A DNA stretch of 64,000 nt from the NCBI GenBank assembly GCA_001986395.2, contig MQVO02000005.1, positions 186,001 through 250,000 of the forward strand. Direction: 5' to 3'. Both the position numbers and the translations under genes were made by a program. The notes beneath the pieces are model-generated. The model had not been told where the DNA came from. It ran no database searches and saw only the letters and a program-made list of their open reading frames with translations. This document shows positions 1-64,000 of this stretch, piece by piece (within the stretch, counting starts at the first letter, position 1; every line of letters begins with the position of its first letter). The DNA is from Irpex lacteus. Its lineage: Eukaryota > Basidiomycota > Agaricomycetes > Polyporales > Irpicaceae.

Positions 1-2994
1 CGTGATATCCAGGAGTGAGCGTAGTCATCTTATGCCTGTTCCTCGCATACTCGAAGAAGAAATGTTTCACCTTCTCCGCAACCTACAAAGAACATCGGTT
101 CAGGAAGAGGAGGGATTTGAAGGCAAGCAGGGAACATACCTGGAGAGGGGACAAGAACGAGCCCCACTCGTGTACGAGTTTTGTGAACATGCTATAAGGC
201 CCAGCCTTGTCCACCTTGCGTAACCGACCGAAGACGGAGAGCTCATCGTACGTCATGCCCATGTCCGCCTACATTATGATTAGTGGAATGGTAGTGTTAG
301 TATTGGTATGGTCGACGTCTCAGAAAGGATAACACGCACCTCGTCTGCTTGAACGTATGTCTCAGTGATAGGCTCTAGCTCAGCTGTGGGGACCGCATCC
401 AGGAATCTATCCGACGGAGGTTAGGACATATTTCAGAAGGAAACTATGACGACAGTACGTACCCTTGGAGGACAGGAAGCTCGAACGCATCCTTCGCATA
501 TGCGATGAACTTTTTCAAGTCTACTTTACTAATAGCGCCAATAGGGTTGATATCCGCTGTATCGATTGTCAGCATCGTGCCAAATTCTGTAATAGATTTT
601 GCACACCTGAAGAACAGTCGTACTTCGTAAAGTATCCCCTTAAACTATAATAGGATAACGAGAGCCAAGCGATTTAATCGATGGTGACAGAGATGGAAAA
701 GCTTTTTACAGACCTTTCGTCGACATTCGCACTCCCAAGCACGAGCAAACCCCCATTTCGTCCTCTCACCCACGGAAGCAGCTGTGCAAATAGATACGCC
801 AACACCATCCTCAACCGAGCCTTCACACCCACACCTCACATAAGTTACATGGCCATTATTGGTAAGTAGACACAGCATAGTTTGCTCACCTGGATGTTCT
901 GCAATGCGAGATTCTCTGCGTTCGTACCTCCGTGCACGCGGTACTGCGGTTTGACGCCAGTGACGTAGGCGAACAGGTTTCGGACGGCAGTGACGAGCGA
1001 GTCCATGTTCAAATCTGTGTGGTAACTGCGCTCCGTTAAGTCAGTTTTCCATGGAATGGATTCGCATGGTCGGAAACGTGAAGGCAGTACGCACCTCCCG
1101 ATAGCCTCTGCGAGCTCCTTGGCCCGCTTCCTCGTCTCAACACTTGAGTTCTCAGTACCCATATAGCACGTATGGAAGATCCTGTTTGCAAGGTCACGAG
1201 GGTCTGTAGGAACCCACTGGGAGTCTTCAGGCTCTCCAGCGATACGACGCGCATCTGTGATGACGTGCTGATCTATTCCCGGGAGGATCAGTGAGACAGG
1301 ACGAGAGAAGAGGATGAAGGATAACGTGCCTCCTCGTTGAGCAGCTTCGGCTACAAGCCGACACATGGAAAACACAATGGTGGCGGTCGCGCAGCTGTCG
1401 ATCCCGCCGCTGAGAGGGAGGAAATATCCTTGTGTACGTGAACGGCGTAGGTAATCCCACAGCCAACACGCTGGACCCAGTCTACGATGACATCAGTAAG
1501 AGAAAGTGATATTCGTTCAATGCGTATGGGCTTACGCAATCTCCTCCTCTGGTTTATGGTATTTCGGCTCCCAGTCGTGCAACACAAGGTCGTCCAAATC
1601 CTTAATGCTGTCGAACTTCCCGCCCGAGAGCGCGAAATCCACCTCTATACGTTGGTAACGTTCAGCCGCAGCAGCCTGCATACTTCGACTGCTAACTGCA
1701 CGGTGTGAGCGGACGTCTTCGAGGTCGACGGTCGCTGTTACGACTTCAACATCGTTCAAGGAGAATTGGGAGCCCTGGGCGATGACTTTGCCGTTCACGA
1801 CGATGAGAGCGCAGCCGTCGTAATAGAGGCGATCGCCATCGCAACCTTGTTGGTTTGCGTAGAGGTAGATGCCTCCAAGCTAGAGAGAGGGCGTCAGTGA
1901 GTGATGCGGTTTAGTGAGTGGAGAAGGATATACCTTAAGAGTGGCTTCTTTCATGAGTTCGATTCGTCTGTAGAGCTTTCGGAGCTCATGGTGGCTCCCG
2001 CTAGAGTTGGTAAAAATCTCCACACCATCGAGACCCATAAGTATATGCGGGCTGTCCCATCCACTCGTCAATAAACGAATTCTGTGGAATCGACCCAAGC
2101 ATAGTCCTACATACCTAGCAGGCGTAAACAGCTCTTCACACAACTCTACTCCGATACACGTATCAACGGTACTGACTACCGCATCACCAAACGGAACTTT
2201 CGTTTGACCTGTGACTGCGTGAATTATACGCGGCAAATAGTGGTCCTCTACTTGTCTGTGTTTCTGCCACGGCGTGAAGTACCGCAGTTCTCTATAATTG
2301 CCGTTGTTCGCTAGCCACATCTTGGGACGGATATGGAGGATCTTGCCATTGTAAATGATGACTCTGCAGTTGTAAATTACGTTTTTGTGGATGACAGGCC
2401 TGGAATGAGCTAATAAGTCTCGTATCAGATACGTCAATTGGGGTGAACCTACATGCCAATGTCACAGAGGATTCCTTCCGTCTCTTCTGCCTCTAGAATC
2501 TTGGCCAGGACCTCCCATGAGTGGAGACATGTATCGCCTGTGAAATACTGGTGAGTGAGCTTTAGGAAGGATCCAGTCTAATGGCTTATCTGACCTTCGA
2601 GGAAGTGGTCCAAGCAACCATAACCACTTTCACACAGATCAGACATCGGTTCCAACAACCGAGAAGAAGATACTCACGTTATCTCAAGCTCGGGACCCAC
2701 ACGAAGCGTTGCACCGCGCTCCTTTGCGATGCGAATACTTTCGAGTATCCTCTCGAGGTTACCCTAGAATACGAGCGATATCAATCGATGGCCTCTCTCG
2801 CATGTCGTGTTGAGACCCACATCAAAATCCAATGCCCATTGATTCAAGGAACTGTACGTGTAATCTCAGGCAATCATGCACTATGCTTGAATGCTGCTGA
2901 GAGGGAGCGTACCATCTGCGATAAACGAGTCAGACATAGACATGTCAAGAGGGATACTATAATCTCACGTTGCGACTGTAATCAAGTGGCCCAT
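1..2994 (-). CDS. QNS1: Glutamine-dependent NAD+ synthetase (3' end cut by window)
   Basis: Final step of NAD+ synthesis: amidation of deamido-NAD+ with ammonia from glutamine. An N-terminal nitrilase-type glutaminase feeds an ATP-dependent synthetase. Read on the minus strand from ATG at 2994 (MGHLITVAT, then exons continuing [10 protein letters not shown] and [15 protein letters not shown]). All three glutaminase residues are visible: Glu in GPELEIT, Lys in [10 protein letters not shown] and Cys in GVELCEELF. The synthetase P-loop [11 protein letters not shown] is split by an intron near 1,410-1,470. Downstream exons give [20 protein letters not shown] and [16 protein letters not shown], and the last visible exon reads [10 protein letters not shown]. 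Many introns of about 50 nt. About 30 C-terminal residues lie beyond base 1. Shares a 203-bp divergent promoter with PEX1. Identity is very secure; exact exon edges are approximate. Confidence 0.95.
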
Positions 2995-3197
2995 GCTGGC
3001 TATGCAGCAACACGACCCTGCGCTGTGATACTCTACCGAGCTCGAGGTGATCGCAAGAGGCAAAGGTACAGATCCAACAAGCGCGTGTTTTCCGCTGAAT
3101 TCATGCTGCTGATTTCACGGGTCGGAGAAGAGTCAACTTGTTGAGATCTCACCATGAACATCGACCACCGCTCTTCCTCCTCTCTGCCTTCACCAGC
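2995..3197. promoter_or_regulatory. Bidirectional promoter between QNS1 and PEX1
   Basis: The two start codons point away from each other and are 203 bp apart, so both promoters and 5' leaders must fit here. I see no clear TATA box. Placement follows from the two gene starts. Confidence 0.6.
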
Positions 3198-6100
3198 ATG
3201 CCGCGACGTGCAAGGATCCACTATGTGTCCCTGCGCTCATCCTTGGTGAACTTGCCCATCTCAATTTACGGCCCACTACTTGAACGCGGTGTGGTAAGTG
3301 TCGATTGTGATTTCGCCTAACGCGAGGCTAATTTACGTCTACAGCGTCCACAAGGACTTGCGCTGCATCTGACAAAGGTACACGAAGATGGCACTCGAAC
3401 CAAGGCTAGTGATGCAGCTACAGGAGAAGCGTACGTGGGGTGGACAGGCATGGCGTCGGCGTCGTCGTTAGCCCAGTTCCAGGCAGGAGAGAGGGGGCTC
3501 GAGACAATCGAAATTGACCCTCAGTTTGCTGGTAGTCTGGGCTTCTCACAGGGTGACATAGTAAGTGTCTTTTCTTTCTGTGACGTTGGTTACATCTCAA
3601 CTTATGTACCAGGTCGAGATCGGGCTCCTGCACGACTTGGGCCATGCAACCTCCGTAGCCACAGAGCCCGTGACAGCAGACGACTGGGAAATTATCGTAC
3701 GTCCTCACACTTATTCTACAAGAAGCCGAGATTCATGGGACTGTTCCGTCAGGAACTTCATGCCGGACACGTCGAGTCTACGCTACTCTCGCAAGTGCGC
3801 GTCGCAGTGGTCGGTCAACAAATCAACGTCTGGGTGCTTGGGCGAACAAGAGTACGGCTTCAAGTGGGTGCGTGTGTCTTATAGCATGTCAATAACACAG
3901 ATGCTCATGAACTGACAGTCTCTCTGGACCCTTCAACAAACGGCAAGGCCCTACTACTGACCACCGGCACAGAAGTCAGCATCGCACCAAAGACTCGTGG
4001 AAAGCCCAACGGAGCAGGTTCAACTACAGCCAAGCAAGAAAAGCTAGACACCGTCGAATCTAAACAACAGGGTTTAGAAACATACAAGAAACCCTCGCGT
4101 GCGTTGCGCGTGCTTCCCTCGCGCACGATCTCTCCCTTCCGACCCTCCTGTCCCGCGGTGCAAGACGGCGCTATAACTGCCATAGCCTTTGTCTCACGCG
4201 TACTTCTCAATTCAGTGGCCGGCCAGCCTTTGTACGCCAAACCCTCCTCGTGGAGAGCTTCAATACAGCGGCTACCTTCGCCAGTTGACCCCTCCGGCGA
4301 CTCGAATACACCTACTCTTGTTGCTCCGCCGCAACCGCAACCGCGCGTGCTCGTTACGCAAGAGCATGTACCTTCCAAGCCCACGTCGAGTACAGTCACT
4401 GATGGCGATGAAGAAGGCCTGCGGGAGGAGGTCTTGGTGGTATGGTCCCCGCACGTCTCTGTACCAGACGGACATGTCGTATTCCATGGGTCTGTCGGCC
4501 AGGTTGAAGACTTTGACCATGTAAAGTGAGTCTCTACCGTCCTATCTCTCCTCTCCTCCTCCGAGGTAGACCTTTATCCTCCCTCTGACGTGCTTCAGAG
4601 CAGACTTCCTTCGTGAGAGCAACGAGGTGGTGACCTCTAATGAGGCTGAAGACGACACCGAACCGCCACAGTCACAGGCTCACCCTCTGCGAGAGAAACT
4701 GGCGGGTGTAGACGCTGTAGTGGACGAGTGTCGCACGTTCTGTCTGGCCAGTTTTGCGATCCATGCGACGAAGGCTCGGGTCAATGGAGGTGCGCGTTAC
4801 AGCTGTCAAGTATTTGGTTGTCGTGGCGAGTCAAGAGCTGAATGAGTGTTGTGTCTTTAGTGCCTGGTTTACTCGTGACAGGTCGGAGTGGGACGGGGAA
4901 GACGTCCATTTTGCGTACTGTCGCCAAGGCGTCGCAGGAGGATCCACGGACGCTTTCTTGTCAGTCCTTTCCTATAATCACACGCTTACACTTGCTCATT
5001 CTATTGGATTTTCATAGACACCCTATATGTCGACCTAGCAAAGTACACAGAAACACCCATATCAAAAATCAAACCGCTCCTCCGATACTGGTTCGACAAG
5101 GCGTTCTGGCACCGGCCTACTGTGTTTGTATTGGATAACATCGATAAGCTTATGGGTGTCGAGCAGGAGGTGCGTAAGCCTGCTTCCCTCAGACGTTTCC
5201 GCTCTTATTGAGTGTCACTACTACACCATAGCATGCAGACTCCTTCCGCACGCGCCACATCACGGAGCTCTTCCTTGAGCTCTTCGGTTCAGCTGAACGG
5301 TTCGCCGCCCCCAACGCCAAGGGCATCGTCTTGCTCGCCTCCGCTGAGAGCAGTGCGGCTATTCATCCTCGGCTCAACTCGGGGCATGTGTTTAGGGAGA
5401 CTGTGAGTTTGAAGGCGCCAGATAAGGACGCTCGACGAGCTGTACGTTTCTCAGTTTTGAGCTGGCTACTTGTTTATTACCTTTAGCTAATGTCATGCGA
5501 TCCGTTTCGGTAGATCTTGGCGCAAATCACAAAAACCCACACCGATGCCTCGGAACTGCGTCTAGACGAGGACACCGTGAACTTTACGGCGATCGCGACG
5601 CAGACGGAGGGGTACTCAGCGACTGATCTGAAGGATTTGGTGGCGAGAGCTGTGCATCGCGCTGCTGTTCGTCTCGCGGAGTACGAGTATGAGAACCGGG
5701 ATGGTGGAGAGTTTGAGGTTCGTCACAGAATGACGTAGACGCAATGGGATGACATGCTAACCTGAGAATTAGTCTACACTCACAGGGCAGGACTTCGCGG
5801 ATGCTCAGGTGGACTTTGTGCCGCTCTCGTTGCGAGATGTCAAGTTGCAGAAGTCGGATACTGTGTGGTCTGACGTTGGTGGTACGTGCATCCTGTTTTT
5901 CTTCTTATCTTCAGGGTCATGTTGGCTAATTTAATCTCTTCGCTTTGCAGGTCTGCGAGAGACGAAAAAGGTACTCCGGGAAACACTTGAGTGGCCGACG
6001 AAGTATGGGCCTATATTCGCGCAGTCGCCGTTACGATTACGCTCCGGGTACGCCGTTCGATTATCCTATTCAGCGGGACCAGAACACTAACGTTCGATTA

Positions 6101-7514
6101 TATTGTAGCCTCTTATTGTACGGGTTTCCGGGGTGCGGGAAGACGCTGCTTGCGTCGGCGGTGGCGAAAGAGTGTGGATTGAACTTCATTAGCGTGAAGG
6201 GCCCAGAGATCTTGAACAAGTACATCGGTGCCAGTGAGCAGTCGGTAAGTGGTCTTGTTTCCTCCCATCGGTGATTCTAGCTCATCTGTCTCGTCTAGGT
6301 GAGAGAGTTGTTCGAGCGGGCGAGTGCGGCGAAGCCGTGTGTGCTGTTCTTTGACGAGTTTGATTCGATCGCGCCTAAGCGGTGAGTACGGTTCTGGTGA
6401 TGCTTTTCGTCGACAGTCATGATCGTTGTTGATCATTGATGGTCATGGTGTGTTCTGTTTTGTAGAGGGCATGATAGTACGGGTGTGACGGATCGTGTTG
6501 TCAACCAGATGTTGACGCAGATGGACGGTGCGGAGGGTCTGGAGGGCGTATACGTACTCGCGGCGACCAGGTAAGCATCATCACCATTTGTGTGTGGGCA
6601 CGACAAACTGATGGGAGAACAGCCGGCCAGATCTCATAGATTCTGCACTTCTGCGTCCGGGACGTCTCGACAAGTCGCTGCTTTGCAACATGCCAGACGT
6701 AGAAGAACGAAAAGAGGTCCGTCGCATGCACGAATCCTTGTTCTATGTTACACTACTGACTGCTCTATGTCTGTGGAAATAGATCCTCGAGGCTGTCAGT
6801 CGGAAAGTGACACTGTCAGACTCTGTCGATCTCGAAGAGGTTGCAAGAGCCACGGAAGGGTTCTCGGGCGCGGATCTCCAGGCGTTAGTGTATAACGCTC
6901 AGTTAGAAATCATCCATGAGACCATCGCCGCTTCTTCATCCGCGGGTGATGGTGAAGCGACGGGAAATGCGGAGGACGAAGAGCAAGATATTGAGTATGA
7001 AGTGCTGCTGTCAGGTGGTAAGGACAGTGGAAAGGCGGTCAAGTCTAGAGCGGAGGAGGCTGCGTTTCAGAAGCAGGTTAGTGTCCTTCCGTCTGTGCTG
7101 AGACACTGATAATGGCTAACTGGCATATCTTCTAAGCTGCGACGTATTCTTGCTAGTGATCGTGCTGATGTGCAGAGTACTAAGCAGACCAACGCCGATC
7201 AAAAACCGCAGGTGAGGGTATAGCTTGGCTTGGTGGCTGATAAATAGCACTAATCACGAATGGGATATAGAACCAGGAGATTACCCAGGCCCATATTCGT
7301 AAGGTTTTGCAGTCAGCAAGACCGTCAGTGCCGCCCGAAGAACGAGAACGACTCAATCGCATGTGAGGATCCTGGTCTGTTTTCTCATGAATTGAATTTG
7401 TTTGCTAATCTGCGCATACCTACTAGATATCGAGCATTTGTGTCGGATAGGAGTGGAGAGTTGCCGGTACCGCCTGATGCGGGTGGGATAGGCCTGAGGG
7501 CTACTTTGATGTAG
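3198..7514 (+). CDS. PEX1: Peroxisomal AAA-ATPase peroxin 1
   Basis: With Pex6 it forms the double-ring ATPase that pulls ubiquitinated Pex5 off the peroxisome membrane. Start at 3198 ([20 protein letters not shown]), typical of the Pex1 N-terminal double-psi barrel, followed by [14 protein letters not shown]. The first AAA domain has Walker A GRSGTGKT near 4,880-4,904. The second, better conserved one has GFPGCGKT near 6,122-6,145, [20 protein letters not shown], Walker [15 protein letters not shown], and the region [20 protein letters not shown], a hallmark set for Pex1. A dozen or so introns, the first at 3294-3344. The protein ends [10 protein letters not shown] with TAG at 7512-7514. An acidic insert (about 6,950-7,010) interrupts the C-terminal AAA lid. 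Confidence 0.95.
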
Positions 7515-7778
7515 TTATCGGCCGAATTCACGGAGGATTCGGTTAAGTTGCTCCTGTGCTTGCAAGCACTAAAATAAATACGAGAGAACGTATACAGGTA
7601 TGTGCGCTAGGAATATAGGACAGTGGTCGAGGAGTAAATAAATTATGGTGGACCGGAAAAAATGCGAGGACATTGATCACACGTTGCGGTGCAGTGGACG
7701 TCTAGTGAGTGGGGGGACATAACCTGTTCAAAGGGCTTGGTGAGTGTCTATATATCACTTGGCGTATGTTTCAGCTGT

Positions 7779-8645
7779 CTACTCACTTTCGTTCTGCTGA
7801 TTATGATTAGAATGGTAGTTAGTGTCTACGCCACTGCCACGCCACAACACCGCGATAACAGAGTTTTGACGTACCTTTGACGTACGCCGTTGGCGAGGCA
7901 CGAACGATCGCGCATTGAGATTGACATCCTCGACTGCACGCGCGCGTGACGACTCGTCACTGGCAGCACCAAACACGACCTCGGGCGACTCTTGGATGAT
8001 GACCACTGGCAGAGTCTGCCTCGCCAAGAAGTCGCGCACCTGGGACCGGAAGATGTCGTCACAGCAGACGGGCTGCTTTGGAGCCTGCGTTGGGAACATG
8101 GCCATCAGGTCATGACCGGTCAACTGTTCCAGCGTCGCGGGCAACTGTGATGGCGATGTCGGCCAGGCGTTGGGGTCCACTGGGTGCAGCCTCGCCGGGG
8201 AATCATCTCGTCTGTAATCTGACGGTCGCCATATCAGAAAGTGTGTTCAGTCCGAGGGCAACTCGCCCTCTGAGACGGAAACCACTTTACCTGGATCTTG
8301 CAGTGGTGGGATAGAGGCCTCGTCTTCGAACTTGCAGCTGGTCGAGCTGCTCCGTGAGGTGTCTAGTGGTGGGCGTGCATAAGTCAATGGTAAGCATATT
8401 GGTGATTGCGTTTATCTGGTAGTGAAAGCTTGATCTGACTAACCTGGAGTCATTACGGCTTGGACACGGGGAAGAGAGGTATGTGACGAGGAGTATACGC
8501 TCGATCTGCTCATAGTTCCACCAGCGGGTCGTCGAACGTGATTTGAAGGGCTCCGTCTTGCGGATACGCAAAAGGTTTTGTGGCTACGATGAGAGGAGGA
8601 CAGAAGGAGAGTTGGAGGCGGTGACTGGGTAAAGTCACCGGGCAA
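7779..8645 (-). CDS. Unknown Ser/Pro-rich protein
   Basis: Not recognised. Three exons join without breaking frame: 8645-~8443 (MPGDFTQSPPPTLLLSS), ~8365-8300 (TSRSSSTSCKFEDEAS) and ~8213-7779 (YRRDDSPARLHPVDPNAWPT, then TLEQLTGHDLMAMFP and VRDFLARQTLPVVIIQESPE). Both introns are GT-AG. The first part is low-complexity Ser/Arg/Pro. The last exon is more ordered and carries the short hydrophobic strand LPVVIIQ. A further intron near 7,870 could change the last residues. It converges with PEX1 (265 bp between the stops). Splicing consistency is the main support. Confidence 0.55.
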
Positions 8646-9633
8646 AGCCTATTCCATAACTTGGTTGATGAGGAGTGGGAAGTACTCGGATCCGGTCGTT
8701 ATGTAACGGAGGGTCGGAAACTGCCATGACGTACTCGGACCGCAGATCAGCTATTCCACAGAGACAATTGAGAATACCTTCGTACGTATGAGGTCTCGTC
8801 ATTTCAGTGCGAATTGAATAGACACAATCCACAGTGAGAAGACCGCCTTCCCAGAATATATTCCGACATATAAAGATGGTCGATTATATATTCAGCAAGT
8901 GAATAATCTTGGTTTCACGTCCACCCCTATTGACCCCGCTTGATGAGATAGAACGGCGATCTGGCGCCACTGTACTCAGTTACATGTCATCTGTACAACC
9001 AAGATCTTTTGTAGCGGGCGTTATCCAGTTGCCTGCCTGCCAGTACGAGCCTCCGTCGGAGTCAGAAGATATGAAAAGGAATCCCTGCACCACGTTCAAA
9101 TTCCTGTGTGTAATGTGCACGATGGCAGCCGCCGTGGGCCGCGTATGTCGGAGGAATACAGTAGCGCCGTTTAAAAAGCGCAGCTCCTCTGACTCTCTGA
9201 GTAGTATTTATGGCCAATCGACGGTAGCAGTACAATGTTGATACCCTAAGTTTAGCATGGGTCTTGAATGCACAGTCATCACTCTGATGCATCAACACTT
9301 CAATTGCCATATTTGGTTGCCGGAACCTGTATTCAAACTCCGCGGGATGTAACGTTCAAGCTTGTGCCCTCCTTGGCCTAGCAAGAGGTGCCACAAATTT
9401 TAAAAGAAAAGTTCGTAGCACTCTATACCCAGAAACAATAAACTCAAGTCAGGGGAGATGAAAGATATTGCTGCTGGAAATGCCTTATGATCATCCGTCT
9501 GAAAGTGTCAACGCTCGGACGACTGCTACTCGCGGGCGCTTGGTGCGAGGACCTGCCTTGTTCCCGACCATCCAGTCCACGGCTCGCTCAGCCCTTGCCA
9601 AAGCATCCAGCGACCCCCCGACATCCACAGGTC
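8646..9633. other. Intergenic region before ZDS1-like gene
   Basis: No convincing gene. Short ORFs on both strands lack joining splice sites or family motifs. It probably holds the promoter of the minus-strand unknown gene and the 5' leader of the ZDS1-like gene. An ACAG at 9627-9630 just before the chosen ATG could be the acceptor of a leader intron. Confidence 0.4.
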
Positions 9634-12289
9634 ATGCAGCCCTCAGAATTCGAGATTCAAAGAGAGGTTGAGACCTTGCGGGACATACGGCGAAGGTCCA
9701 GTGCACAAGGCAGCATCATAGACCCTGATCTCCCGGCAGTGTCCAGCGATTCCAGCTCATCGAGCACGTACTGGGAAGACTCGTCAAGCAGCTCGCACTC
9801 TCATGAAAGCGACAACTCGACTGTTTCTGGAGACGACCCACTGAATCTCTTTTGGGTACCTGCACGACTGCACCCAGAGATCGCACCTGCTGAATTCAGG
9901 CAGTTCCTGAAAGAGCACGCACGGAGTCCTGGTGATGGTGCCGCACTCGGGCGATCAAGCTCTATGGGCTCGACGGGGCTTGGGAGGAAGAAGTCGATGC
10001 TGAGCAGGCAGTACAATCCTGAGGACAAGGATGCGGTCGAGGAAGAGAAGGTGGTCCCAATACGGCGAAACCGGTCGAGCATTTACGGGAATCAAGGACC
10101 TCAACTGACGATTAACGACCTGCAAAAGCTCGAACAGTTGGCGGAGGAGGCGTCAGAGAGTAGCGATCCATCAAAATTGAGGAGTATACTACGGCGAAGT
10201 ATGAGCTTGAATATAGCTCCCTCAGGTGTGCTTCGCTGTCACATATCTGCTCGGCATTGTCTAAAATGATATGTTGCACTCCCTACTTCAAGTTATTGAC
10301 CAGATGGACAATATTCCTGAGCAAGGTGACGAGGCCGACGCACCGATCATAGTGCCGCGGCCAGGTCAAATTCTGCGTCGGGCGGCACGCACGAAAATCC
10401 GCAAACCTGGCACAGGGGAAGGTCCACATCGCTTTACGTATACTCGCTCAAGAAGAGGCTCTGCTGGGCGCGCCGGCACCTTACCCCCTGAACGCACGTC
10501 TGACGATTTCTCTTCCAGCGATCACGGAGACGAAACCCCACGGCGAAAGCGTGCAGACTCAGACGTCCCAGAGCTCCCCTTCAACACACGACCCGAGTCT
10601 TACAGTGAGGAGTCCTCGATCTACGATGCCTATGCTAGGGAAGACTCCGATGAATCTGAAAGCCATGCGCCACTGCTAGTTGCGTCGCCAGAAACGCCCG
10701 AATTTCAGTCTGTATCCCCTCCGCCCCCTCAACTTCCCGAGCCCTCCCCTCCTGTGCTACATCAACCGAAACCCCAGCGTATCCTATCACCACCACTCCC
10801 AGACGCAGAAGTGCTGCAGGCGCCGTCTCCTTCTCCCGAACCTTCTCCAATCCCGCCAGTCCCTCCTCTTCCGCCTTCAGTAGAGCACCAGCAGCCCCAG
10901 CGACCGCCTCTCAGTCACCAGAGCACCTCCTATCAAGCCCCTGCATCACCTACTCCGAGTCATTCTGGTCATCATCACAACAAGGAGAAAGACAAAAAGG
11001 GTTTGTTTGGGAAATGGGGCGGCGACAAGGGTTCAAAGAAGGCGCACACCAGCCATCGCGAGAAGGAAAAGGAGAAAGAAAAGGATAGTGGCTTTTTTGG
11101 CTCTCTTTTCGGTGGTGGGAAGAAGAAGCAGGACGAGGCTGCTGCACCCCCGATCGGCGGTCTAGGAAATGCTGGTCGCGAGACAGCAGCTGCTTTACTG
11201 GGGTCGTCCAAGTCCGCGAAGAGTTACGTTCCTTCACCATCCCCTCAGCCTATACAAGGTTACGCTCGATATCCTATCCATGTTGAGCGTGCTATCTACC
11301 GCCTCAGCCATATCAAGCTCGCGAATCCACGCCGACCCCTATACGAACAGGTTCTCATCAGTAACCTTATGTTCTGGTACCTCGGGGTTATCAACAAGAG
11401 TCCCACTCCGAATGGATCCACGCCTAATGTGGCTGGGGCTAACGGGACCAAAGCTGAGGGGAAGGAGGGAGATCAGGCTGAGCGGGAGAAAAAGGAGAAG
11501 GAAGAGAGAGAAAAGGCCGAGAAGGAGCGGTTAGAGAAGGAAAGAGAGCGTGAGCGAGAGAAGGAACGCGAGAAGAGCGTGGAGAGCAAACGGAAAGGAA
11601 GCTTGACGAAGACACCGACGCCTGGGACGCCTGGGGCACGGAGAGCTGAGACTCCGGTTCGTGGACCTCAATACGATATGCAGCATCGTGCTATGGAACA
11701 GGAGTACGGATATCAAGGTGGTGGTTCGCCTGTGCCTCGAACGTCGTCTTCAGCGCCGCCGCCTATGAACTTCCCGCAACAACGGGGAGGTTCTCCAGCT
11801 CAGTATTCGTCTGTTCAGCTTGTACAACCCCAGCCTCAACTGGCACAGAACCGCTACTACAATCCTGCAAACGGTCCCGCTATCCTGGGCCAGCCGTACC
11901 CTATGGTCCAACAACCGGGTGCTATGCAGCTACCCCCTGGCGCGATGCCTCCCGTCGCTGTTGAGCAAGCATGGGTCAACCCTGCGTCACCCACTTCTGG
12001 ACGAACGAATTCCCCTCCTCGAGTGGTTTCGCCTCCTTCGTCTCAGATTAGGACGTCTCCTCCTGGGGGCCAGCGATACTCTCCACAGCTCGAGAAGATG
12101 CAGGGCGTTCACGGTAAGACGCCTGGGAGGTCATTGTCCGCCTCCGCGACGGCACCTGCACCTCACCGAGTCAACGGCGCAGCTTTGGGGAGGAAGGGAA
12201 ACAGCGCCCATGCTGTCATGCCAAACCTCCGTACCAGCGAAGAGGAGGACGTTCCGCTCGCTTCGGTCTACCAGCAACGGCGGAAGTAG
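9634..12289 (+). CDS. ZDS1: Zds1-family protein (PP2A-Cdc55 regulator)
   Basis: Yeast Zds1/Zds2 bind the PP2A regulatory subunit Cdc55 and act in mitotic exit, polarity and stress signalling. Two regions identify it: the N-terminal block NLFWVPARLHPEIAPAEFRQ (about residues 70-90) and the C-terminal Zds_C signature YPIHVERAIYRLSHIKLANP followed by RPLYEQVLISNLMFWYLGVI (about 11,260-11,390). The remainder is Ser/Pro-rich and low complexity, with a Lys/Glu helix (EREREKEREK) after Zds_C and a Pro/Gln-rich tail. One GT-AG intron at 10226-10292. Start chosen at 9634 (MQPSEFEIQREVE), since EVETLRDIRRRSS looks like the conserved N-terminus; the same frame is open back to 9487. Stop TAG at 12287-12289. 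Confidence 0.88.
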
Positions 12290-14060
12290 CATTTCGTCCT
12301 GTTTTATGATTTTTCCCTCTCTTGATTCTCTTGACATTGTTGTATTCATCACCACCCGGATAATTCTCTCTCCTCTCCTCCTCCCCTTCGATAGTGCTAT
12401 TCTACATCACCCGCTGTTCCTTCGTTCGGTCAAGTAAATCTAGATATACCCACAATTCAACTCGGTCAATCGGGGTTTTCTAGTCGCTCACACCTCCCAC
12501 GGATTCTTTTCCCTACCTCACATCCATATCCTCATCTGCATGCATCTCCTACTACTTGGCCACGTTCATTTGCATGTTTCCCCCCTCTTCATTAGTCTCG
12601 ACGGACACTGTTGCTTCCTGAATCCCCTATATAGTCTCGCTATCCTCGCATTGATCCTGAAATATAGCTGCATTTTTTCACTCCATGTTTGCGATGGTTA
12701 CCATACTCTCTACATCTACTTTGTGTGGCACACTATAGACGTTAGTTTACGAATGGACAGATTTAATATTTCACAGAGGCGGTCCGTTCTTGGCACTGCT
12801 GGCGTCTTTGTTTACTAAAAGATATACTCTGGAATTCGGGCAGCACTTCGTGCTCAGCGCTCAGCGACCATTACTACATCAGGGGCAAGCGCTATACCCG
12901 TGGTGGAAGCCCTTCAACGTTCAACGTCAACCATCACGACCTATCACGACCACCACCAGCTAGTATGGCCTCTAGGCACAACGGTCGAGCAAGGCGTGAC
13001 TATGCATGAGCTAAGCAGTAAGTGTCCCGTTAACCGCACAAACTTGTTTCTAACTGGCGTTGCAAACTTTCAAAGCTTGCGTTCCAAAGCACCAAGTGTT
13101 ACATAGAGATTGTGCTTTGCGCGGTCATCATCTTTAGGTTTGCAATATACTAGGATGGCGTCACAGAAAGAGTTGCTAGACGATCATTTACTACAGCAAG
13201 CTGGCTCGCTTTACTGAGATCGTTCAGTCACCTCTGACCTTCTGTCTTCACGACTTTTACCAAATCTCTAGAATGCGATCGTATAGCTCTAGTAGCATCC
13301 AAGTTTGCACTATATGAAAGTCAAGCAGAAGATTGGAGATAAGAGATGTCATGGACGTCAGTTCTGAGTGTACTATAGTAAGGTGATACCTTGTAGTGAG
13401 GTACGCTCGCAACTTAGCTCTTCATATCTCGTGTATTGCTGACATTTCAGTAATGTATAAGGGCCTTCGTTTTTCACAGACGCTTCTTCGAGCTCGATGG
13501 GCCCGCCGCAGTTAAAGTTCAAGTCTGTACGATACCCTACTTTCTATGGATTTGAACCCTGTAAGTACCTGTTCAATGTCAGTTTGGCAATGAGTCACAC
13601 TATCTCGCAGCCATCGAACTTTGATGTCAACTTTCACAACGAGGCCGCGTCATTTCCAGGTGTGAACTGCACGATCGTAAACCTTAAGAATGCCTAGCCC
13701 ATATGTTCCACACATACAGTTGGAAGGCTCGCGAATTTGCCAGTTCACGTATTCGGTCTATCGGATACTGTGATCACTGCTTCGACTCCCAGCAACACCA
13801 ACCCAGCGTCTTCGATGATCATGAGCACATCCTTTGAACCTTACAGCCGAATGCTGATAAAAGGCTGTCCCCACCTGCAGGAGCGATAGAAATTGACAGA
13901 ATCTGCTGGGTATGTAACGCTTAGATTTCCGGTCCTGTTACTGATATATTGGTCAATGCAGGTTTCAATCTGAGATCGTACTCTGTTCAAAGTCTCGAGC
14001 GCCACTTCACTGCTCTATATCTTTTCTTCTTGTCACTTTTGTCGGACAAAGCCTTTGCCT
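12290..14060. other. Intergenic region
   Basis: Pyrimidine-rich 3' region of the ZDS1-like gene up to about 12,800, then about 1.2 kb with no ORF I can support. A 66-codon ORF at 13,497-13,697 (MGPPQLKFKSVRYPTFYGFE) contains a plausible intron, but using it brings an immediate stop, so I do not call a gene. Confidence 0.5.
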
Positions 14061-17000
14061 ATGTCAGGCGAAAACAACGAGGCATCCTCCTTGGAAGATA
14101 TTGAGTTTCTTGTGAGTTCATGCTGATCGCATGACGTCTCTATCTGTTTTTTGTTGACAATCGTTGCACCGCATGTCCTACCAGGCACGACTAGCCGCTT
14201 TCTCCGTCAATGCTCAAGGCCGCCCGCCTCATGCGATCCTCAGGAGGCAAGGAGACCAGGCCAGAAGGAGATACCAAGCGCAAGGTCGCTTACAGGACCT
14301 TGATATATTCGTCAACTCATATCGACTTGCCGCGGAAGTAGTGCCGAAGGATGATCCCGAGCGGTTGGCTATCCTTAGTAACTTCGGAGTTGCTCTGACC
14401 ATACGTTTCGAACATCTTGGAAATCCTGCAGACTTGGAAGAGTCTTTCACCATCCGAAAATTATCTAATTCCCTCACACCGGAGACCTCCACGGACAAGC
14501 CAGCTCAGCTTCTAAATCTCGCAGTCTCGTATAAAAAGCGCTTCGAGGTATACGGAAAGCTCCACGATCTGGAAGAAGCGATTCAGCTTCAGAATCGAGT
14601 TTTGGAACTGATCCCAGAAGATCATCAGTACCGACTCGGGATGATGAACGATCTTGGTTCTTCTCTGCTTTCTCACTACGATCATACAGGAGATCGAGGT
14701 CATTTGGAGAAGGCTATCGCTCTTCAGAGTCAGGTGATCACCCTGATGCCTGAAAGCCACCCATTCAAGCCCTTCCTGCGTAGTAACTATGGAAATTCGC
14801 TACAGGAGCGCTTCCGACTTGACGGGAGCGTGGAAGATCTTGAACAGGCGGTCGCATTGCAGACTCATGCTGTAAATACGACGCCTGACATCCATGCGGG
14901 CAAATTCTTGCAGATGACCTGCTTGGGGAGCACGCTGCTGAGGAGATTCCAGTGGCTGGGCAACGTAGAGGACTTAGAGAACACTATCACACTCTTCGAA
15001 GACGCTCTTCGATTAAATCCAGACGGTCACCCAGACGAGTCATTGCAACGGCATAATCTGGCTGGTGCATTGACACGGCGATTTGAGCGTAAGGCAAACC
15101 CAGAAGACCTTGAGCGTGCAATCATATTGGAGACACGTGCGGTTGACCTCACTCCAAAGGACCATCCCGAGACGCAATCTCGATTGAAGAACTTGGGAGC
15201 CCAGCTGCACCGCCGATTCGAGCAATCTGGCAGCCGTGCGGATTTAGATGAGGCCATCAAGTGTTTTTCTAGCGCTGTAGGGCTCAGCCAAGATGGGCAC
15301 AAGGACAAGCCCTCTACGCTGCATAATCTTGCTCACTCCCTCCTCTTACGATTTGAGGTGACAGGCGATCCAAACGATTTGGCCGAGGCTATTGGATTTA
15401 GCACGCAGTCGTTGAAGCTCCTGCCAGAGGGTAACCCAGAAGCTGCAGGTTATCGCAGGCTTCTCAGTCGTCTGTACTTGACCCGTTTCTTATCCACCCA
15501 CACTGCACCCGAAGATTTGAAGAATGCCATTGACGCGCTCACTACGGCCATACAGCAGCCTTCTGCGCTTCCAGTCGAGCGACTATGGGCAGGTCGGGCA
15601 TATATTAGCACACTCCGGGCTGCCAGCGTCCGTGCTCCCTCGCCGAAGATCACTTTGCTTCAAGCTCATGAGCATATTGTGAGCTTGCGTCCTCAGGTTG
15701 CATGGTTGGGAAACAGTGCCAGGCGTCGATATGAAGAGCTTCTTGAGTGGGGATCACTCGTCAGTGAGGCTGCCTCGGATGCTATCGCCGCCGGAGAGCA
15801 CGCCCTCGCTCTTGAGTGGCTAGAGAGCGGACGAGCTATAGTATGGTCTCAAGTACTTCAGCTAAGGACACCTCTCGATGACCTCCAGTGTGTGGACTCC
15901 GCTCTCGCCAATGAGCTTCGACACGTATCCCAGATGCTTTGGAACAGTGCCACATCCGGATCAGAGCCGATATCCTTGTGACCGAGTTCCAGCTCTACCC
16001 AACCGCCCTTAGAAGCTCAAGCGCAAAGCTTTCATGCATATGCTGCGCGTTATGAAAAACTACTAGGGCGGATCCGAGAGTTGGACAACTTCCAGGGTTT
16101 TCTTCGTCCCAAAAAACTATCGCAGCTAGGCGGTGCCTGCTCGTCTGGCCCTGTTGTGGTAATCAACGTCCACCAGTCAAGATGTGACGCACTAGTGCTG
16201 TCCAGCCCTGGCAATGTTACACATATCCCTCTCCCAGGTCTCTCATACGGGGGCGCCGTCGACCTTCAGATTCGGCTCAAAAAATGCCTCAAAGCCAATC
16301 ATGTACTCGGAAGCTTGCGCGGAGACTTCGGCTTAAAAAGAGATAACGAAGGCTACTATAGAGGAGGAAGGGTAACAGAAAGAGATGCAACAGGCTGGAT
16401 GTATGGGATCCTCGCTGATCTATGGAGGACAGTCGTCGAGCCCATAACTACTGCTATCAAGGATCTTTCGTCTGTGAGTATCCGCTCGTTTTGCCTTTTT
16501 TGAAATTGCAAGGAGTGACTGCAATTTTAGTCCCCTGCAGGTGAAGCAGAGACTCCCTTACATATAACATGGTGTCCAACGGGTCCATTGACGTTTCTCC
16601 CACTGCATGCCGCCGGGATATACTCCAAACCCGGGAAATCCGAAGCAGACCTGAAACGCATCATGGACATCGCAATATCATCGTATACACCAACTCTGGA
16701 GGCACTACTCAAGCCGCGTACTCGGGCAGCATCTTCCAGCAGTGAATATCCGCATGTTCTCATAGTTTCTCAGCCCGCAACACCGGGTTTCTCTCCTATT
16801 AGCGCCACTACTGAGGAAGCTGGAATCGTCATGTCACTCGTGGAAAGCTCAACAGCTCTGCACGACACTAACGGTACTGTTCATGCCGTAATCGAAGGGA
16901 TGGCATCTCATCCATGGGCCCATCTCGCTTGTCACGGTATCCAGAGGTCGGACGACCCTACGAAAAGCTCGTTCGCCCTTTACGACGGCGCCCTCACCCT

Positions 17001-17343
17001 CGATCAACTCATGTCCCAGTCGATCCCGAACGCTGACCTTGCCGTCCTCTCGGCTTGTCAGACAGCTACAGGAGACGAGAAACTCTCAGAGGAGGCCGTG
17101 CACCTCGCAGCAGGCATGCTTAGCATCGGATACAAGAGTGTAATAGGCACGATGTGGTCTATCGACGACTACAGTGCCCCAACCATCATGGCGAGATTTT
17201 ACGAAGTTGTGACAGGGCAGATTAAGGCGGGAGAGGAGTTGAGGCCAGCATACGCACTGCACGAAGCGACAAAGGCACTGCGAGAGAAGTACGGAGTGAC
17301 GGACTTCGTTCGATGGGTCCCCTTTGTGCATTTCGGCTTGTAA
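14061..17343 (+). CDS. TPR-CHAT protein 1 (caspase-like protease fold), with one in-frame TGA
   Basis: Three exons: 14061-14111 (MSGENNEASSLEDIEFL), 14185-16473 and 16531-17343, both introns phase 0. The body is a run of about 45-residue TPR-like repeats (RFE..G...DLE.AI pattern). The C-terminus is a CHAT domain, a caspase-related peptidase fold, with the expected pair His in HLACHG (codon at 16932) and Cys in VLSACQTATG (codon at 17056), ending WVPFVHFGL. A TGA at 15979-15981 (about codon 616) interrupts an otherwise open frame just before the CHAT half; the same frame resumes with SSSTQPPLEAQAQ, matching genes 2 and 3. No intron removes the stop while keeping frame. It is a nonsense allele, two half-proteins, or a sequence error. 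Less like genes 2/3 than they are to each other, and visibly more GC-rich. Confidence 0.8.
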
Positions 17344-18589
17344 TCTCCACCTCTCTCTCCAGGTAGTCGGGTTTCGGTCATTCTTCATCTTTATAACAAT
17401 TCGATTACTCGTATCTAGAGACGTCGGAAAACATTTACGCAGCGAGCTAGCATAACCCACCTGAGCTGCTCAAAACCGCACTAGTTGAACGATAGCTATA
17501 TATAGGATAGCAGCTCATTGGTACAGGCTAGTGAGGTAACTGTGCGTGAACATAATGCTATGGCTGACAAGACGCCACTCACTGTGTTTCGTGACATCTC
17601 TCTGATCCCTACTACTCGTTGTCTAGATCGATCTCTGAGACGACAGCATAGTATATTGAGCCGGATCAGTGCATACATAGTGCGAGAGCGTGGTTTATTC
17701 GATATCTGAGTGTACTTATTGTGTCGTGAGTGAGGGCAATATATTGTTTTGATCAGCGTGTGGTCCTGTGTAGGCAGGTCGCGTTGAATGGGCCGACGTA
17801 TGATTATGGTGTCCAGGTGATCGACGTTGACGGGAGACACAGAGGTGGACATAGTGCTCGCTGTGATGGCAGTCAGTCATGACAATGCTACGTGTGGCCT
17901 TCATCGTCCTGTCACTCACCTTATTCGGAGTAACAATTGGCAGTCTGTCCATCTTCAATCCCAAGTATGTAGTTTCGTGACAATATAGATCGGCAGCAAG
18001 GAGGCTTCCGACCCGGAGAGTGTGTAGAAGAGGACGTGTGAGCTGGCAAGCGACACCGTGAGTTGAGAGCGACATGGAGTAGAAAATCCGATTGCAGAGT
18101 GGCCTGCAGTCGGGTTTTCTACTCCAAGTAATTCTCTCGCAGCGTGTTCATGTATCTACTGTATAGGAAGGAGGAGGCCTATCAGAGGAAAGAAGCAACA
18201 GAGGGCGTTGTGTGAGGGCAGCACTGAACTGGAGTATAGACCAATAGACTGAAAGTCCTGCTCTGGGGTTCGTGTATATGGTGATTTTAGCTATATATAG
18301 TGAGATGACGCTTGAGTGAGAGTGTTTGAAGCAGTCGAGCATGCAATCGGGCTATTGCTCACCTCAGGCTCGCACATCGTCCTGGACCAGTATCGATCTG
18401 CGGTAGGCGATAGAAACAAAAGAGCGTGAGTCTACGACATACGGAGTTGCAGACATATATCTGGATCTTGAGGCATTATTCTCACGTCATGCTCATGTGT
18501 CCAGTCGGTGGGAGCTGGGAAGAAGGACTTGAAGAGAGGGCATGAGACTTTATATTATTTATTGTAACGCAGTCAGTTACAATGACACT
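17344..18589. other. Spacer between CHAT gene 1 and the 9.1-kb array
   Basis: No coding region supported. Part of it (about 17,870-18,080) is a worn copy of the start of the X repeat: a GTCAGTCATGACAATG-like stretch, then a CTCACCT stretch, then AGTAGAAAATCC about 200 bp on. The same order appears at about 18,570-18,780. A strong hairpin lies at 18,076-18,125. Confidence 0.4.
18076..18125. repeat. Near-perfect 22-bp-stem hairpin
   Basis: The left arm begins GGAGTAGAAAATCCGATTGC and the right arm ends GGGTTTTCTACTCC, around a loop of about 6 nt (AGTGGC). The two arm differences are both G-U compatible, so the RNA would pair along its whole length. The arm sequence AGTAGAAAATCC recurs in the X repeats. 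Confidence 0.7.
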
Positions 18590-21500
18590 ACATAACTGCC
18601 TTCAACATCCTACTACTCACCTCATCCGTAATGCCATTCGTTGCCTGTCCGTCCTCTTCTTGAATCTAACTTGGACGTCGACGCCGTTCGAGGAATTGGC
18701 AACTGGACGAGGAACGAGCGGAGGAGACGTTGAGCGAGAGACAGACAGAGCATCGGCGACGACGACGAGTAGAAAATCCCGTTGCAACGTTGCTGACCAC
18801 GCCCATCGTCGCTCTCACACCGTGCTCATGTGGCCAGTCGGTGGGAAGGAGAGAGGCCACCTTACGTGGGCGCCTTGATTTCGGGAAACAGCGAACTGCT
18901 TGTTCGTCTCTCGTGTTCTCCCTCGTTCTCACTGCTCACCACGACGTCCTCGATACTCTAAACCTAAGTTCGTATACTAAGCCGCTGCACGCCTAGCCTA
19001 CTTCCGTCAGCGCATATGGCCCGTCAAACTTCGAACTGCCTGCTATGACCACGCGACGACGACTAGCTCGCTCAGCCCTCAGCCCGCTGACAACTCATCT
19101 CGTTCTCCGCGTTCTCAATTCGCTCCATCTCATGTGAAGCCGTTTATGAGGACAATTACTGCCCCGCGTGCTTGTGAGCATGAAGGAATATCGAATGCGT
19201 GCTGGTCGATGGAGCTTAGAATACGCACCTGACGTCTTCGAGCCCTGGAGACCGACCGAGTGAGAGCTGGGACTGTTAGCTAGTACGTCTATGTTTCGTC
19301 CGTGTACTCATTGAATGGCCGTCCTGATTATGTAGGCCACGCATGTTCCTCCCTCTTTCAAGCTAGCCGAGTCCGTGATGTACTCCCTCCAACATTCGCT
19401 AGCCTCCATCACATTCGCTCGTTACTCCGCGTTGCAAGTCACTCCTCGTTGCAAGCAACTCGTACCCCGACTCAAAGTACCTCGGCGAACTGCGGGAATC
19501 CTTGTCGCCTCGACGTCGAGCAGGAACCAATCGAGCTCAGACTGGAGTAATGAGATTCGATAGATGGTTAAGGTGCGTCCTATGCTAGTCAGATCCGTAC
19601 CACTGTCTGACGCGGTGTGTATAGTGGGTATATTCGTGCATAGAGAGGCGGCCTGCCTCTGGTCGACGAGATCCGTGCGAGACACTCAACAGACTGCCCT
19701 GCAAATACCTTGTACCGTATGTAACCATTCTAGGCCTCTTCGACACTAATCTCGACTCGTCTTTCACCTCATTCAACCTCGTCTTCCGTCTGAGTTGTCC
19801 TGAGTGAGGCCCCTCTCATCCGATCCACGTCCCTGAAGCACACTCGGCCACCCACCATATCAACGACCGGTCCATGTCCATCGTGTTCCCCTCTTCTACC
19901 CCAGCACTCTCTGGCGCTGGGATTGCAAATCACCCATACAGCCGCACACGAACCACGGTAGCGTTATGCGAAACGTCAACCGTCGTCTACGCCGTTCAAG
20001 TACGCCAACCCATCACTGGCAATCTCAACGACCAACACCACGGGGCCGTCGCATGCTCTTCGTGTACTCAACCACACCCTTGCTCTACGCTCACGCGTCA
20101 CACATACAGCAGCATACATCCCATCGTCAATCACCACTCCATGAACTACGAACGTGAGCAGTTATTGCGGGGTTTTAGAGGTTGCTGGGTGATGGAGAAA
20201 GCGTTATTCGGTGAGTACACACGCAGTCCGCATCCGCGAGAGTTCCTACTGATGATCGGTGTACCCTGCAGACACCCATTCACCTACCCTCGGGCTGGCA
20301 AGTCGACTGGCCATTCTCGAATGAGCGCATCAACAAAATGGGGGCCTACAAAGTCGCTCGAGACGCTCCGACGAGCCGCCACCCTTCTCACTCGCTCAAC
20401 GCTGGCGACCCATGTACCAGTGTCGCTACGGATACTCGATGGCTACAACAGTTCACGCGTTGGACCAAAATCGACCGCGATAAGTACCCGACGCACGCGT
20501 GCGCGTTCACACAGTTCATATTCGACGAGGTACGTACCCCTTCTACTGACATGCTCTCGACGCTAACGTATGCTGTGTAGCAGCATCGCAACGTTCACCG
20601 AATCATATACTTACCGGAACGTTGCGCGGCTTACTTACGCGTTCCACCGTCCTGGACTACCGGACGTTGCTCCCTCGCGTCGGTTTTCAAGTCATGATTC
20701 GGTCGCACGCTTCACCACCATCGCGTTCATATTCGATACGACTACGTGGGATTGCTACGTATAGACACGTATCGCGCAGCTGTGGCAATGTTATACGTGT
20801 ATCTGTAAGTCCTCCATGTACTGATCTCGCGAAGCAGTGTACGACTCTAACTCTATGCTCACAGCCTCGACACTTATCTGGACACCGTTTACGTGTACAT
20901 CCCCAGACAGTGTGTATTTGACTCCCAAGTACTTCCTACCTCTACTGACGTGATCGCAGCCATAGTCATCTGAAGCCTCGTTGTTTCCACCTCGCCCAGA
21001 CGCATTGATCCTAGCGGCTTCATCTCCGCCGTCCCGCAGCCCTCTCTCGATCGACAGCTTCCAACTACGTGAGCGTCCGCGACGCAGCCTGCTGTGCCGC
21101 CCCCTGCAGAAGGGAAATGCGTGTTCTATCGAGAGCTTGTGGGAGGCAGCATAATGTCGTCTGTCGATGCAGGGCACTGCACCGGGTACAAGGTTCGTCG
21201 CCGCCTTCCTCGTATTAGGGTTTAATACGACTGCTGACGCGTGTTCGCAGGCCTTCTCTCTTCCATTGACGGCTTCGCGAGCGTCCACGTCAGACGTCGT
21301 CCGCGCCTGCGCTGGTCGCGAATGGCTGTCTTGCCTTCATTCGAGCAGCAGGTAATGGTCTCGTCTCAGGCAAGTCCTTGTAGTTCCGCTGACTCGGATG
21401 CGTCTGAAAACGTTGGACTAGGATAAAACCGTCCACAATACGCGAACAAATGCGAGCTGGCCCGTTCATTTCAAGAAGCTGCGCGCGATCGCCTTGCGAC

Positions 21501-21760
21501 CTCCAGATACCGGCGGCAAACTGTCAACGGACACAGCCTGCGTCCTCGCTGTATCATACGTCGATCTTCTTGAATTCAGTGCCGGCGCAAGGCTTGCATC
21601 GCAAAGACAACGCTCGAAAGTTGACGGGTGGGAGCGAGGTATAAGTATTGCTCCTCCCCTGCCTTGGATCTTCAGACCCGCAACCCGCTTCAAAGGTGTG
21701 TATCAATGTACTCAGTGGCACCGTTAATTGTGCTAATATATGGGATATAGCCCTCTATAT
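18590..21760. repeat. X repeat, copy 1 (tandem unit 1, about 3.2 kb)
   Basis: Non-coding sequence upstream of CHAT gene 2. It recurs at about 27,740-30,908 and begins again at about 63,180. Shared landmarks in order: GACGAGTAGAAAATCCCGTTGCA (partly, near 18,769), the AGATGGTTAAGGTGCGTCC stretch near 19,560, TGTCCATCGTGTTC near 19,870, and CAACCCGCTTCAAAGGTGTG near 21,680. The ORFs in it are not conserved between copies, except a possible fragment near 20,280-20,570 described in the findings. The copies differ by scattered substitutions and small indels, so the duplication is not recent. Confidence 0.75.
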
Positions 21761-21854
21761 CGCCTATCGCTACTCTTTGCCAACCACCGCATCCATACAC
21801 ATCCCCATCTGTGCACCACCACTGCCACTGCTTCCATCCAGCCCTGCCAATTCC

Positions 21855-24800
21855 ATGTCAGGCCCCAGTGAAGAGACATCCACCTTGGTGCCAGGTGTTG
21901 ATCCTGCCGTGAGTCTGCATTGTCCATGCGGCTATGGCCTATGACTGATAACCCCCTTGTGTATCCAGCAATTGCCTGCTGCATTGTTCAATACATTCGA
22001 TGATATGCCACCCTACATTGCTCATGTTCTCCAGGGAGATCAAGCACGGGAACAGTACCTTGCTCACAGTGACTTAGATGCTTTGGAGCTCTATGTCCGC
22101 TGCTACCGCCAGGCTGTGGAAGTCACACCGGATGGTGTTCCGGAGCAGCTACACATTCTCATGAATTTTGGTGTGGCACTTTACACCCGATTTGAGCAAT
22201 TTGGCAACCACCCAGACCTGGAAGAGTCCATCAACGTTCAGCAGGTTGTGAATGCACTCACACCTGAGGACTCACCAGACAAGCCCTCCAGACTGGCCAA
22301 CCTTGCAGCCTTTCTCAGGACCCAGTTTCAGCTAGCAGGAAACCTTAAGGATCTGAAGGAAGCTATCTCACTGGAGACTCATGCTCTGGATCTTACACCA
22401 CATGGTCATGAGGACAAGCCAGCAAGGCTGAACAACCTTGGTGTTTCTCTGCTCAGACAGTTTGAGCACACAGGACTTTCTGAGTATCTGACCAAGGCTA
22501 TCACTCTCCAGAGCCAGGCTGTCGATCTTACACCTGATGATCACCCAAATAGACCCTCTCGGCTCAACAATCTCAGTAACTCATTGCAGAAGCGCTTCCA
22601 ATTGGAGGGCAACATTGAGGATCTTGAGCAAGCCATCACATTGCAGTCTCATGCATTGAGGCTCAGTCCTGACTCCCACCCAGACAAGCATATTTGGATC
22701 GGCAACTTTGGAAATAAGCTTTTGGAAAGGTTTGAGAGGCTGGCAAACTTGGATGACTTACAGAGAGCAGTTGCATCCTTTGAGCATGCTCTGGAGCTCA
22801 CTCCTGATAGTCATCCAGCCAAGCCTAAGCATCTCAATAACCTAGCCAAATCACTCAAAGAAAGATTTGAACACAGTGGAGAGATCCAGGATCTGACTAG
22901 AGCAATCACCTGCCAGTCCCAGGCTGTGGATCTTACTCCAAATAGCCACCCTGACAAACCCTCTGGGTTGAACAACCTTGGAACCAAACTACACATACTG
23001 TATGAGCAATCAGACAGTATGGAAGCCTTGAACAAGGCAATTGCAGCCCATTCACAGGCTGTGGAACTTACTCCAGATGGGCATTCTGTCAAATCTTCCT
23101 TGTTATACAACCTTGCCAACTCCCTTCATGCACGCTTTGAGAAGACAGGTGATGCTTCAGATTTATCAGAGGCCATCAAACACAGCACACTGGCTGTCAA
23201 TGTTTTACCGGCGGACCATCCGAAGCAGGCACAAATCCTTCGACTTCTTGGGGGCCTTTATCAAGAGCGTGCAGAGTCACCCCATGCTCAGCCTCAAGAT
23301 TTTACATGTGCATTGTATCAATTCTCTAATGCCATGCAACACACAGTTTCTCCTCCTCAACAGCGATGGCGTGCAGCAGTTCAATACACAAACTTGCTCT
23401 CCACAACTTCCTCTATGTTGAACACTCTACCTGAAATCTCTCTACTAGAGGCCTATGAACTTCAGCTTAGCCTGCTTTCTCAATGCCTTTGGTTAGGAAA
23501 TGGTGTCCATGATCGATACTCTGCCAAAGAGCTGCCATTCTGGGGGCAGATTGTTGGTGAGGCTACTGCTGCTGTCATCAATGCTGGGGGATTTGGAAAA
23601 GCCATTGAGTGGATAGAGAGTGGACGCACACTGGTCTGGTCTCAAATTCTTCAACTACGCACCCCACTAGATGATCTGCATCACTTCCATCCTCAGCTTG
23701 CCGATAGACTTCAACATGTGTCTCAGGCTCTCCAGCATGCTGCTACTTCCTCAAGTTCAACAACACAGCTGCTGTCCACTACCTATTCCAATTCCTCCTC
23801 ACAGTCTTCTCTTGACATGCAAGCCAAAAGCTCTCACTGCTATGCTGTTGAATATGATCAGCTAATCAAGAAGGTTAGAGGGCTTGAAGGCTTTGAGAGC
23901 TTTTTACAGGCCAAGACTCTGCCTCAGCTTTCAAGTGCATGCAAATCAGGACCAGTGGTACTCATCAATATGGATGAGTCACACTGTGATGCTCTCATAC
24001 TCTATGACTCAGAAGAGGTCAAGATAAAACACATCCCCCTATCCCTACTCTCTCTAGAGTGTGCCACAAATCTCAAAAGAGATCTTTGGTCTGTGCTCAC
24101 TGCAAGGGGCCTTTGTGGCCATTTCCGTGATAGCTCCTATGAATGGAGTGAAGACCTTGACAGAGGAGGATGGCTGCCAGGGAAGGGCATGAGAAATGAC
24201 CCAATGTTCAAGATTCTTGCTGATCTCTGGACTATGGTTGTTGAACCTGTTATTAATTTCATCTGCAAATTGGTGAGTAAACTTTTACTCTCCCACAGCT
24301 AGTGGATTTGAACCTAATTATGCTCTTAGCCAACACTGGAGACAACCAAACTTCCACACATCACTTGGTGCCCTACTGGTCCTCTTGCCTTCCTACCCCT
24401 CCATGCTGCTGGCATCTATCATGCAAATGGTCCTTCATCCAAGACCATCATGGACTTTGCTGTATCCTCCTACACTCCCACCTTGGAGGCACTTCTCAAA
24501 CCTCATGCAACAGTGCATGAGACCCCACGAGTTCTTGTGGTCTCACAGCCAGCCACACCATACTGTAGTGCCATCCCAGGAACTACAACAGAAGCTGGAA
24601 TTGTGATGTCGCTTACTGGAGAGTCAACACAGGTCTTAGAAGATACAGATGGGACATTTGACTCAGTCCTGGAAGCCATGACCACCCATAACTGGGTACA
24701 CCTTGCTTGTCATGGGATGCAGGATCATAACAATCCCATCAACAGCTCATTTGCACTCTATGATGAGAAGCTCACCCTTGGGACCCTCATGTCGAAACAC

Positions 24801-25121
24801 CTTCCAAATGCCGACCTTGCAGTCCTCTCAGCTTGCCAAACTGCCACCGGAGATGAGAAGCTTGTCGAAGAAGCTGTTCATCTTGCCGCAGGAATGCTCA
24901 ACATTGGGTACAAAAGTGTTATTGGTACAATGTGGTCCATCTATGATGACAGTGCACCAGTCGTGATGGCACAATTCTATGAAGTGATGATGGAGCAGGT
25001 CCGCGCTGGAAAGAAGCTTCAGCCCGCATATGCGTTGCATGCAGCAACAAAGGCACTGCGCGAGAAGTATGGGGTGAACGACTTTGTGCGTTGGATCCCA
25101 TTTGTCCATTTTGGCCTGTAA
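21855..25121 (+). CDS. TPR-CHAT protein 2 (caspase-like protease fold)
   Basis: Intact gene of three exons: 21855-21908 (MSGPSEETSTLVPGVDPA), 21969-24272 and 24330-25121; introns phase 0 and 50-60 nt. About 1,049 residues. The N-terminal two thirds is about nine TPR-like repeats built on LTPD.HPDKPSRLNNL..S. and RFE..G...DLE.AI. A linker with a Ser-rich stretch (near residue 600) leads into the CHAT domain: ITWCPTGPLAFLPLHAAGIY, VLVVSQPATPYCS, catalytic-type His in HLACHGMQ (codon 24711) and Cys in VLSACQTATGDEK (codon 24834), ending WIPFVHFGL. CHAT domains are caspase-like proteases; in bacteria TPR-CHAT proteins take part in immune or cell-death systems. Its fungal substrate cannot be read from the sequence. 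Lies in tandem unit 1. Confidence 0.92.
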
Positions 25122-27740
25122 TACTCTGTGCGGTGATGTTCTCTTGATAGCCTCTCCTTGCTTGTGTGTTGTAGTTGTATCCTGAAAGTTTTCTGACGGT
25201 CTTCTATGTTCCCATGCCTCTTCGTATCCTACTTGTTGATTTTTCTGTTGTATGCTCTCGGACCTGTTCTGAGGTTTCTTTTAATCTTGATCATTGATAT
25301 CACAGATACATACTGTACTCATATCCTGATTCGGAACAGTCTCCAATGGCCTCCAGTGTTCCTCGCTCATGTTGTACTTGTTGATCTGTTCCCGTCATGT
25401 GTCTTCAAATTTGTTCCTGCCTGGTTCTCATTGCCATAGATCTGTTTTGTCTGCTCCTACCAGTTTTTCCAGCACTTGTGTTCACTGTTATCTCTACTCC
25501 TTATCCAATATACATACCCATTGGTGCAATGAAGGACTCTTTGTGCCATGGTAGCACCATTGTGACGGAGCTGCAGCCTAGATACTATAATATTTCTTGA
25601 TTGCACGTGGTCAAAGAATCCCGAGACTCTGGGAGGTTGTGCGAGTAAACAATTCCATTTCAACTTAGATGGCAGTACACGTCAACCATAAAACAGGAGC
25701 TGCCGCAGCTGCGCGACTCCACGACTCCACGATGCCAGCAGCACTTGCAATGACCGTCGGCAGTCCATCCTAGCTGGATAGTAAAACAGTTCGTCAGTCT
25801 CGACACGACTCGTAGTTCAGATCCACATACTTCATGAAGGTTGTCATAGATTGCACAAAGCCGGCAAGGACTTGGGCATCATGTCAGTGTCCTTTGTTGT
25901 GTCGAGCTTGTCTATAAGTGGCCTTGAAAGGATATGGGCATCACCAGAAGATCGATGTGTCCGTTGAAAATACGCTCGCGGACCCGCAGCCAAGATAAGC
26001 GAGTGATGACAAGAGATCCGGGGCTCGCACCAACATCGAGCGAGAAAGCAGATCCATGCCTACGACGCGAATATTGCCCGAGACGCGGAAACCCGATATT
26101 CAGAGACAAGTTTGAGGCTTCGACGGCCATACAGTTGCAGGCAATGTGCTGACTAGTATGCGCGAGCGGAGGCGACAGCGAGACTCTCGAGCACAAGGGT
26201 CGAACATGACTCCGGGACGAGCCAGTAAGATGCGACTTCGTAGCGCCCCCGAATCGCCGCACAGCGACGTTGAAGCTCGTTTTCTCCCGACGTCTTCAGC
26301 TGGGATGTGTCTTGGCAGATATCTCGACCATACGAGTTTGGACGGGGAGACGTAGTGGGCAGAGGATTCGCCGCGATGGAACCTAGAACGCAGGCTTGTC
26401 GAAAACGTTAGACAGATCAGCCGTCGTGGCACGGGACGTGTGGATGGCATCGAGAGTGAGCTCGTACCGCGATTTGTATACGAGGACACCAGGCTGAGTC
26501 TCCGACATGGTTGTTCGGGTGTTTCGCGTACGGAAGGCTGCAGGTAGTAGGCAACGCGGGGTATATCCGACTGGCTGATAACCGCGATAACGGCCCAGGG
26601 CGTATCATTGAAAAGCTGATCGCGCGGTGTCAATGTCGTCAAAGGTCGTACAGAAGCCTTGAGACAAACCTTGACCTCGTCGTATTGCGTCTACTTTCGC
26701 TGGAACGCCGACGAATTGTCCCACCAGGGCTCTGGTGTTGCCAGCCCGCTATTTGCTGCTACGAAAGTGCCATAGAGGGGTAGCAATAAGGCGATGATGA
26801 TGGTTGAAACGGGGAAGGACGCTGACGAGGGCCGTGGCGAGTTTGGGCTCTGTTGAGCTGATCTGGCGGCGGGGACAGCCTCGGGGGAGGCGATATCAAA
26901 ATGACTATGGACAGAGGATGTGGAACATATTGGTCAGAAGGAGGTGAGTGCGAATATGGTACACGGTTCCCTACCCGTAAGTTCTCCCGAGTCGCGCGCG
27001 ATGAGAACTGCGAGCGTCTCGTCAACCGCAAGGGGAGGATACTCTTACTCACTTGGCGTCTTAGTAGACAGCTCAGGACTGCCGATTACCGTCGGAAAGC
27101 CTACGTCCAGTCAGAGTATGCTGGGCGAGGCATAGCGATCGAATCGAGACCAACGTACTTACCTCGAAGTAATCGGCGTGAGAGCTGACTTGAATTAAAC
27201 TCGCTACGCGTTGTGATGTCGTGTGCCGAGAGAGAGCTTGAAGATAGAGGCTAGGAGCAAGATCTACGCGACAGATTGAGAGATCTCCTTCAGGATCACC
27301 GTCATGTTGAGGACGTACAGGTATCATGACGATCGCATAGACCTACGAATCCAGACATGATGGGCACCACCGCTCTACTGAGCTACTCACAACGCATCGT
27401 CGTCAGTGATCACAGCGGTAAGGCAAAGTATATGGTACGCACCGTGTGCAGTTCTCACCCGAGCCTAAGCATGATTCGAAGTCATAATCCGTCTGCGAGA
27501 TGAGAAAATTGCAATCGCGCTCTTGACCCCGTTGTCTGCGCTTATCGATGTCAGTTGGCCGTAGTGCGTGAGCGAGCTGGCTTGATAGGCGTTATTTGCA
27601 ATAGTCTTCGCGCGGGACTGTTGGGACGACGCATAGTCACGGTATCGAGGTCGCGAAGTGACCAACGCTAATGTGCGACGCAGAGGACGACATGTGTACT
27701 ACTAGCGACGATCTCACTGTAACGTGCGTAGTCAGTTATG
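25122..27740. repeat. Downstream spacer of CHAT gene 2 (shared with unit 2)
   Basis: Collinear with about 60,604-63,180 behind CHAT gene 3. Examples are TGTTCCTGCCTGGTTCTCAT, TACCCATTGGTGCAAT, TATAAGTGGCCTTGAAAGGA and CGCAGGCTTGTCGAAAAC. No ORF is conserved between the copies, so I call no gene. Together with the X repeat and the CHAT gene it completes the 9.1-kb unit. Confidence 0.7.
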
Positions 27741-30700
27741 AACATATCACGCATAGCTTTTGGAATCTCACCACTAACCTCGTGCATAGCCCCATTCGCT
27801 GCCTGTGCATGGATCCAACTTGCAGTCGACGTCGCTTGGTGAAGGGCCAACAGGACAAGGAACGAGCAGAGGAGACGTTAAGCGAGAGAAAGACAGAGCA
27901 CGGGCGACGACGACGAGTAGAAAATCCCGTTGCAGACCACGCCCATCGTCGCTCTCTCACACCGTGCTCATGGGGTCAGTCGGTGGGAAGAAGAAGGGAG
28001 CCAACCTTGCGTGGGCGCCTGGGACTGGCAAACAGCGATTTGGTTCGTGTTTCGGGTCTCCTAGTCTCTCTCGTTCTCACTGCTCACGACGACGACGTCG
28101 ATGAAGCTGAGCCCGTTCACCAAGCCGCTGCACGCCTAGCCTACCTCCCTCCGCTACTACCACGACACGACGACTAGCTCCCTCAGCCGGCTGACGACTC
28201 AACTTCGCTGAGGCTTTCGCTCACCCGCGTGCTTGATCGACTCATCCAATCGTGTGGCCATTTGTTGGGGAATTCACCGCCCCGTGTGCTTGTAACTCGC
28301 TTGCAAGCATGAAGGAAGCGTGCCATGCAATGAAGCTCAGAATACGTACCGGACGTCTTCGAGCTTGAAGGTGGACCAACGAGTGCGAGAGTTGGGACTG
28401 TTTAATGTTAAACGGTACGTTGACATCCAACATTAGACAGTCCTGTATTTATTTAGCCAACGACTGTTCTGATTATGCAGGTCATGCATGCCAGACCATC
28501 GCTCACGCCAGCTGTGTCCGTAATGTTCCCTCTACAACGTTTCGCTAGCCTCCATCACACTCGATCGTCACTCCTCGTTGCAAGCAACTCGCCGTGAGAA
28601 CCAACTCGTGTCCTGACTCAAATTACCTCGACCTACCGCGGGATTACTCGTTGCCTCGACATCGAGCAGGAAGAAATCGAGCTCACATTGGGGTATCGAG
28701 ATTGGAGAGATGGTTAAGGTGCGTCCCACGCTGTTGAGATCCGTACCACTATCTGACGCGGTGTGTATAGTGGGTATATAGTGGTCACCGATGCACGCAG
28801 TCGTGCATAGAGAGGTGACTTGCCTCTCGTCGACAGGACACGTACGAGACATACGACGACTGGCTCAACAGACTGCAATAGAGACACCTTGTACCGTATG
28901 TAACCCTTCTAGGCCTCTTCGCCACTAATCACGACTCGTCTTCCACCTCATTCAACTCCATCTTTCGTCTGAACTATCCTGAGAGATGTTTCGCTCATCC
29001 GATCCACCTCCCTGAAGCACACCCGGCCCTTCACCATCTCAACGACCGGTTCATGTCCATCGTGTTCTCCTCGTCTACCAGACCACGCCCCGGCTTTGGA
29101 CTTACAAGTCGCATATACAGCCGCATACGAACCACCGAAGCGTTGTGGGAAATCCCAACTCGTCGTAACCCGTCTACGCCGCTCAAACACCCCCACCCGT
29201 CACTGACAATCGCAACGACCAATACCACGGGACCCTCGCATGCTCTTCCTGTACTCAACTACACCCTCGTCCTACGCTCACGCGTCACGCATACAGCCGC
29301 ATACAACCCATCGTCAATTCACCGCTAAACGAACTACGGACGTGAGCAGTTATTACGGGGTTTTTGCGGTTGCTGGTTGACGGAGAGGGCGATATTCGGT
29401 GAGTCCACATGCAGTCCACATCCGCAAGAGTGCATATTGTTGATCGTCGTCCTTTGCAGGGGCCCACTCACCTACCCTCGGGCTGGTCGTTCTCGATTGA
29501 GCGCATCGACATGATGAGCCTACAACCTCGCTCGAGACTTCTTCTGGTGAGTCACCACCCTTCGCACTCGCTCAACGCTGATGACACATCGGCAGTGTCG
29601 CTACGGATTCTCGAAGGCTACAATACTTCGCGCGATGGACCCAAATCGACGTCTCTTAGTTCACGACGCATGCATGCGCGTTTGCACAGTTCCTAATCGA
29701 CGAGGTACGCACCACTTCCACTGACGTGCTCCCGACGCTGACATAGACTGTCCTCGCGACCTTCGCCTCAACCAGTCCTCGTCCCACATCAACGCGTTGC
29801 TGCACTACACTCTCACTCTCGCGTGCGACCGCCGCAAGATAGTGCGTATCGCCTTCTCTCACGGTCCCTTCGACGCAGCTCACCCCTGGACCCTCCCAGA
29901 TCGTAGTTTGGTTGCACACTGAGCAATTCCCCCACTCGTGTTCGGTACAGCGATACGGGCTGCGGTGCACATCTCCTCGCATCACATATCTGTGGCGATA
30001 CCTCACATATCCGTGAGTCTTTCCGTATACAATAGAAGCCCTCTAAGATCTTGTTTATAGCCTCGACGACACCGGAAACGCGTATCTCCCGAGACAGTGA
30101 GTATTCGACTTCCAAGTACCCGTTACTCCTGCTAACGTGATCACGGTCTCAGTTATACGAAGCCTCGTTTCCATCTCGCTCAGACGCATTAATCGTAGCG
30201 CCTTCATCTCCGTCGTCCCGCAGCTCTCTCTCGATCGACAGATTCCAACTACTAGAGCATCAGCGACGCAGTTGACCGGGAAGAGGCCCCTGAGACTGTG
30301 CAAAGCCCTGTGTTGCGCAGCTTGCACTATCGCAAGCTGTCATAACACAGGGAATCATACCGAGTATAGAGTTCGTCACCGCCTTCCTTGTATTACGGTT
30401 TAATACCACTACTGACGCGTGTTCGCAGGTCTTCTCTCTTCCACTGACAGCTTCGCGAGCGTCCGCGTCAGACGTCGTCCGCGCGTGCGCTGGTGTCGCG
30501 AATGGCTGTCTTGCCTTCGGTCGAGCAGGTAGCGGTCTCGTCTCAGGCAAGTATTGGTGTTTCTCAATCTCGGATGTATCTGACGACATTTGACTATGAT
30601 AGGACAGCCCATCCTACGTGAGCAAAACCCACTGATTTCACGAAGCTGCGCGCGATCACCTCGCGACTTCCAGATACGGGCGGCAAACTGTCTGTAGACA

Positions 30701-30908
30701 CAGCCTGCGTCCTCGCTGTGTTCATATGGCGATCTTCTCGAATCCCGTGGTGGTCTATCGCAAGGAGGGCGACGAGTGGGAGCGAGGTATAAGAATCGCT
30801 CGTCCCTCGCCGTTGGATCTTCAGACCCGCAACCCGCTTCAAAGGTGTGTTTCCATATACTCAGTGTCGCCATTAATTGTGCCAATGTGTGGGATATAGC
30901 TCTCTGTA
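27741..30908. repeat. X repeat, copy 2 (interrupted at its right end)
   Basis: Collinear with 18,590-21,760: GACGAGTAGAAAATCCCGTT at about 27,913, AGATGGTTAAGGTGCGTCCC near 28,710, TCATGTCCATCGTGTTC near 29,050, CAACCCGCTTCAAAGGTGTG near 30,830, and GGGATATAGCTCTCTGTA at 30,891-30,908. Similarity stops abruptly there and the missing continuation (GCCTATCGCTACTC...) appears at 57,234. Confidence 0.75.
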
Positions 30909-30932
30909 CTTGTGGGAGTGTGGCCATCAAGT
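30908..30932 (-). repeat. Stem-loop at the 3' terminus of the element
   Basis: On the plus strand ACTTGTGG pairs with CCATCAAGT, an 8-bp stem with one bulged T, around a loop of about 8 nt. It lies between the host junction and the inner inverted repeat, at the end nearest the Rep-helicase stop. Helitron-type elements carry a 3' terminal hairpin in this position. Confidence 0.5.
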
Positions 30933-30940
30933 GGCAGGTA

Positions 30941-30953
30941 ACGATTCCTGAGT
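30941..30953 (+). repeat. Left (subterminal) copy of the 13-bp inverted repeat
   Basis: ACGATTCCTGAGT, the exact reverse complement of 57217-57229. Followed by an 11-nt T run and a TCAGCTGA palindrome. It lies 33 bp inside the left host junction and 34 bp from the Rep-helicase stop codon. Confidence 0.75.
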
Positions 30954-30986
30954 TTTTTTTTTCAGCTGAGCTTGCTAATAATCTCT

Positions 30987-33900
30987 TCAATTATCCGTCA
31001 TAAGATTGTAAATAACCACTACTGCTTTTCTTCGACTAGGAGCAGTATGTAGTAGTTGTGGATGTATGTTATTTATATGTCCCTCATATCTTGAGTTTGA
31101 TCCTGTTTGAATTCCATCATTATACCAAACTCCACCGTCTGCATCAATAATTCGACAAGTAAAGTGAAATTCACCAAAATAAATAATACCTGACAGTCGG
31201 TAACTGTCATCATTGAACTGAATTTGTCTTTCAAAACGTACTTGTAGCTTCTCATCTAGTCGAATGTGTATAAAAGGAATCTTTGTAGTGTATCGATATT
31301 GGTATTCAGTTTGTGTCTTTTGGCACTGAGGACATTTAGTCTTGGTTTTTGTATTAAAAAATACATGCATCCAATTTGATATACATTGTCCGACTGGAGA
31401 TCCAGCTCTTATTGTTTTTTTTTTCCATACTTCATTGGTACAGTGTAGTAACATAAACTGATTTAATGCTTTAGACTTAACCTCCTGCATACAATTTTTA
31501 CAGTAAAGCACTTTCTTGCCTGCTGCTCTGCTTGAGTTTAACATGTAATAGCACAGCTCATGTATATCTGCTCCTTCTCGAGATAATGGAAATTGGCTAG
31601 GATAGTCATCACATAGTAATTGACGAATCGCTTGTCTTTTCATTTCCAACGTGGTATTATCTTCTGATCTGAACATCAAATTAAAACTTTGAAGATATTT
31701 GTCTCCAAGTTCTATGATATTTATCCAATCAAATGGTGTAGTACGTAGTATGTTCAGTAAGATAGCAAATAAGCTATCATACGCACAGCTGAATGTTTCT
31801 GCATGCCATATAAAGCCCATTGGACTGTTATCTATTGAGGCACCAATTTCTATTGCAGCACGTTTATTTGGCCTATTCAATGCTTCGCTGTGTTTCCGTT
31901 TACGCTGGACTTGTTTTGATAAAGAACTTAGTTCTGGTGATTGTTCCTGTTCTTTAGTAGCAATATAGTTCAGTTTATTTGGTACATTATGAATCTCATT
32001 TTTTTTACGCTTATTTGATGGCGACCTTTTAGGAGCGATACTCGTTTGTGTTAGACTTGTTGTTCCTTTTGCTGTTATGTACTTGGGAAGTGATTTGTTT
32101 GACGTGTTTAAGTGAAGCTCTTTTGTGTCAGAAGCCTTAGTTTTGTCAGATTTGTCTGCTTTCTTGTGATCTATAATTTCCCACTGTGCCTCATCAAATG
32201 GATCTGACAATATGTATGGTTCTTTGGAGTTCCATTTTAATGGAGCTGGCATATACTGTGGCACATATAGAGCTCCAGCTTTTTGACGATATGAAGATAT
32301 CAAATGAGATCTAGTTTGACCTTTTACTCCTGTTGGCAATGTATTGTGGTAGCGTAATCTTGTGATCTCATCTAGGAGTTCCAATTCACGAAATTCTTGT
32401 CGCAAATAACCATCTAGACCACCAGTCATATATTTTGTTGAAAAATCACGTATGATTAAAGTACCTTCATATGTAGATCCTCTAGATAAGCAAGTATAAA
32501 TGGCTTGATGATTTCTGCAGTTTTGTATATCTACAACATTGTTTTGCCTTGTTCTTCCTTGTGAAGCAAAATCTGTCATGCCAAAATTTAGTAATATAGG
32601 CACTTGTGTGCGTGTTATATCTATTGTTCGTCCATCGTGAATCTTACAAGTTATATTTATCGGCTCTGCAACAACTGGAACAACATTTTCTGGCAGACCA
32701 GGAAGTTGTATTGGTGTGGGATTTGCAGTTAGCTTCACAAATACCACTTCCAACATATTGTGATTCATATCCAAAGGTCTACTTTTCCAACCTACTACTA
32801 TACCTTCTGCTCCATTAGTCACACTACATTCTGTTGCTTTGTTTTTTTTTATCATAACTGGCATTCCGACGCAAAGAGCTATTTTTCCTGGATGATGACT
32901 TGTGCTACTTGGAGGTAAGTTCCACAAGTATTGCTGATCATTGATTGTTAAAATATTATTCTTTCGCAGTGGATCAATGTGTTTTATCTCTGTCTTCATT
33001 TTTTGTTTGCGTTCTTTTGTATTTGTGTGAAGTCTATCCAAGGAATAAAAGTGATCCAGATTTTGTTTGAATTCTTTGACAAAACGAATGCTTCCCAGAT
33101 CATTCAATTTATCTCGTATGGCATTGTATGTGCATACAACAGATACATTACGAAATCTGTTGTCTGACCATTTAGGGCTATTATCAGACCTGCCGGCAAT
33201 TCGTTTACGTAGAAAGGCTATATCTTCAGTTGTGCATGACTTGTAACGTAAATTCTCAAGTAAAGTGCGGAACTTAGCATCATCGGTTGATTGAGATCGT
33301 TGTCTCATATTTTGACGTAAAATGACTACAGTTGTGAATTGGTGCCATAATGCTTTTCCTATTGAGGCTTCCTGTTCAATGTATGATGACGTGTGGTGAA
33401 TAACTGATTCTACTTGAGCAGCGTATAAAGATTTGCCTGAGCCTGCTGGAGGGAGTTGTGCAAAGTCTCCAGCTAAAATCATATTTTTACTGCCAAATGG
33501 ATTCATTTCATTTCCAGTGGCTTTGCACATTTTTTTACATATATTATATAAGCTTCGACAGTCCAGCATAGATACTTCATCTAGGAAAATATAGTCAACA
33601 TTTTGTAAGTTTGCTCTCACTTCAGTCAGATTTGTTATTTTTTCTTCACTTTCTTTATTAAATGTATTCATGCCTAGGAATGAATGATATGTTGATCCTC
33701 CTATAAGCGATGCAGCAGCACCGGTAGGTGCAATGCAAGTAAATCTGTACTCTTCTTTGCGATCCGTAAAGAATTGTATAAGAGCCTTTATAACTTGGGA
33801 TTTACCAGTCCCAGCCATGCCTCCAAGATACATTTTCAGCTGTGTTGGATTCTTTAAAGTAGCATGATTTGCTACAATTTTGAAAGCTCTTGATTGTTCA

Positions 33901-36900
33901 TCATTCAGGGTAAAGTTTTTGCTTATAACTTCGATCATATCTCGATCTTCCTTTAACTTTGGTTTAAACATTTTGCTAAAATAAGATTCATCCACTATCT
34001 TGACTGTTCCTTCACTGTCCTCTTCATTTGTATTTGTGTTATCTGATGAGATGTTAGTTGTTTTCTTAAATCTGCTTTGTAATATTGAGTCTCTCTTTTT
34101 GATTAATGTTTCATGCCAATGCTTTGCATCCTCGTTAGTGTCTATGCTATCTGGTAAAGTATCCATCAGTTCTGAATCAGTATTAGCAAAATTGTCAAGT
34201 AATCCATTTTCTTCTGCTAATGCCTCTGTTTCTGCCATTCGCTGTAAACTCAACAATGCAGAATTGGAATAATTATAAGATTCTGTATCATCAGGGTCAA
34301 AATTAGTGAATTCATTATAATCATTATTATCGTGCCTATCAAGCCATTCAGTCGTTTGACTATCAATGTTAAATGGCCATTGGGAGTGATCAACATTGTG
34401 TAATCGTCTTTGTGCAGCATAATCATCTCGAGCATCGTTGCATTCGTATCTCAAATTAAAATATTTCATAATATTGCGTTCTTGTTGTGAAAAACTATAT
34501 CTCTCAAATTCCTCGTTCCACGATTGATCATTTGATTTGAGCTCGAGACCTGTTCGCCATGGGCGAAAAAATGTTAACATTGTCATACAGTATTCTTCCC
34601 GGTTTCCCCTATCATGTCTGGGTAATGTACCTCCTATAAAGTCTGGAACTTTTGCTTTAGATTTAGGTAGCATGTGTACTTTGTACGTTTGATACTGTGG
34701 ATGCTCAGGTAAGAAATCGTCATATTTATAATATTCAGCCTGTTCGACTGAACGTGAAAGTGATTGCATACTAATCTGGCTGTTATTGTTTGCTGTATGG
34801 TGACTCGAATCAAAGCTGACTTCATTGTCGCTATTGGTATCTTCACTGGAGTCATCTTCACTGTCGGTATTGGCATCACTTGTGTCTTCACTAGAGTCAT
34901 CCTCACTTTCTTCACTTTCTTCACTGGAGTCATCCTCACTTTCACTACTTGCTTTTTTATAGGATATGTATTCAGCTTTATTGTATTTACTTTCATGTTC
35001 AAACCTACTACTTTGAATATTGTCACTATCGTCATCTATTATCTGTTTATTAATGTGAGGTGTTATGTTTTTGTCTGGGAGCTCACTCCAGTGGGCAACA
35101 CCCATTTGGTTCAAATAAATATCTAACGCTTTCAATTCATCGCTGTTATCTAATGTTTCCCAAGTAGTATCCCCGGCCTCCCACTGAATCAAAAACATCA
35201 ATGTTTTGCCACTTGTGCGTGGTTTATTTTTCCATTTGTGATCTATGATATGATCAACTCGCCATAGCTTATTATTTGATTTTCTATTAGACTTTGTATT
35301 ACTTGCAACTTTGCTGCACTTAGTTTTGTTAGACATACTGATCCATTCGTAGAGATTTACTTGTTCATATTTTTTGGGTCGATACACATAATCCAATACA
35401 GGTGATATGCCAACAAATCCATTTTTGTTTTTAGCTATTATCACCTTTTCATCATGAGTCAATTCGGTATCTTTGTCAAATGTAGTGTCACGATTGGCAG
35501 AAGTCATGACAGAATCCCACTCATTTTTAACTGCATCCACATAGGGCCTCCAGTAGAATCGTTGAAACAAATGACTAGTGTAATGATCTGCGTGCTTTAG
35601 CAGATACATTGATGCCATTGGCGAACCTATTTCACTTTTGGCAGTTAAAGCGTTGACAATCTTTGTTATCACTGAGCGTCCTTTTTTCAATCGATCGTCT
35701 CCTTGTACCGGTTCTTCCATATTTCGGGTAAAGATAGTTTTGACTGCATCAAAAATGACATGTGTTTTTAGTGGTGATTTAGTAATATAATCTGTTACAT
35801 ACGCTATGACTGATTTTATAGCAGTACCAGATTGTAGACTTGTTACGTCTGTATTACATCTAAGCAAATATGTTAGATCAGGACTAAATGTGTTCAACCA
35901 TGCTTCTCCTTTTTTCAATATAAGTGCGCCAGATTCAATATCCACTGTTGTCTCTACATGAACCTCTCGTGGAAATCGAGCTTTACAGACTTTGTATTTG
36001 TTACTGAGACAGCGATCTTTATGGCATTCATGTACGTTTGAGAGATACAACAATTCGTCAGTTTCTATATCCTTGTTTTTAATTGTCTGTATCGCTTTCA
36101 AGCATGTCTCACATTTTTTGCACTCCAATTTACAGAAGTTGTCCAGTTCTGTAGGCAATCTTAATGTCGGAGGTGTGTTGGCTGAGTTTGACTTGTATTT
36201 TTTGGTAACATGCATATCGATTTCTGTCATGGTACTTGTTACAAATTCCCCTTGATGGCAACTTTCTAAATATTGCACCATTCTTTTTTGAAATTCTGAC
36301 TCGTTATTCATTATCTTTTCCCTCAATTCTTGAGGGGTCAAGCTGTTTTTTATCCACACTAACATGTGCATATGCAAAGTTAATCTACCTTGTTGTTCTA
36401 CAGTTCCGTAATATCCTGAAGTAGGTCCATACAGACCGTTAGCATTGCTGTTATAGCCCAGTACATGTTTTATAAACATCTCTGTCATAAATTTGAAGAA
36501 TCTTGCTCCTGCTACCGGATTGTTAGCAATCAATCTAGTTCGCTCATCGGCATTAGGTATATTTGGCCAGAATCTTTGTTTAGTATCAGCATAATACAAA
36601 CATATTGGGTGGCTAACATCTGCTGGCGCAAATGTAATGAACCATGTGGGTGCACCTAAATAAGACGTCAAAGACCATATTTCATTACGCATTTTTCTGC
36701 GATTAGTTACAGAGCCGTCTACCTTTGTGGCTACGTAATCAATATCTGTTAATAAACGGAAACAGTTTCTCTCTTCTTCAGTTTCAGGTACGACCGGTCC
36801 TTCACTAGTTCTCTTTATTAAGTCATCCAATGTAGTAGCGTGGACATTCATTATTCTATTTACAACTTCTGAGAAGTTTTTCTTTTTTGTCAACAGAAAA

Positions 36901-39245
36901 CCTCCATCGTAACTATTCTTTATCTGTTGATGATTGAATGCTATTAACGAGAAGAATTGATCTGTTTGGAAACGTTTGTCATGATACATTAGCCAGTTCT
37001 TCTTCCTCAATGCATCAGAGATAGATATTTCAATATTCTCGTTGCCAAGCCCGCCATAACCATAAGGAAACAGCCAAGGGAACATAGACGGATATAGTTG
37101 AGGGTTGTCCCATATACTTTCCGGTTTGCTTTTTTTGCCAATTCCTAATGCTTTATTTCCATTCTCAAAGTAACGCAGTGCTTTAAAATATATATGTTTC
37201 GGATCTCCATCCCATAATTCAGTCAATTGCTCACTAGTGAGACCATGTACCACAAACGGTGCATCACCTTGGACTGTACCTTGTTCCTCTTCCTTATCGT
37301 TTACTGCTGTACTTTCTAGATTGTTGTTATGTGTTGACGGATGAAAATCCACTGCTATTGGAGGAGTATCCTCAGGATACTCCTTCAGATTTTCGTATGA
37401 GATTTGCAGGTCCCGATAGTCTGCATGATTTAGTTTTAACCACTCAAGAGCTGCCGCTACTCTATTCTTTCTAATTAGCAAAGGAAGTCGACGGAAATCT
37501 GCTGGCACCGGAGCATTGGGTGATATAAATATTATTGCCAGTACGCTTTGAAGATCAGATTGGGGAGGAGGTAGTACGTCATATATTTTACGTGTAGGTA
37601 TAGCGTTGCATACTACATTACATCGCATTTTATACAAATGTGAAACATGAACTCTAACGACTGCCTCACTTGCTACTATCCTTGCAATCATTTTTTTCTC
37701 CATCCAAGATAAATCCTGAAGCTCAGGAGGCACATCTCCCAGCCATAGACCATTTGCTAAAGCAAACTTAGGTAGACTGTTACGTTTTAAACTTAAACTA
37801 CAATCTGTACAAACTTTGTTTCCTCCAGCAGTCAACACCGGACCTATCAGCGGTTCAACTGGGTCAGAGATACTGGTACGCATCTTTCTAGTTACATTTG
37901 GACGGTGTAAAATAGAAAGTTTCTCTTGTATATCAGACAAAGGCGACAAGAGCGTTGTCAAGGTTGAACATCCACAAACAGCACAAGCCTCCTCCTGCAA
38001 ATTATCTGTATTACATTCACTTATGAAACTGTTGATTATACTGCTACGCTCATTGTTTGTCATAGGTTTTGGTGGAAAAGAACTTTGTTCACGCACTACA
38101 CGTTTATGTATTTGGTTTTTCCTTCTTGTTACATTTTTCTTTTCCTCTGACATTCTTTTACGATATGAAGCAACTCGTTGCTGAGTTGGAACAGGAGCTC
38201 GATGTGGGACCCGTCTGAATTCGGAGAAGTATGATGAACATTGAGTACACGTATGGTTTAATAACTTGTCGATAAAAACAGATTTCGTACGTTCACATTG
38301 CTTATAAGAAACACCATGAGCATTACAGATCAGTTGTAGATTTCGATGCGACACCTTGTACACTAACTTACTTAGAGGTACGCAAGCATAAATCGATTGC
38401 TTATCTTGCGTACAACCGGTCTCCTGATACGAGGTAAACCGATATAGTCCGCAAGGTATATGCACATTAGTCCAGGTCTTCAGTTCTTCATCAGTCCATA
38501 GGATATCTGACAACCCTCCCCCTACATGTCTAGGCTTAACTTTGAGTACTCGTACGTAGAGTAAGTGATGTTGACTCTTGACATAGTTATCTGTATAAAG
38601 ACCATAGAATATTTGTGTGAGATGGGTCAGACGTCTGCGGTGTTTGAACTCTGATCTTCTCACGTAATGTAGTTCTGAGTACAACTTGCACATCTGAACG
38701 GAATACTTTACTTTGAAATGGTGAGACTGATAGTAACGGTACAGAAACCACAACACGTTAGACAGAGGTAGTTTATCGTAATTGAAGTAATATTTAAGCA
38801 CAATGTTTTGGGGGCTGGTCATAGGCCAAACCAGGTCGTCAAGCGACGCGAGACTTTCTGGGATGGTGCTCGCCCGTACCATGCCACTAAGTGGCACCGG
38901 ATTATGTACAGCAGAAACTCCGGCCGGTTTCTGGTTTGCAGCAATTGTATTAAGATCAGTCGAGTCGAGAGACGTAGGTGTATCCCCTACACAATGATTT
39001 AGACTGTAGGATACCTTGTATTCACATGCATTGAACGAATCAACGCAACAAATAAAGTACAGCACTAGTAAGACAATATGATAGTACATACGTACATTTA
39101 ACATCCACTTGGACTTCATCGGTGACTGCGGTAAGAGTGACTTGCTCAGTGTTGATCGAGGAGAGGACGTAGACAACGCAGAACGGGTGCAAGGTAGGCA
39201 GGCTGAAAATGACGACCACTCCGCCTTATATGCAGAACTTGCCAC
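30987..39245 (-). CDS. Helitron Rep-helicase with chromodomain-like insert and C-terminal cysteine-protease domain
   Basis: Single exon, 2,752 codons. In order: Zn-type Cys clusters and a long N-terminal region (about 330-640); the Helitron Rep domain with HUH motif LTLHMHML (about 955) and two-Tyr motif AYVTDYITKS (about 1,149); a chromodomain-like segment with LMFLIQWEAGDTTWETLDN (about 1,325-1,390); an acidic Ser/Glu/Asp run (about 1,430-1,475); a PIF1-type SF1 helicase with GGMAGTGKSQ (about 1,807), YIFLDEVSML, AGDFAQLPPAG, FASQGRTR and TCLSRGSTYEG; and a USP/C19-like cysteine-protease domain with Cys box ETFSCAYDSLFAI (about 2,484), zinc-type CxxC pairs, and His box GEFHFTCRIIDADGGVWYND (about 2,690). 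Role: nicking, strand transfer and unwinding during transposition. Much more AT-rich than all neighbours. The true start may be Met at 39119, because a TATA-like box lies inside the longer frame. No internal stop. Confidence 0.9.
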   Translation of the reverse strand: MASSAYKAEWSSFSACLPCTRSALSTSSPRSTLSKSLLPQSPMKSKWMLNVRMYYHIVLLVLYFICCVDSFNACEYKVSYSLNHCVGDTPTSLDSTDLNTIAANQKPAGVSAVHNPVPLSGMVRASTIPESLASLDDLVWPMTSPQNIVLKYYFNYDKLPLSNVLWFLYRYYQSHHFKVKYSVQMCKLYSELHYVRRSEFKHRRRLTHLTQIFYGLYTDNYVKSQHHLLYVRVLKVKPRHVGGGLSDILWTDEELKTWTNVHIPCGLYRFTSYQETGCTQDKQSIYACVPLSKLVYKVSHRNLQLICNAHGVSYKQCERTKSVFIDKLLNHTCTQCSSYFSEFRRVPHRAPVPTQQRVASYRKRMSEEKKNVTRRKNQIHKRVVREQSSFPPKPMTNNERSSIINSFISECNTDNLQEEACAVCGCSTLTTLLSPLSDIQEKLSILHRPNVTRKMRTSISDPVEPLIGPVLTAGGNKVCTDCSLSLKRNSLPKFALANGLWLGDVPPELQDLSWMEKKMIARIVASEAVVRVHVSHLYKMRCNVVCNAIPTRKIYDVLPPPQSDLQSVLAIIFISPNAPVPADFRRLPLLIRKNRVAAALEWLKLNHADYRDLQISYENLKEYPEDTPPIAVDFHPSTHNNNLESTAVNDKEEEQGTVQGDAPFVVHGLTSEQLTELWDGDPKHIYFKALRYFENGNKALGIGKKSKPESIWDNPQLYPSMFPWLFPYGYGGLGNENIEISISDALRKKNWLMYHDKRFQTDQFFSLIAFNHQQIKNSYDGGFLLTKKKNFSEVVNRIMNVHATTLDDLIKRTSEGPVVPETEEERNCFRLLTDIDYVATKVDGSVTNRRKMRNEIWSLTSYLGAPTWFITFAPADVSHPICLYYADTKQRFWPNIPNADERTRLIANNPVAGARFFKFMTEMFIKHVLGYNSNANGLYGPTSGYYGTVEQQGRLTLHMHMLVWIKNSLTPQELREKIMNNESEFQKRMVQYLESCHQGEFVTSTMTEIDMHVTKKYKSNSANTPPTLRLPTELDNFCKLECKKCETCLKAIQTIKNKDIETDELLYLSNVHECHKDRCLSNKYKVCKARFPREVHVETTVDIESGALILKKGEAWLNTFSPDLTYLLRCNTDVTSLQSGTAIKSVIAYVTDYITKSPLKTHVIFDAVKTIFTRNMEEPVQGDDRLKKGRSVITKIVNALTAKSEIGSPMASMYLLKHADHYTSHLFQRFYWRPYVDAVKNEWDSVMTSANRDTTFDKDTELTHDEKVIIAKNKNGFVGISPVLDYVYRPKKYEQVNLYEWISMSNKTKCSKVASNTKSNRKSNNKLWRVDHIIDHKWKNKPRTSGKTLMFLIQWEAGDTTWETLDNSDELKALDIYLNQMGVAHWSELPDKNITPHINKQIIDDDSDNIQSSRFEHESKYNKAEYISYKKASSESEDDSSEESEESEDDSSEDTSDANTDSEDDSSEDTNSDNEVSFDSSHHTANNNSQISMQSLSRSVEQAEYYKYDDFLPEHPQYQTYKVHMLPKSKAKVPDFIGGTLPRHDRGNREEYCMTMLTFFRPWRTGLELKSNDQSWNEEFERYSFSQQERNIMKYFNLRYECNDARDDYAAQRRLHNVDHSQWPFNIDSQTTEWLDRHDNNDYNEFTNFDPDDTESYNYSNSALLSLQRMAETEALAEENGLLDNFANTDSELMDTLPDSIDTNEDAKHWHETLIKKRDSILQSRFKKTTNISSDNTNTNEEDSEGTVKIVDESYFSKMFKPKLKEDRDMIEVISKNFTLNDEQSRAFKIVANHATLKNPTQLKMYLGGMAGTGKSQVIKALIQFFTDRKEEYRFTCIAPTGAAASLIGGSTYHSFLGMNTFNKESEEKITNLTEVRANLQNVDYIFLDEVSMLDCRSLYNICKKMCKATGNEMNPFGSKNMILAGDFAQLPPAGSGKSLYAAQVESVIHHTSSYIEQEASIGKALWHQFTTVVILRQNMRQRSQSTDDAKFRTLLENLRYKSCTTEDIAFLRKRIAGRSDNSPKWSDNRFRNVSVVCTYNAIRDKLNDLGSIRFVKEFKQNLDHFYSLDRLHTNTKERKQKMKTEIKHIDPLRKNNILTINDQQYLWNLPPSSTSHHPGKIALCVGMPVMIKKNKATECSVTNGAEGIVVGWKSRPLDMNHNMLEVVFVKLTANPTPIQLPGLPENVVPVVAEPINITCKIHDGRTIDITRTQVPILLNFGMTDFASQGRTRQNNVVDIQNCRNHQAIYTCLSRGSTYEGTLIIRDFSTKYMTGGLDGYLRQEFRELELLDEITRLRYHNTLPTGVKGQTRSHLISSYRQKAGALYVPQYMPAPLKWNSKEPYILSDPFDEAQWEIIDHKKADKSDKTKASDTKELHLNTSNKSLPKYITAKGTTSLTQTSIAPKRSPSNKRKKNEIHNVPNKLNYIATKEQEQSPELSSLSKQVQRKRKHSEALNRPNKRAAIEIGASIDNSPMGFIWHAETFSCAYDSLFAILLNILRTTPFDWINIIELGDKYLQSFNLMFRSEDNTTLEMKRQAIRQLLCDDYPSQFPLSREGADIHELCYYMLNSSRAAGKKVLYCKNCMQEVKSKALNQFMLLHCTNEVWKKKTIRAGSPVGQCISNWMHVFFNTKTKTKCPQCQKTQTEYQYRYTTKIPFIHIRLDEKLQVRFERQIQFNDDSYRLSGIIYFGEFHFTCRIIDADGGVWYNDGIQTGSNSRYEGHINNIHPQLLHTAPSRRKAVVVIYNLMTDN
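39225..39234 (-). promoter_or_regulatory. TATA-like box for the Rep-helicase
   Basis: Minus strand GCATATAAGG. It lies about 105 bp upstream of the ATG at 39119, a normal distance, but overlaps codons 4-7 of the longest frame. This favours 39119 as the real start. The compositional change from GC-rich to AT-rich also falls just after it. Confidence 0.4.
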
Positions 39246-39373
39246 TCCGCGTCATGATTAAGTAATCAAACCGTATGACATCATATTTTCGGTATTTTAT
39301 CAAGCGGGACTCTACTGGTACACTTTCAAAGATAACAGAACATTCAGGACACTAAGATGCATGCGCTACGTTT

Positions 39374-40636
39374 TTAATAAGGATGGAAATAACCGTCATG
39401 TTTGTTCCAGTACGCGCGCCACATCCAGCCTACCAACTCTTTCACCACTCTCTGCGTGTCCCTGAAGACAACATGAGTGGGCAAACTTAAGGACAGATAG
39501 AAGTACTCACATATCATTCCCGGTAAGCGTACGTTCATTTCCATCAAAGAGACCCAAAGATTCTTGACGGAGACAGACTCTGGCAAAGTCGTCCTTGAGA
39601 CGGTTGGTCGCAACGATCAAGGGAAATACGCCAGGTTCGTCGTCCTCTACTCGATAGTGAACTCGGTGGAAGTCGTGGGGAAATGTTGCGATAGACCAGG
39701 TTGTGAGTGACACAGGATCAACTCGGTCTACCGCCTCCATGTCGAAGTTGATGCGAGGCAGCGGAATCGCCCAAGTGTGAGCGTCCAGCAAACATCTAAC
39801 TTGGCCGTTGTCGTAGTACTGGTTGTCCGCACTGGCCAACCGTTTGAACTCAAAGCCCCTGGAACGATATTTACGCACCGCCTTCCAGAGGGCCTCGGTT
39901 GAGCTCTTGAGGAGAAGGGAAGAAGACGCGCGAAGAGTGGCCTTGGGGTACAGGCAGTATGCGTAATTATACGTGATTACGTTCATCACGCAGGCTACAT
40001 GCATAAGTATTAGCAGAAAATGACAGTATAAACTAAGACGAGCGTACTGGAATGAAAGTTCAGAATGGCCGTCATTGGACTCCCGTCGACGACGACGAGC
40101 TGGACCTTCCTTACTTCTCCCTCCACGGTGCGCAGAAAGTTCAACACTCCTACCACTCCCCGCACATAGCTAGTCTCCTCGGCCCTGTTATCGTCCAAAG
40201 CCTGGAGAGCTTCCAGGTAAGTCAAAGGCTGGCCGTTAGGCCGCTCCGCAGGACAGAAGGTGTACGCGTTGGCCAACAACCAATCGCCGACATCGTGTTT
40301 CGCATCGTTAGCCGCATAGATGTCCAAGTCCGCCTCCGGATAAAAGACGCGGCAAAATAATTGGAGGGCGAAAGATCCTGAGACAAGAGCGCCGGTGCGA
40401 GATTGCATGACACGGAATGAGAAGGGATCGTTGAAGAAATGCTTCAGACGACGATAGATGCTGAAAGTATGATTAATGGCGCGGGGCATGGTCCTACGCA
40501 GAGCTTTATTGACCTTGGCCAACCGACAGATATCCGCAGCGCAAAGGTAAGGAAGGATTTGGTCGAGAACGTCGTTGAGAATGACGGAATTGCAGAGGAC
40601 AGGCTCGGTGACAACGGGCTTAGAGAAGGCGACCAT
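39374..40636 (-). CDS. F-box-like / nucleotidyltransferase-fold-like protein
   Basis: Three exons join in frame: 40636-~40061, ~40007-39513 and ~39463-39374 (ending WNKHDGYFHPY). Residues 17-55 (ILNDVLDQILPYL, then ICRLAKVNKALRR) look like a degenerate F-box. Residues 85-107 (VSGSFALQLFCRVFYPEADL, then DIY) fit the nucleotidyltransferase pattern GS-x(14)-D-x-D, with G87, S88, D103 and D105. The protein has no signal peptide or membrane segment. Similar F-box-plus-GS...DLD proteins are, from memory, numerous in agaricomycetes; their activity is unknown. First cargo gene after the Rep-helicase, same strand, spaced 128 bp. GC content is like the host chromosome, unlike the Rep-helicase. Confidence 0.75.
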
Positions 40637-40953
40637 GGTTACGACAACGTAAGATGAGGTTGGTGGGATAAGGAAGTGAGTGTGTGCGTAGTGTTCAACG
40701 ACGAGAGGCTGAGCGCGGGGGGCCTGTGGAAGAAGGTGCGTGTCTTGGCTTATTTATTATCACGCCGCCCATAACGAGGAGGGAGATCTGGCCATTGCGC
40801 ACAGCTAATCTTGTTATGGTTTAACTTGGTTCGCTCGATACCCCAGACGTAGTGCGATCTTAGCATACGTCACTATAATCGACCCTTCGCCAACCAAAGC
40901 ACCACACTCCATTTGTTGTACACTAGTCGCTAAAATACATTCGCTTATCAAGT

Positions 40954-43772
40954 TTAGTCGCGGTCGGGAGTAGCCAACACAACAATGCGCATCAACTGGA
41001 AACTAACGTCCTCGTGCTTTGTGTCCTTATGAGGACGACTACCGGGGACGTAATGCGCGCATACGTATGAGTTCTCGGGAATCTCACCCTCGCGCCAGGG
41101 TTCAGCAGCTCCAAGAGTTTCCTGGTTGCAACCAGGATAATTCCCTTTGCGAACCGCGGCCCTAAGATCATAGACGGGAACTGGATGTAATTAGAGTGTG
41201 CACGATCGTCAGGCAAAGTTAGCGAACTCACGATGATCGTTAGTGAAACGGATGCCGGTTGCAACCGCGTTCTTGATCTCCGCCCTGCGATCCGCTTCAT
41301 CGGTCTCGCGGTGGACCGTTCGACCTCCAACACTATAGGCAGGAAGCGACAAGTCTGGCTCCTCAGAGGAATCGCGAGCCCCCTTTGGTGCGTCGGCTGA
41401 GCAGTTGCCGTTAGAACCAACGCGGAATTGAACAATGATAATGGACACTCACGATAGGGGTTAGGAGAGAGTGTGGTGGAGAGCTGGATGCCGCCAGTAC
41501 GGATGGGCATACCTATAGCTTCAGCCCCCAACATTGTCGCTATTCCGTTCATCGCGCGCTGAATTTCCATGGACAGAGGACGGATGATAGCATGTCGCAG
41601 GTGGTAGTTTCTGCCGTCGCGGGTTTTGACGATGAAGGACTTTGTCAGTTGACTTTCGATGATTGTGCCGTACAAGGTGAACCCGACGTAATCTTTGTCG
41701 TTGTAGTCGGGGCTTCTGGATAGGTTCCTCAGGCATCGGTAGACGGTGTTCTGGTAGTTGCCCGATCGGACAACGTTCTTGACAAAGTCGGCGCTGTCGA
41801 CCCGAGCTAAGTTGAACAGGTACCGTCCAAACACGCCTGTTACAGACAGCTTCTTGAGGAAGCTAATTCCAACGTTAGTTTGTCATCATCGCGAGGAGGA
41901 GTTATAAACGTACTCAAAGCGGGGGTCGTCTTGCATAATTCCAACATACTTCATGGCTTTCCGGAACATGATTAAGACATTCGTAGAGTCGTTGGTATAG
42001 CACGTTAAGAGTCCCTTGGCTTCGCTGAATAGAACACTATGAGCGCGAATGGGCGTGCAGTGTAAAGACAGCCTACCCAATAAGAGGAGGTGCTTTCGGG
42101 CCAGTATAGGTATCGTACATGGTCCGGCACATGTAACGTCGGTGAACGGGATCGTCGAAGTTTGAGATGGCATCAACAAGCGCAGCACCCGTAGATTCTG
42201 GCGAGTCGGCGCGGAGATAACGAATACCAGAAGGCCCAGCATCCGACGGTCCAGCGCCGCGCGCACCGATGTTGCTGTCCTTCCTATACGAGAGTCGAAA
42301 TAGTGAGAAGAGGATGAGGTAAAAAGAAATTGTCTCACATTCTGCGACTGATCTTTGAAACCCTGCTAAGCGGTTAGCTATGAGCAGAAATACCGACATA
42401 TCTTCACTCACGGGGTCTCTTGGATAGGATCGCGGCTCGTCTCAGCTTCTTCCATAGCATCGTTGTCATCGACAACGGTATTTGTTTTAGCTCTGAAGAG
42501 ACCAGTTAGTAACGGTGAGTAGGATGGCTTAATCGTACGTACTTCTTCCGCGGCGAGGGTTTATCCTCGACATCTGCGGCTCCGGGGAATTCGTCATCTT
42601 CTTTGGCGAGGAAAGGGTTCTCGTCGCCGTCCGACAAAAGTTCTGCCTTGTCTTTGGCACGTTCAACGGCTGACGGCACGCTTTTGACGGTGATCTTGTT
42701 ATCGAGGAGTTTGACAGAAACGTTTCCTTTCCTTCTTGTTTCAAGTATAATTAGCCTTTACTATACATGCCTATAACATGTCGACATTGCGTACCTAGCT
42801 GTGACCTCTTCTTCCTCATCAGACTTGGCACGCTTTTTACCCTTGGACCTAGAGCTGAACGGTATGTCAGTTTATGAAAGGAATGTTGTTAAGATGCCAC
42901 AAACCTGACAGGCTCAACCGGCTCTTCATCTGATTCAGCCTTCTTATTTTTGTTCGAGCCTCTAGTCCGAGCCTTGGGGGTTTCGGGAATAGGATCTGGC
43001 TCAGCGTCGTCGATATCGCTTGATGTTACAAAGTCAGAAGATGTTAATATGGTGAACGCACAACATACCTGGAAGCTGACTTTACCAGTTCCCTACAGTA
43101 AAGATCAGACGTCTTTGAACAGAACTACAGGAAGACGTAAGGCTTACCCCTCGTCCCTATCGTCGATGAATGCGCGGTCTTCCTCGTCTTCCTCTTCCTC
43201 CTCTTCTGAACTCCTGGACAAGGAACGTTCAATAAGCGATAAGTTCTTTGTCGATATACTTGGTTACTTACCTTTCATCATCGCCTTGAGCTTCGTCATC
43301 GACGTAGGCTTTATTGTTCTTCCTGGTAGTACGTTAGCCTCGGTCAAGGTTACCCACTGGTGAAACTTACTTGACCTGTTTCCTACCCTTGGGGGTAGGC
43401 GTGTCCGGGACCGCATGAGCCTTACGGGCAGACTTACGGCCAGAGCGGGCACTGTGATGATCTCAATATTGTGCATCATGGTGTAGGCAGCGTTCATCAC
43501 GATACTTACGAAGAAGCGGCGGCTCGTTGTTTTTCATCGTCACTGTCGATGCCTTGTTTCTTACTATTTACTTGGTTAGAAGTCGGTAGACAGGCAACTA
43601 CGAACAGACTCACCTCTGACGTCCACGGGCCTTCGCTGGGGTCTTCGGCTCAGGAGCCATGGCAGTCGGCTCCGGACTGGCCGCCTGTTTACGAGGGGAT
43701 TTCCTGAAGGGGATGTCAGCGATCTTGAATGTAACGAGGGAACACAGTAAAGACTTGCCTCTTGCCAGGCAT
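40954..43772 (-). CDS. Unknown protein with long charged N-terminus, intron-dense
   Basis: Not recognised. Start at 43772: MPGKRKSPRKQAASPEPTAM, using a GC-AG first intron (AG/GCAAGT donor). The N-terminal half is a chain of very short exons (about 50-110 nt) coding Lys/Arg and Glu/Asp/Ser blocks such as SSEEEEEDEEDRAF and SRSKGKKRAKSDEEEE, suggesting a nuclear protein that binds chromatin or nucleic acid. Then a glycine/proline segment (RYLRADSPESTGAALVDAI) and an ordered C-terminal domain: GYVGFTLYGTI-like strand (YVGFTLYGTIIESQLTKSFI), IQRAMNGIATMLGAEAIGM, and the last exon PVYDLRAAVRKGNYPGCN ending VVLATPDRD with TAA at 40954-40956. The last-exon frame was chosen because the splice from ...FTNDH reads on without a stop. 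Exon edges in the N-terminal half are approximate. Confidence 0.65.
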
Positions 43773-44487
43773 AACTCGCCAGTAGGAGGGAAAAGATGAG
43801 CTGAGATGGAGGATCGAAAGAAGAGAGCAATCGTGTTAATGTCGTCGGCAGGCCCCCGCGTTGATTAGTAAGAATATCACATGCATTCTTGAGGAACAAT
43901 CGCGGAACTGGAGCATTATCTTTCGACCCTGGACATACGTCAGCTGCAATCTACCGAACTCGGTGCTTTTGAATTCCGAGCGTATAACTTATCTACAAGG
44001 AGTAATCGTTCCACGTTGCTACCAAACGTCCGACTCGCCGAGCGGTGGAGCGTATCTATCGCCACAGCTCCTTTCTCCATCGGCAAACCAGGTTAAATTC
44101 GGGGTCAGACGCGAAAATGCTTGGTATGAGAGTTTATTGGACGAGGACGGCTTTGCGCCGACGCTAAACGACAAGCGGAGGGTCACTCGAATAAAAAAGA
44201 ATGATGAGGAGCAGGCACCTCTACTTAATAGGAAAAGCGAGTTCCACAGGACGCAAATATAACAGGCCGCCTTTACGCCCATGCTAATTTAGCACGCAAC
44301 GTTAGTAATGACCTGACGTCAATGCTGCGGCTCGTGAATTCCGCCGAGCTGTCGAGCTTCGACTGAGAGATATCCGAACCAGATGATTGGAGCTAGGAGA
44401 ATTATCGTGAAGACGCATTTCTGGAAGTTCTCGTACCAGTGCAACTACTCACCTTCCCGTCAATTCATCGTTCAGTCTGCTTTTCCG
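43773..44487. other. Divergent intergenic region inside the element
   Basis: Separates the minus-strand charged-protein gene from the plus-strand small gene, so it should hold both promoters. It contains a 133-codon ORF at 43,861-44,262 (ends APLLNRKSEFHRTQI) that might be a separate gene or leader. I see no motif in it and no splice link to the next gene. Confidence 0.4.
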
Positions 44488-45740
44488 ATGGCACTTGAAG
44501 TGTTGTACTCTGAGAAAGACAAGTATGGTCAGTATTTCAGACATGCGGGACTGGCTTGCCGTACTGAGTCGACTACTATAGCAAACATACTGCAAGATCA
44601 TCTTGAAGAGGCGAATAGTTCCAACGACAGCGATAAACAGCTGCATTTATTTCAACAGGTGAGATATAGGGATCCCGGCGAGGGTGAGGATGCTTACACC
44701 GAGCGATGCTTATAGCCAGAAAGGCTGACGATAAGTACTCAAATATGGACTCGATCCACGGGTCAAAAAGACATCGTATACCCACCGGCGGGAGGGCGTG
44801 GCGAAGATCGCGAAGAGGTCGTATTCAGGTTACGAGGTTACTTGTTACGCTCGCAACTGCCGCCTATCACTCGCAAGGACCAGTAAGCCTCTGACGGTGG
44901 AAATATGAATATACATCTCACTTTTTCCGTCTCAGGTTGACCAAAAACGCTATGAACGCGAAGCAGTCGTTGGTCCTCACCGGGCTAGGTCTGAAAGCGT
45001 TTGATAACAATGTCAGGGCCATTATGGAAATACACTCTCGATTTGCAAGCGACCTACCGGCCGACACATTACAACCTTGGTTTCCGGCAATGGACGACAA
45101 CGATATGTGCATTGAGCTGTCTAACCGTTACTTCACGCCAGAATATCTTGCCGGTGGCTATGAGAAACGAGAGTTAGATGATTTGGTCGACCCTCTGGGA
45201 CTGCTGAAGACACACGCTCACGGCGGCCGGCACACCGAAGACAACGAAGTGCTCTACTTCGAGCGTATCGTCGAGCAAGACAACCGGTGAGTCAGAACGG
45301 CTTCAAAAGCTCACAAGTAAACGTACTTAACGCCTATTCAGTTTCCGTTACATGTCGTGCAAACCATTGGCCATGAAGGCGGGTCTCCTAGTGGAAGTGC
45401 AGGCTTCGTTCTGCACCGTTCCCATCTCAAAGGGCCGCCACCTCATGTTAGCAAAGCTGCGTTCCGTTTGTGTGCTAGATAAGAGGGTATACCAAGTAAG
45501 TATTATCTACACGTCTTCAGTAATCCGTATTCAAACACATGTCAGGAACTCAACGATCGGGTTTTTGCGAGCATGAAGAAAGCAACCAAGGAAGAAGTTA
45601 GACGAGTCAAGCGCAAGGTTGGATATCAGTCAGAAGGACAGGACGGGGACAAGAGTCTGGAAGGTGATGCCGATCGTGCGATGAAGAAGTTGAGAATCGA
45701 CGATGGTAGGGAAGAAATGGCAACGGATAGCTTCCAATGA
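44488..45740 (+). CDS. Small unknown protein with HTEDNEVLYFERI motif
   Basis: Five exons, all GT-AG and in frame: 44488-44658 (MALEVLYSEKDKYGQYFRHA), 44716-44882, 44936-45286, 45342-45495 and 45546-45740 (ending MATDSFQ). Roughly 340 residues, soluble, acidic/basic tail (RRVKRKVGYQSEG). Recognisable blocks are DPLGLLKTHAHGGRHTEDNE and GLLVEVQASFCTVPISKGRH. I recall similar HTEDN / VE.Q.SF..IP proteins as a repeated family of unknown function in agaricomycetes. The frame is also open upstream to an ATG at 44383. Converges with the dioxygenase gene (91 bp between stops), part of the element's compact cargo. Confidence 0.7.
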
Positions 45741-45831
45741 GAACGGTAATGAGAACGGTAATAGTGTAAGAATGTATATTGTAACATAGCCGCGAACTTA
45801 ATAAGTCTATGAATCAAAAACGACTGCGCTA

Positions 45832-48800
45832 TCATACCGAAGGAGAGTCACGATAGTACCGAAGACCCCAAAGTCGACTGAACTTGCAAAGAGTATGTTC
45901 CAAGTCGATGTAACTCAATGGAACGTCCCAAGTGCCGTTTGCAGTTAACAAAAGGAGCACGTCTAGTCTGAAACTCTCTACCGCGTCCATTACTTCAGAA
46001 AGGGGAGCTCCCTCGTCTTCTTCGTCTTTTAAATATCCTAGGAGTCGAAGCCCTGATAACGCGCCCATATTCAGCATGCGTACGATGGACGCAATCTCGT
46101 CCAGCGAAGGTTCCTCCACCATTTTGTAACGAACCATGTCGGCGCATAATAGGTACGTGCTGAGTTTACCGCAGCCGGGTAACTTATGCTTTGCCTTGAT
46201 GCGCCGGAGCAGATTGTGCATGGCTGAAAAAGATAAAGGCCATTCTTCGTCGGTTGGCCACTCGCAATCGGCACTCACTGTCCAAAAGTGCGCGGCATGC
46301 TCGATGGTGCGGAGTTCAATGGTTTGGCCCAGAGCTGCGCGATTACAGAAGAAGTCGGCGTCGCGGTTGGGGAAATGAGCGTAAATGGCCTGAAGGTACG
46401 CGGTCCAATCACCGAAGGACTCGAATTTGGATTTCTTGAGGAACGGCGGGCGAAGAATGAACGCTTGAGAATTAAACAGAACGTTGCGGAACAGCAGAGC
46501 TGTGAAAAATCCCTGTCTTGTCCTCATGAAAGGGTAGTCAATGGTTTCCATCATCATCTTCCTAGAGGGGGCAGCTTCCCGGATGCAGATACGTGCATCA
46601 GGGTAGGATAATATCGCTTCCTGGACCGGACTAAGTATGTCGGTTGAGATAGGGTTCTTGAGTCGGTCCAGTGCAACTTCGGTGTCCTGGTATAAACGTA
46701 TGATGTTGCGACGACGATGATAAATACCGCAAGGCAAGGTCGGGTCGACAGCGGCACCTAAAGTATCAAATTAGTCGTAAGTTCTCGGCAAAGTGGGAGC
46801 TATAATTACCAGGAGTTGGCGTGTTGACTTGCAGATTATAGGCTTGAGTTAGAGACACGAAGGCAGCATACGTCTCCCCCAACGTATTGACGTTGTCAGC
46901 CACCTCGTCGTCGATAGAATTGATAAATTGCGCGAAGTCCGACATGGCAGTATCGTCATAGGGCCGATCTTTGTTCGCAGTGTTGGTGTGGTAGTCGCGA
47001 GGAGGGTTCTTGAACAAGTATCGCGGTAGTTCTCGGTGAATCTTCCAAACCGCATGCGTATAGAGGATACTCGTGTCGAACTTGGCTAGTAGTATGTCGA
47101 CCAACTGACAGCGTCCACGCGTGATGAAGCTGGAGGGGAGTCCAAGCCAGCGGCGGAGTATATGACCTAGATACGTTGCAACCGCCGGATATAGATCAGT
47201 GTCACTGGGTCGCTTCTTCCGACTCTTAGATCGCGCTTGAAAGGCCCAGTCGGGTTCTTCATAGCGGACGTTGAGTGTGTCTCCATGTATATAGGACGAG
47301 GAAGAGAAGGCAAGGTGTAACTTGATGACAAGCTTGACGTGAATATCGCGAAGTAACGTTTCAATCCAACCAGATGGGCTGCGAAGGAAAGTACCGCGTG
47401 CGAATATTTCGTCGCATAGCGTGCCTTCCATGTTATCGACTATGCGAGCGAGGCGATACTCGTGGAGTATCAGACGTTGCCTAAGGATATGAGTCCACGC
47501 AAGGTTGCCAGCTTCTTGGTGCTTGGCCAAGGAAAATGTGGCCATGTATCGCGACAACGCATCCGGCTGCATTCGCAAAGGATTGTCAACTGACTGGTAG
47601 TGGTCCAACATTTGCGTTGACTGGCAGATGGACTCAAAACCCGCGGTATGGATAAAGTTGACGCTGTAAACGAGGCGACGGATATCACGTCGGATGTGGT
47701 CGCTATCGATGTTATCGCAGAAGCCTTGCACTGATAAAAAACATTATTATACCGTCCATTGCAAGTAACGTAATACTAACTCACGTTGTTTCATCCTCTG
47801 CTCCCTTATCTTACGAGGCTCATGTTTGCGAGTTTTGCTCTGAGCCTGGGATTTCGCGTCATTTACCCCAGATTCGCCTGACGGGTAATGGTCAACATTG
47901 AATGCAGCCGTAAATTGATATAAAAGTACCTTGCATCTGATCTGCCTTGCTCGCAGTAGGCTCCGTCGTATGCAGCAGCAATGGTGACGACGACTCATGC
48001 GACGTTGGTGACGACGATCGCTGTATAGAAACGTGAGGATCTCTCATTAAACACCCTGAGCAAGACCCTACCTCTAGCAATGAAGTTGAAGCAACCTCCT
48101 GGCTCACGTGGGCAAGCGAAGACATATCCCCAAGAACGGTGGGCGAGTTACGTGCAGGACTTGCTCCGTGGTCCGGTGCTTCATTCAGTAAAGGATGGGG
48201 AATTGACGTTGCTTGATGGAATGACGGTTCCACTTCCATACGCTCCTCTCGCTCTGTCTCATATTCGTGCTCAAGCGGACCGAGATGTGGGCGTTGAACA
48301 AGTACAGAGGTGACGCGGGGAGACGACGAAGGAATTGCGTTCGCAGCTTTATCAAAGGTTAGTGTTTGGTATTAATTGGCGCGACGAGTTACTTACTGGA
48401 TGATGGACCGCCGACGATGTGTCCAGCTGACGACGGTCCGCCACTGCCGATATATTCTTCAACAAGATCCTCTTCATCTTCATTCGCAACTAACCATAAA
48501 TATGTACATGTAATTAGTGACGCTATTTGCCATAGACAATACGTTTTCTAGCACCTTGACGCGGGGAACGCCTGAATTTCTCCTGCAAAGATGTATCGTC
48601 CTCGTTTCCCGCCTTGCGCCTCTTCCGAAGGATCATGCGTTCGACACCAAGCGAAATTTCATGGTTACCTGACGCGTATTCATCATCAACAAGGATTGCG
48701 TGCACGCGTTTGCTGCGCTTGGATCGTTGTGCCAGCGGTTGGGACCTAGACTCGTCGTAGGGCGGTAACGGGTCAAGACGTTTAGTTGGTAATTTGAACG

Positions 48801-50794
48801 CTGCACCTTACCATTAGCAAACTGCCTTTCGCTTTTGATACATATGAAGTACTCACAGGAAGGTCGTATTTTTCTACTTCGCGTGCTGAGATACTCGGAG
48901 GCAAATGGGCTTGGCGCGACGCCAGGTATTGCGCCTGCCATACGACCGTACAGAGTGTCGAGTACGCTCACTTGCGCGTCGATATGTCGAGCTTCATAAC
49001 GAACATTCACCTCTGGAGCAGGTGCCATGGGCCACGGCTCGAGAGAAGTTTCCTCTCCTTGTTCATTATAGAACTTGAACGCACGAAGGTATTCGGTCTT
49101 GTTTATTTCCACCCTCAGACGAGGTGGGAGTTGCTCCATGACGTCGTAGGTCCACAATAATAAGCCGCGTGCCAGGAAGTTAACCAGTCCAGCGTCATCC
49201 ATAACAGAAGTACCGTCCTGGGCTACGGTAGTATGCGCCGTATAATAGCCATCGGTAGGACGTTTATGAGGGCCGCCAGTGGTGTGCGCAGTGAGGTAAA
49301 AAGGGAGGGCCCCCTTGTCACCGGGCATCATGCTAAAGCTATGAGTGGCTTTGCCGAGGGCCATAGCTTTCGGCGGGTAACTGATCAAAGTCGCGCGACA
49401 AGCCCAGCGAGGTATGGGATTAGAGTCGGGAGTAAGGGCTCGCGTGCTGCCGTGTCGCAATAAACCGGTGAAAAAGATTTGTTTACTACAGACGGAATAA
49501 CGAATAAGAAGAATTATATTATATAAATAATTTCCACCACCTACAAAGGGTCCAGCACGGTATAAAATCCAATGCCCAAAAAATGCATGCGACCCGGTTC
49601 CCAGCCATTATCAGTTGGTAAATCCGATACGACGGTTGCGCAAGATAGATGGGTCGGGCTGTCCCCGTCGTCTGTGTGACAATCGCCGAATCGACCGTTC
49701 GTCGCACCAAGCGACTGCTCTGTACAGGATATAAGAATAATGAGGCATATACCAGCCAAGAAGCGTACCTTCACCCACTCGCTGTGGCTCCGATACGTTG
49801 AATTGGGTAGACGACCACATGTAATTGCTGTAAGTGCCGATACGGGGTGTATTGACCAATTCCGCATAGTTTTCCAGAATTACTTGAAGAGATTCAGGCG
49901 CCATTCTGGTCCACATAGTCATCGCAGCGTCGGCATTGGACTACAGAAAACGGTAAGCACAAAAAGAAAAGTATATGTGCACAATAGACTTACCCTAACG
50001 ACTTCCTTGACCGCAAGTTGGACGGCATCCAACTTTCCATCTTTGATCTTGAACGCAGCAGGCGGACCTGACATATTCATCGGACGTTCGAGCATGTTTG
50101 ACAGCCCGTAGCAACGATTGCCGTCTGCTACCTCATTTGCTCGGTCTTGCTCTTCAAACCAGACACGGCGATTGTCTCGTGTAGCTCGGGGACCCAACAG
50201 CGTGTCGCGAGCAGCAGTCAAAGCCTCACGCTTGCGGACCATATCATCGTCTTGGTCGCTGAGAGTGAGAGAGAGAAAGAGAAAATCGAAGGTACGTTAG
50301 ATTGATATTGTGAAAATACAAGTTATTCACTTAGTAGCAACAAAGACTTGTAAGGCATCGTCCTCCGGGTCGCCCCCCTTCTTCACATCCCTCGCGAACA
50401 CTGCGTCGCCTTCATTCAAAGCAAACAACCCGCCGAGGCCTGGCGAATGTATCATCAGAATGAATATGTTAATATGCGAAATGAAATATGACGTACTGTT
50501 CGTTCCGCTTGGGGGATTAATCATGCCACCAGGCAGCTCGACAGTAGATGCAAGATCCTTCGCCCTAGCGCTACCAGCTGGGGAAGTGTCGACTAGGTAA
50601 ACATAGGCTTTCCCGGTATCAGCGGTGCGAGCTGGGTTGCGCAACTGGGGGTGGACGCCATCGGTGTAGATGTACACGGTAGGAAGAACCAAGTCACGCC
50701 GTTCCTCTTCCACCACTGTCAAGCCCCGAAGAACCCGAGGGTCGGTGGTGGTAACATCGTAAATCAGACGTTCTTCCAAAGGTTCAGCGGACAT
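45832..50794 (-). CDS. Large protein with N-terminal TET/JBP-like 2OG-Fe(II) dioxygenase domain
   Basis: Roughly 1,400 residues, at least a dozen exons. Start 50794 (MSAEPLEERLIYDVTTTDPR). The dioxygenase core is in the first third: NMLERPMNMSGPPAAFKI, RIGTYSNYMWSSTQFNVSEP, iron ligands H-x-D in GRFGDCHTDDGDSPTHLSC (about 49,658-49,690), SDLP, EPGRMHFLGIGFYTVLDP, then across an intron FKQIFFTGLLRHGSTRAL with the distal His (about 49,447-49,458) and Arg in ACRATLISYPPKAM, a likely 2-oxoglutarate binder. This order matches the TET/JBP-like family, which in mushrooms oxidises methylated bases or is of unknown substrate. The middle is basic/acidic linker (SRSQPLAQRSKRSKR, NEDEEDLVEEY). The C-terminal ~620 residues (47,731-45,832) are helical and unrecognised. 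Every splice keeps frame, which argues that this is one gene and not two. Confidence 0.7.
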
Positions 50795-53189
50795 AGTGTG
50801 ATGCACTGTAAACGACAATGCATGCACAGGGAACGAGGCAAGGGATTAAATAAATGGTTAATAAATGTGGCGGCGATAAATCGTAATAAACGACGTACCA
50901 AAGTCTCGACAACGACGTATGAGAAGGTACGTTGTAGGCGGAAGGGGTAGAAAGGTGTTAGAGGAAGAGTTGTGTTGTATACGTTGGTAGAGAAGATTGT
51001 TGCTGAGAACGACGACGGGAAAGGATGGGGTTGCTTGAAAGCAAACGGGCGTATTTATACATTCCAGGCGGGAGCACTTGCGATGCGGTACGCATCGCGT
51101 GCAGCAATGCCGAGCCGAAGTTGATCTAGAACGGATATGCTGCAAGGTGCGGGACGCGATGGAGGGCGGGACAATAGCAAGACGGAACCAAACTCTGCGC
51201 GTGGATCGAACGGTGCGGAAGCGATCGAACATACGAGGAAACGCAAGCACTATACCGAGCGAGGGGCTAGCCAAGCCGGCAGTAAGAAAGGAGGTTCGTC
51301 GGGGTCACTAACGCGTATAGTCGATGGACAGAGGCTCGGTTACTGAGGGACGAGCTACGGATTCATGCTCCTTCAACAATGCTGGGTTCCGAACTGGGGG
51401 CAGACTACGTTCGCAAAGAAAAGCGTCCAACGCCTAGACCGAGGACGAAATTAAACGACAGAAAATACAACGGCGATACGAGAGGACCGGGACGTGGCGG
51501 ATCCAAGAAGACCGATGAGTGAAGTATGGAAGGGGAGGGAGAGCGAATGAAGTCATCCATAACACGGGACGATCGCATTGGATATCCAAAAGAGGTCGTC
51601 GACGAAGAATGGAGAACGAATACTTGCGCGAGGCGGTGGTAAGGCACAGAGCGGGTAACCAAAAGGAGAAGAACCTGTTGTGAGAAGATGAGTTAGACGA
51701 GGAAAGGGGGGCGGACAGACGACACGGTAGAATGTGTTCGCGATCCGACGATTGAGGATAACGGGACTTACAGATCGACGTATCAGATAGGAGTCGATTT
51801 GAACGACAAGGTCGATCGCGTGGAGACGGGACGATCGCGGTTGAAGTGGGTCGAATATGGACGCAGGCGAAGCGGTGAGTAGAATGAAGGCTGACAGCTG
51901 GGAGAAGGATGACGCCGCGGTACCCCTACGACGTAGCGTTACAGGTACGGGCGACGAAGAAAGATTAAAAGTGGGTGATCGTGACGGCGACAACAACAGG
52001 ATCCGCGTAGGTAGGGCCCGGAAAGTCCATGGCTAGCAGCAGACGTATGACCCACGGCTTCGAACGCATTCTAAAAGGGGTGAAATAGTACAGTTAGCGC
52101 ACGGGACGATCGAGGAAATGGCAAAGACAATAGGATACAGTAATCACAATTGACCAATCTAACGATTTGAAGGATTTTGCTTCCGCTAAAAGAGCGTAGA
52201 TTGGCTAAGCAACATTATAAACGCGATCGCTCAGGGCACACGATCGCTCAGGGCCCAAACGCGATCGGGTTGACGAACGAATAGCGCGACGGGTCTGGTG
52301 TTAACATTCACAAAATTTGCCAAAGGCGGAACACGAAATGGGACGAATTCGATAATGATTGTATACTTACGCGAGTATCGTACTGAGTACCAGCAGAGAA
52401 AAGGTTCACGAAGTTGCGACGACGTGGAACGAGAGCGCACGACGGCATCAAAGAGAGTCAAGATTGTTTAAACGTTCGTTGCATTGAGATAGAACAGAAA
52501 ACGATGGTCGTGTCAGTGCTGAGGGGAATTCGACTGAATCACCTGGACTCCGAGGAAGCCGAGCGAAAAAGAAGAAGGATTGAACGAAGCGGCCGGCGCA
52601 CAGCGGGAGATGGAGAGGGCTTCGTTCGACGCGAAAGATGTTGGGTAAATCTTGTAATCCAAAGGATCGAGTAAGAATAGAATGGTCTTCACCCGACGAA
52701 TCACCCTGTAAACGACAAAGTGATAACGAGGGGACACGGAAGAAGGAACGGCGGTCTAGAGGGTGAAGCCCACTCGATAAGCGTAGATGTAGACCGCCAA
52801 ACAGACTGAGAACGTACCTATTTCCCATTTTGCACAAATCCTACGCCGCAGGTACGTCTTGAACGTCGAGGAGGGTTGTTGAGAAAAAGGAAGATGGGAG
52901 CGATAAAGAGAGAAGGAGAACAAACGCAAAAGGAAAGACTTACGCGCCGGCGCAATGCTCTCACGCCACAAAGATGCCAGCGCTTGTCGAGAGCAGACAA
53001 TGCGGCGTCTCGCAGCACGCTCCTCCAACCTCCGCTGTCTCTTACTCGTCACCGTCAAGTACTCGATCTCTCGGTCTCCTAGTCTCTGGCCGTACGTGTA
53101 AAGCATTGTCGTTTACAGTGCTGGACACGCGAAGAAACGGCGCCTCTCAGTGTATTGCTCTACTCGTCTACGGCTGGGACTTAAGTTAC
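50795..53189. other. Long non-coding stretch with CGATCG-type repeated motif
   Basis: About 2.4 kb with no supported gene; the ORFs have biased composition (plus strand purine-rich). The motif GGGACGATCG occurs at 51,566, 51,828 and 52,103. CGATCG also occurs near 51,222, 51,814, 52,224, 52,241 and 52,262, with CGATCGCTCAGGGC doubled at 52,224-52,255. The proximal part is the leader and promoter of the dioxygenase gene. Confidence 0.5.
51051..51060 (-). promoter_or_regulatory. TATA-like box upstream of the dioxygenase gene
   Basis: Minus strand GTATAAATAC, 257 bp upstream of the ATG at 50794. The leader between them appears to carry an intron ending in TTTACAG just before the start codon. 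Confidence 0.4.
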
Positions 53190-53414
53190 TTACGACACCA
53201 CCTCCCCGAACTTGTATTCCTGCACGACTTCCAGCCCGCAATTCTCACCAAATATAGCCCAGTCCTTGAAGTCTAAGCGGCGTTGAATTGGAACCCGAAT
53301 CTCAAACACTTGCGGACTATCGTAGCGGTCACTCGTCCCCTGCCGCAGCCAGGTATCCAACGGAGATTTAAGCTTGAGGTGAGAGAATAACACCATATCT
53401 ACGCGAAGTATCAC
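53190..53414 (-). CDS. Possible small gene, last exon only
   Basis: The frame ends RRLDFKDWAIFGENCGLEVV then QEYKFGEVVS and looks protein-like. Upstream (53,430-53,660, minus) there are splice-bounded segments such as SDVLPILSLQALL and a Cys-rich stretch KCLVCLCRLRSS...NYCFLSAQLER that could be earlier exons, placing a promoter shared with the divergent gene at 53,712. I cannot fix the start and do not recognise a family. Confidence 0.3.
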   Translation of the reverse strand: MILRVDMVLFSHLKLKSPLDTWLRQGTSDRYDSPQVFEIRVPIQRRLDFKDWAIFGENCGLEVVQEYKFGEVVS

Positions 53415-53711
53415 AGCTCACAAGAAGGCTCAGGAGGTACGCGTACTCTCAATAAAGCCTGTAAGGACAGGATAGGCAGGACATCGCTGAAAGCAGACAA
53501 GAGGTCAGTAGCGGCTCATAATCACAACACGTACCGTTCTAACTGTGCACTCAAAAAGCAGTAGTTACTGTGGCGACGCGACGATCGCAATCGGCATAAA
53601 CAGACAAGACATTTCCATTCGTAAAGGAAAACCCGTCCACCCAGTACCGTAAGTCTCAGTCTCGCATAAAGTCTACAACTGCTCATTCACGGATAGAAGC
53701 TTGAAGACGCA

Positions 53712-56700
53712 ATGTCGAACGATAAGGCGAACTCCGCGGATATCACAAAGACTAGTAACGTCCCTAGTGTGGCGCACGTCTTCTATACGCTTCGTGATGG
53801 ATATTTCGTTTCGCCCAACGCCAACTATCTTCCAAATGTGCCGCCCCTGGCGGACGTCATGCAAAGTATCTTCGAAGGCCTACATCCCAGATACGCCTTC
53901 GACGACTATTACTATCTCGCCCTTGTACCACAACAAATTCGATATGATATACCGATGTTCGAATGCCTGTCACCTCTGTCATGCCGTTTAGAGTCTGTCT
54001 CGGAACGCGGTGCCTCTGGGTATCGTCTCAGTAAACACCTGTGCTCGCAATGGATGGCCCTAGAACAGATAACTTCCCGACTACAGAAGAAACTGCTCAA
54101 GCGAACTGCCGGTACATTTCTTGAAACGCGTGTCCCGCCTTACCCTAGTACAATGGGTTATTCGAACCTATGGACGACACGACCTGAAGCTCTGCGCGCG
54201 ATTCGACTAGGACGAACGGCATTCACCCTTCGCTTCGCCTTTCTATCGTACCTTGTCATGCGCGAAGCCGACAAGAACCGTCGAACTTGGAAAGATCTCG
54301 CAGCAGACAGCGAAGACCCGGTGCCTCTGTCAATATGCAACAGCTTCGCAGCTTCCTGGATCGGCGATTTCACGGTGCCTCGTATTGGAGCCTTCGTGGA
54401 AACTTGTTGTCAAGAGTTCCCTTACGCCGGGCGCGCATGGCACGAAGAAATCACGTCCTTCTTAGCATTTCATATCCCTCTCTGGTTTGCTTATCGAAAT
54501 GACCCCAGGCCCGGTCGCGAGATTAGCAAGGTTACAGAAGGTTACCGTAAACTCTATCTACCCAAGGATCTGACCGTCTATGTTCTCAAAAAGGCGACCG
54601 AGGACGCATATCAAACCGACAACGACATCAGCATTGCAAACCAGTATGCCGCCGGCTCTGACAACCCGGCACACATGATGAAGGACGACTACTACGGCTA
54701 CTACGTTCAAGGAAGTACGCCGTCCTCCAGGGTCCGCGTATTACGACGAGTATGCGGTACTTCTGTTTACGAGGTCTCCTTAGTTGGCCACACTGCCTAT
54801 GTAACTGTCGTCGACGAGTACTATCACACTCACGCGCACCTCGAAAATCGAGCACCCGAGTTATACTACCGCCAGAGAAGAGAAGATACATACGACACTT
54901 TCGTAGCTCGTCAGAAGGACGACAACATGAAACTTGCGGCTGCAGAGTCAGCTTCTCAACGAGAGAGGAGGCAGGCGCGCGAATCAGCTAACTTGGGTCA
55001 GCCCGTACCCGACAAGTACGGACCCACCGTGTTCGCGTGGATCGGGGAACGACCGAATGTCTGCAGAATGCGAGTGAAGCCCGAGGAAGTACCTGCATTA
55101 TGGGAACGCACTACTCCCGACAGACGCACCTACAACTCCTTTCGAAATGAGTATGACGTCGACGACGTAACATTCTACGACATGCAGCGCGAGCAAGGGG
55201 CAAGTCAGGATCTTGAGCTCGTCAACACACCCGACGACGCGACTAGCTTTAGCGCACCTGTACCTCGCGTGCATTGGGCATTAGCCTCGACGGGTGCTAA
55301 CGACGGCCGTTTGATCACGACGGAAAAGATGCCAAAGATCGCCATGAAAGACGATACCGCTCCTTCAAATGCTGCTGGAGAACGAACGATGGCCGAGCTG
55401 GCTGATACTTTGCTGGAGATGGATGGAGTGGATCTTATAAGCGGAGAAGGAGTGTATGCGCCCGACACGGATTCAATTAGAAGTATCGTCTTCGAACGCT
55501 TTGGATATCGACCTCCCGCAACGGCGTGGCACTCGACCACAAGAGAAGGACAGCAATGGGTAGACGAGAAGAAGATTACAAAGCTATATAGAACTCTGGG
55601 TAACTGGGATCGGGAAGATAACATGGCCAACGAAGAATTGCAACCAGAGGAGTTCAAGGCGCTGGCAGACTTCGTTGTCCACGTCAAGAACGGGAAGGTA
55701 CCACCAGAGGATCTAACAGACCTGGCAACGGTCTCCCGACAGATCAATGCTCGACCTGAATATGACGATCTACGCGTAAAGCAATACTTCACCAAAGAAA
55801 CTGCAGTCGGCGGCAAGGAAGTATCTACGGTCTGGTACATGCTCATGACTATCAGGAGGGAGCCTATCATCACATCAACATCCTGTCGTATCCTCACCGA
55901 CATGGCGACAAATGTCCTGCACTTGCAGCGTGCAGATTTCGGAGTCACGGCAGACTCCATACTACGCTCGTTTCTTCGTCGAGGAATACGGGTACGACTG
56001 CTGCGGCGGGTGAACCCCGACATCAGGCTTCGACAGCCCCGTGAATGGACTTCAACCCTTGGAGACAAACCGTTAGGCATCGGGATTCAGCCGTACAACG
56101 TAGAGCTTACCTCCCAGGACTACAAGGTGTACATGAAGACGCGCAACGATCTGCTCAACGGACCAGTCGGCCGCGCAGCCCTGCTACAAGGAGGGATCGT
56201 CTGGCGACTGGCGTTGCAAACATGCACCCTAGAGGACACGGCAGAGGGTGCGGACACAGACAACGAGGCTGCTCACACGCGCATAGCTTTGCAACGATTG
56301 GGAGGTGAGACTTACGCTGAAACTGTCCTGAAACAGCAAGACATGTACATCATCGTCGGTGTCTATCGAGTGATTCGAGGTGAGTGCGCATAACATTGAA
56401 AATGATGATGCGCGCGACATATTGAACGGGGATACCGACTTCACGCAGAACCTGTGCATGCGAAGGGCCATGCCACGAAGGCAAACGAACGCTCCGCTAA
56501 GCCAAAGGACCGGTCCGCGAATGCGTCGTTAACATCGTGGTGGCCGACAGACGAGACGTGGGCGACTTCAGGCTACGGTACTGGATACTGGTCCCATGCG
56601 GCGGAAATATGGTTTCAACGCCGTCTACGAATGCTGAGAGAGGGAAAGGCGAGGGCAATGACTCAGAACGAATGGAGGAAGTCTCTGCGTCACACGTTGT

Positions 56701-56762
56701 CGGACTCTCATGCATTCATACAGGGAATAGAAAGGCTGTCGACTACCAGATTATTGCATTGA
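53712..56762 (+). CDS. Large unknown protein (about 1,000 residues), agaricomycete-type family
   Basis: First exon 53712-~56382 is open for about 890 codons, very long for this intron-rich cargo. One GT-AG intron (~56383-56447) then joins in frame to VHAKGHATKANERSAKPKDR and ends IERLSTTRLLH with TGA at 56760-56762. Blocks: SVAHVFYTLRDGYFVSPN at the N-terminus; LFLSYLVMREADKNRRTW-like helical part (actual reading AFLSYLVMREADKN); a Lys/Arg/Gln coiled segment after residue 400; PTVFAWIGERPNVCRMRVKP then RRTYNSFRNEYDVDD (about 437-485). The combination TVF.W...R.R and RRY.SF..E(W/Y)D is, from memory, typical of a multi-copy mushroom family with no known function. No signal peptide, membrane segment or catalytic motif seen. 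Last gene before the element's right end. Confidence 0.75.
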
Positions 56763-57199
56763 TTGTATAGTACAGGTGTTACATGTATTGTTAATACGAG
56801 CAAATTGAGAGGCAAAGCATGAGCCAGACACCAAACGAGCATCAGAGCGAACAAACTGAGCGCTAATATTCATCGGAGTTTTAACATACGAGGTCGACAT
56901 CCAAACGCATCCACCACGTAGACTGAGTAAAATTGAGAAGTAGCACATAAAAATACATGGGTTGAAAGAGGAAGACGGTAGGAAAGTACAACTAAAAATA
57001 CAGAGCAAAATATTGCGGGACAAGAAAGATATTGAGAGGGCAGACCTTAGGATCGATGGGCGCTAAAAGTAAAGATTCGATACAAACGTTGAAAGAGTTA
57101 GTAAGCGGAGATAGAAATAAAGGTAGACCCACAGAATTCCCACGACTTCACAGCGCGGCGCGTTACTGACAAAAAGTGAGCGAAGCCGCCTGAACTGGA
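56763..57199. other. Subterminal non-coding DNA of the element
   Basis: A-rich plus strand with no gene, between the last cargo gene and the right terminal hairpin. Confidence 0.5.
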
Positions 57200-57229
57200 A
57201 CGATTCACTTCGTTACACTCAGGAATCGT
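57200..57229. repeat. Right terminus: 13-bp inverted repeat folded into a hairpin
   Basis: ACTCAGGAATCGT at 57217-57229 is the exact complement of the left copy and directly abuts resumed host sequence. Its GAATCGT (57223-57229) can also pair with ACGATTC at 57200-57206, giving a 7-bp stem with a 16-nt loop at this terminus. Confidence 0.7.
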
Positions 57230-57339
57230 AATTGCCTATCGCTACTCTCTGCCAACCACCCACTCCCACTCTGCATCCAATACCCATCCCCATCTGTGCG
57301 CCACCACTGCCACTGCTTCCATCCAGCCCTGCCAATTCC

Positions 57340-60300
57340 ATGTCAGGCCCCAGTGAAGAGACATCCACCTTGGTGCCAGGTGTTGATCCTGCCGTGAGTC
57401 TGCATTGTCCATGCGGCTATGGCCCATGACTGATAACCCCCTTGTGTATCCAGCAATTGCTTGCTGCATTGTTCAATACATTGGATGATATGCCACCCTA
57501 CATTGCTCATGTTCTCCAGGGAGATCAAGCACGGGAACAGTACCTTGCTCACAGTGACTTAGATGCTCTGGAGCTCTATGTTTCCTGCTATCGCCGGGCT
57601 GTGGAAGTCACTCCAGATGATGATCCACAGCAGCTGGACATCCTCAACAACTTTGGTGTGGCACTCAGCACTCGATTTCGGCAATTTGGCAACCTTGCAG
57701 ACTTGGAAGAGTGCATTGCCATCAGGCAGGTTGTGAATGCACTCACACCTGAGGACTCACTAGACAAGCCCTCTTGCCTGGCCAACCTTGCATCCTCCAT
57801 TGGGGCCCAGTTTGAGCTAGCAGGAAACCTTGAGGATCTCAAGGAAGCTATCTCATTGCAGACTCATGCTCTGGATCTTACACCAGATGGTCATGAGGAC
57901 AAGCCCACAATGCTGAACAACCTTGGTATTTCTCTGCGTCTACAGTTTGAGCATACTGGGCTTTCTGAACATCTGACCAAGGCTATCACTCTCCAGAGCC
58001 AGGCTGTTGATCTTACACCTGAAGATCACCCAGATAAGCCCTCTTGGCTCAACAATCTCAGTAATTCATTGGAGGAGCGCTTCCGATTGGAGGGCAATAT
58101 TGAGGATCTTGAGCAGGCCATTGCATTGCAGTCTCATGCGGTGAGGCTGACTCCTGACTCCCATCCAGATAAGCCTGGTACGATCAACAACTTTGGAAAC
58201 AAGCTTTTGGAAAGGTTTGAGAGGCTGGCAAACTTGGAGGACTTACAGAGAGCTGTTGTGTCCTTTGAGCATGCTCTGGAGCTCACTCCTGCTAGTCACT
58301 CAAATAGGCCTGCAGTTCTCAATAACCTGGCCAACTCTCTGCAGAAAAGATTTCTACACAGTGGAGAGGTTCATGATCTGACTAGAGCAATCGCCTGCCA
58401 GTCCCAGGCTGTGGATCTTACTCCAAATAGTCACCCTGACAAGCCCTCTAGATTGAACAATCTTGGAACCGAGCTGCACACACTTTACCAGCAATCAAGC
58501 AGTCTGGAAGATTTGAACAAAGCAATAGCAGCCCAATCACAGGCAGTGGAACTTACTCCAGATGGGCACCCCGCCAGATCTTTGCGGTTATACAACCTCG
58601 CCAACCTGCTCCATGCACACTTTGAGAAGACAGGCAATGCTTCTGATTTATCAGAGGCCATCCAACACAGCATACAGGCTGTGAATCTTCTACCAGCAGA
58701 CCATCCAGATCAGGCACGAAAACTTCGGCTTCTTGGCGAACTTTATCAAATACGTGGATTGTCACCCTATTCTCAGCCCCAAGATCTTACATATGCACTG
58801 CAGCAATTCTGTATGGCCATGCAACACACAGTTTCTCCTCCTCATGAGCGCTGGTGCGCAGCAGGTCAATACACGGACTTGCTCTCCACATACTCTTCCC
58901 TGCTGGACACTTTGCCCACGACTTCCCTGCTGGATGCCCATGAACTTCAGCTTAGCTTGATTTCTCAATGCCTATGGCTAGGTAATGGTGTCCATGATCG
59001 ATACTCTGCCAAAGAGCTGCCATTTTCGGGGCAGATTATTGGTAAGGCTGCTGCTGCTGCCATAGATGCTGGGGAGTTTGGAAAAGCCATTGAGTGGATA
59101 GAGAGTGGACGTACACTGGTCTGGTCCCAAATCCTTCAACTACGCACCCCACTGGATGATTTGCATCACTTCCACCCTCTGCTTGCTGATAGACTTCAAT
59201 ATGTCTCTCAAGCTCTACAGCAGGCTGCCACTTCCTCCTCCAGTACAACAACACAGCTATCATCCACTACCTATTCCAATCCCTCCTCACAGCCTTATGA
59301 CATGCAGGCCAAAAGCTCTCATGGATATGCTGATGAGTATGAAAAGCTGCTCAAGCAGATCAGAAAGCTTGAAGGCTTTGAAAGCTTTTTACAGCCCAAG
59401 ACCTTATCTCAACTTGCTGGTGCATGCAAATCTGGACCAGTAGTGCTGATCAATATGCATAAGTCATGCTGTGATGCTCTCGTTCTTCATGATTCAGCAG
59501 AGGCCAAGATAAAGCACATTCCCCTACCCCTACTCTCGTTAGAGCATGCCACAAAGCTCAGAAGAGATCTGTGGTCAGTGCTCACTACTAACCACCTTCG
59601 TGGCCGTTTTTGTGATAGCTCTCGTAAACGGAACAAAGACTTTGATAGAGGAGCAAGGCTACCGGGGAAGGGGATGGAAAATGATCCAATGTTCAAGATC
59701 CTTGCTGATCTATGGACTATGGTGGTTGAACCTATCGTTGATTTCATCTGCAAATTGGTGAGTAACATTTTACTCTCTCACAGCTAGTGGAGTTGATGCT
59801 AATTATGCTCTTAGCCAACACTGGAGACGCCCAAACTTCCACACATCACTTGGTGTCCTACTGGTCCCCTTGTTTTCCTACCCCTCCACGCCGCTGGCAT
59901 CTACCATGCTAATGGTCCTCCATCAAAGACTATCATGGACTTTGCTGTATCCTCCTACACTCCCACCTTGGAGGCACTTCTCAAATCTCATGCAGTGCCT
60001 GAGACCCCACGAGTTCTTGTGGTTTCACAGCCAGCCACACCATACTGTAGTGCCATCCCTGGGACAACAACAGAAGCGGGAATTGTGATGTCGTTCACTG
60101 GAGAGTCAACACAGGTCCTAGAAGATACAAATGGGACATTTGACTCAGTCCTGGAAGCTATGACCACTCATAACTGGGTTCATCTTGCTTGTCATGGAAT
60201 GCAGGATCCGAACAATCCCATCAACAGCTCATTTGCACTCTATGACAAGAAACTCACTCTTGGGACCCTCATGTCAAAACACCTCCCAAATGCCGATCTT

Positions 60301-60603
60301 GCAGTCCTCTCAGCTTGCCAAACTGCCACTGGAGATGAGAAGCTTGTTGAGGAAGCTGTTCATCTTGCTGCGGGAATGCTCAACATTGGGTACAAGAGTG
60401 TCATTGGCACAATGTGGTCCATCTATGATGACAGTGCACCAGTTGTGATGGCCCAATTCTACAAGGTGATAATGGAGCAAGTCCATGCGGGAGGGGAGCT
60501 TCAGCCGGCATATGCATTGCATGAAGCAACGAAAGCATTGCGCAAGACTTATGGGGTGAACGACTTTGTGCGCTGGATTCCGTTTGTCCACTTTGGCCTG
60601 TAA
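57340..60603 (+). CDS. TPR-CHAT protein 3 (close paralogue of protein 2)
   Basis: Three exons: 57340-57393, 57454-59757 and 59815-60603, with introns at exactly the positions of gene 2. About 1,048 residues. The first exon is identical to gene 2 (MSGPSEETSTLVPGVDPA). TPR-like repeats fill the N-terminal part, and the CHAT domain keeps His in HLACHGMQ (codon 60192) and Cys in VLSACQTATGDEK (codon 60316), ending WIPFVHFGL. Long stretches match gene 2; many substitutions are silent, so the protein seems to have stayed under constraint after duplication. The 26-kb element stands about 110 bp upstream of the ATG and has separated the gene from the X sequence that precedes gene 2, so its expression may differ. 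Confidence 0.92.
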
Positions 60604-63180
60604 TTCCCTGTATCTGGACAGCTTCTTGACAGCATCTCCTTGTGTGTGTGTTGTAATTGTATCCCGAAAGGTTTCTGTTGGTCTTCTATGTTCCCGAGCC
60701 ACTTTGTATCCTAATTGTTGATCTGTCTATTGTATGCTCTTGGACCTGTTCCAAGGTTTCTCTCAATCTCGATAATTAATATCATGGCTATGTACTGTAC
60801 TTGTATCCCGACTCGGAACAGTCTCAGATGGCCTCCAGGCTCCACTGTTCCTTGCTCATGTTGTACTTGTTGATCTGTTCCAGTCATGTGTCTTCAAATT
60901 TGTTCCTGCCTGGTTCTCATTGCCATAGATCTGTTTTGTCCACTGCTACCAGTTTTCCCAGCACTTGATGTGTTCACTGTTATCTCTACTCCTTATCCAA
61001 TATACATACCCATTGGTGCAATCAAGGGCTCTTTGTGCCATGGTAGCACCATTGTGACGAAGCTGCAGCCCAGATGCTGCTACATTTCTTGATTGCACAT
61101 GGTTGAAGGATCCCGAGACTCTGAGAGATTGTGCGAGTGAACAATTCCATTTCAACTTAAATGACAGCACAAATCGACCATGAAATGGGAGCTGCAAGAC
61201 CCCATGACTCAAAGACACCAGTATTTGCAACGGCCATCGACAGTCCATCCTAGCTGGATAATAGAAACAGTTCGTCAGTCTCGACGTGATGCGTGTTTCG
61301 GATTCACGTACTTAGTGAAGGGCGTGATAAATTGCACAAAACCGACAAGGACTTGGGCATCATGTCGGTGTCCTTTATCATGCCGCGCTTGTCTATAAGT
61401 GGCCTTGAAAGGACAGGGGCATCGCCAGAAGATCAACGCGTTCGTTAAAACTGCGCTCGCGGACCTGCAACCAAGATACACGAGTGACGACAGGAGACCT
61501 CGAGCGTGCGCCAGCACAGAGAAACGACAGGGACCAGAAAGCCAGTGAGACAGATGTGACCTGAGACACCGAAGTCCAATAGAGGTTTCGACGGCCTAAC
61601 AGTATCTTGCGAGCAGAGGCGACAGCGAGACTCCCGAGCACCCTGGGCAAACACGACTTCGGGATGAGCCAGCGAGGTGCGACTTCGCAGCGCCCTCGAA
61701 TTTGCGAACAGCTGCGCTAGAGCCCGATTTAGTCACCTTCGCTAGGATGCATCTTGACTACTATCTTCACCCTACGAGCTCAGCTGGAGAGCCGTAGTGG
61801 GCAGAGTTGTCACCGCGATGACACCTAGAACGCAGGCTTGTCGAAAACATTAGACAGATCAGCCGTCATCGGACCAAACGTGCAGAAGGCCATCGAGGGT
61901 GCTATCGAGATTACCATGCTGAGTATCCTAACGAGCTGCTCGGGTGTTTCGCGTACGGAAGGTTGCAGGTGGTAGGCAACGCGGTGTAGATCCGACTGGC
62001 AAATAACGGCCCTGGACGTATACATACGACGAACTGATTGAACGGTGTCAATATTGTAAACGGCCACGTAGAAACCTGAGACGAACCGTGACCCCGTCGT
62101 GTTATGTCTGCTTTCGTTGGAAGGCAGACGAATCGTCCTGCCAGGGCTCTGGTGTTACCAATCGGATGTCTGCTGCCATGGAAGTGACATAGAGGGTTGG
62201 AAACGTGGCGATGGCGATGGGACGATTGAAACGGGGGGAAGACGGTGTGTCGCCTTGGTCAGGGTCGAGGCGAGTTTGTGTTCCGTTGAGCTGATCTCGT
62301 GGTATGTAAAGCGATACCAGCGTGAGTATGAGCGGAGGATGTGAAAGGGCAACGGTTTGAGGGAGCTGCGTGCTAATACGGCACATGGTTCGCCGCCCGT
62401 AAGTTCTCTCGTGTAGAGATCGATGGAAGCTGTGACTGTCGCGTCAGAAGATGCATTCTCATGATGAGGTACACTCTCGCTTACTCGATGTCTTGGAAGT
62501 GAGGTCAAGACTGCCGACTACGGTCGGAAAGCCTACGGCCGGTTAGAGAATGCTGAGCAAGGCACAGCGATCACATAAGAACCAACGTACTCACCTTGAA
62601 GTGCTTAGTTAGGGTGAGAGCTGACCCGTCGTACTCTCTGCACGTTGGGTATTGTCGTGCGGTTGCACTCCGAACGAAAGCTTATATGCAGAGCAGTGCA
62701 GGAGCAATGTCTACACAACGAATTGGAATAATTCCCCTGCAGAATGGCTGTAAAGACGTACAGGTAGAACGATAGCCATAGACCTACGGATCCAGGTTCC
62801 AGGCGTCATAGGCCATATCGAACTATTCACAGCACATCGTTGTCAACAACCGAAATGTCAAGACGAGATGCATAGTACGTACCGCGTGCCACTCTCATCC
62901 ACGCACAAATACCATTCGTAGCTATAATACGTCTCCGAAACAAGAAGTCGGTGTCGCGCTCTTGAGCTCGTCGCCCACGCTCATCGATGACAGTCGGCCG
63001 TAGTACGCGAGCGAGCTGTGGTTTTCAAGATTATAGGTAGTGTTGGCAGTGCTCTTGGCTCGCGTGTACTGGGACGATGTATGGCCACCGTAACGAGTTC
63101 GGCGAGCGTGCGATGCTGCTGACGTGCGACCTACGGCTGGCGACAGTCTTACCGAACCGTCAACGTAGTCAGTCATGAAG
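60604..63180. repeat. Downstream spacer of CHAT gene 3 (shared with unit 1)
   Basis: Collinear with 25,122-27,740. Landmarks: TGTTCCTGCCTGGTTCTCAT near 60,900, TACCCATTGGTGCAAT near 61,008, TATAAGTGGCCTTGAAAGGA near 61,395, CGCAGGCTTGTCGAAAAC near 61,832. No conserved ORF. Confidence 0.7.
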
Positions 63181-64000
63181 ATACCACACATTGCCTTCGA
63201 TGACGTGTCACCCACCTCATCTTTAGCCACCTTCGTCGCCTGTCCATCCTCTTCTTGAATCTGACTCGGACGTCGACGCCGTTCGGGTAGTTGGCAGCAG
63301 ACCACAGAACGAGCAGAGCTTGTGGGTGGGAACAGACAGAGCATGAGTTGCGAGCGACGACGAGTAGAAAGTCCCAATGCAGACCACTCTCGAAGTCGCT
63401 CTCTCCCACCGTGCTCATGTGGCCAGTCGGTGGGAAGGAGACGAGATGCCCACCTTACGTGGGCGCCTTGGGACCGGCAAACAGCGATCTGCCAGTGGTT
63501 CGTCTCTCGGGTCTCTCCTGGTCTCTCTCGTTCTCACCGCTCACAACGACGACCTCGATGAACCTGAGTCCGTTCACCAAGCCGTTGCTTCTCTACCTGC
63601 CACTCCCCTGAAGTTCGAACTGCTCGCTATGACCACGCGACAGCCTGAACGCTGTTGCTCCGTCGACTCACTCGTGCTCGCTCATCCGCGTTCTCAACCC
63701 GCTCCATCCCATCGTGTAGCTCATCACCGCCCCGCGTACTTGCAAGTATAAAGAAGACATCTCGGATATGTGCTATCCAAAGGAGCTTAGAATACGCACC
63801 TGAGGTCTTCGAGGCCTGGAGAATCGAGATCGACCGAGGAGTGTAAGAGCTGGGACTGTTGGCTGGTACGTCTATGTTTAATAATCTGACGTCCGTGTGC
63901 TCATTCTATGACCGCTCTGATTATGAAGGACACGCATGCGACTTATCGCTCACGCCAGCCGAGTTCGTGATGTGCTCCGGCTCTCTCCAACCATTCGCAA
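63181..64000. repeat. X repeat, copy 3 (start only, cut by window)
   Basis: Begins with the block seen at 18,590 and 27,740 and includes CGACGAGTAGAAAGTCCCAA near 63,359 and the GTGGGAAGGAGACGAGATGC region. It should continue past the window toward a further CHAT gene if the array goes on. Confidence 0.65.

Follow-up and report, generated by a model that had tools for sequence, protein, structure and literature searches.

Insertion into a tandem TPR-CHAT gene array

We analysed a 64,000-nucleotide stretch of Irpex lacteus contig MQVO02000005.1 (hereafter, the window), in which a tandem array of genes encoding TPR and CHAT domains is interrupted by a single insertion of 26,322 bp (window positions 30,909-57,230, minus strand). 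An earlier note on this DNA had described a 26.3-kb block interrupting a tandem repeat, with an internal empty site, and alignment of array units 1 and 2 bore out this description: the flanks to the left of 30,909 and to the right of 57,230 are contiguous in the paralogous unit 1. Over the junction, the joined unit 2 reads GGGATATAGCTCTCTGTA followed, beyond the insertion point, by ATTGCCTATCGC, as against GGGATATAGCCCTCTATATCGCCTATCGC in unit 1, with a length difference of one base at the insertion point; the coordinates given previously proved exact to the base, bar the usual one-T ambiguity. The empty site for the 26-kb element is a paralogue, 77 to 86% identical, in one assembly (i.e., 86% for 21,784-26,016 versus 57,266-61,497, and 77% for 20,881-21,756 versus 30,068-30,905). 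Because no Rfam match rose above gathering and the units are TPR-CHAT genes, a reading of the array as rDNA was rejected. The features of the element are as follows, with gene models taken from a custom gene finder that used no transcripts, and hence with uncertain exon limits.

30909..57230, minus strand: whole element; 5' end at 57,230, 3' end at 30,909; empty site in unit 1; ends common to three other complete elements
57218..57230, minus strand: 5' terminus TACGATTCCTGAG; first arm of an asymmetric inverted repeat and start of a hairpin (ACGATTC...GAATCGT); T before 13/13 distinct 5' ends
30909..30952, minus strand: 3' terminus CTCAGGAATCGTT...CTCCCACAAG; second repeat arm at 30,941-30,952; T after 14/14 distinct 3' ends
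30987..39251, minus strand: gene A, Rep/helicase ORF of 2,754 codons; DUF6570, Helitron_like_N and PIF1 (Pfam E 1e-37, 6e-35 and 3e-25, respectively)
36,354-36,377, 35,778-35,804 and 33,798-33,821, minus strand: HUH, two-Tyr and Walker A motifs of gene A, respectively, recognised by inspection
35103..35270, minus strand: chromodomain-like stretch within gene A (Pfam Chromo E 0.0016, 18.8 bits versus a cut-off of 25.1)
39510..40636, minus strand: gene B2; weak F-box-like N-terminus (Pfam E 0.001, under cut-off); in 4/4 elements
41454..43660, minus strand: gene B1; multi-exon model, charged low-complexity N-terminus; in 4/4 elements
44488..45740, plus strand: gene C; five-exon model; in 4/4 elements
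45832..47730, minus strand: gene D; two main exons; C-terminal half resembling the 5-hmdU DNA kinase helical domain (HMUDK_hel); 21 loci
48858..50794, minus strand: gene E; six main exons, ~550 aa; HxDxxD...EPGRxH...HGxT...R as in 2OG-Fe(II) oxygenases, TET/JBP-like; 19 loci
53697..56393, plus strand: gene F; 898-codon ORF directed away from E; in 3/4 complete elements

The gene order is 5'-F (opposite strand)-E-D-C (opposite strand)-B1-B2-Rep/helicase-3'. The replicative transposase mentioned in the earlier note is the Rep/helicase ORF, which is long and open in all four complete elements, and its "at least five further genes" correspond to six conserved gene blocks (B1, B2, C, D, E, and F).

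Termini, target site, and class

The inverted terminal repeat reported previously is present and is asymmetric: one 12-bp arm (ACGATTCCTGAG) is set 1 bp in from the 5' end (57,218-57,229 in plus-strand numbering) and the other 32 bp in from the 3' end (30,941-30,952). With two mismatches allowed, a search found no further ends of this kind in the window, and both ends recur, as the mobility claim had implied, at many places in the genome; they are therefore not a product of chance. Insertion is invariably between T and T (13/13 5' flanks and 14/14 3' flanks), i.e., the TT-dinucleotide target that is a Helentron trait. The 5' end forms a clear hairpin stem and the 3' end folds weakly (computed with RNA parameters); some Fusarium members lack a 3' hairpin.

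Judged from its sequence, the block is a Helitron2-group rolling-circle transposon. It displays the traits of that group in the broad sense, namely, a HUH/two-Tyr Rep fused to a PIF1-type helicase and an asymmetric terminal inverted repeat with an internal 3' arm. The strict Helitron2 target (TTTT then T or C, as compiled in PMC5148889) is absent, the 5' flanks consisting of varied bases followed by a single T, and a Pfam scan of the 2,754-codon ORF, with matches accepted up to E 0.1, revealed no Helentron endonuclease domain. Two other classes do not fit: canonical Helitron1 (5'-TC, 3'-CTRR, A/T target), since the ends here are TACG...CAAG with T/T flanks, and Starship, as no DUF3435 tyrosine-recombinase captain was found in those coding sequences that were compared with Pfam (10 ORFs, 6 gene models).

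A conserved gene set in related elements

Three other complete elements share both ends (C58, 39,922 bp; C18, 29,489 bp; C308, 29,089 bp) and hold five or six of the six non-Rep gene blocks of the window element. Genes A, B1, B2, C, D, and E occur in 4/4 complete elements and F in 3/4 (it is absent from C308), in one order throughout. B1 is weakest in C308 (24% identity over 42% coverage), and in C58 two parts of gene C lie ~14 kb apart. No second copy has exactly the content of the window element.

We then counted how often these genes accompany one another across the genome. As only the best candidates were scored, all locus counts are lower bounds, and in compiling the co-location table neighbouring pieces were merged manually and a weak E-like match (C21:8466) was excluded. 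At least 14 Rep/helicase loci were found (best 17 of 83 candidates scored), with Rep/helicase identities mostly of 49-86%. D lies upstream on the same strand at 12 of these 14 (distance, 5.6-20.5 kb), and both E and D do so at 10 (E distance, 9.6-23.9 kb); D is present and E absent at two (C153 and C58:2.10M), and neither lies upstream on the same strand at the remaining two (C155 and C185:663k). F was found on the opposite strand at 6/14. Viewed from the cargo side, E is located 1.1-4.4 kb upstream of D at 17/21 D loci, and D is absent from the 7 kb around 2/19 E loci (C308:1668k and C51). The Rep/helicase is missing at 9/21 D loci (C185:671k, C147, C316, C154, C58:265k, C49, C155:5, C51, and C296), given the same 17 of 83 scored candidates; the contig ends on the Rep/helicase side at C49 and C316, and the 4 kb beside the C147 D copy contain no Rep/helicase. 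The gene model P0006 of Irpex rosettiformis joins E and D, and the E-D neighbourhood is therefore found in another species as well.

Purifying selection acts on genes A, D, E, and F, for which dN/dS ranges from 0.09 to 0.14. More specifically, dN/dS was 0.14 (A), 0.13 (F), and 0.09 (E exon) for the window element versus C58 and 0.13 (D exon) versus C18, where values with dS >2 are near saturation; the calculation covered these four genes.

These data bear on whether the element is a typical 8-kb Helitron that took up adjoining host genes by end bypass, in which case the remaining 18 kb would be chance host cargo. Gene capture by Helitrons is known, the Rep/helicase has a GC content of 38% as compared with 50% for the cargo, which is like the host flanks, and F has paralogues away from the elements (13-14 of its 21 places). 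Against this stand the identical gene order in four complete elements, the co-location of D (12/14) and of D plus E (10/14) with the Rep/helicase at protein identities down to 28-30%, and the purifying selection on D, E, and F. Relatives elsewhere are also few, i.e., at least 4 and at least 4 proteins for E (best 7,998 and 7,995 candidates scored, proteins of similar length only) and 1 for D. Recent host-gene capture does not explain the element, and we regard it as very unlikely.

Since both the ends and the gene order recur, a single mobile Helitron-type unit with several genes, as the earlier note had proposed, is supported. Its likening of the cargo to that of Starships did not hold: D (12/14) and D plus E (10/14) accompany the Rep/helicase and have few relatives elsewhere (for E, among the best ~8,000 candidates scored), and the extra genes are therefore not Starship-like variable host cargo. 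Taken together, the block is very probably a giant Helitron2-group rolling-circle transposon with a long-standing gene set of its own.

Exchange of modules between elements

Modules have been swapped between elements. The last 7,721 bp of C18 and C308 are 96.3% identical, and the remainder is nearly unalignable as DNA; their E proteins share only ~33% identity despite the 96%-identical Rep/helicase end. C308 carries two consecutive 5' ends spaced by 544 bp.

Such differences in history and composition between Rep/helicase and cargo, the doubled 5' end of C308, and the occurrence of D/E without Rep/helicase at 9/21 D loci could also be accommodated by two elements, i.e., a different type of cargo element or integrated replicon that was repeatedly hit by a small Helitron, the two moving together by accident. 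The outer limits are nonetheless one Helitron 5' end and one Helitron 3' end in 4/4 complete elements, in all of which the Rep/helicase occupies the 3' side and points the same way. Moreover, no other transposase was detected among the window ORFs scanned, and no element consisting of cargo alone, bounded by distinct termini, was seen among the loci whose ends were mapped. We consider such accidental pairing highly improbable.

Genes E and D as possible DNA-acting enzymes

E bears a weak profile resemblance to TET/JBP-like ORFs. Residues H60, D62, D65, H115, and R134 are invariant in 12 E sequences, and by hhalign E matched two TET-like ORFs of its own genome, L054 and L057 (P 0.001, probability 21%, 0/120 shuffles), both of which are themselves under the Pfam cut-off. 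No hhalign match was obtained to L053, the one own-genome TET ORF above that cut-off; none of the 12 E members matched Pfam Tet_JBP, and comparison of E with Pfam and PDB sequences gave nothing useful. The predicted E structure had a pLDDT of 43.6, from an input alignment made up partly of exon pieces.

D likewise shows a weak resemblance, in sequence and fold, to the 5-hmdU-DNA-kinase helical domain. Its Pfam match to HMUDK_hel (PF18723; E 0.011, 15.6 bits) is under the curated cut-off of 25, and hhalign gave a probability of 4.6% (0/150 shuffles); none of 10 D copies from other loci matched HMUDK_hel in a scan that did not extend to the C58, C18, and C58:2.12M copies. The fold had no match in PDB. 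Among the 50 of 59 viral Foldseek matches listed, the best (probability 0.96, E 0.43, TM 0.44 of target) was the sole high-probability one, and this nearest fold is a phage protein. Searches of D, E, and F against PHROGs and NCBIfam yielded nothing useful, save that one D copy resembled a PHROG phage family of unknown function (E 0.0035); the other 6/7 proteins had no PHROG match.

That the element is a DNA virus or plasmid-like replicon of Helitron descent, moving between cells with virion or spread genes, is exceedingly improbable: its phage-like modular exchange, the phage links of D (the nearest fold among the 50 of 59 matches listed, and the one PHROG-like copy), and the near confinement of its genes to the elements are set against the lack of any capsid, packaging ATPase, or polymerase in Pfam scans of 10 ORFs and 6 overlapping gene models and of any PHROG match for the remaining proteins.

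Returning to the giant transposon, what E and D suggest, at the level of sequence resemblance, is a Helitron that may modify its own DNA. In its fullest form, such a reading holds that these are giant, phage-like modular Helitrons with a two-enzyme DNA hypermodification unit, in which the putative oxidase E would act on methylcytosine or thymine of the element DNA and the HMUDK-like D would convert or read the product; we put this forward tentatively, as possible but rather doubtful.

Discussion

By analogy with the family, Rep would nick the target and the 5' terminus of the element, one strand would be peeled off by the helicase, with replication stopping at the 3' terminus, and the resulting circle would insert between two Ts with no target duplication. 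Module exchange may arise when replication runs from one element's 5' end to the 3' end of a different element, either nested in the first or adjacent to it. With less assurance, the putative oxygenase E may oxidise 5-methylcytosine or thymine in DNA, and D may act on or bind the oxidised base, such that the pair might counter host DNA methylation or mark the DNA of the element.

Large, multi-gene fungal transposons are known as Starships, which occur in Pezizomycotina and carry a tyrosine-recombinase captain and variable cargo; the element described here is likewise large, multi-gene, and fungal, and differs in its Rep/helicase and in the conservation of its gene set. Thymidine-hypermodifying phages possess HMUDK-type kinases, whose helical domain D resembles; here, however, a putative DNA-acting oxygenase would supply the oxidised base.

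Among Helitrons, the FoHeli/Helitron2 elements of Fusarium oxysporum, as described in PMC5148889, likewise have a Rep/helicase, an asymmetric inverted repeat with an internal 3' arm, and a 5' hairpin, with evidence for circles and composite elements proposed. They measure ~5-11 kb, as compared with 26 kb and six further gene blocks here, and differ in end sequences and in target (T/T here). HELPO1 of Pleurotus ostreatus, also a basidiomycete Helitron, has 1-4 accompanying genes of unknown origin; in the portions of PMC4289320 consulted, sizes are 6.6-13.7 kb, versus 26 kb here, and neither an order-conserved gene set over widely diverged copies nor module exchange is described. A Helitron2 of Agaricus bisporus likewise carries a distant TET/JBP-like oxygenase gene, with HxE in its PE type (PMC12730594) as opposed to HxD in 12/12 E sequences; E differs further in having no Pfam TET match and in being accompanied by D and other gene blocks. 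According to the same source, as far as consulted, only Kyakuja elements are TET-bearing in Polyporales. Maize Helitrons reach 39 kb with up to nine captured pieces, which are host gene fragments, whereas the element here holds whole genes conserved with it; the 2019 review from which these figures come (PMC6431247) gives 6-14 kb for fungal Helitrons and, in the sections consulted, calls full-length gene acquisition exceptionally rare.

Our search, which lay outside preprints and most subscription papers, found no report of large multi-gene Helitrons in basidiomycetes, nor of such size, a conserved multi-gene set, and module exchange in Helitrons. The novelty claimed in the earlier note does not extend to basidiomycete Helitrons with few genes, which have already been published.

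The elements, at 26-40 kb, have kept whole genes with a Helitron until synonymous sites were near saturation and proteins ~30% identical, under purifying selection. Helitrons thereby represent a second class of giant fungal elements with multiple genes, differing in mechanism, and their natural recombinants provide a test of module swapping by Helitrons. E and D form a tractable pair for asking whether self-modification of DNA occurs in a transposon; were the hypermodification reading true, this would be a rolling-circle transposon that chemically marks itself or shields its DNA from host silencing, and whose Rep/helicase and modification modules are reshuffled as phage modules are.

Insertion into a tandem TPR-CHAT array

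Comparison of the window with itself (C185:186,001-250,000, in a genome of 44.3 Mb and 317 contigs) revealed paralogous units at both sides of a 26,322-bp block, 30,909-57,230, which splits unit 2, whereas unit 1 is unbroken at the corresponding place. Unit 2, when joined across the block, aligned through the junction with unit 1, bearing out the claim of the earlier note that this is an insertion with an internal empty site. The units encode TPR and CHAT domain proteins, CHAT being a caspase-like protease domain; Pfam confirmed TPR in all three units and CHAT in the two whose CHAT ORFs were scanned. The insertion lies ~200 bp upstream of one TPR ORF. The main ORFs are as follows:

14158-17343, 21945-25121 and 57430-60603: TPR and CHAT ORFs in tandem, three diverged units (Pfam)
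30,987-39,251, minus strand: Rep/helicase ORF (gene A), 2,754 codons (Pfam DUF6570, Helitron_like_N and PIF1)

Rep/helicase, termini and class

The Pfam matches in the 2,754-codon ORF correspond to the replicative transposase, and blocks B1, B2, C, D, E and F to the five or more further genes, that the earlier note had attributed to the block. Candidate HUH, two-tyrosine and Walker motifs were recognised by eye in the Rep/helicase ORF, which also contains a weak chromodomain match. Near its C-terminus, the stretch CAYDSLFAILLN (window 31752-31787) resembles by eye the beginning of a deubiquitinase-like cysteine peptidase domain, for which Pfam gave no match.

Read in the ORF sense, the 5' terminus is TACGATTCCTGAG preceded by T, with a short hairpin possible, and the 3' terminus is CTCAGGAATCGTT...CTCCCACAAG followed by T. 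The claimed inverted terminal repeat is thus present, in the asymmetric form described for Helitron2-group elements (PMC5148889). T preceded all 13 distinct 5' ends read and followed all 14 distinct 3' ends (of 25 repeat matches in total, 13 were 5' ends and the other 12 were inner repeat arms at 3' ends). Both ends are common to short copies, 1,190-1,218 bp long at the four loci, of six tried, that yielded lengths. The T/T flanks match the TT target of Helentrons, but Pfam found no Helentron endonuclease in the Rep/helicase ORF, and we therefore assign the element to a broadly defined Helitron2 group. The block is a real, single mobile element and a new variant of that group. Three reports give sizes of 5-14 kb for fungal Helitrons (PMC5148889, PMC4289320, PMC6431247), and none of the papers listed in literature searches described a basidiomycete Helitron of giant size with many genes.

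Relatives in this genome and in other species

Three more complete elements were read, on contigs C58 (39,922 bp), C18 (29,489 bp) and C308 (29,089 bp). All four carry Rep/helicase, B1, B2, C, D and E, and three carry F, in identical order and orientation; the B1 match is weak in C308. The Rep/helicase frame is open across 2,568-2,754 codons in all four. In C58, gene C is interrupted by ~14 kb of extra DNA with two long ORFs, one of which we read as retrotransposon-like, and in C308 a second 5'-type end lies 544 bp from the first, with additional internal ends.

A whole-genome search (17 of 83 candidates scored) gave at least 14 Rep/helicase loci, 49-86% identical over pieces to that of the window, with one C-terminal piece at 36%. 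D lies upstream on the same strand at 12 of the 14, accompanied by E at 10 of these 12, and F lies on the opposite strand at six; of the 21 D loci, 17 have E upstream. Short non-autonomous copies or their ends adjoin or separate D and E genes at G000:C185:670503-671692, C313:310975-312192 and C147:189049. At C147 a short-copy end lies between D and E, which are 4.4 kb apart, versus 1.2 kb in the near-identical C316 pair, which suggests another empty site. A 77-bp stretch between E and F (window 52141-52217) matches many short non-autonomous copies at 77-78%, and may be either a relic or an internal signal that is needed.

Among 5.8 billion proteins (best ~8,000 candidates scored), E had at least four relatives; an eight-sequence alignment, at the same scoring depth, also gave four, two of them new. 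The named ones belong to two species of Irpicaceae (Polyporales), Irpex rosettiformis and Trametopsis cervina, and a further hit shares 99.7% identity with the C18 copy. A protein search with D returned one protein. E and D are joined in the I. rosettiformis gene model P0006, so their neighbourhood is common to two species.

Candidate functions of E and D

The E pattern G-x-F...H-x-D-x-x-D...EPGR-x-H...F-F-x-G-L-x-x-H-G-x-T...W-x-x-R is kept in 12 diverged sequences (ESGR in one), in a motif order that we take to be that of 2-oxoglutarate Fe(II) oxygenases. Profile comparison of E with two TET-like ORFs of this genome, both under the Pfam cut-off, gave P 0.001 and probability 21%, pairing the HxD/HxR, HG[SN]T and R regions; the score of 30.5 was reached by none of 120 column shuffles (best 24.8). 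E did not match L053, the sole TET ORF above the Pfam cut-off, in the same type of comparison; Pfam and PDB gave no useful match, and its predicted structure was unusable. E is more likely than not an oxygenase. TET-bearing Helitrons are known, including a Helitron2 of Agaricus bisporus, whose PE-type enzyme carries HxE (PMC12730594), in contrast to HxD in E.

The C-terminal half of D weakly matched Pfam HMUDK_hel, the 5-hmdU DNA kinase helical domain (E 0.011). With the D structure model (pLDDT 70.7), a phage HMUDK_hel protein was the sole high-probability match among the 50 viral matches listed (0.96, E 0.43), the other 49 having probabilities of ≤0.07. Against the genome's one clear HMUDK_hel gene, D scored 25.4 (best of 150 shuffles, 22.3; 47 columns, probability 4.6%). 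In the 10 D copies scanned at other loci, Pfam found no HMUDK_hel, and D had no fold match in PDB. We lean slightly towards a relationship of D to HMUDK; that E and D jointly modify DNA bases seems unlikely. The clear gene (L060, G000:C257:903959-904868, 244 bits) is the sole genomic place found, is near no Rep/helicase locus found among the 17 of 83 candidates scored and, in our reading, continues in frame into a chromodomain-like stretch.

Selection, composition and module exchange

Between the window and C58, dN/dS was 0.14 (A), 0.13 (F) and 0.09 (E exon), and that of the D exon between the window and C18 was 0.13; synonymous sites were saturated in several other comparisons. The Rep/helicase has 38-40% GC and CpG observed/expected of 0.65-0.72, versus 46-50% and 0.78-1.16 for cargo, a contrast weaker in C308. 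In the window, the Rep/helicase (30987-39251) is AT-rich (38% GC, GC3 31%), and the cargo (39300-57230) is host-like at 50% GC, without CpG depletion.

Module ages are unequal inside one element pair: dS between the window and C58 was 0.52 for A and 2.3-2.5 for E and F, and saturated for the D exon. C18 and C308 are 96.3% identical over the final 7.7 kb (dS in A 0.13), upstream of which hardly any DNA aligns beyond three short pieces and the 5' terminus. The C308 E is only 33% identical to the protein that matches the C18 E at 99.7%, and the E and D of C308 are 28-30% identical to those of the window. One pair has its break point near the Rep/helicase frame start, the other within gene C. The mosaic pattern is one of modular exchange, in which replication would start at one element's end and stop at another's, a route that agrees with the composite elements proposed in Fusarium (PMC5148889).
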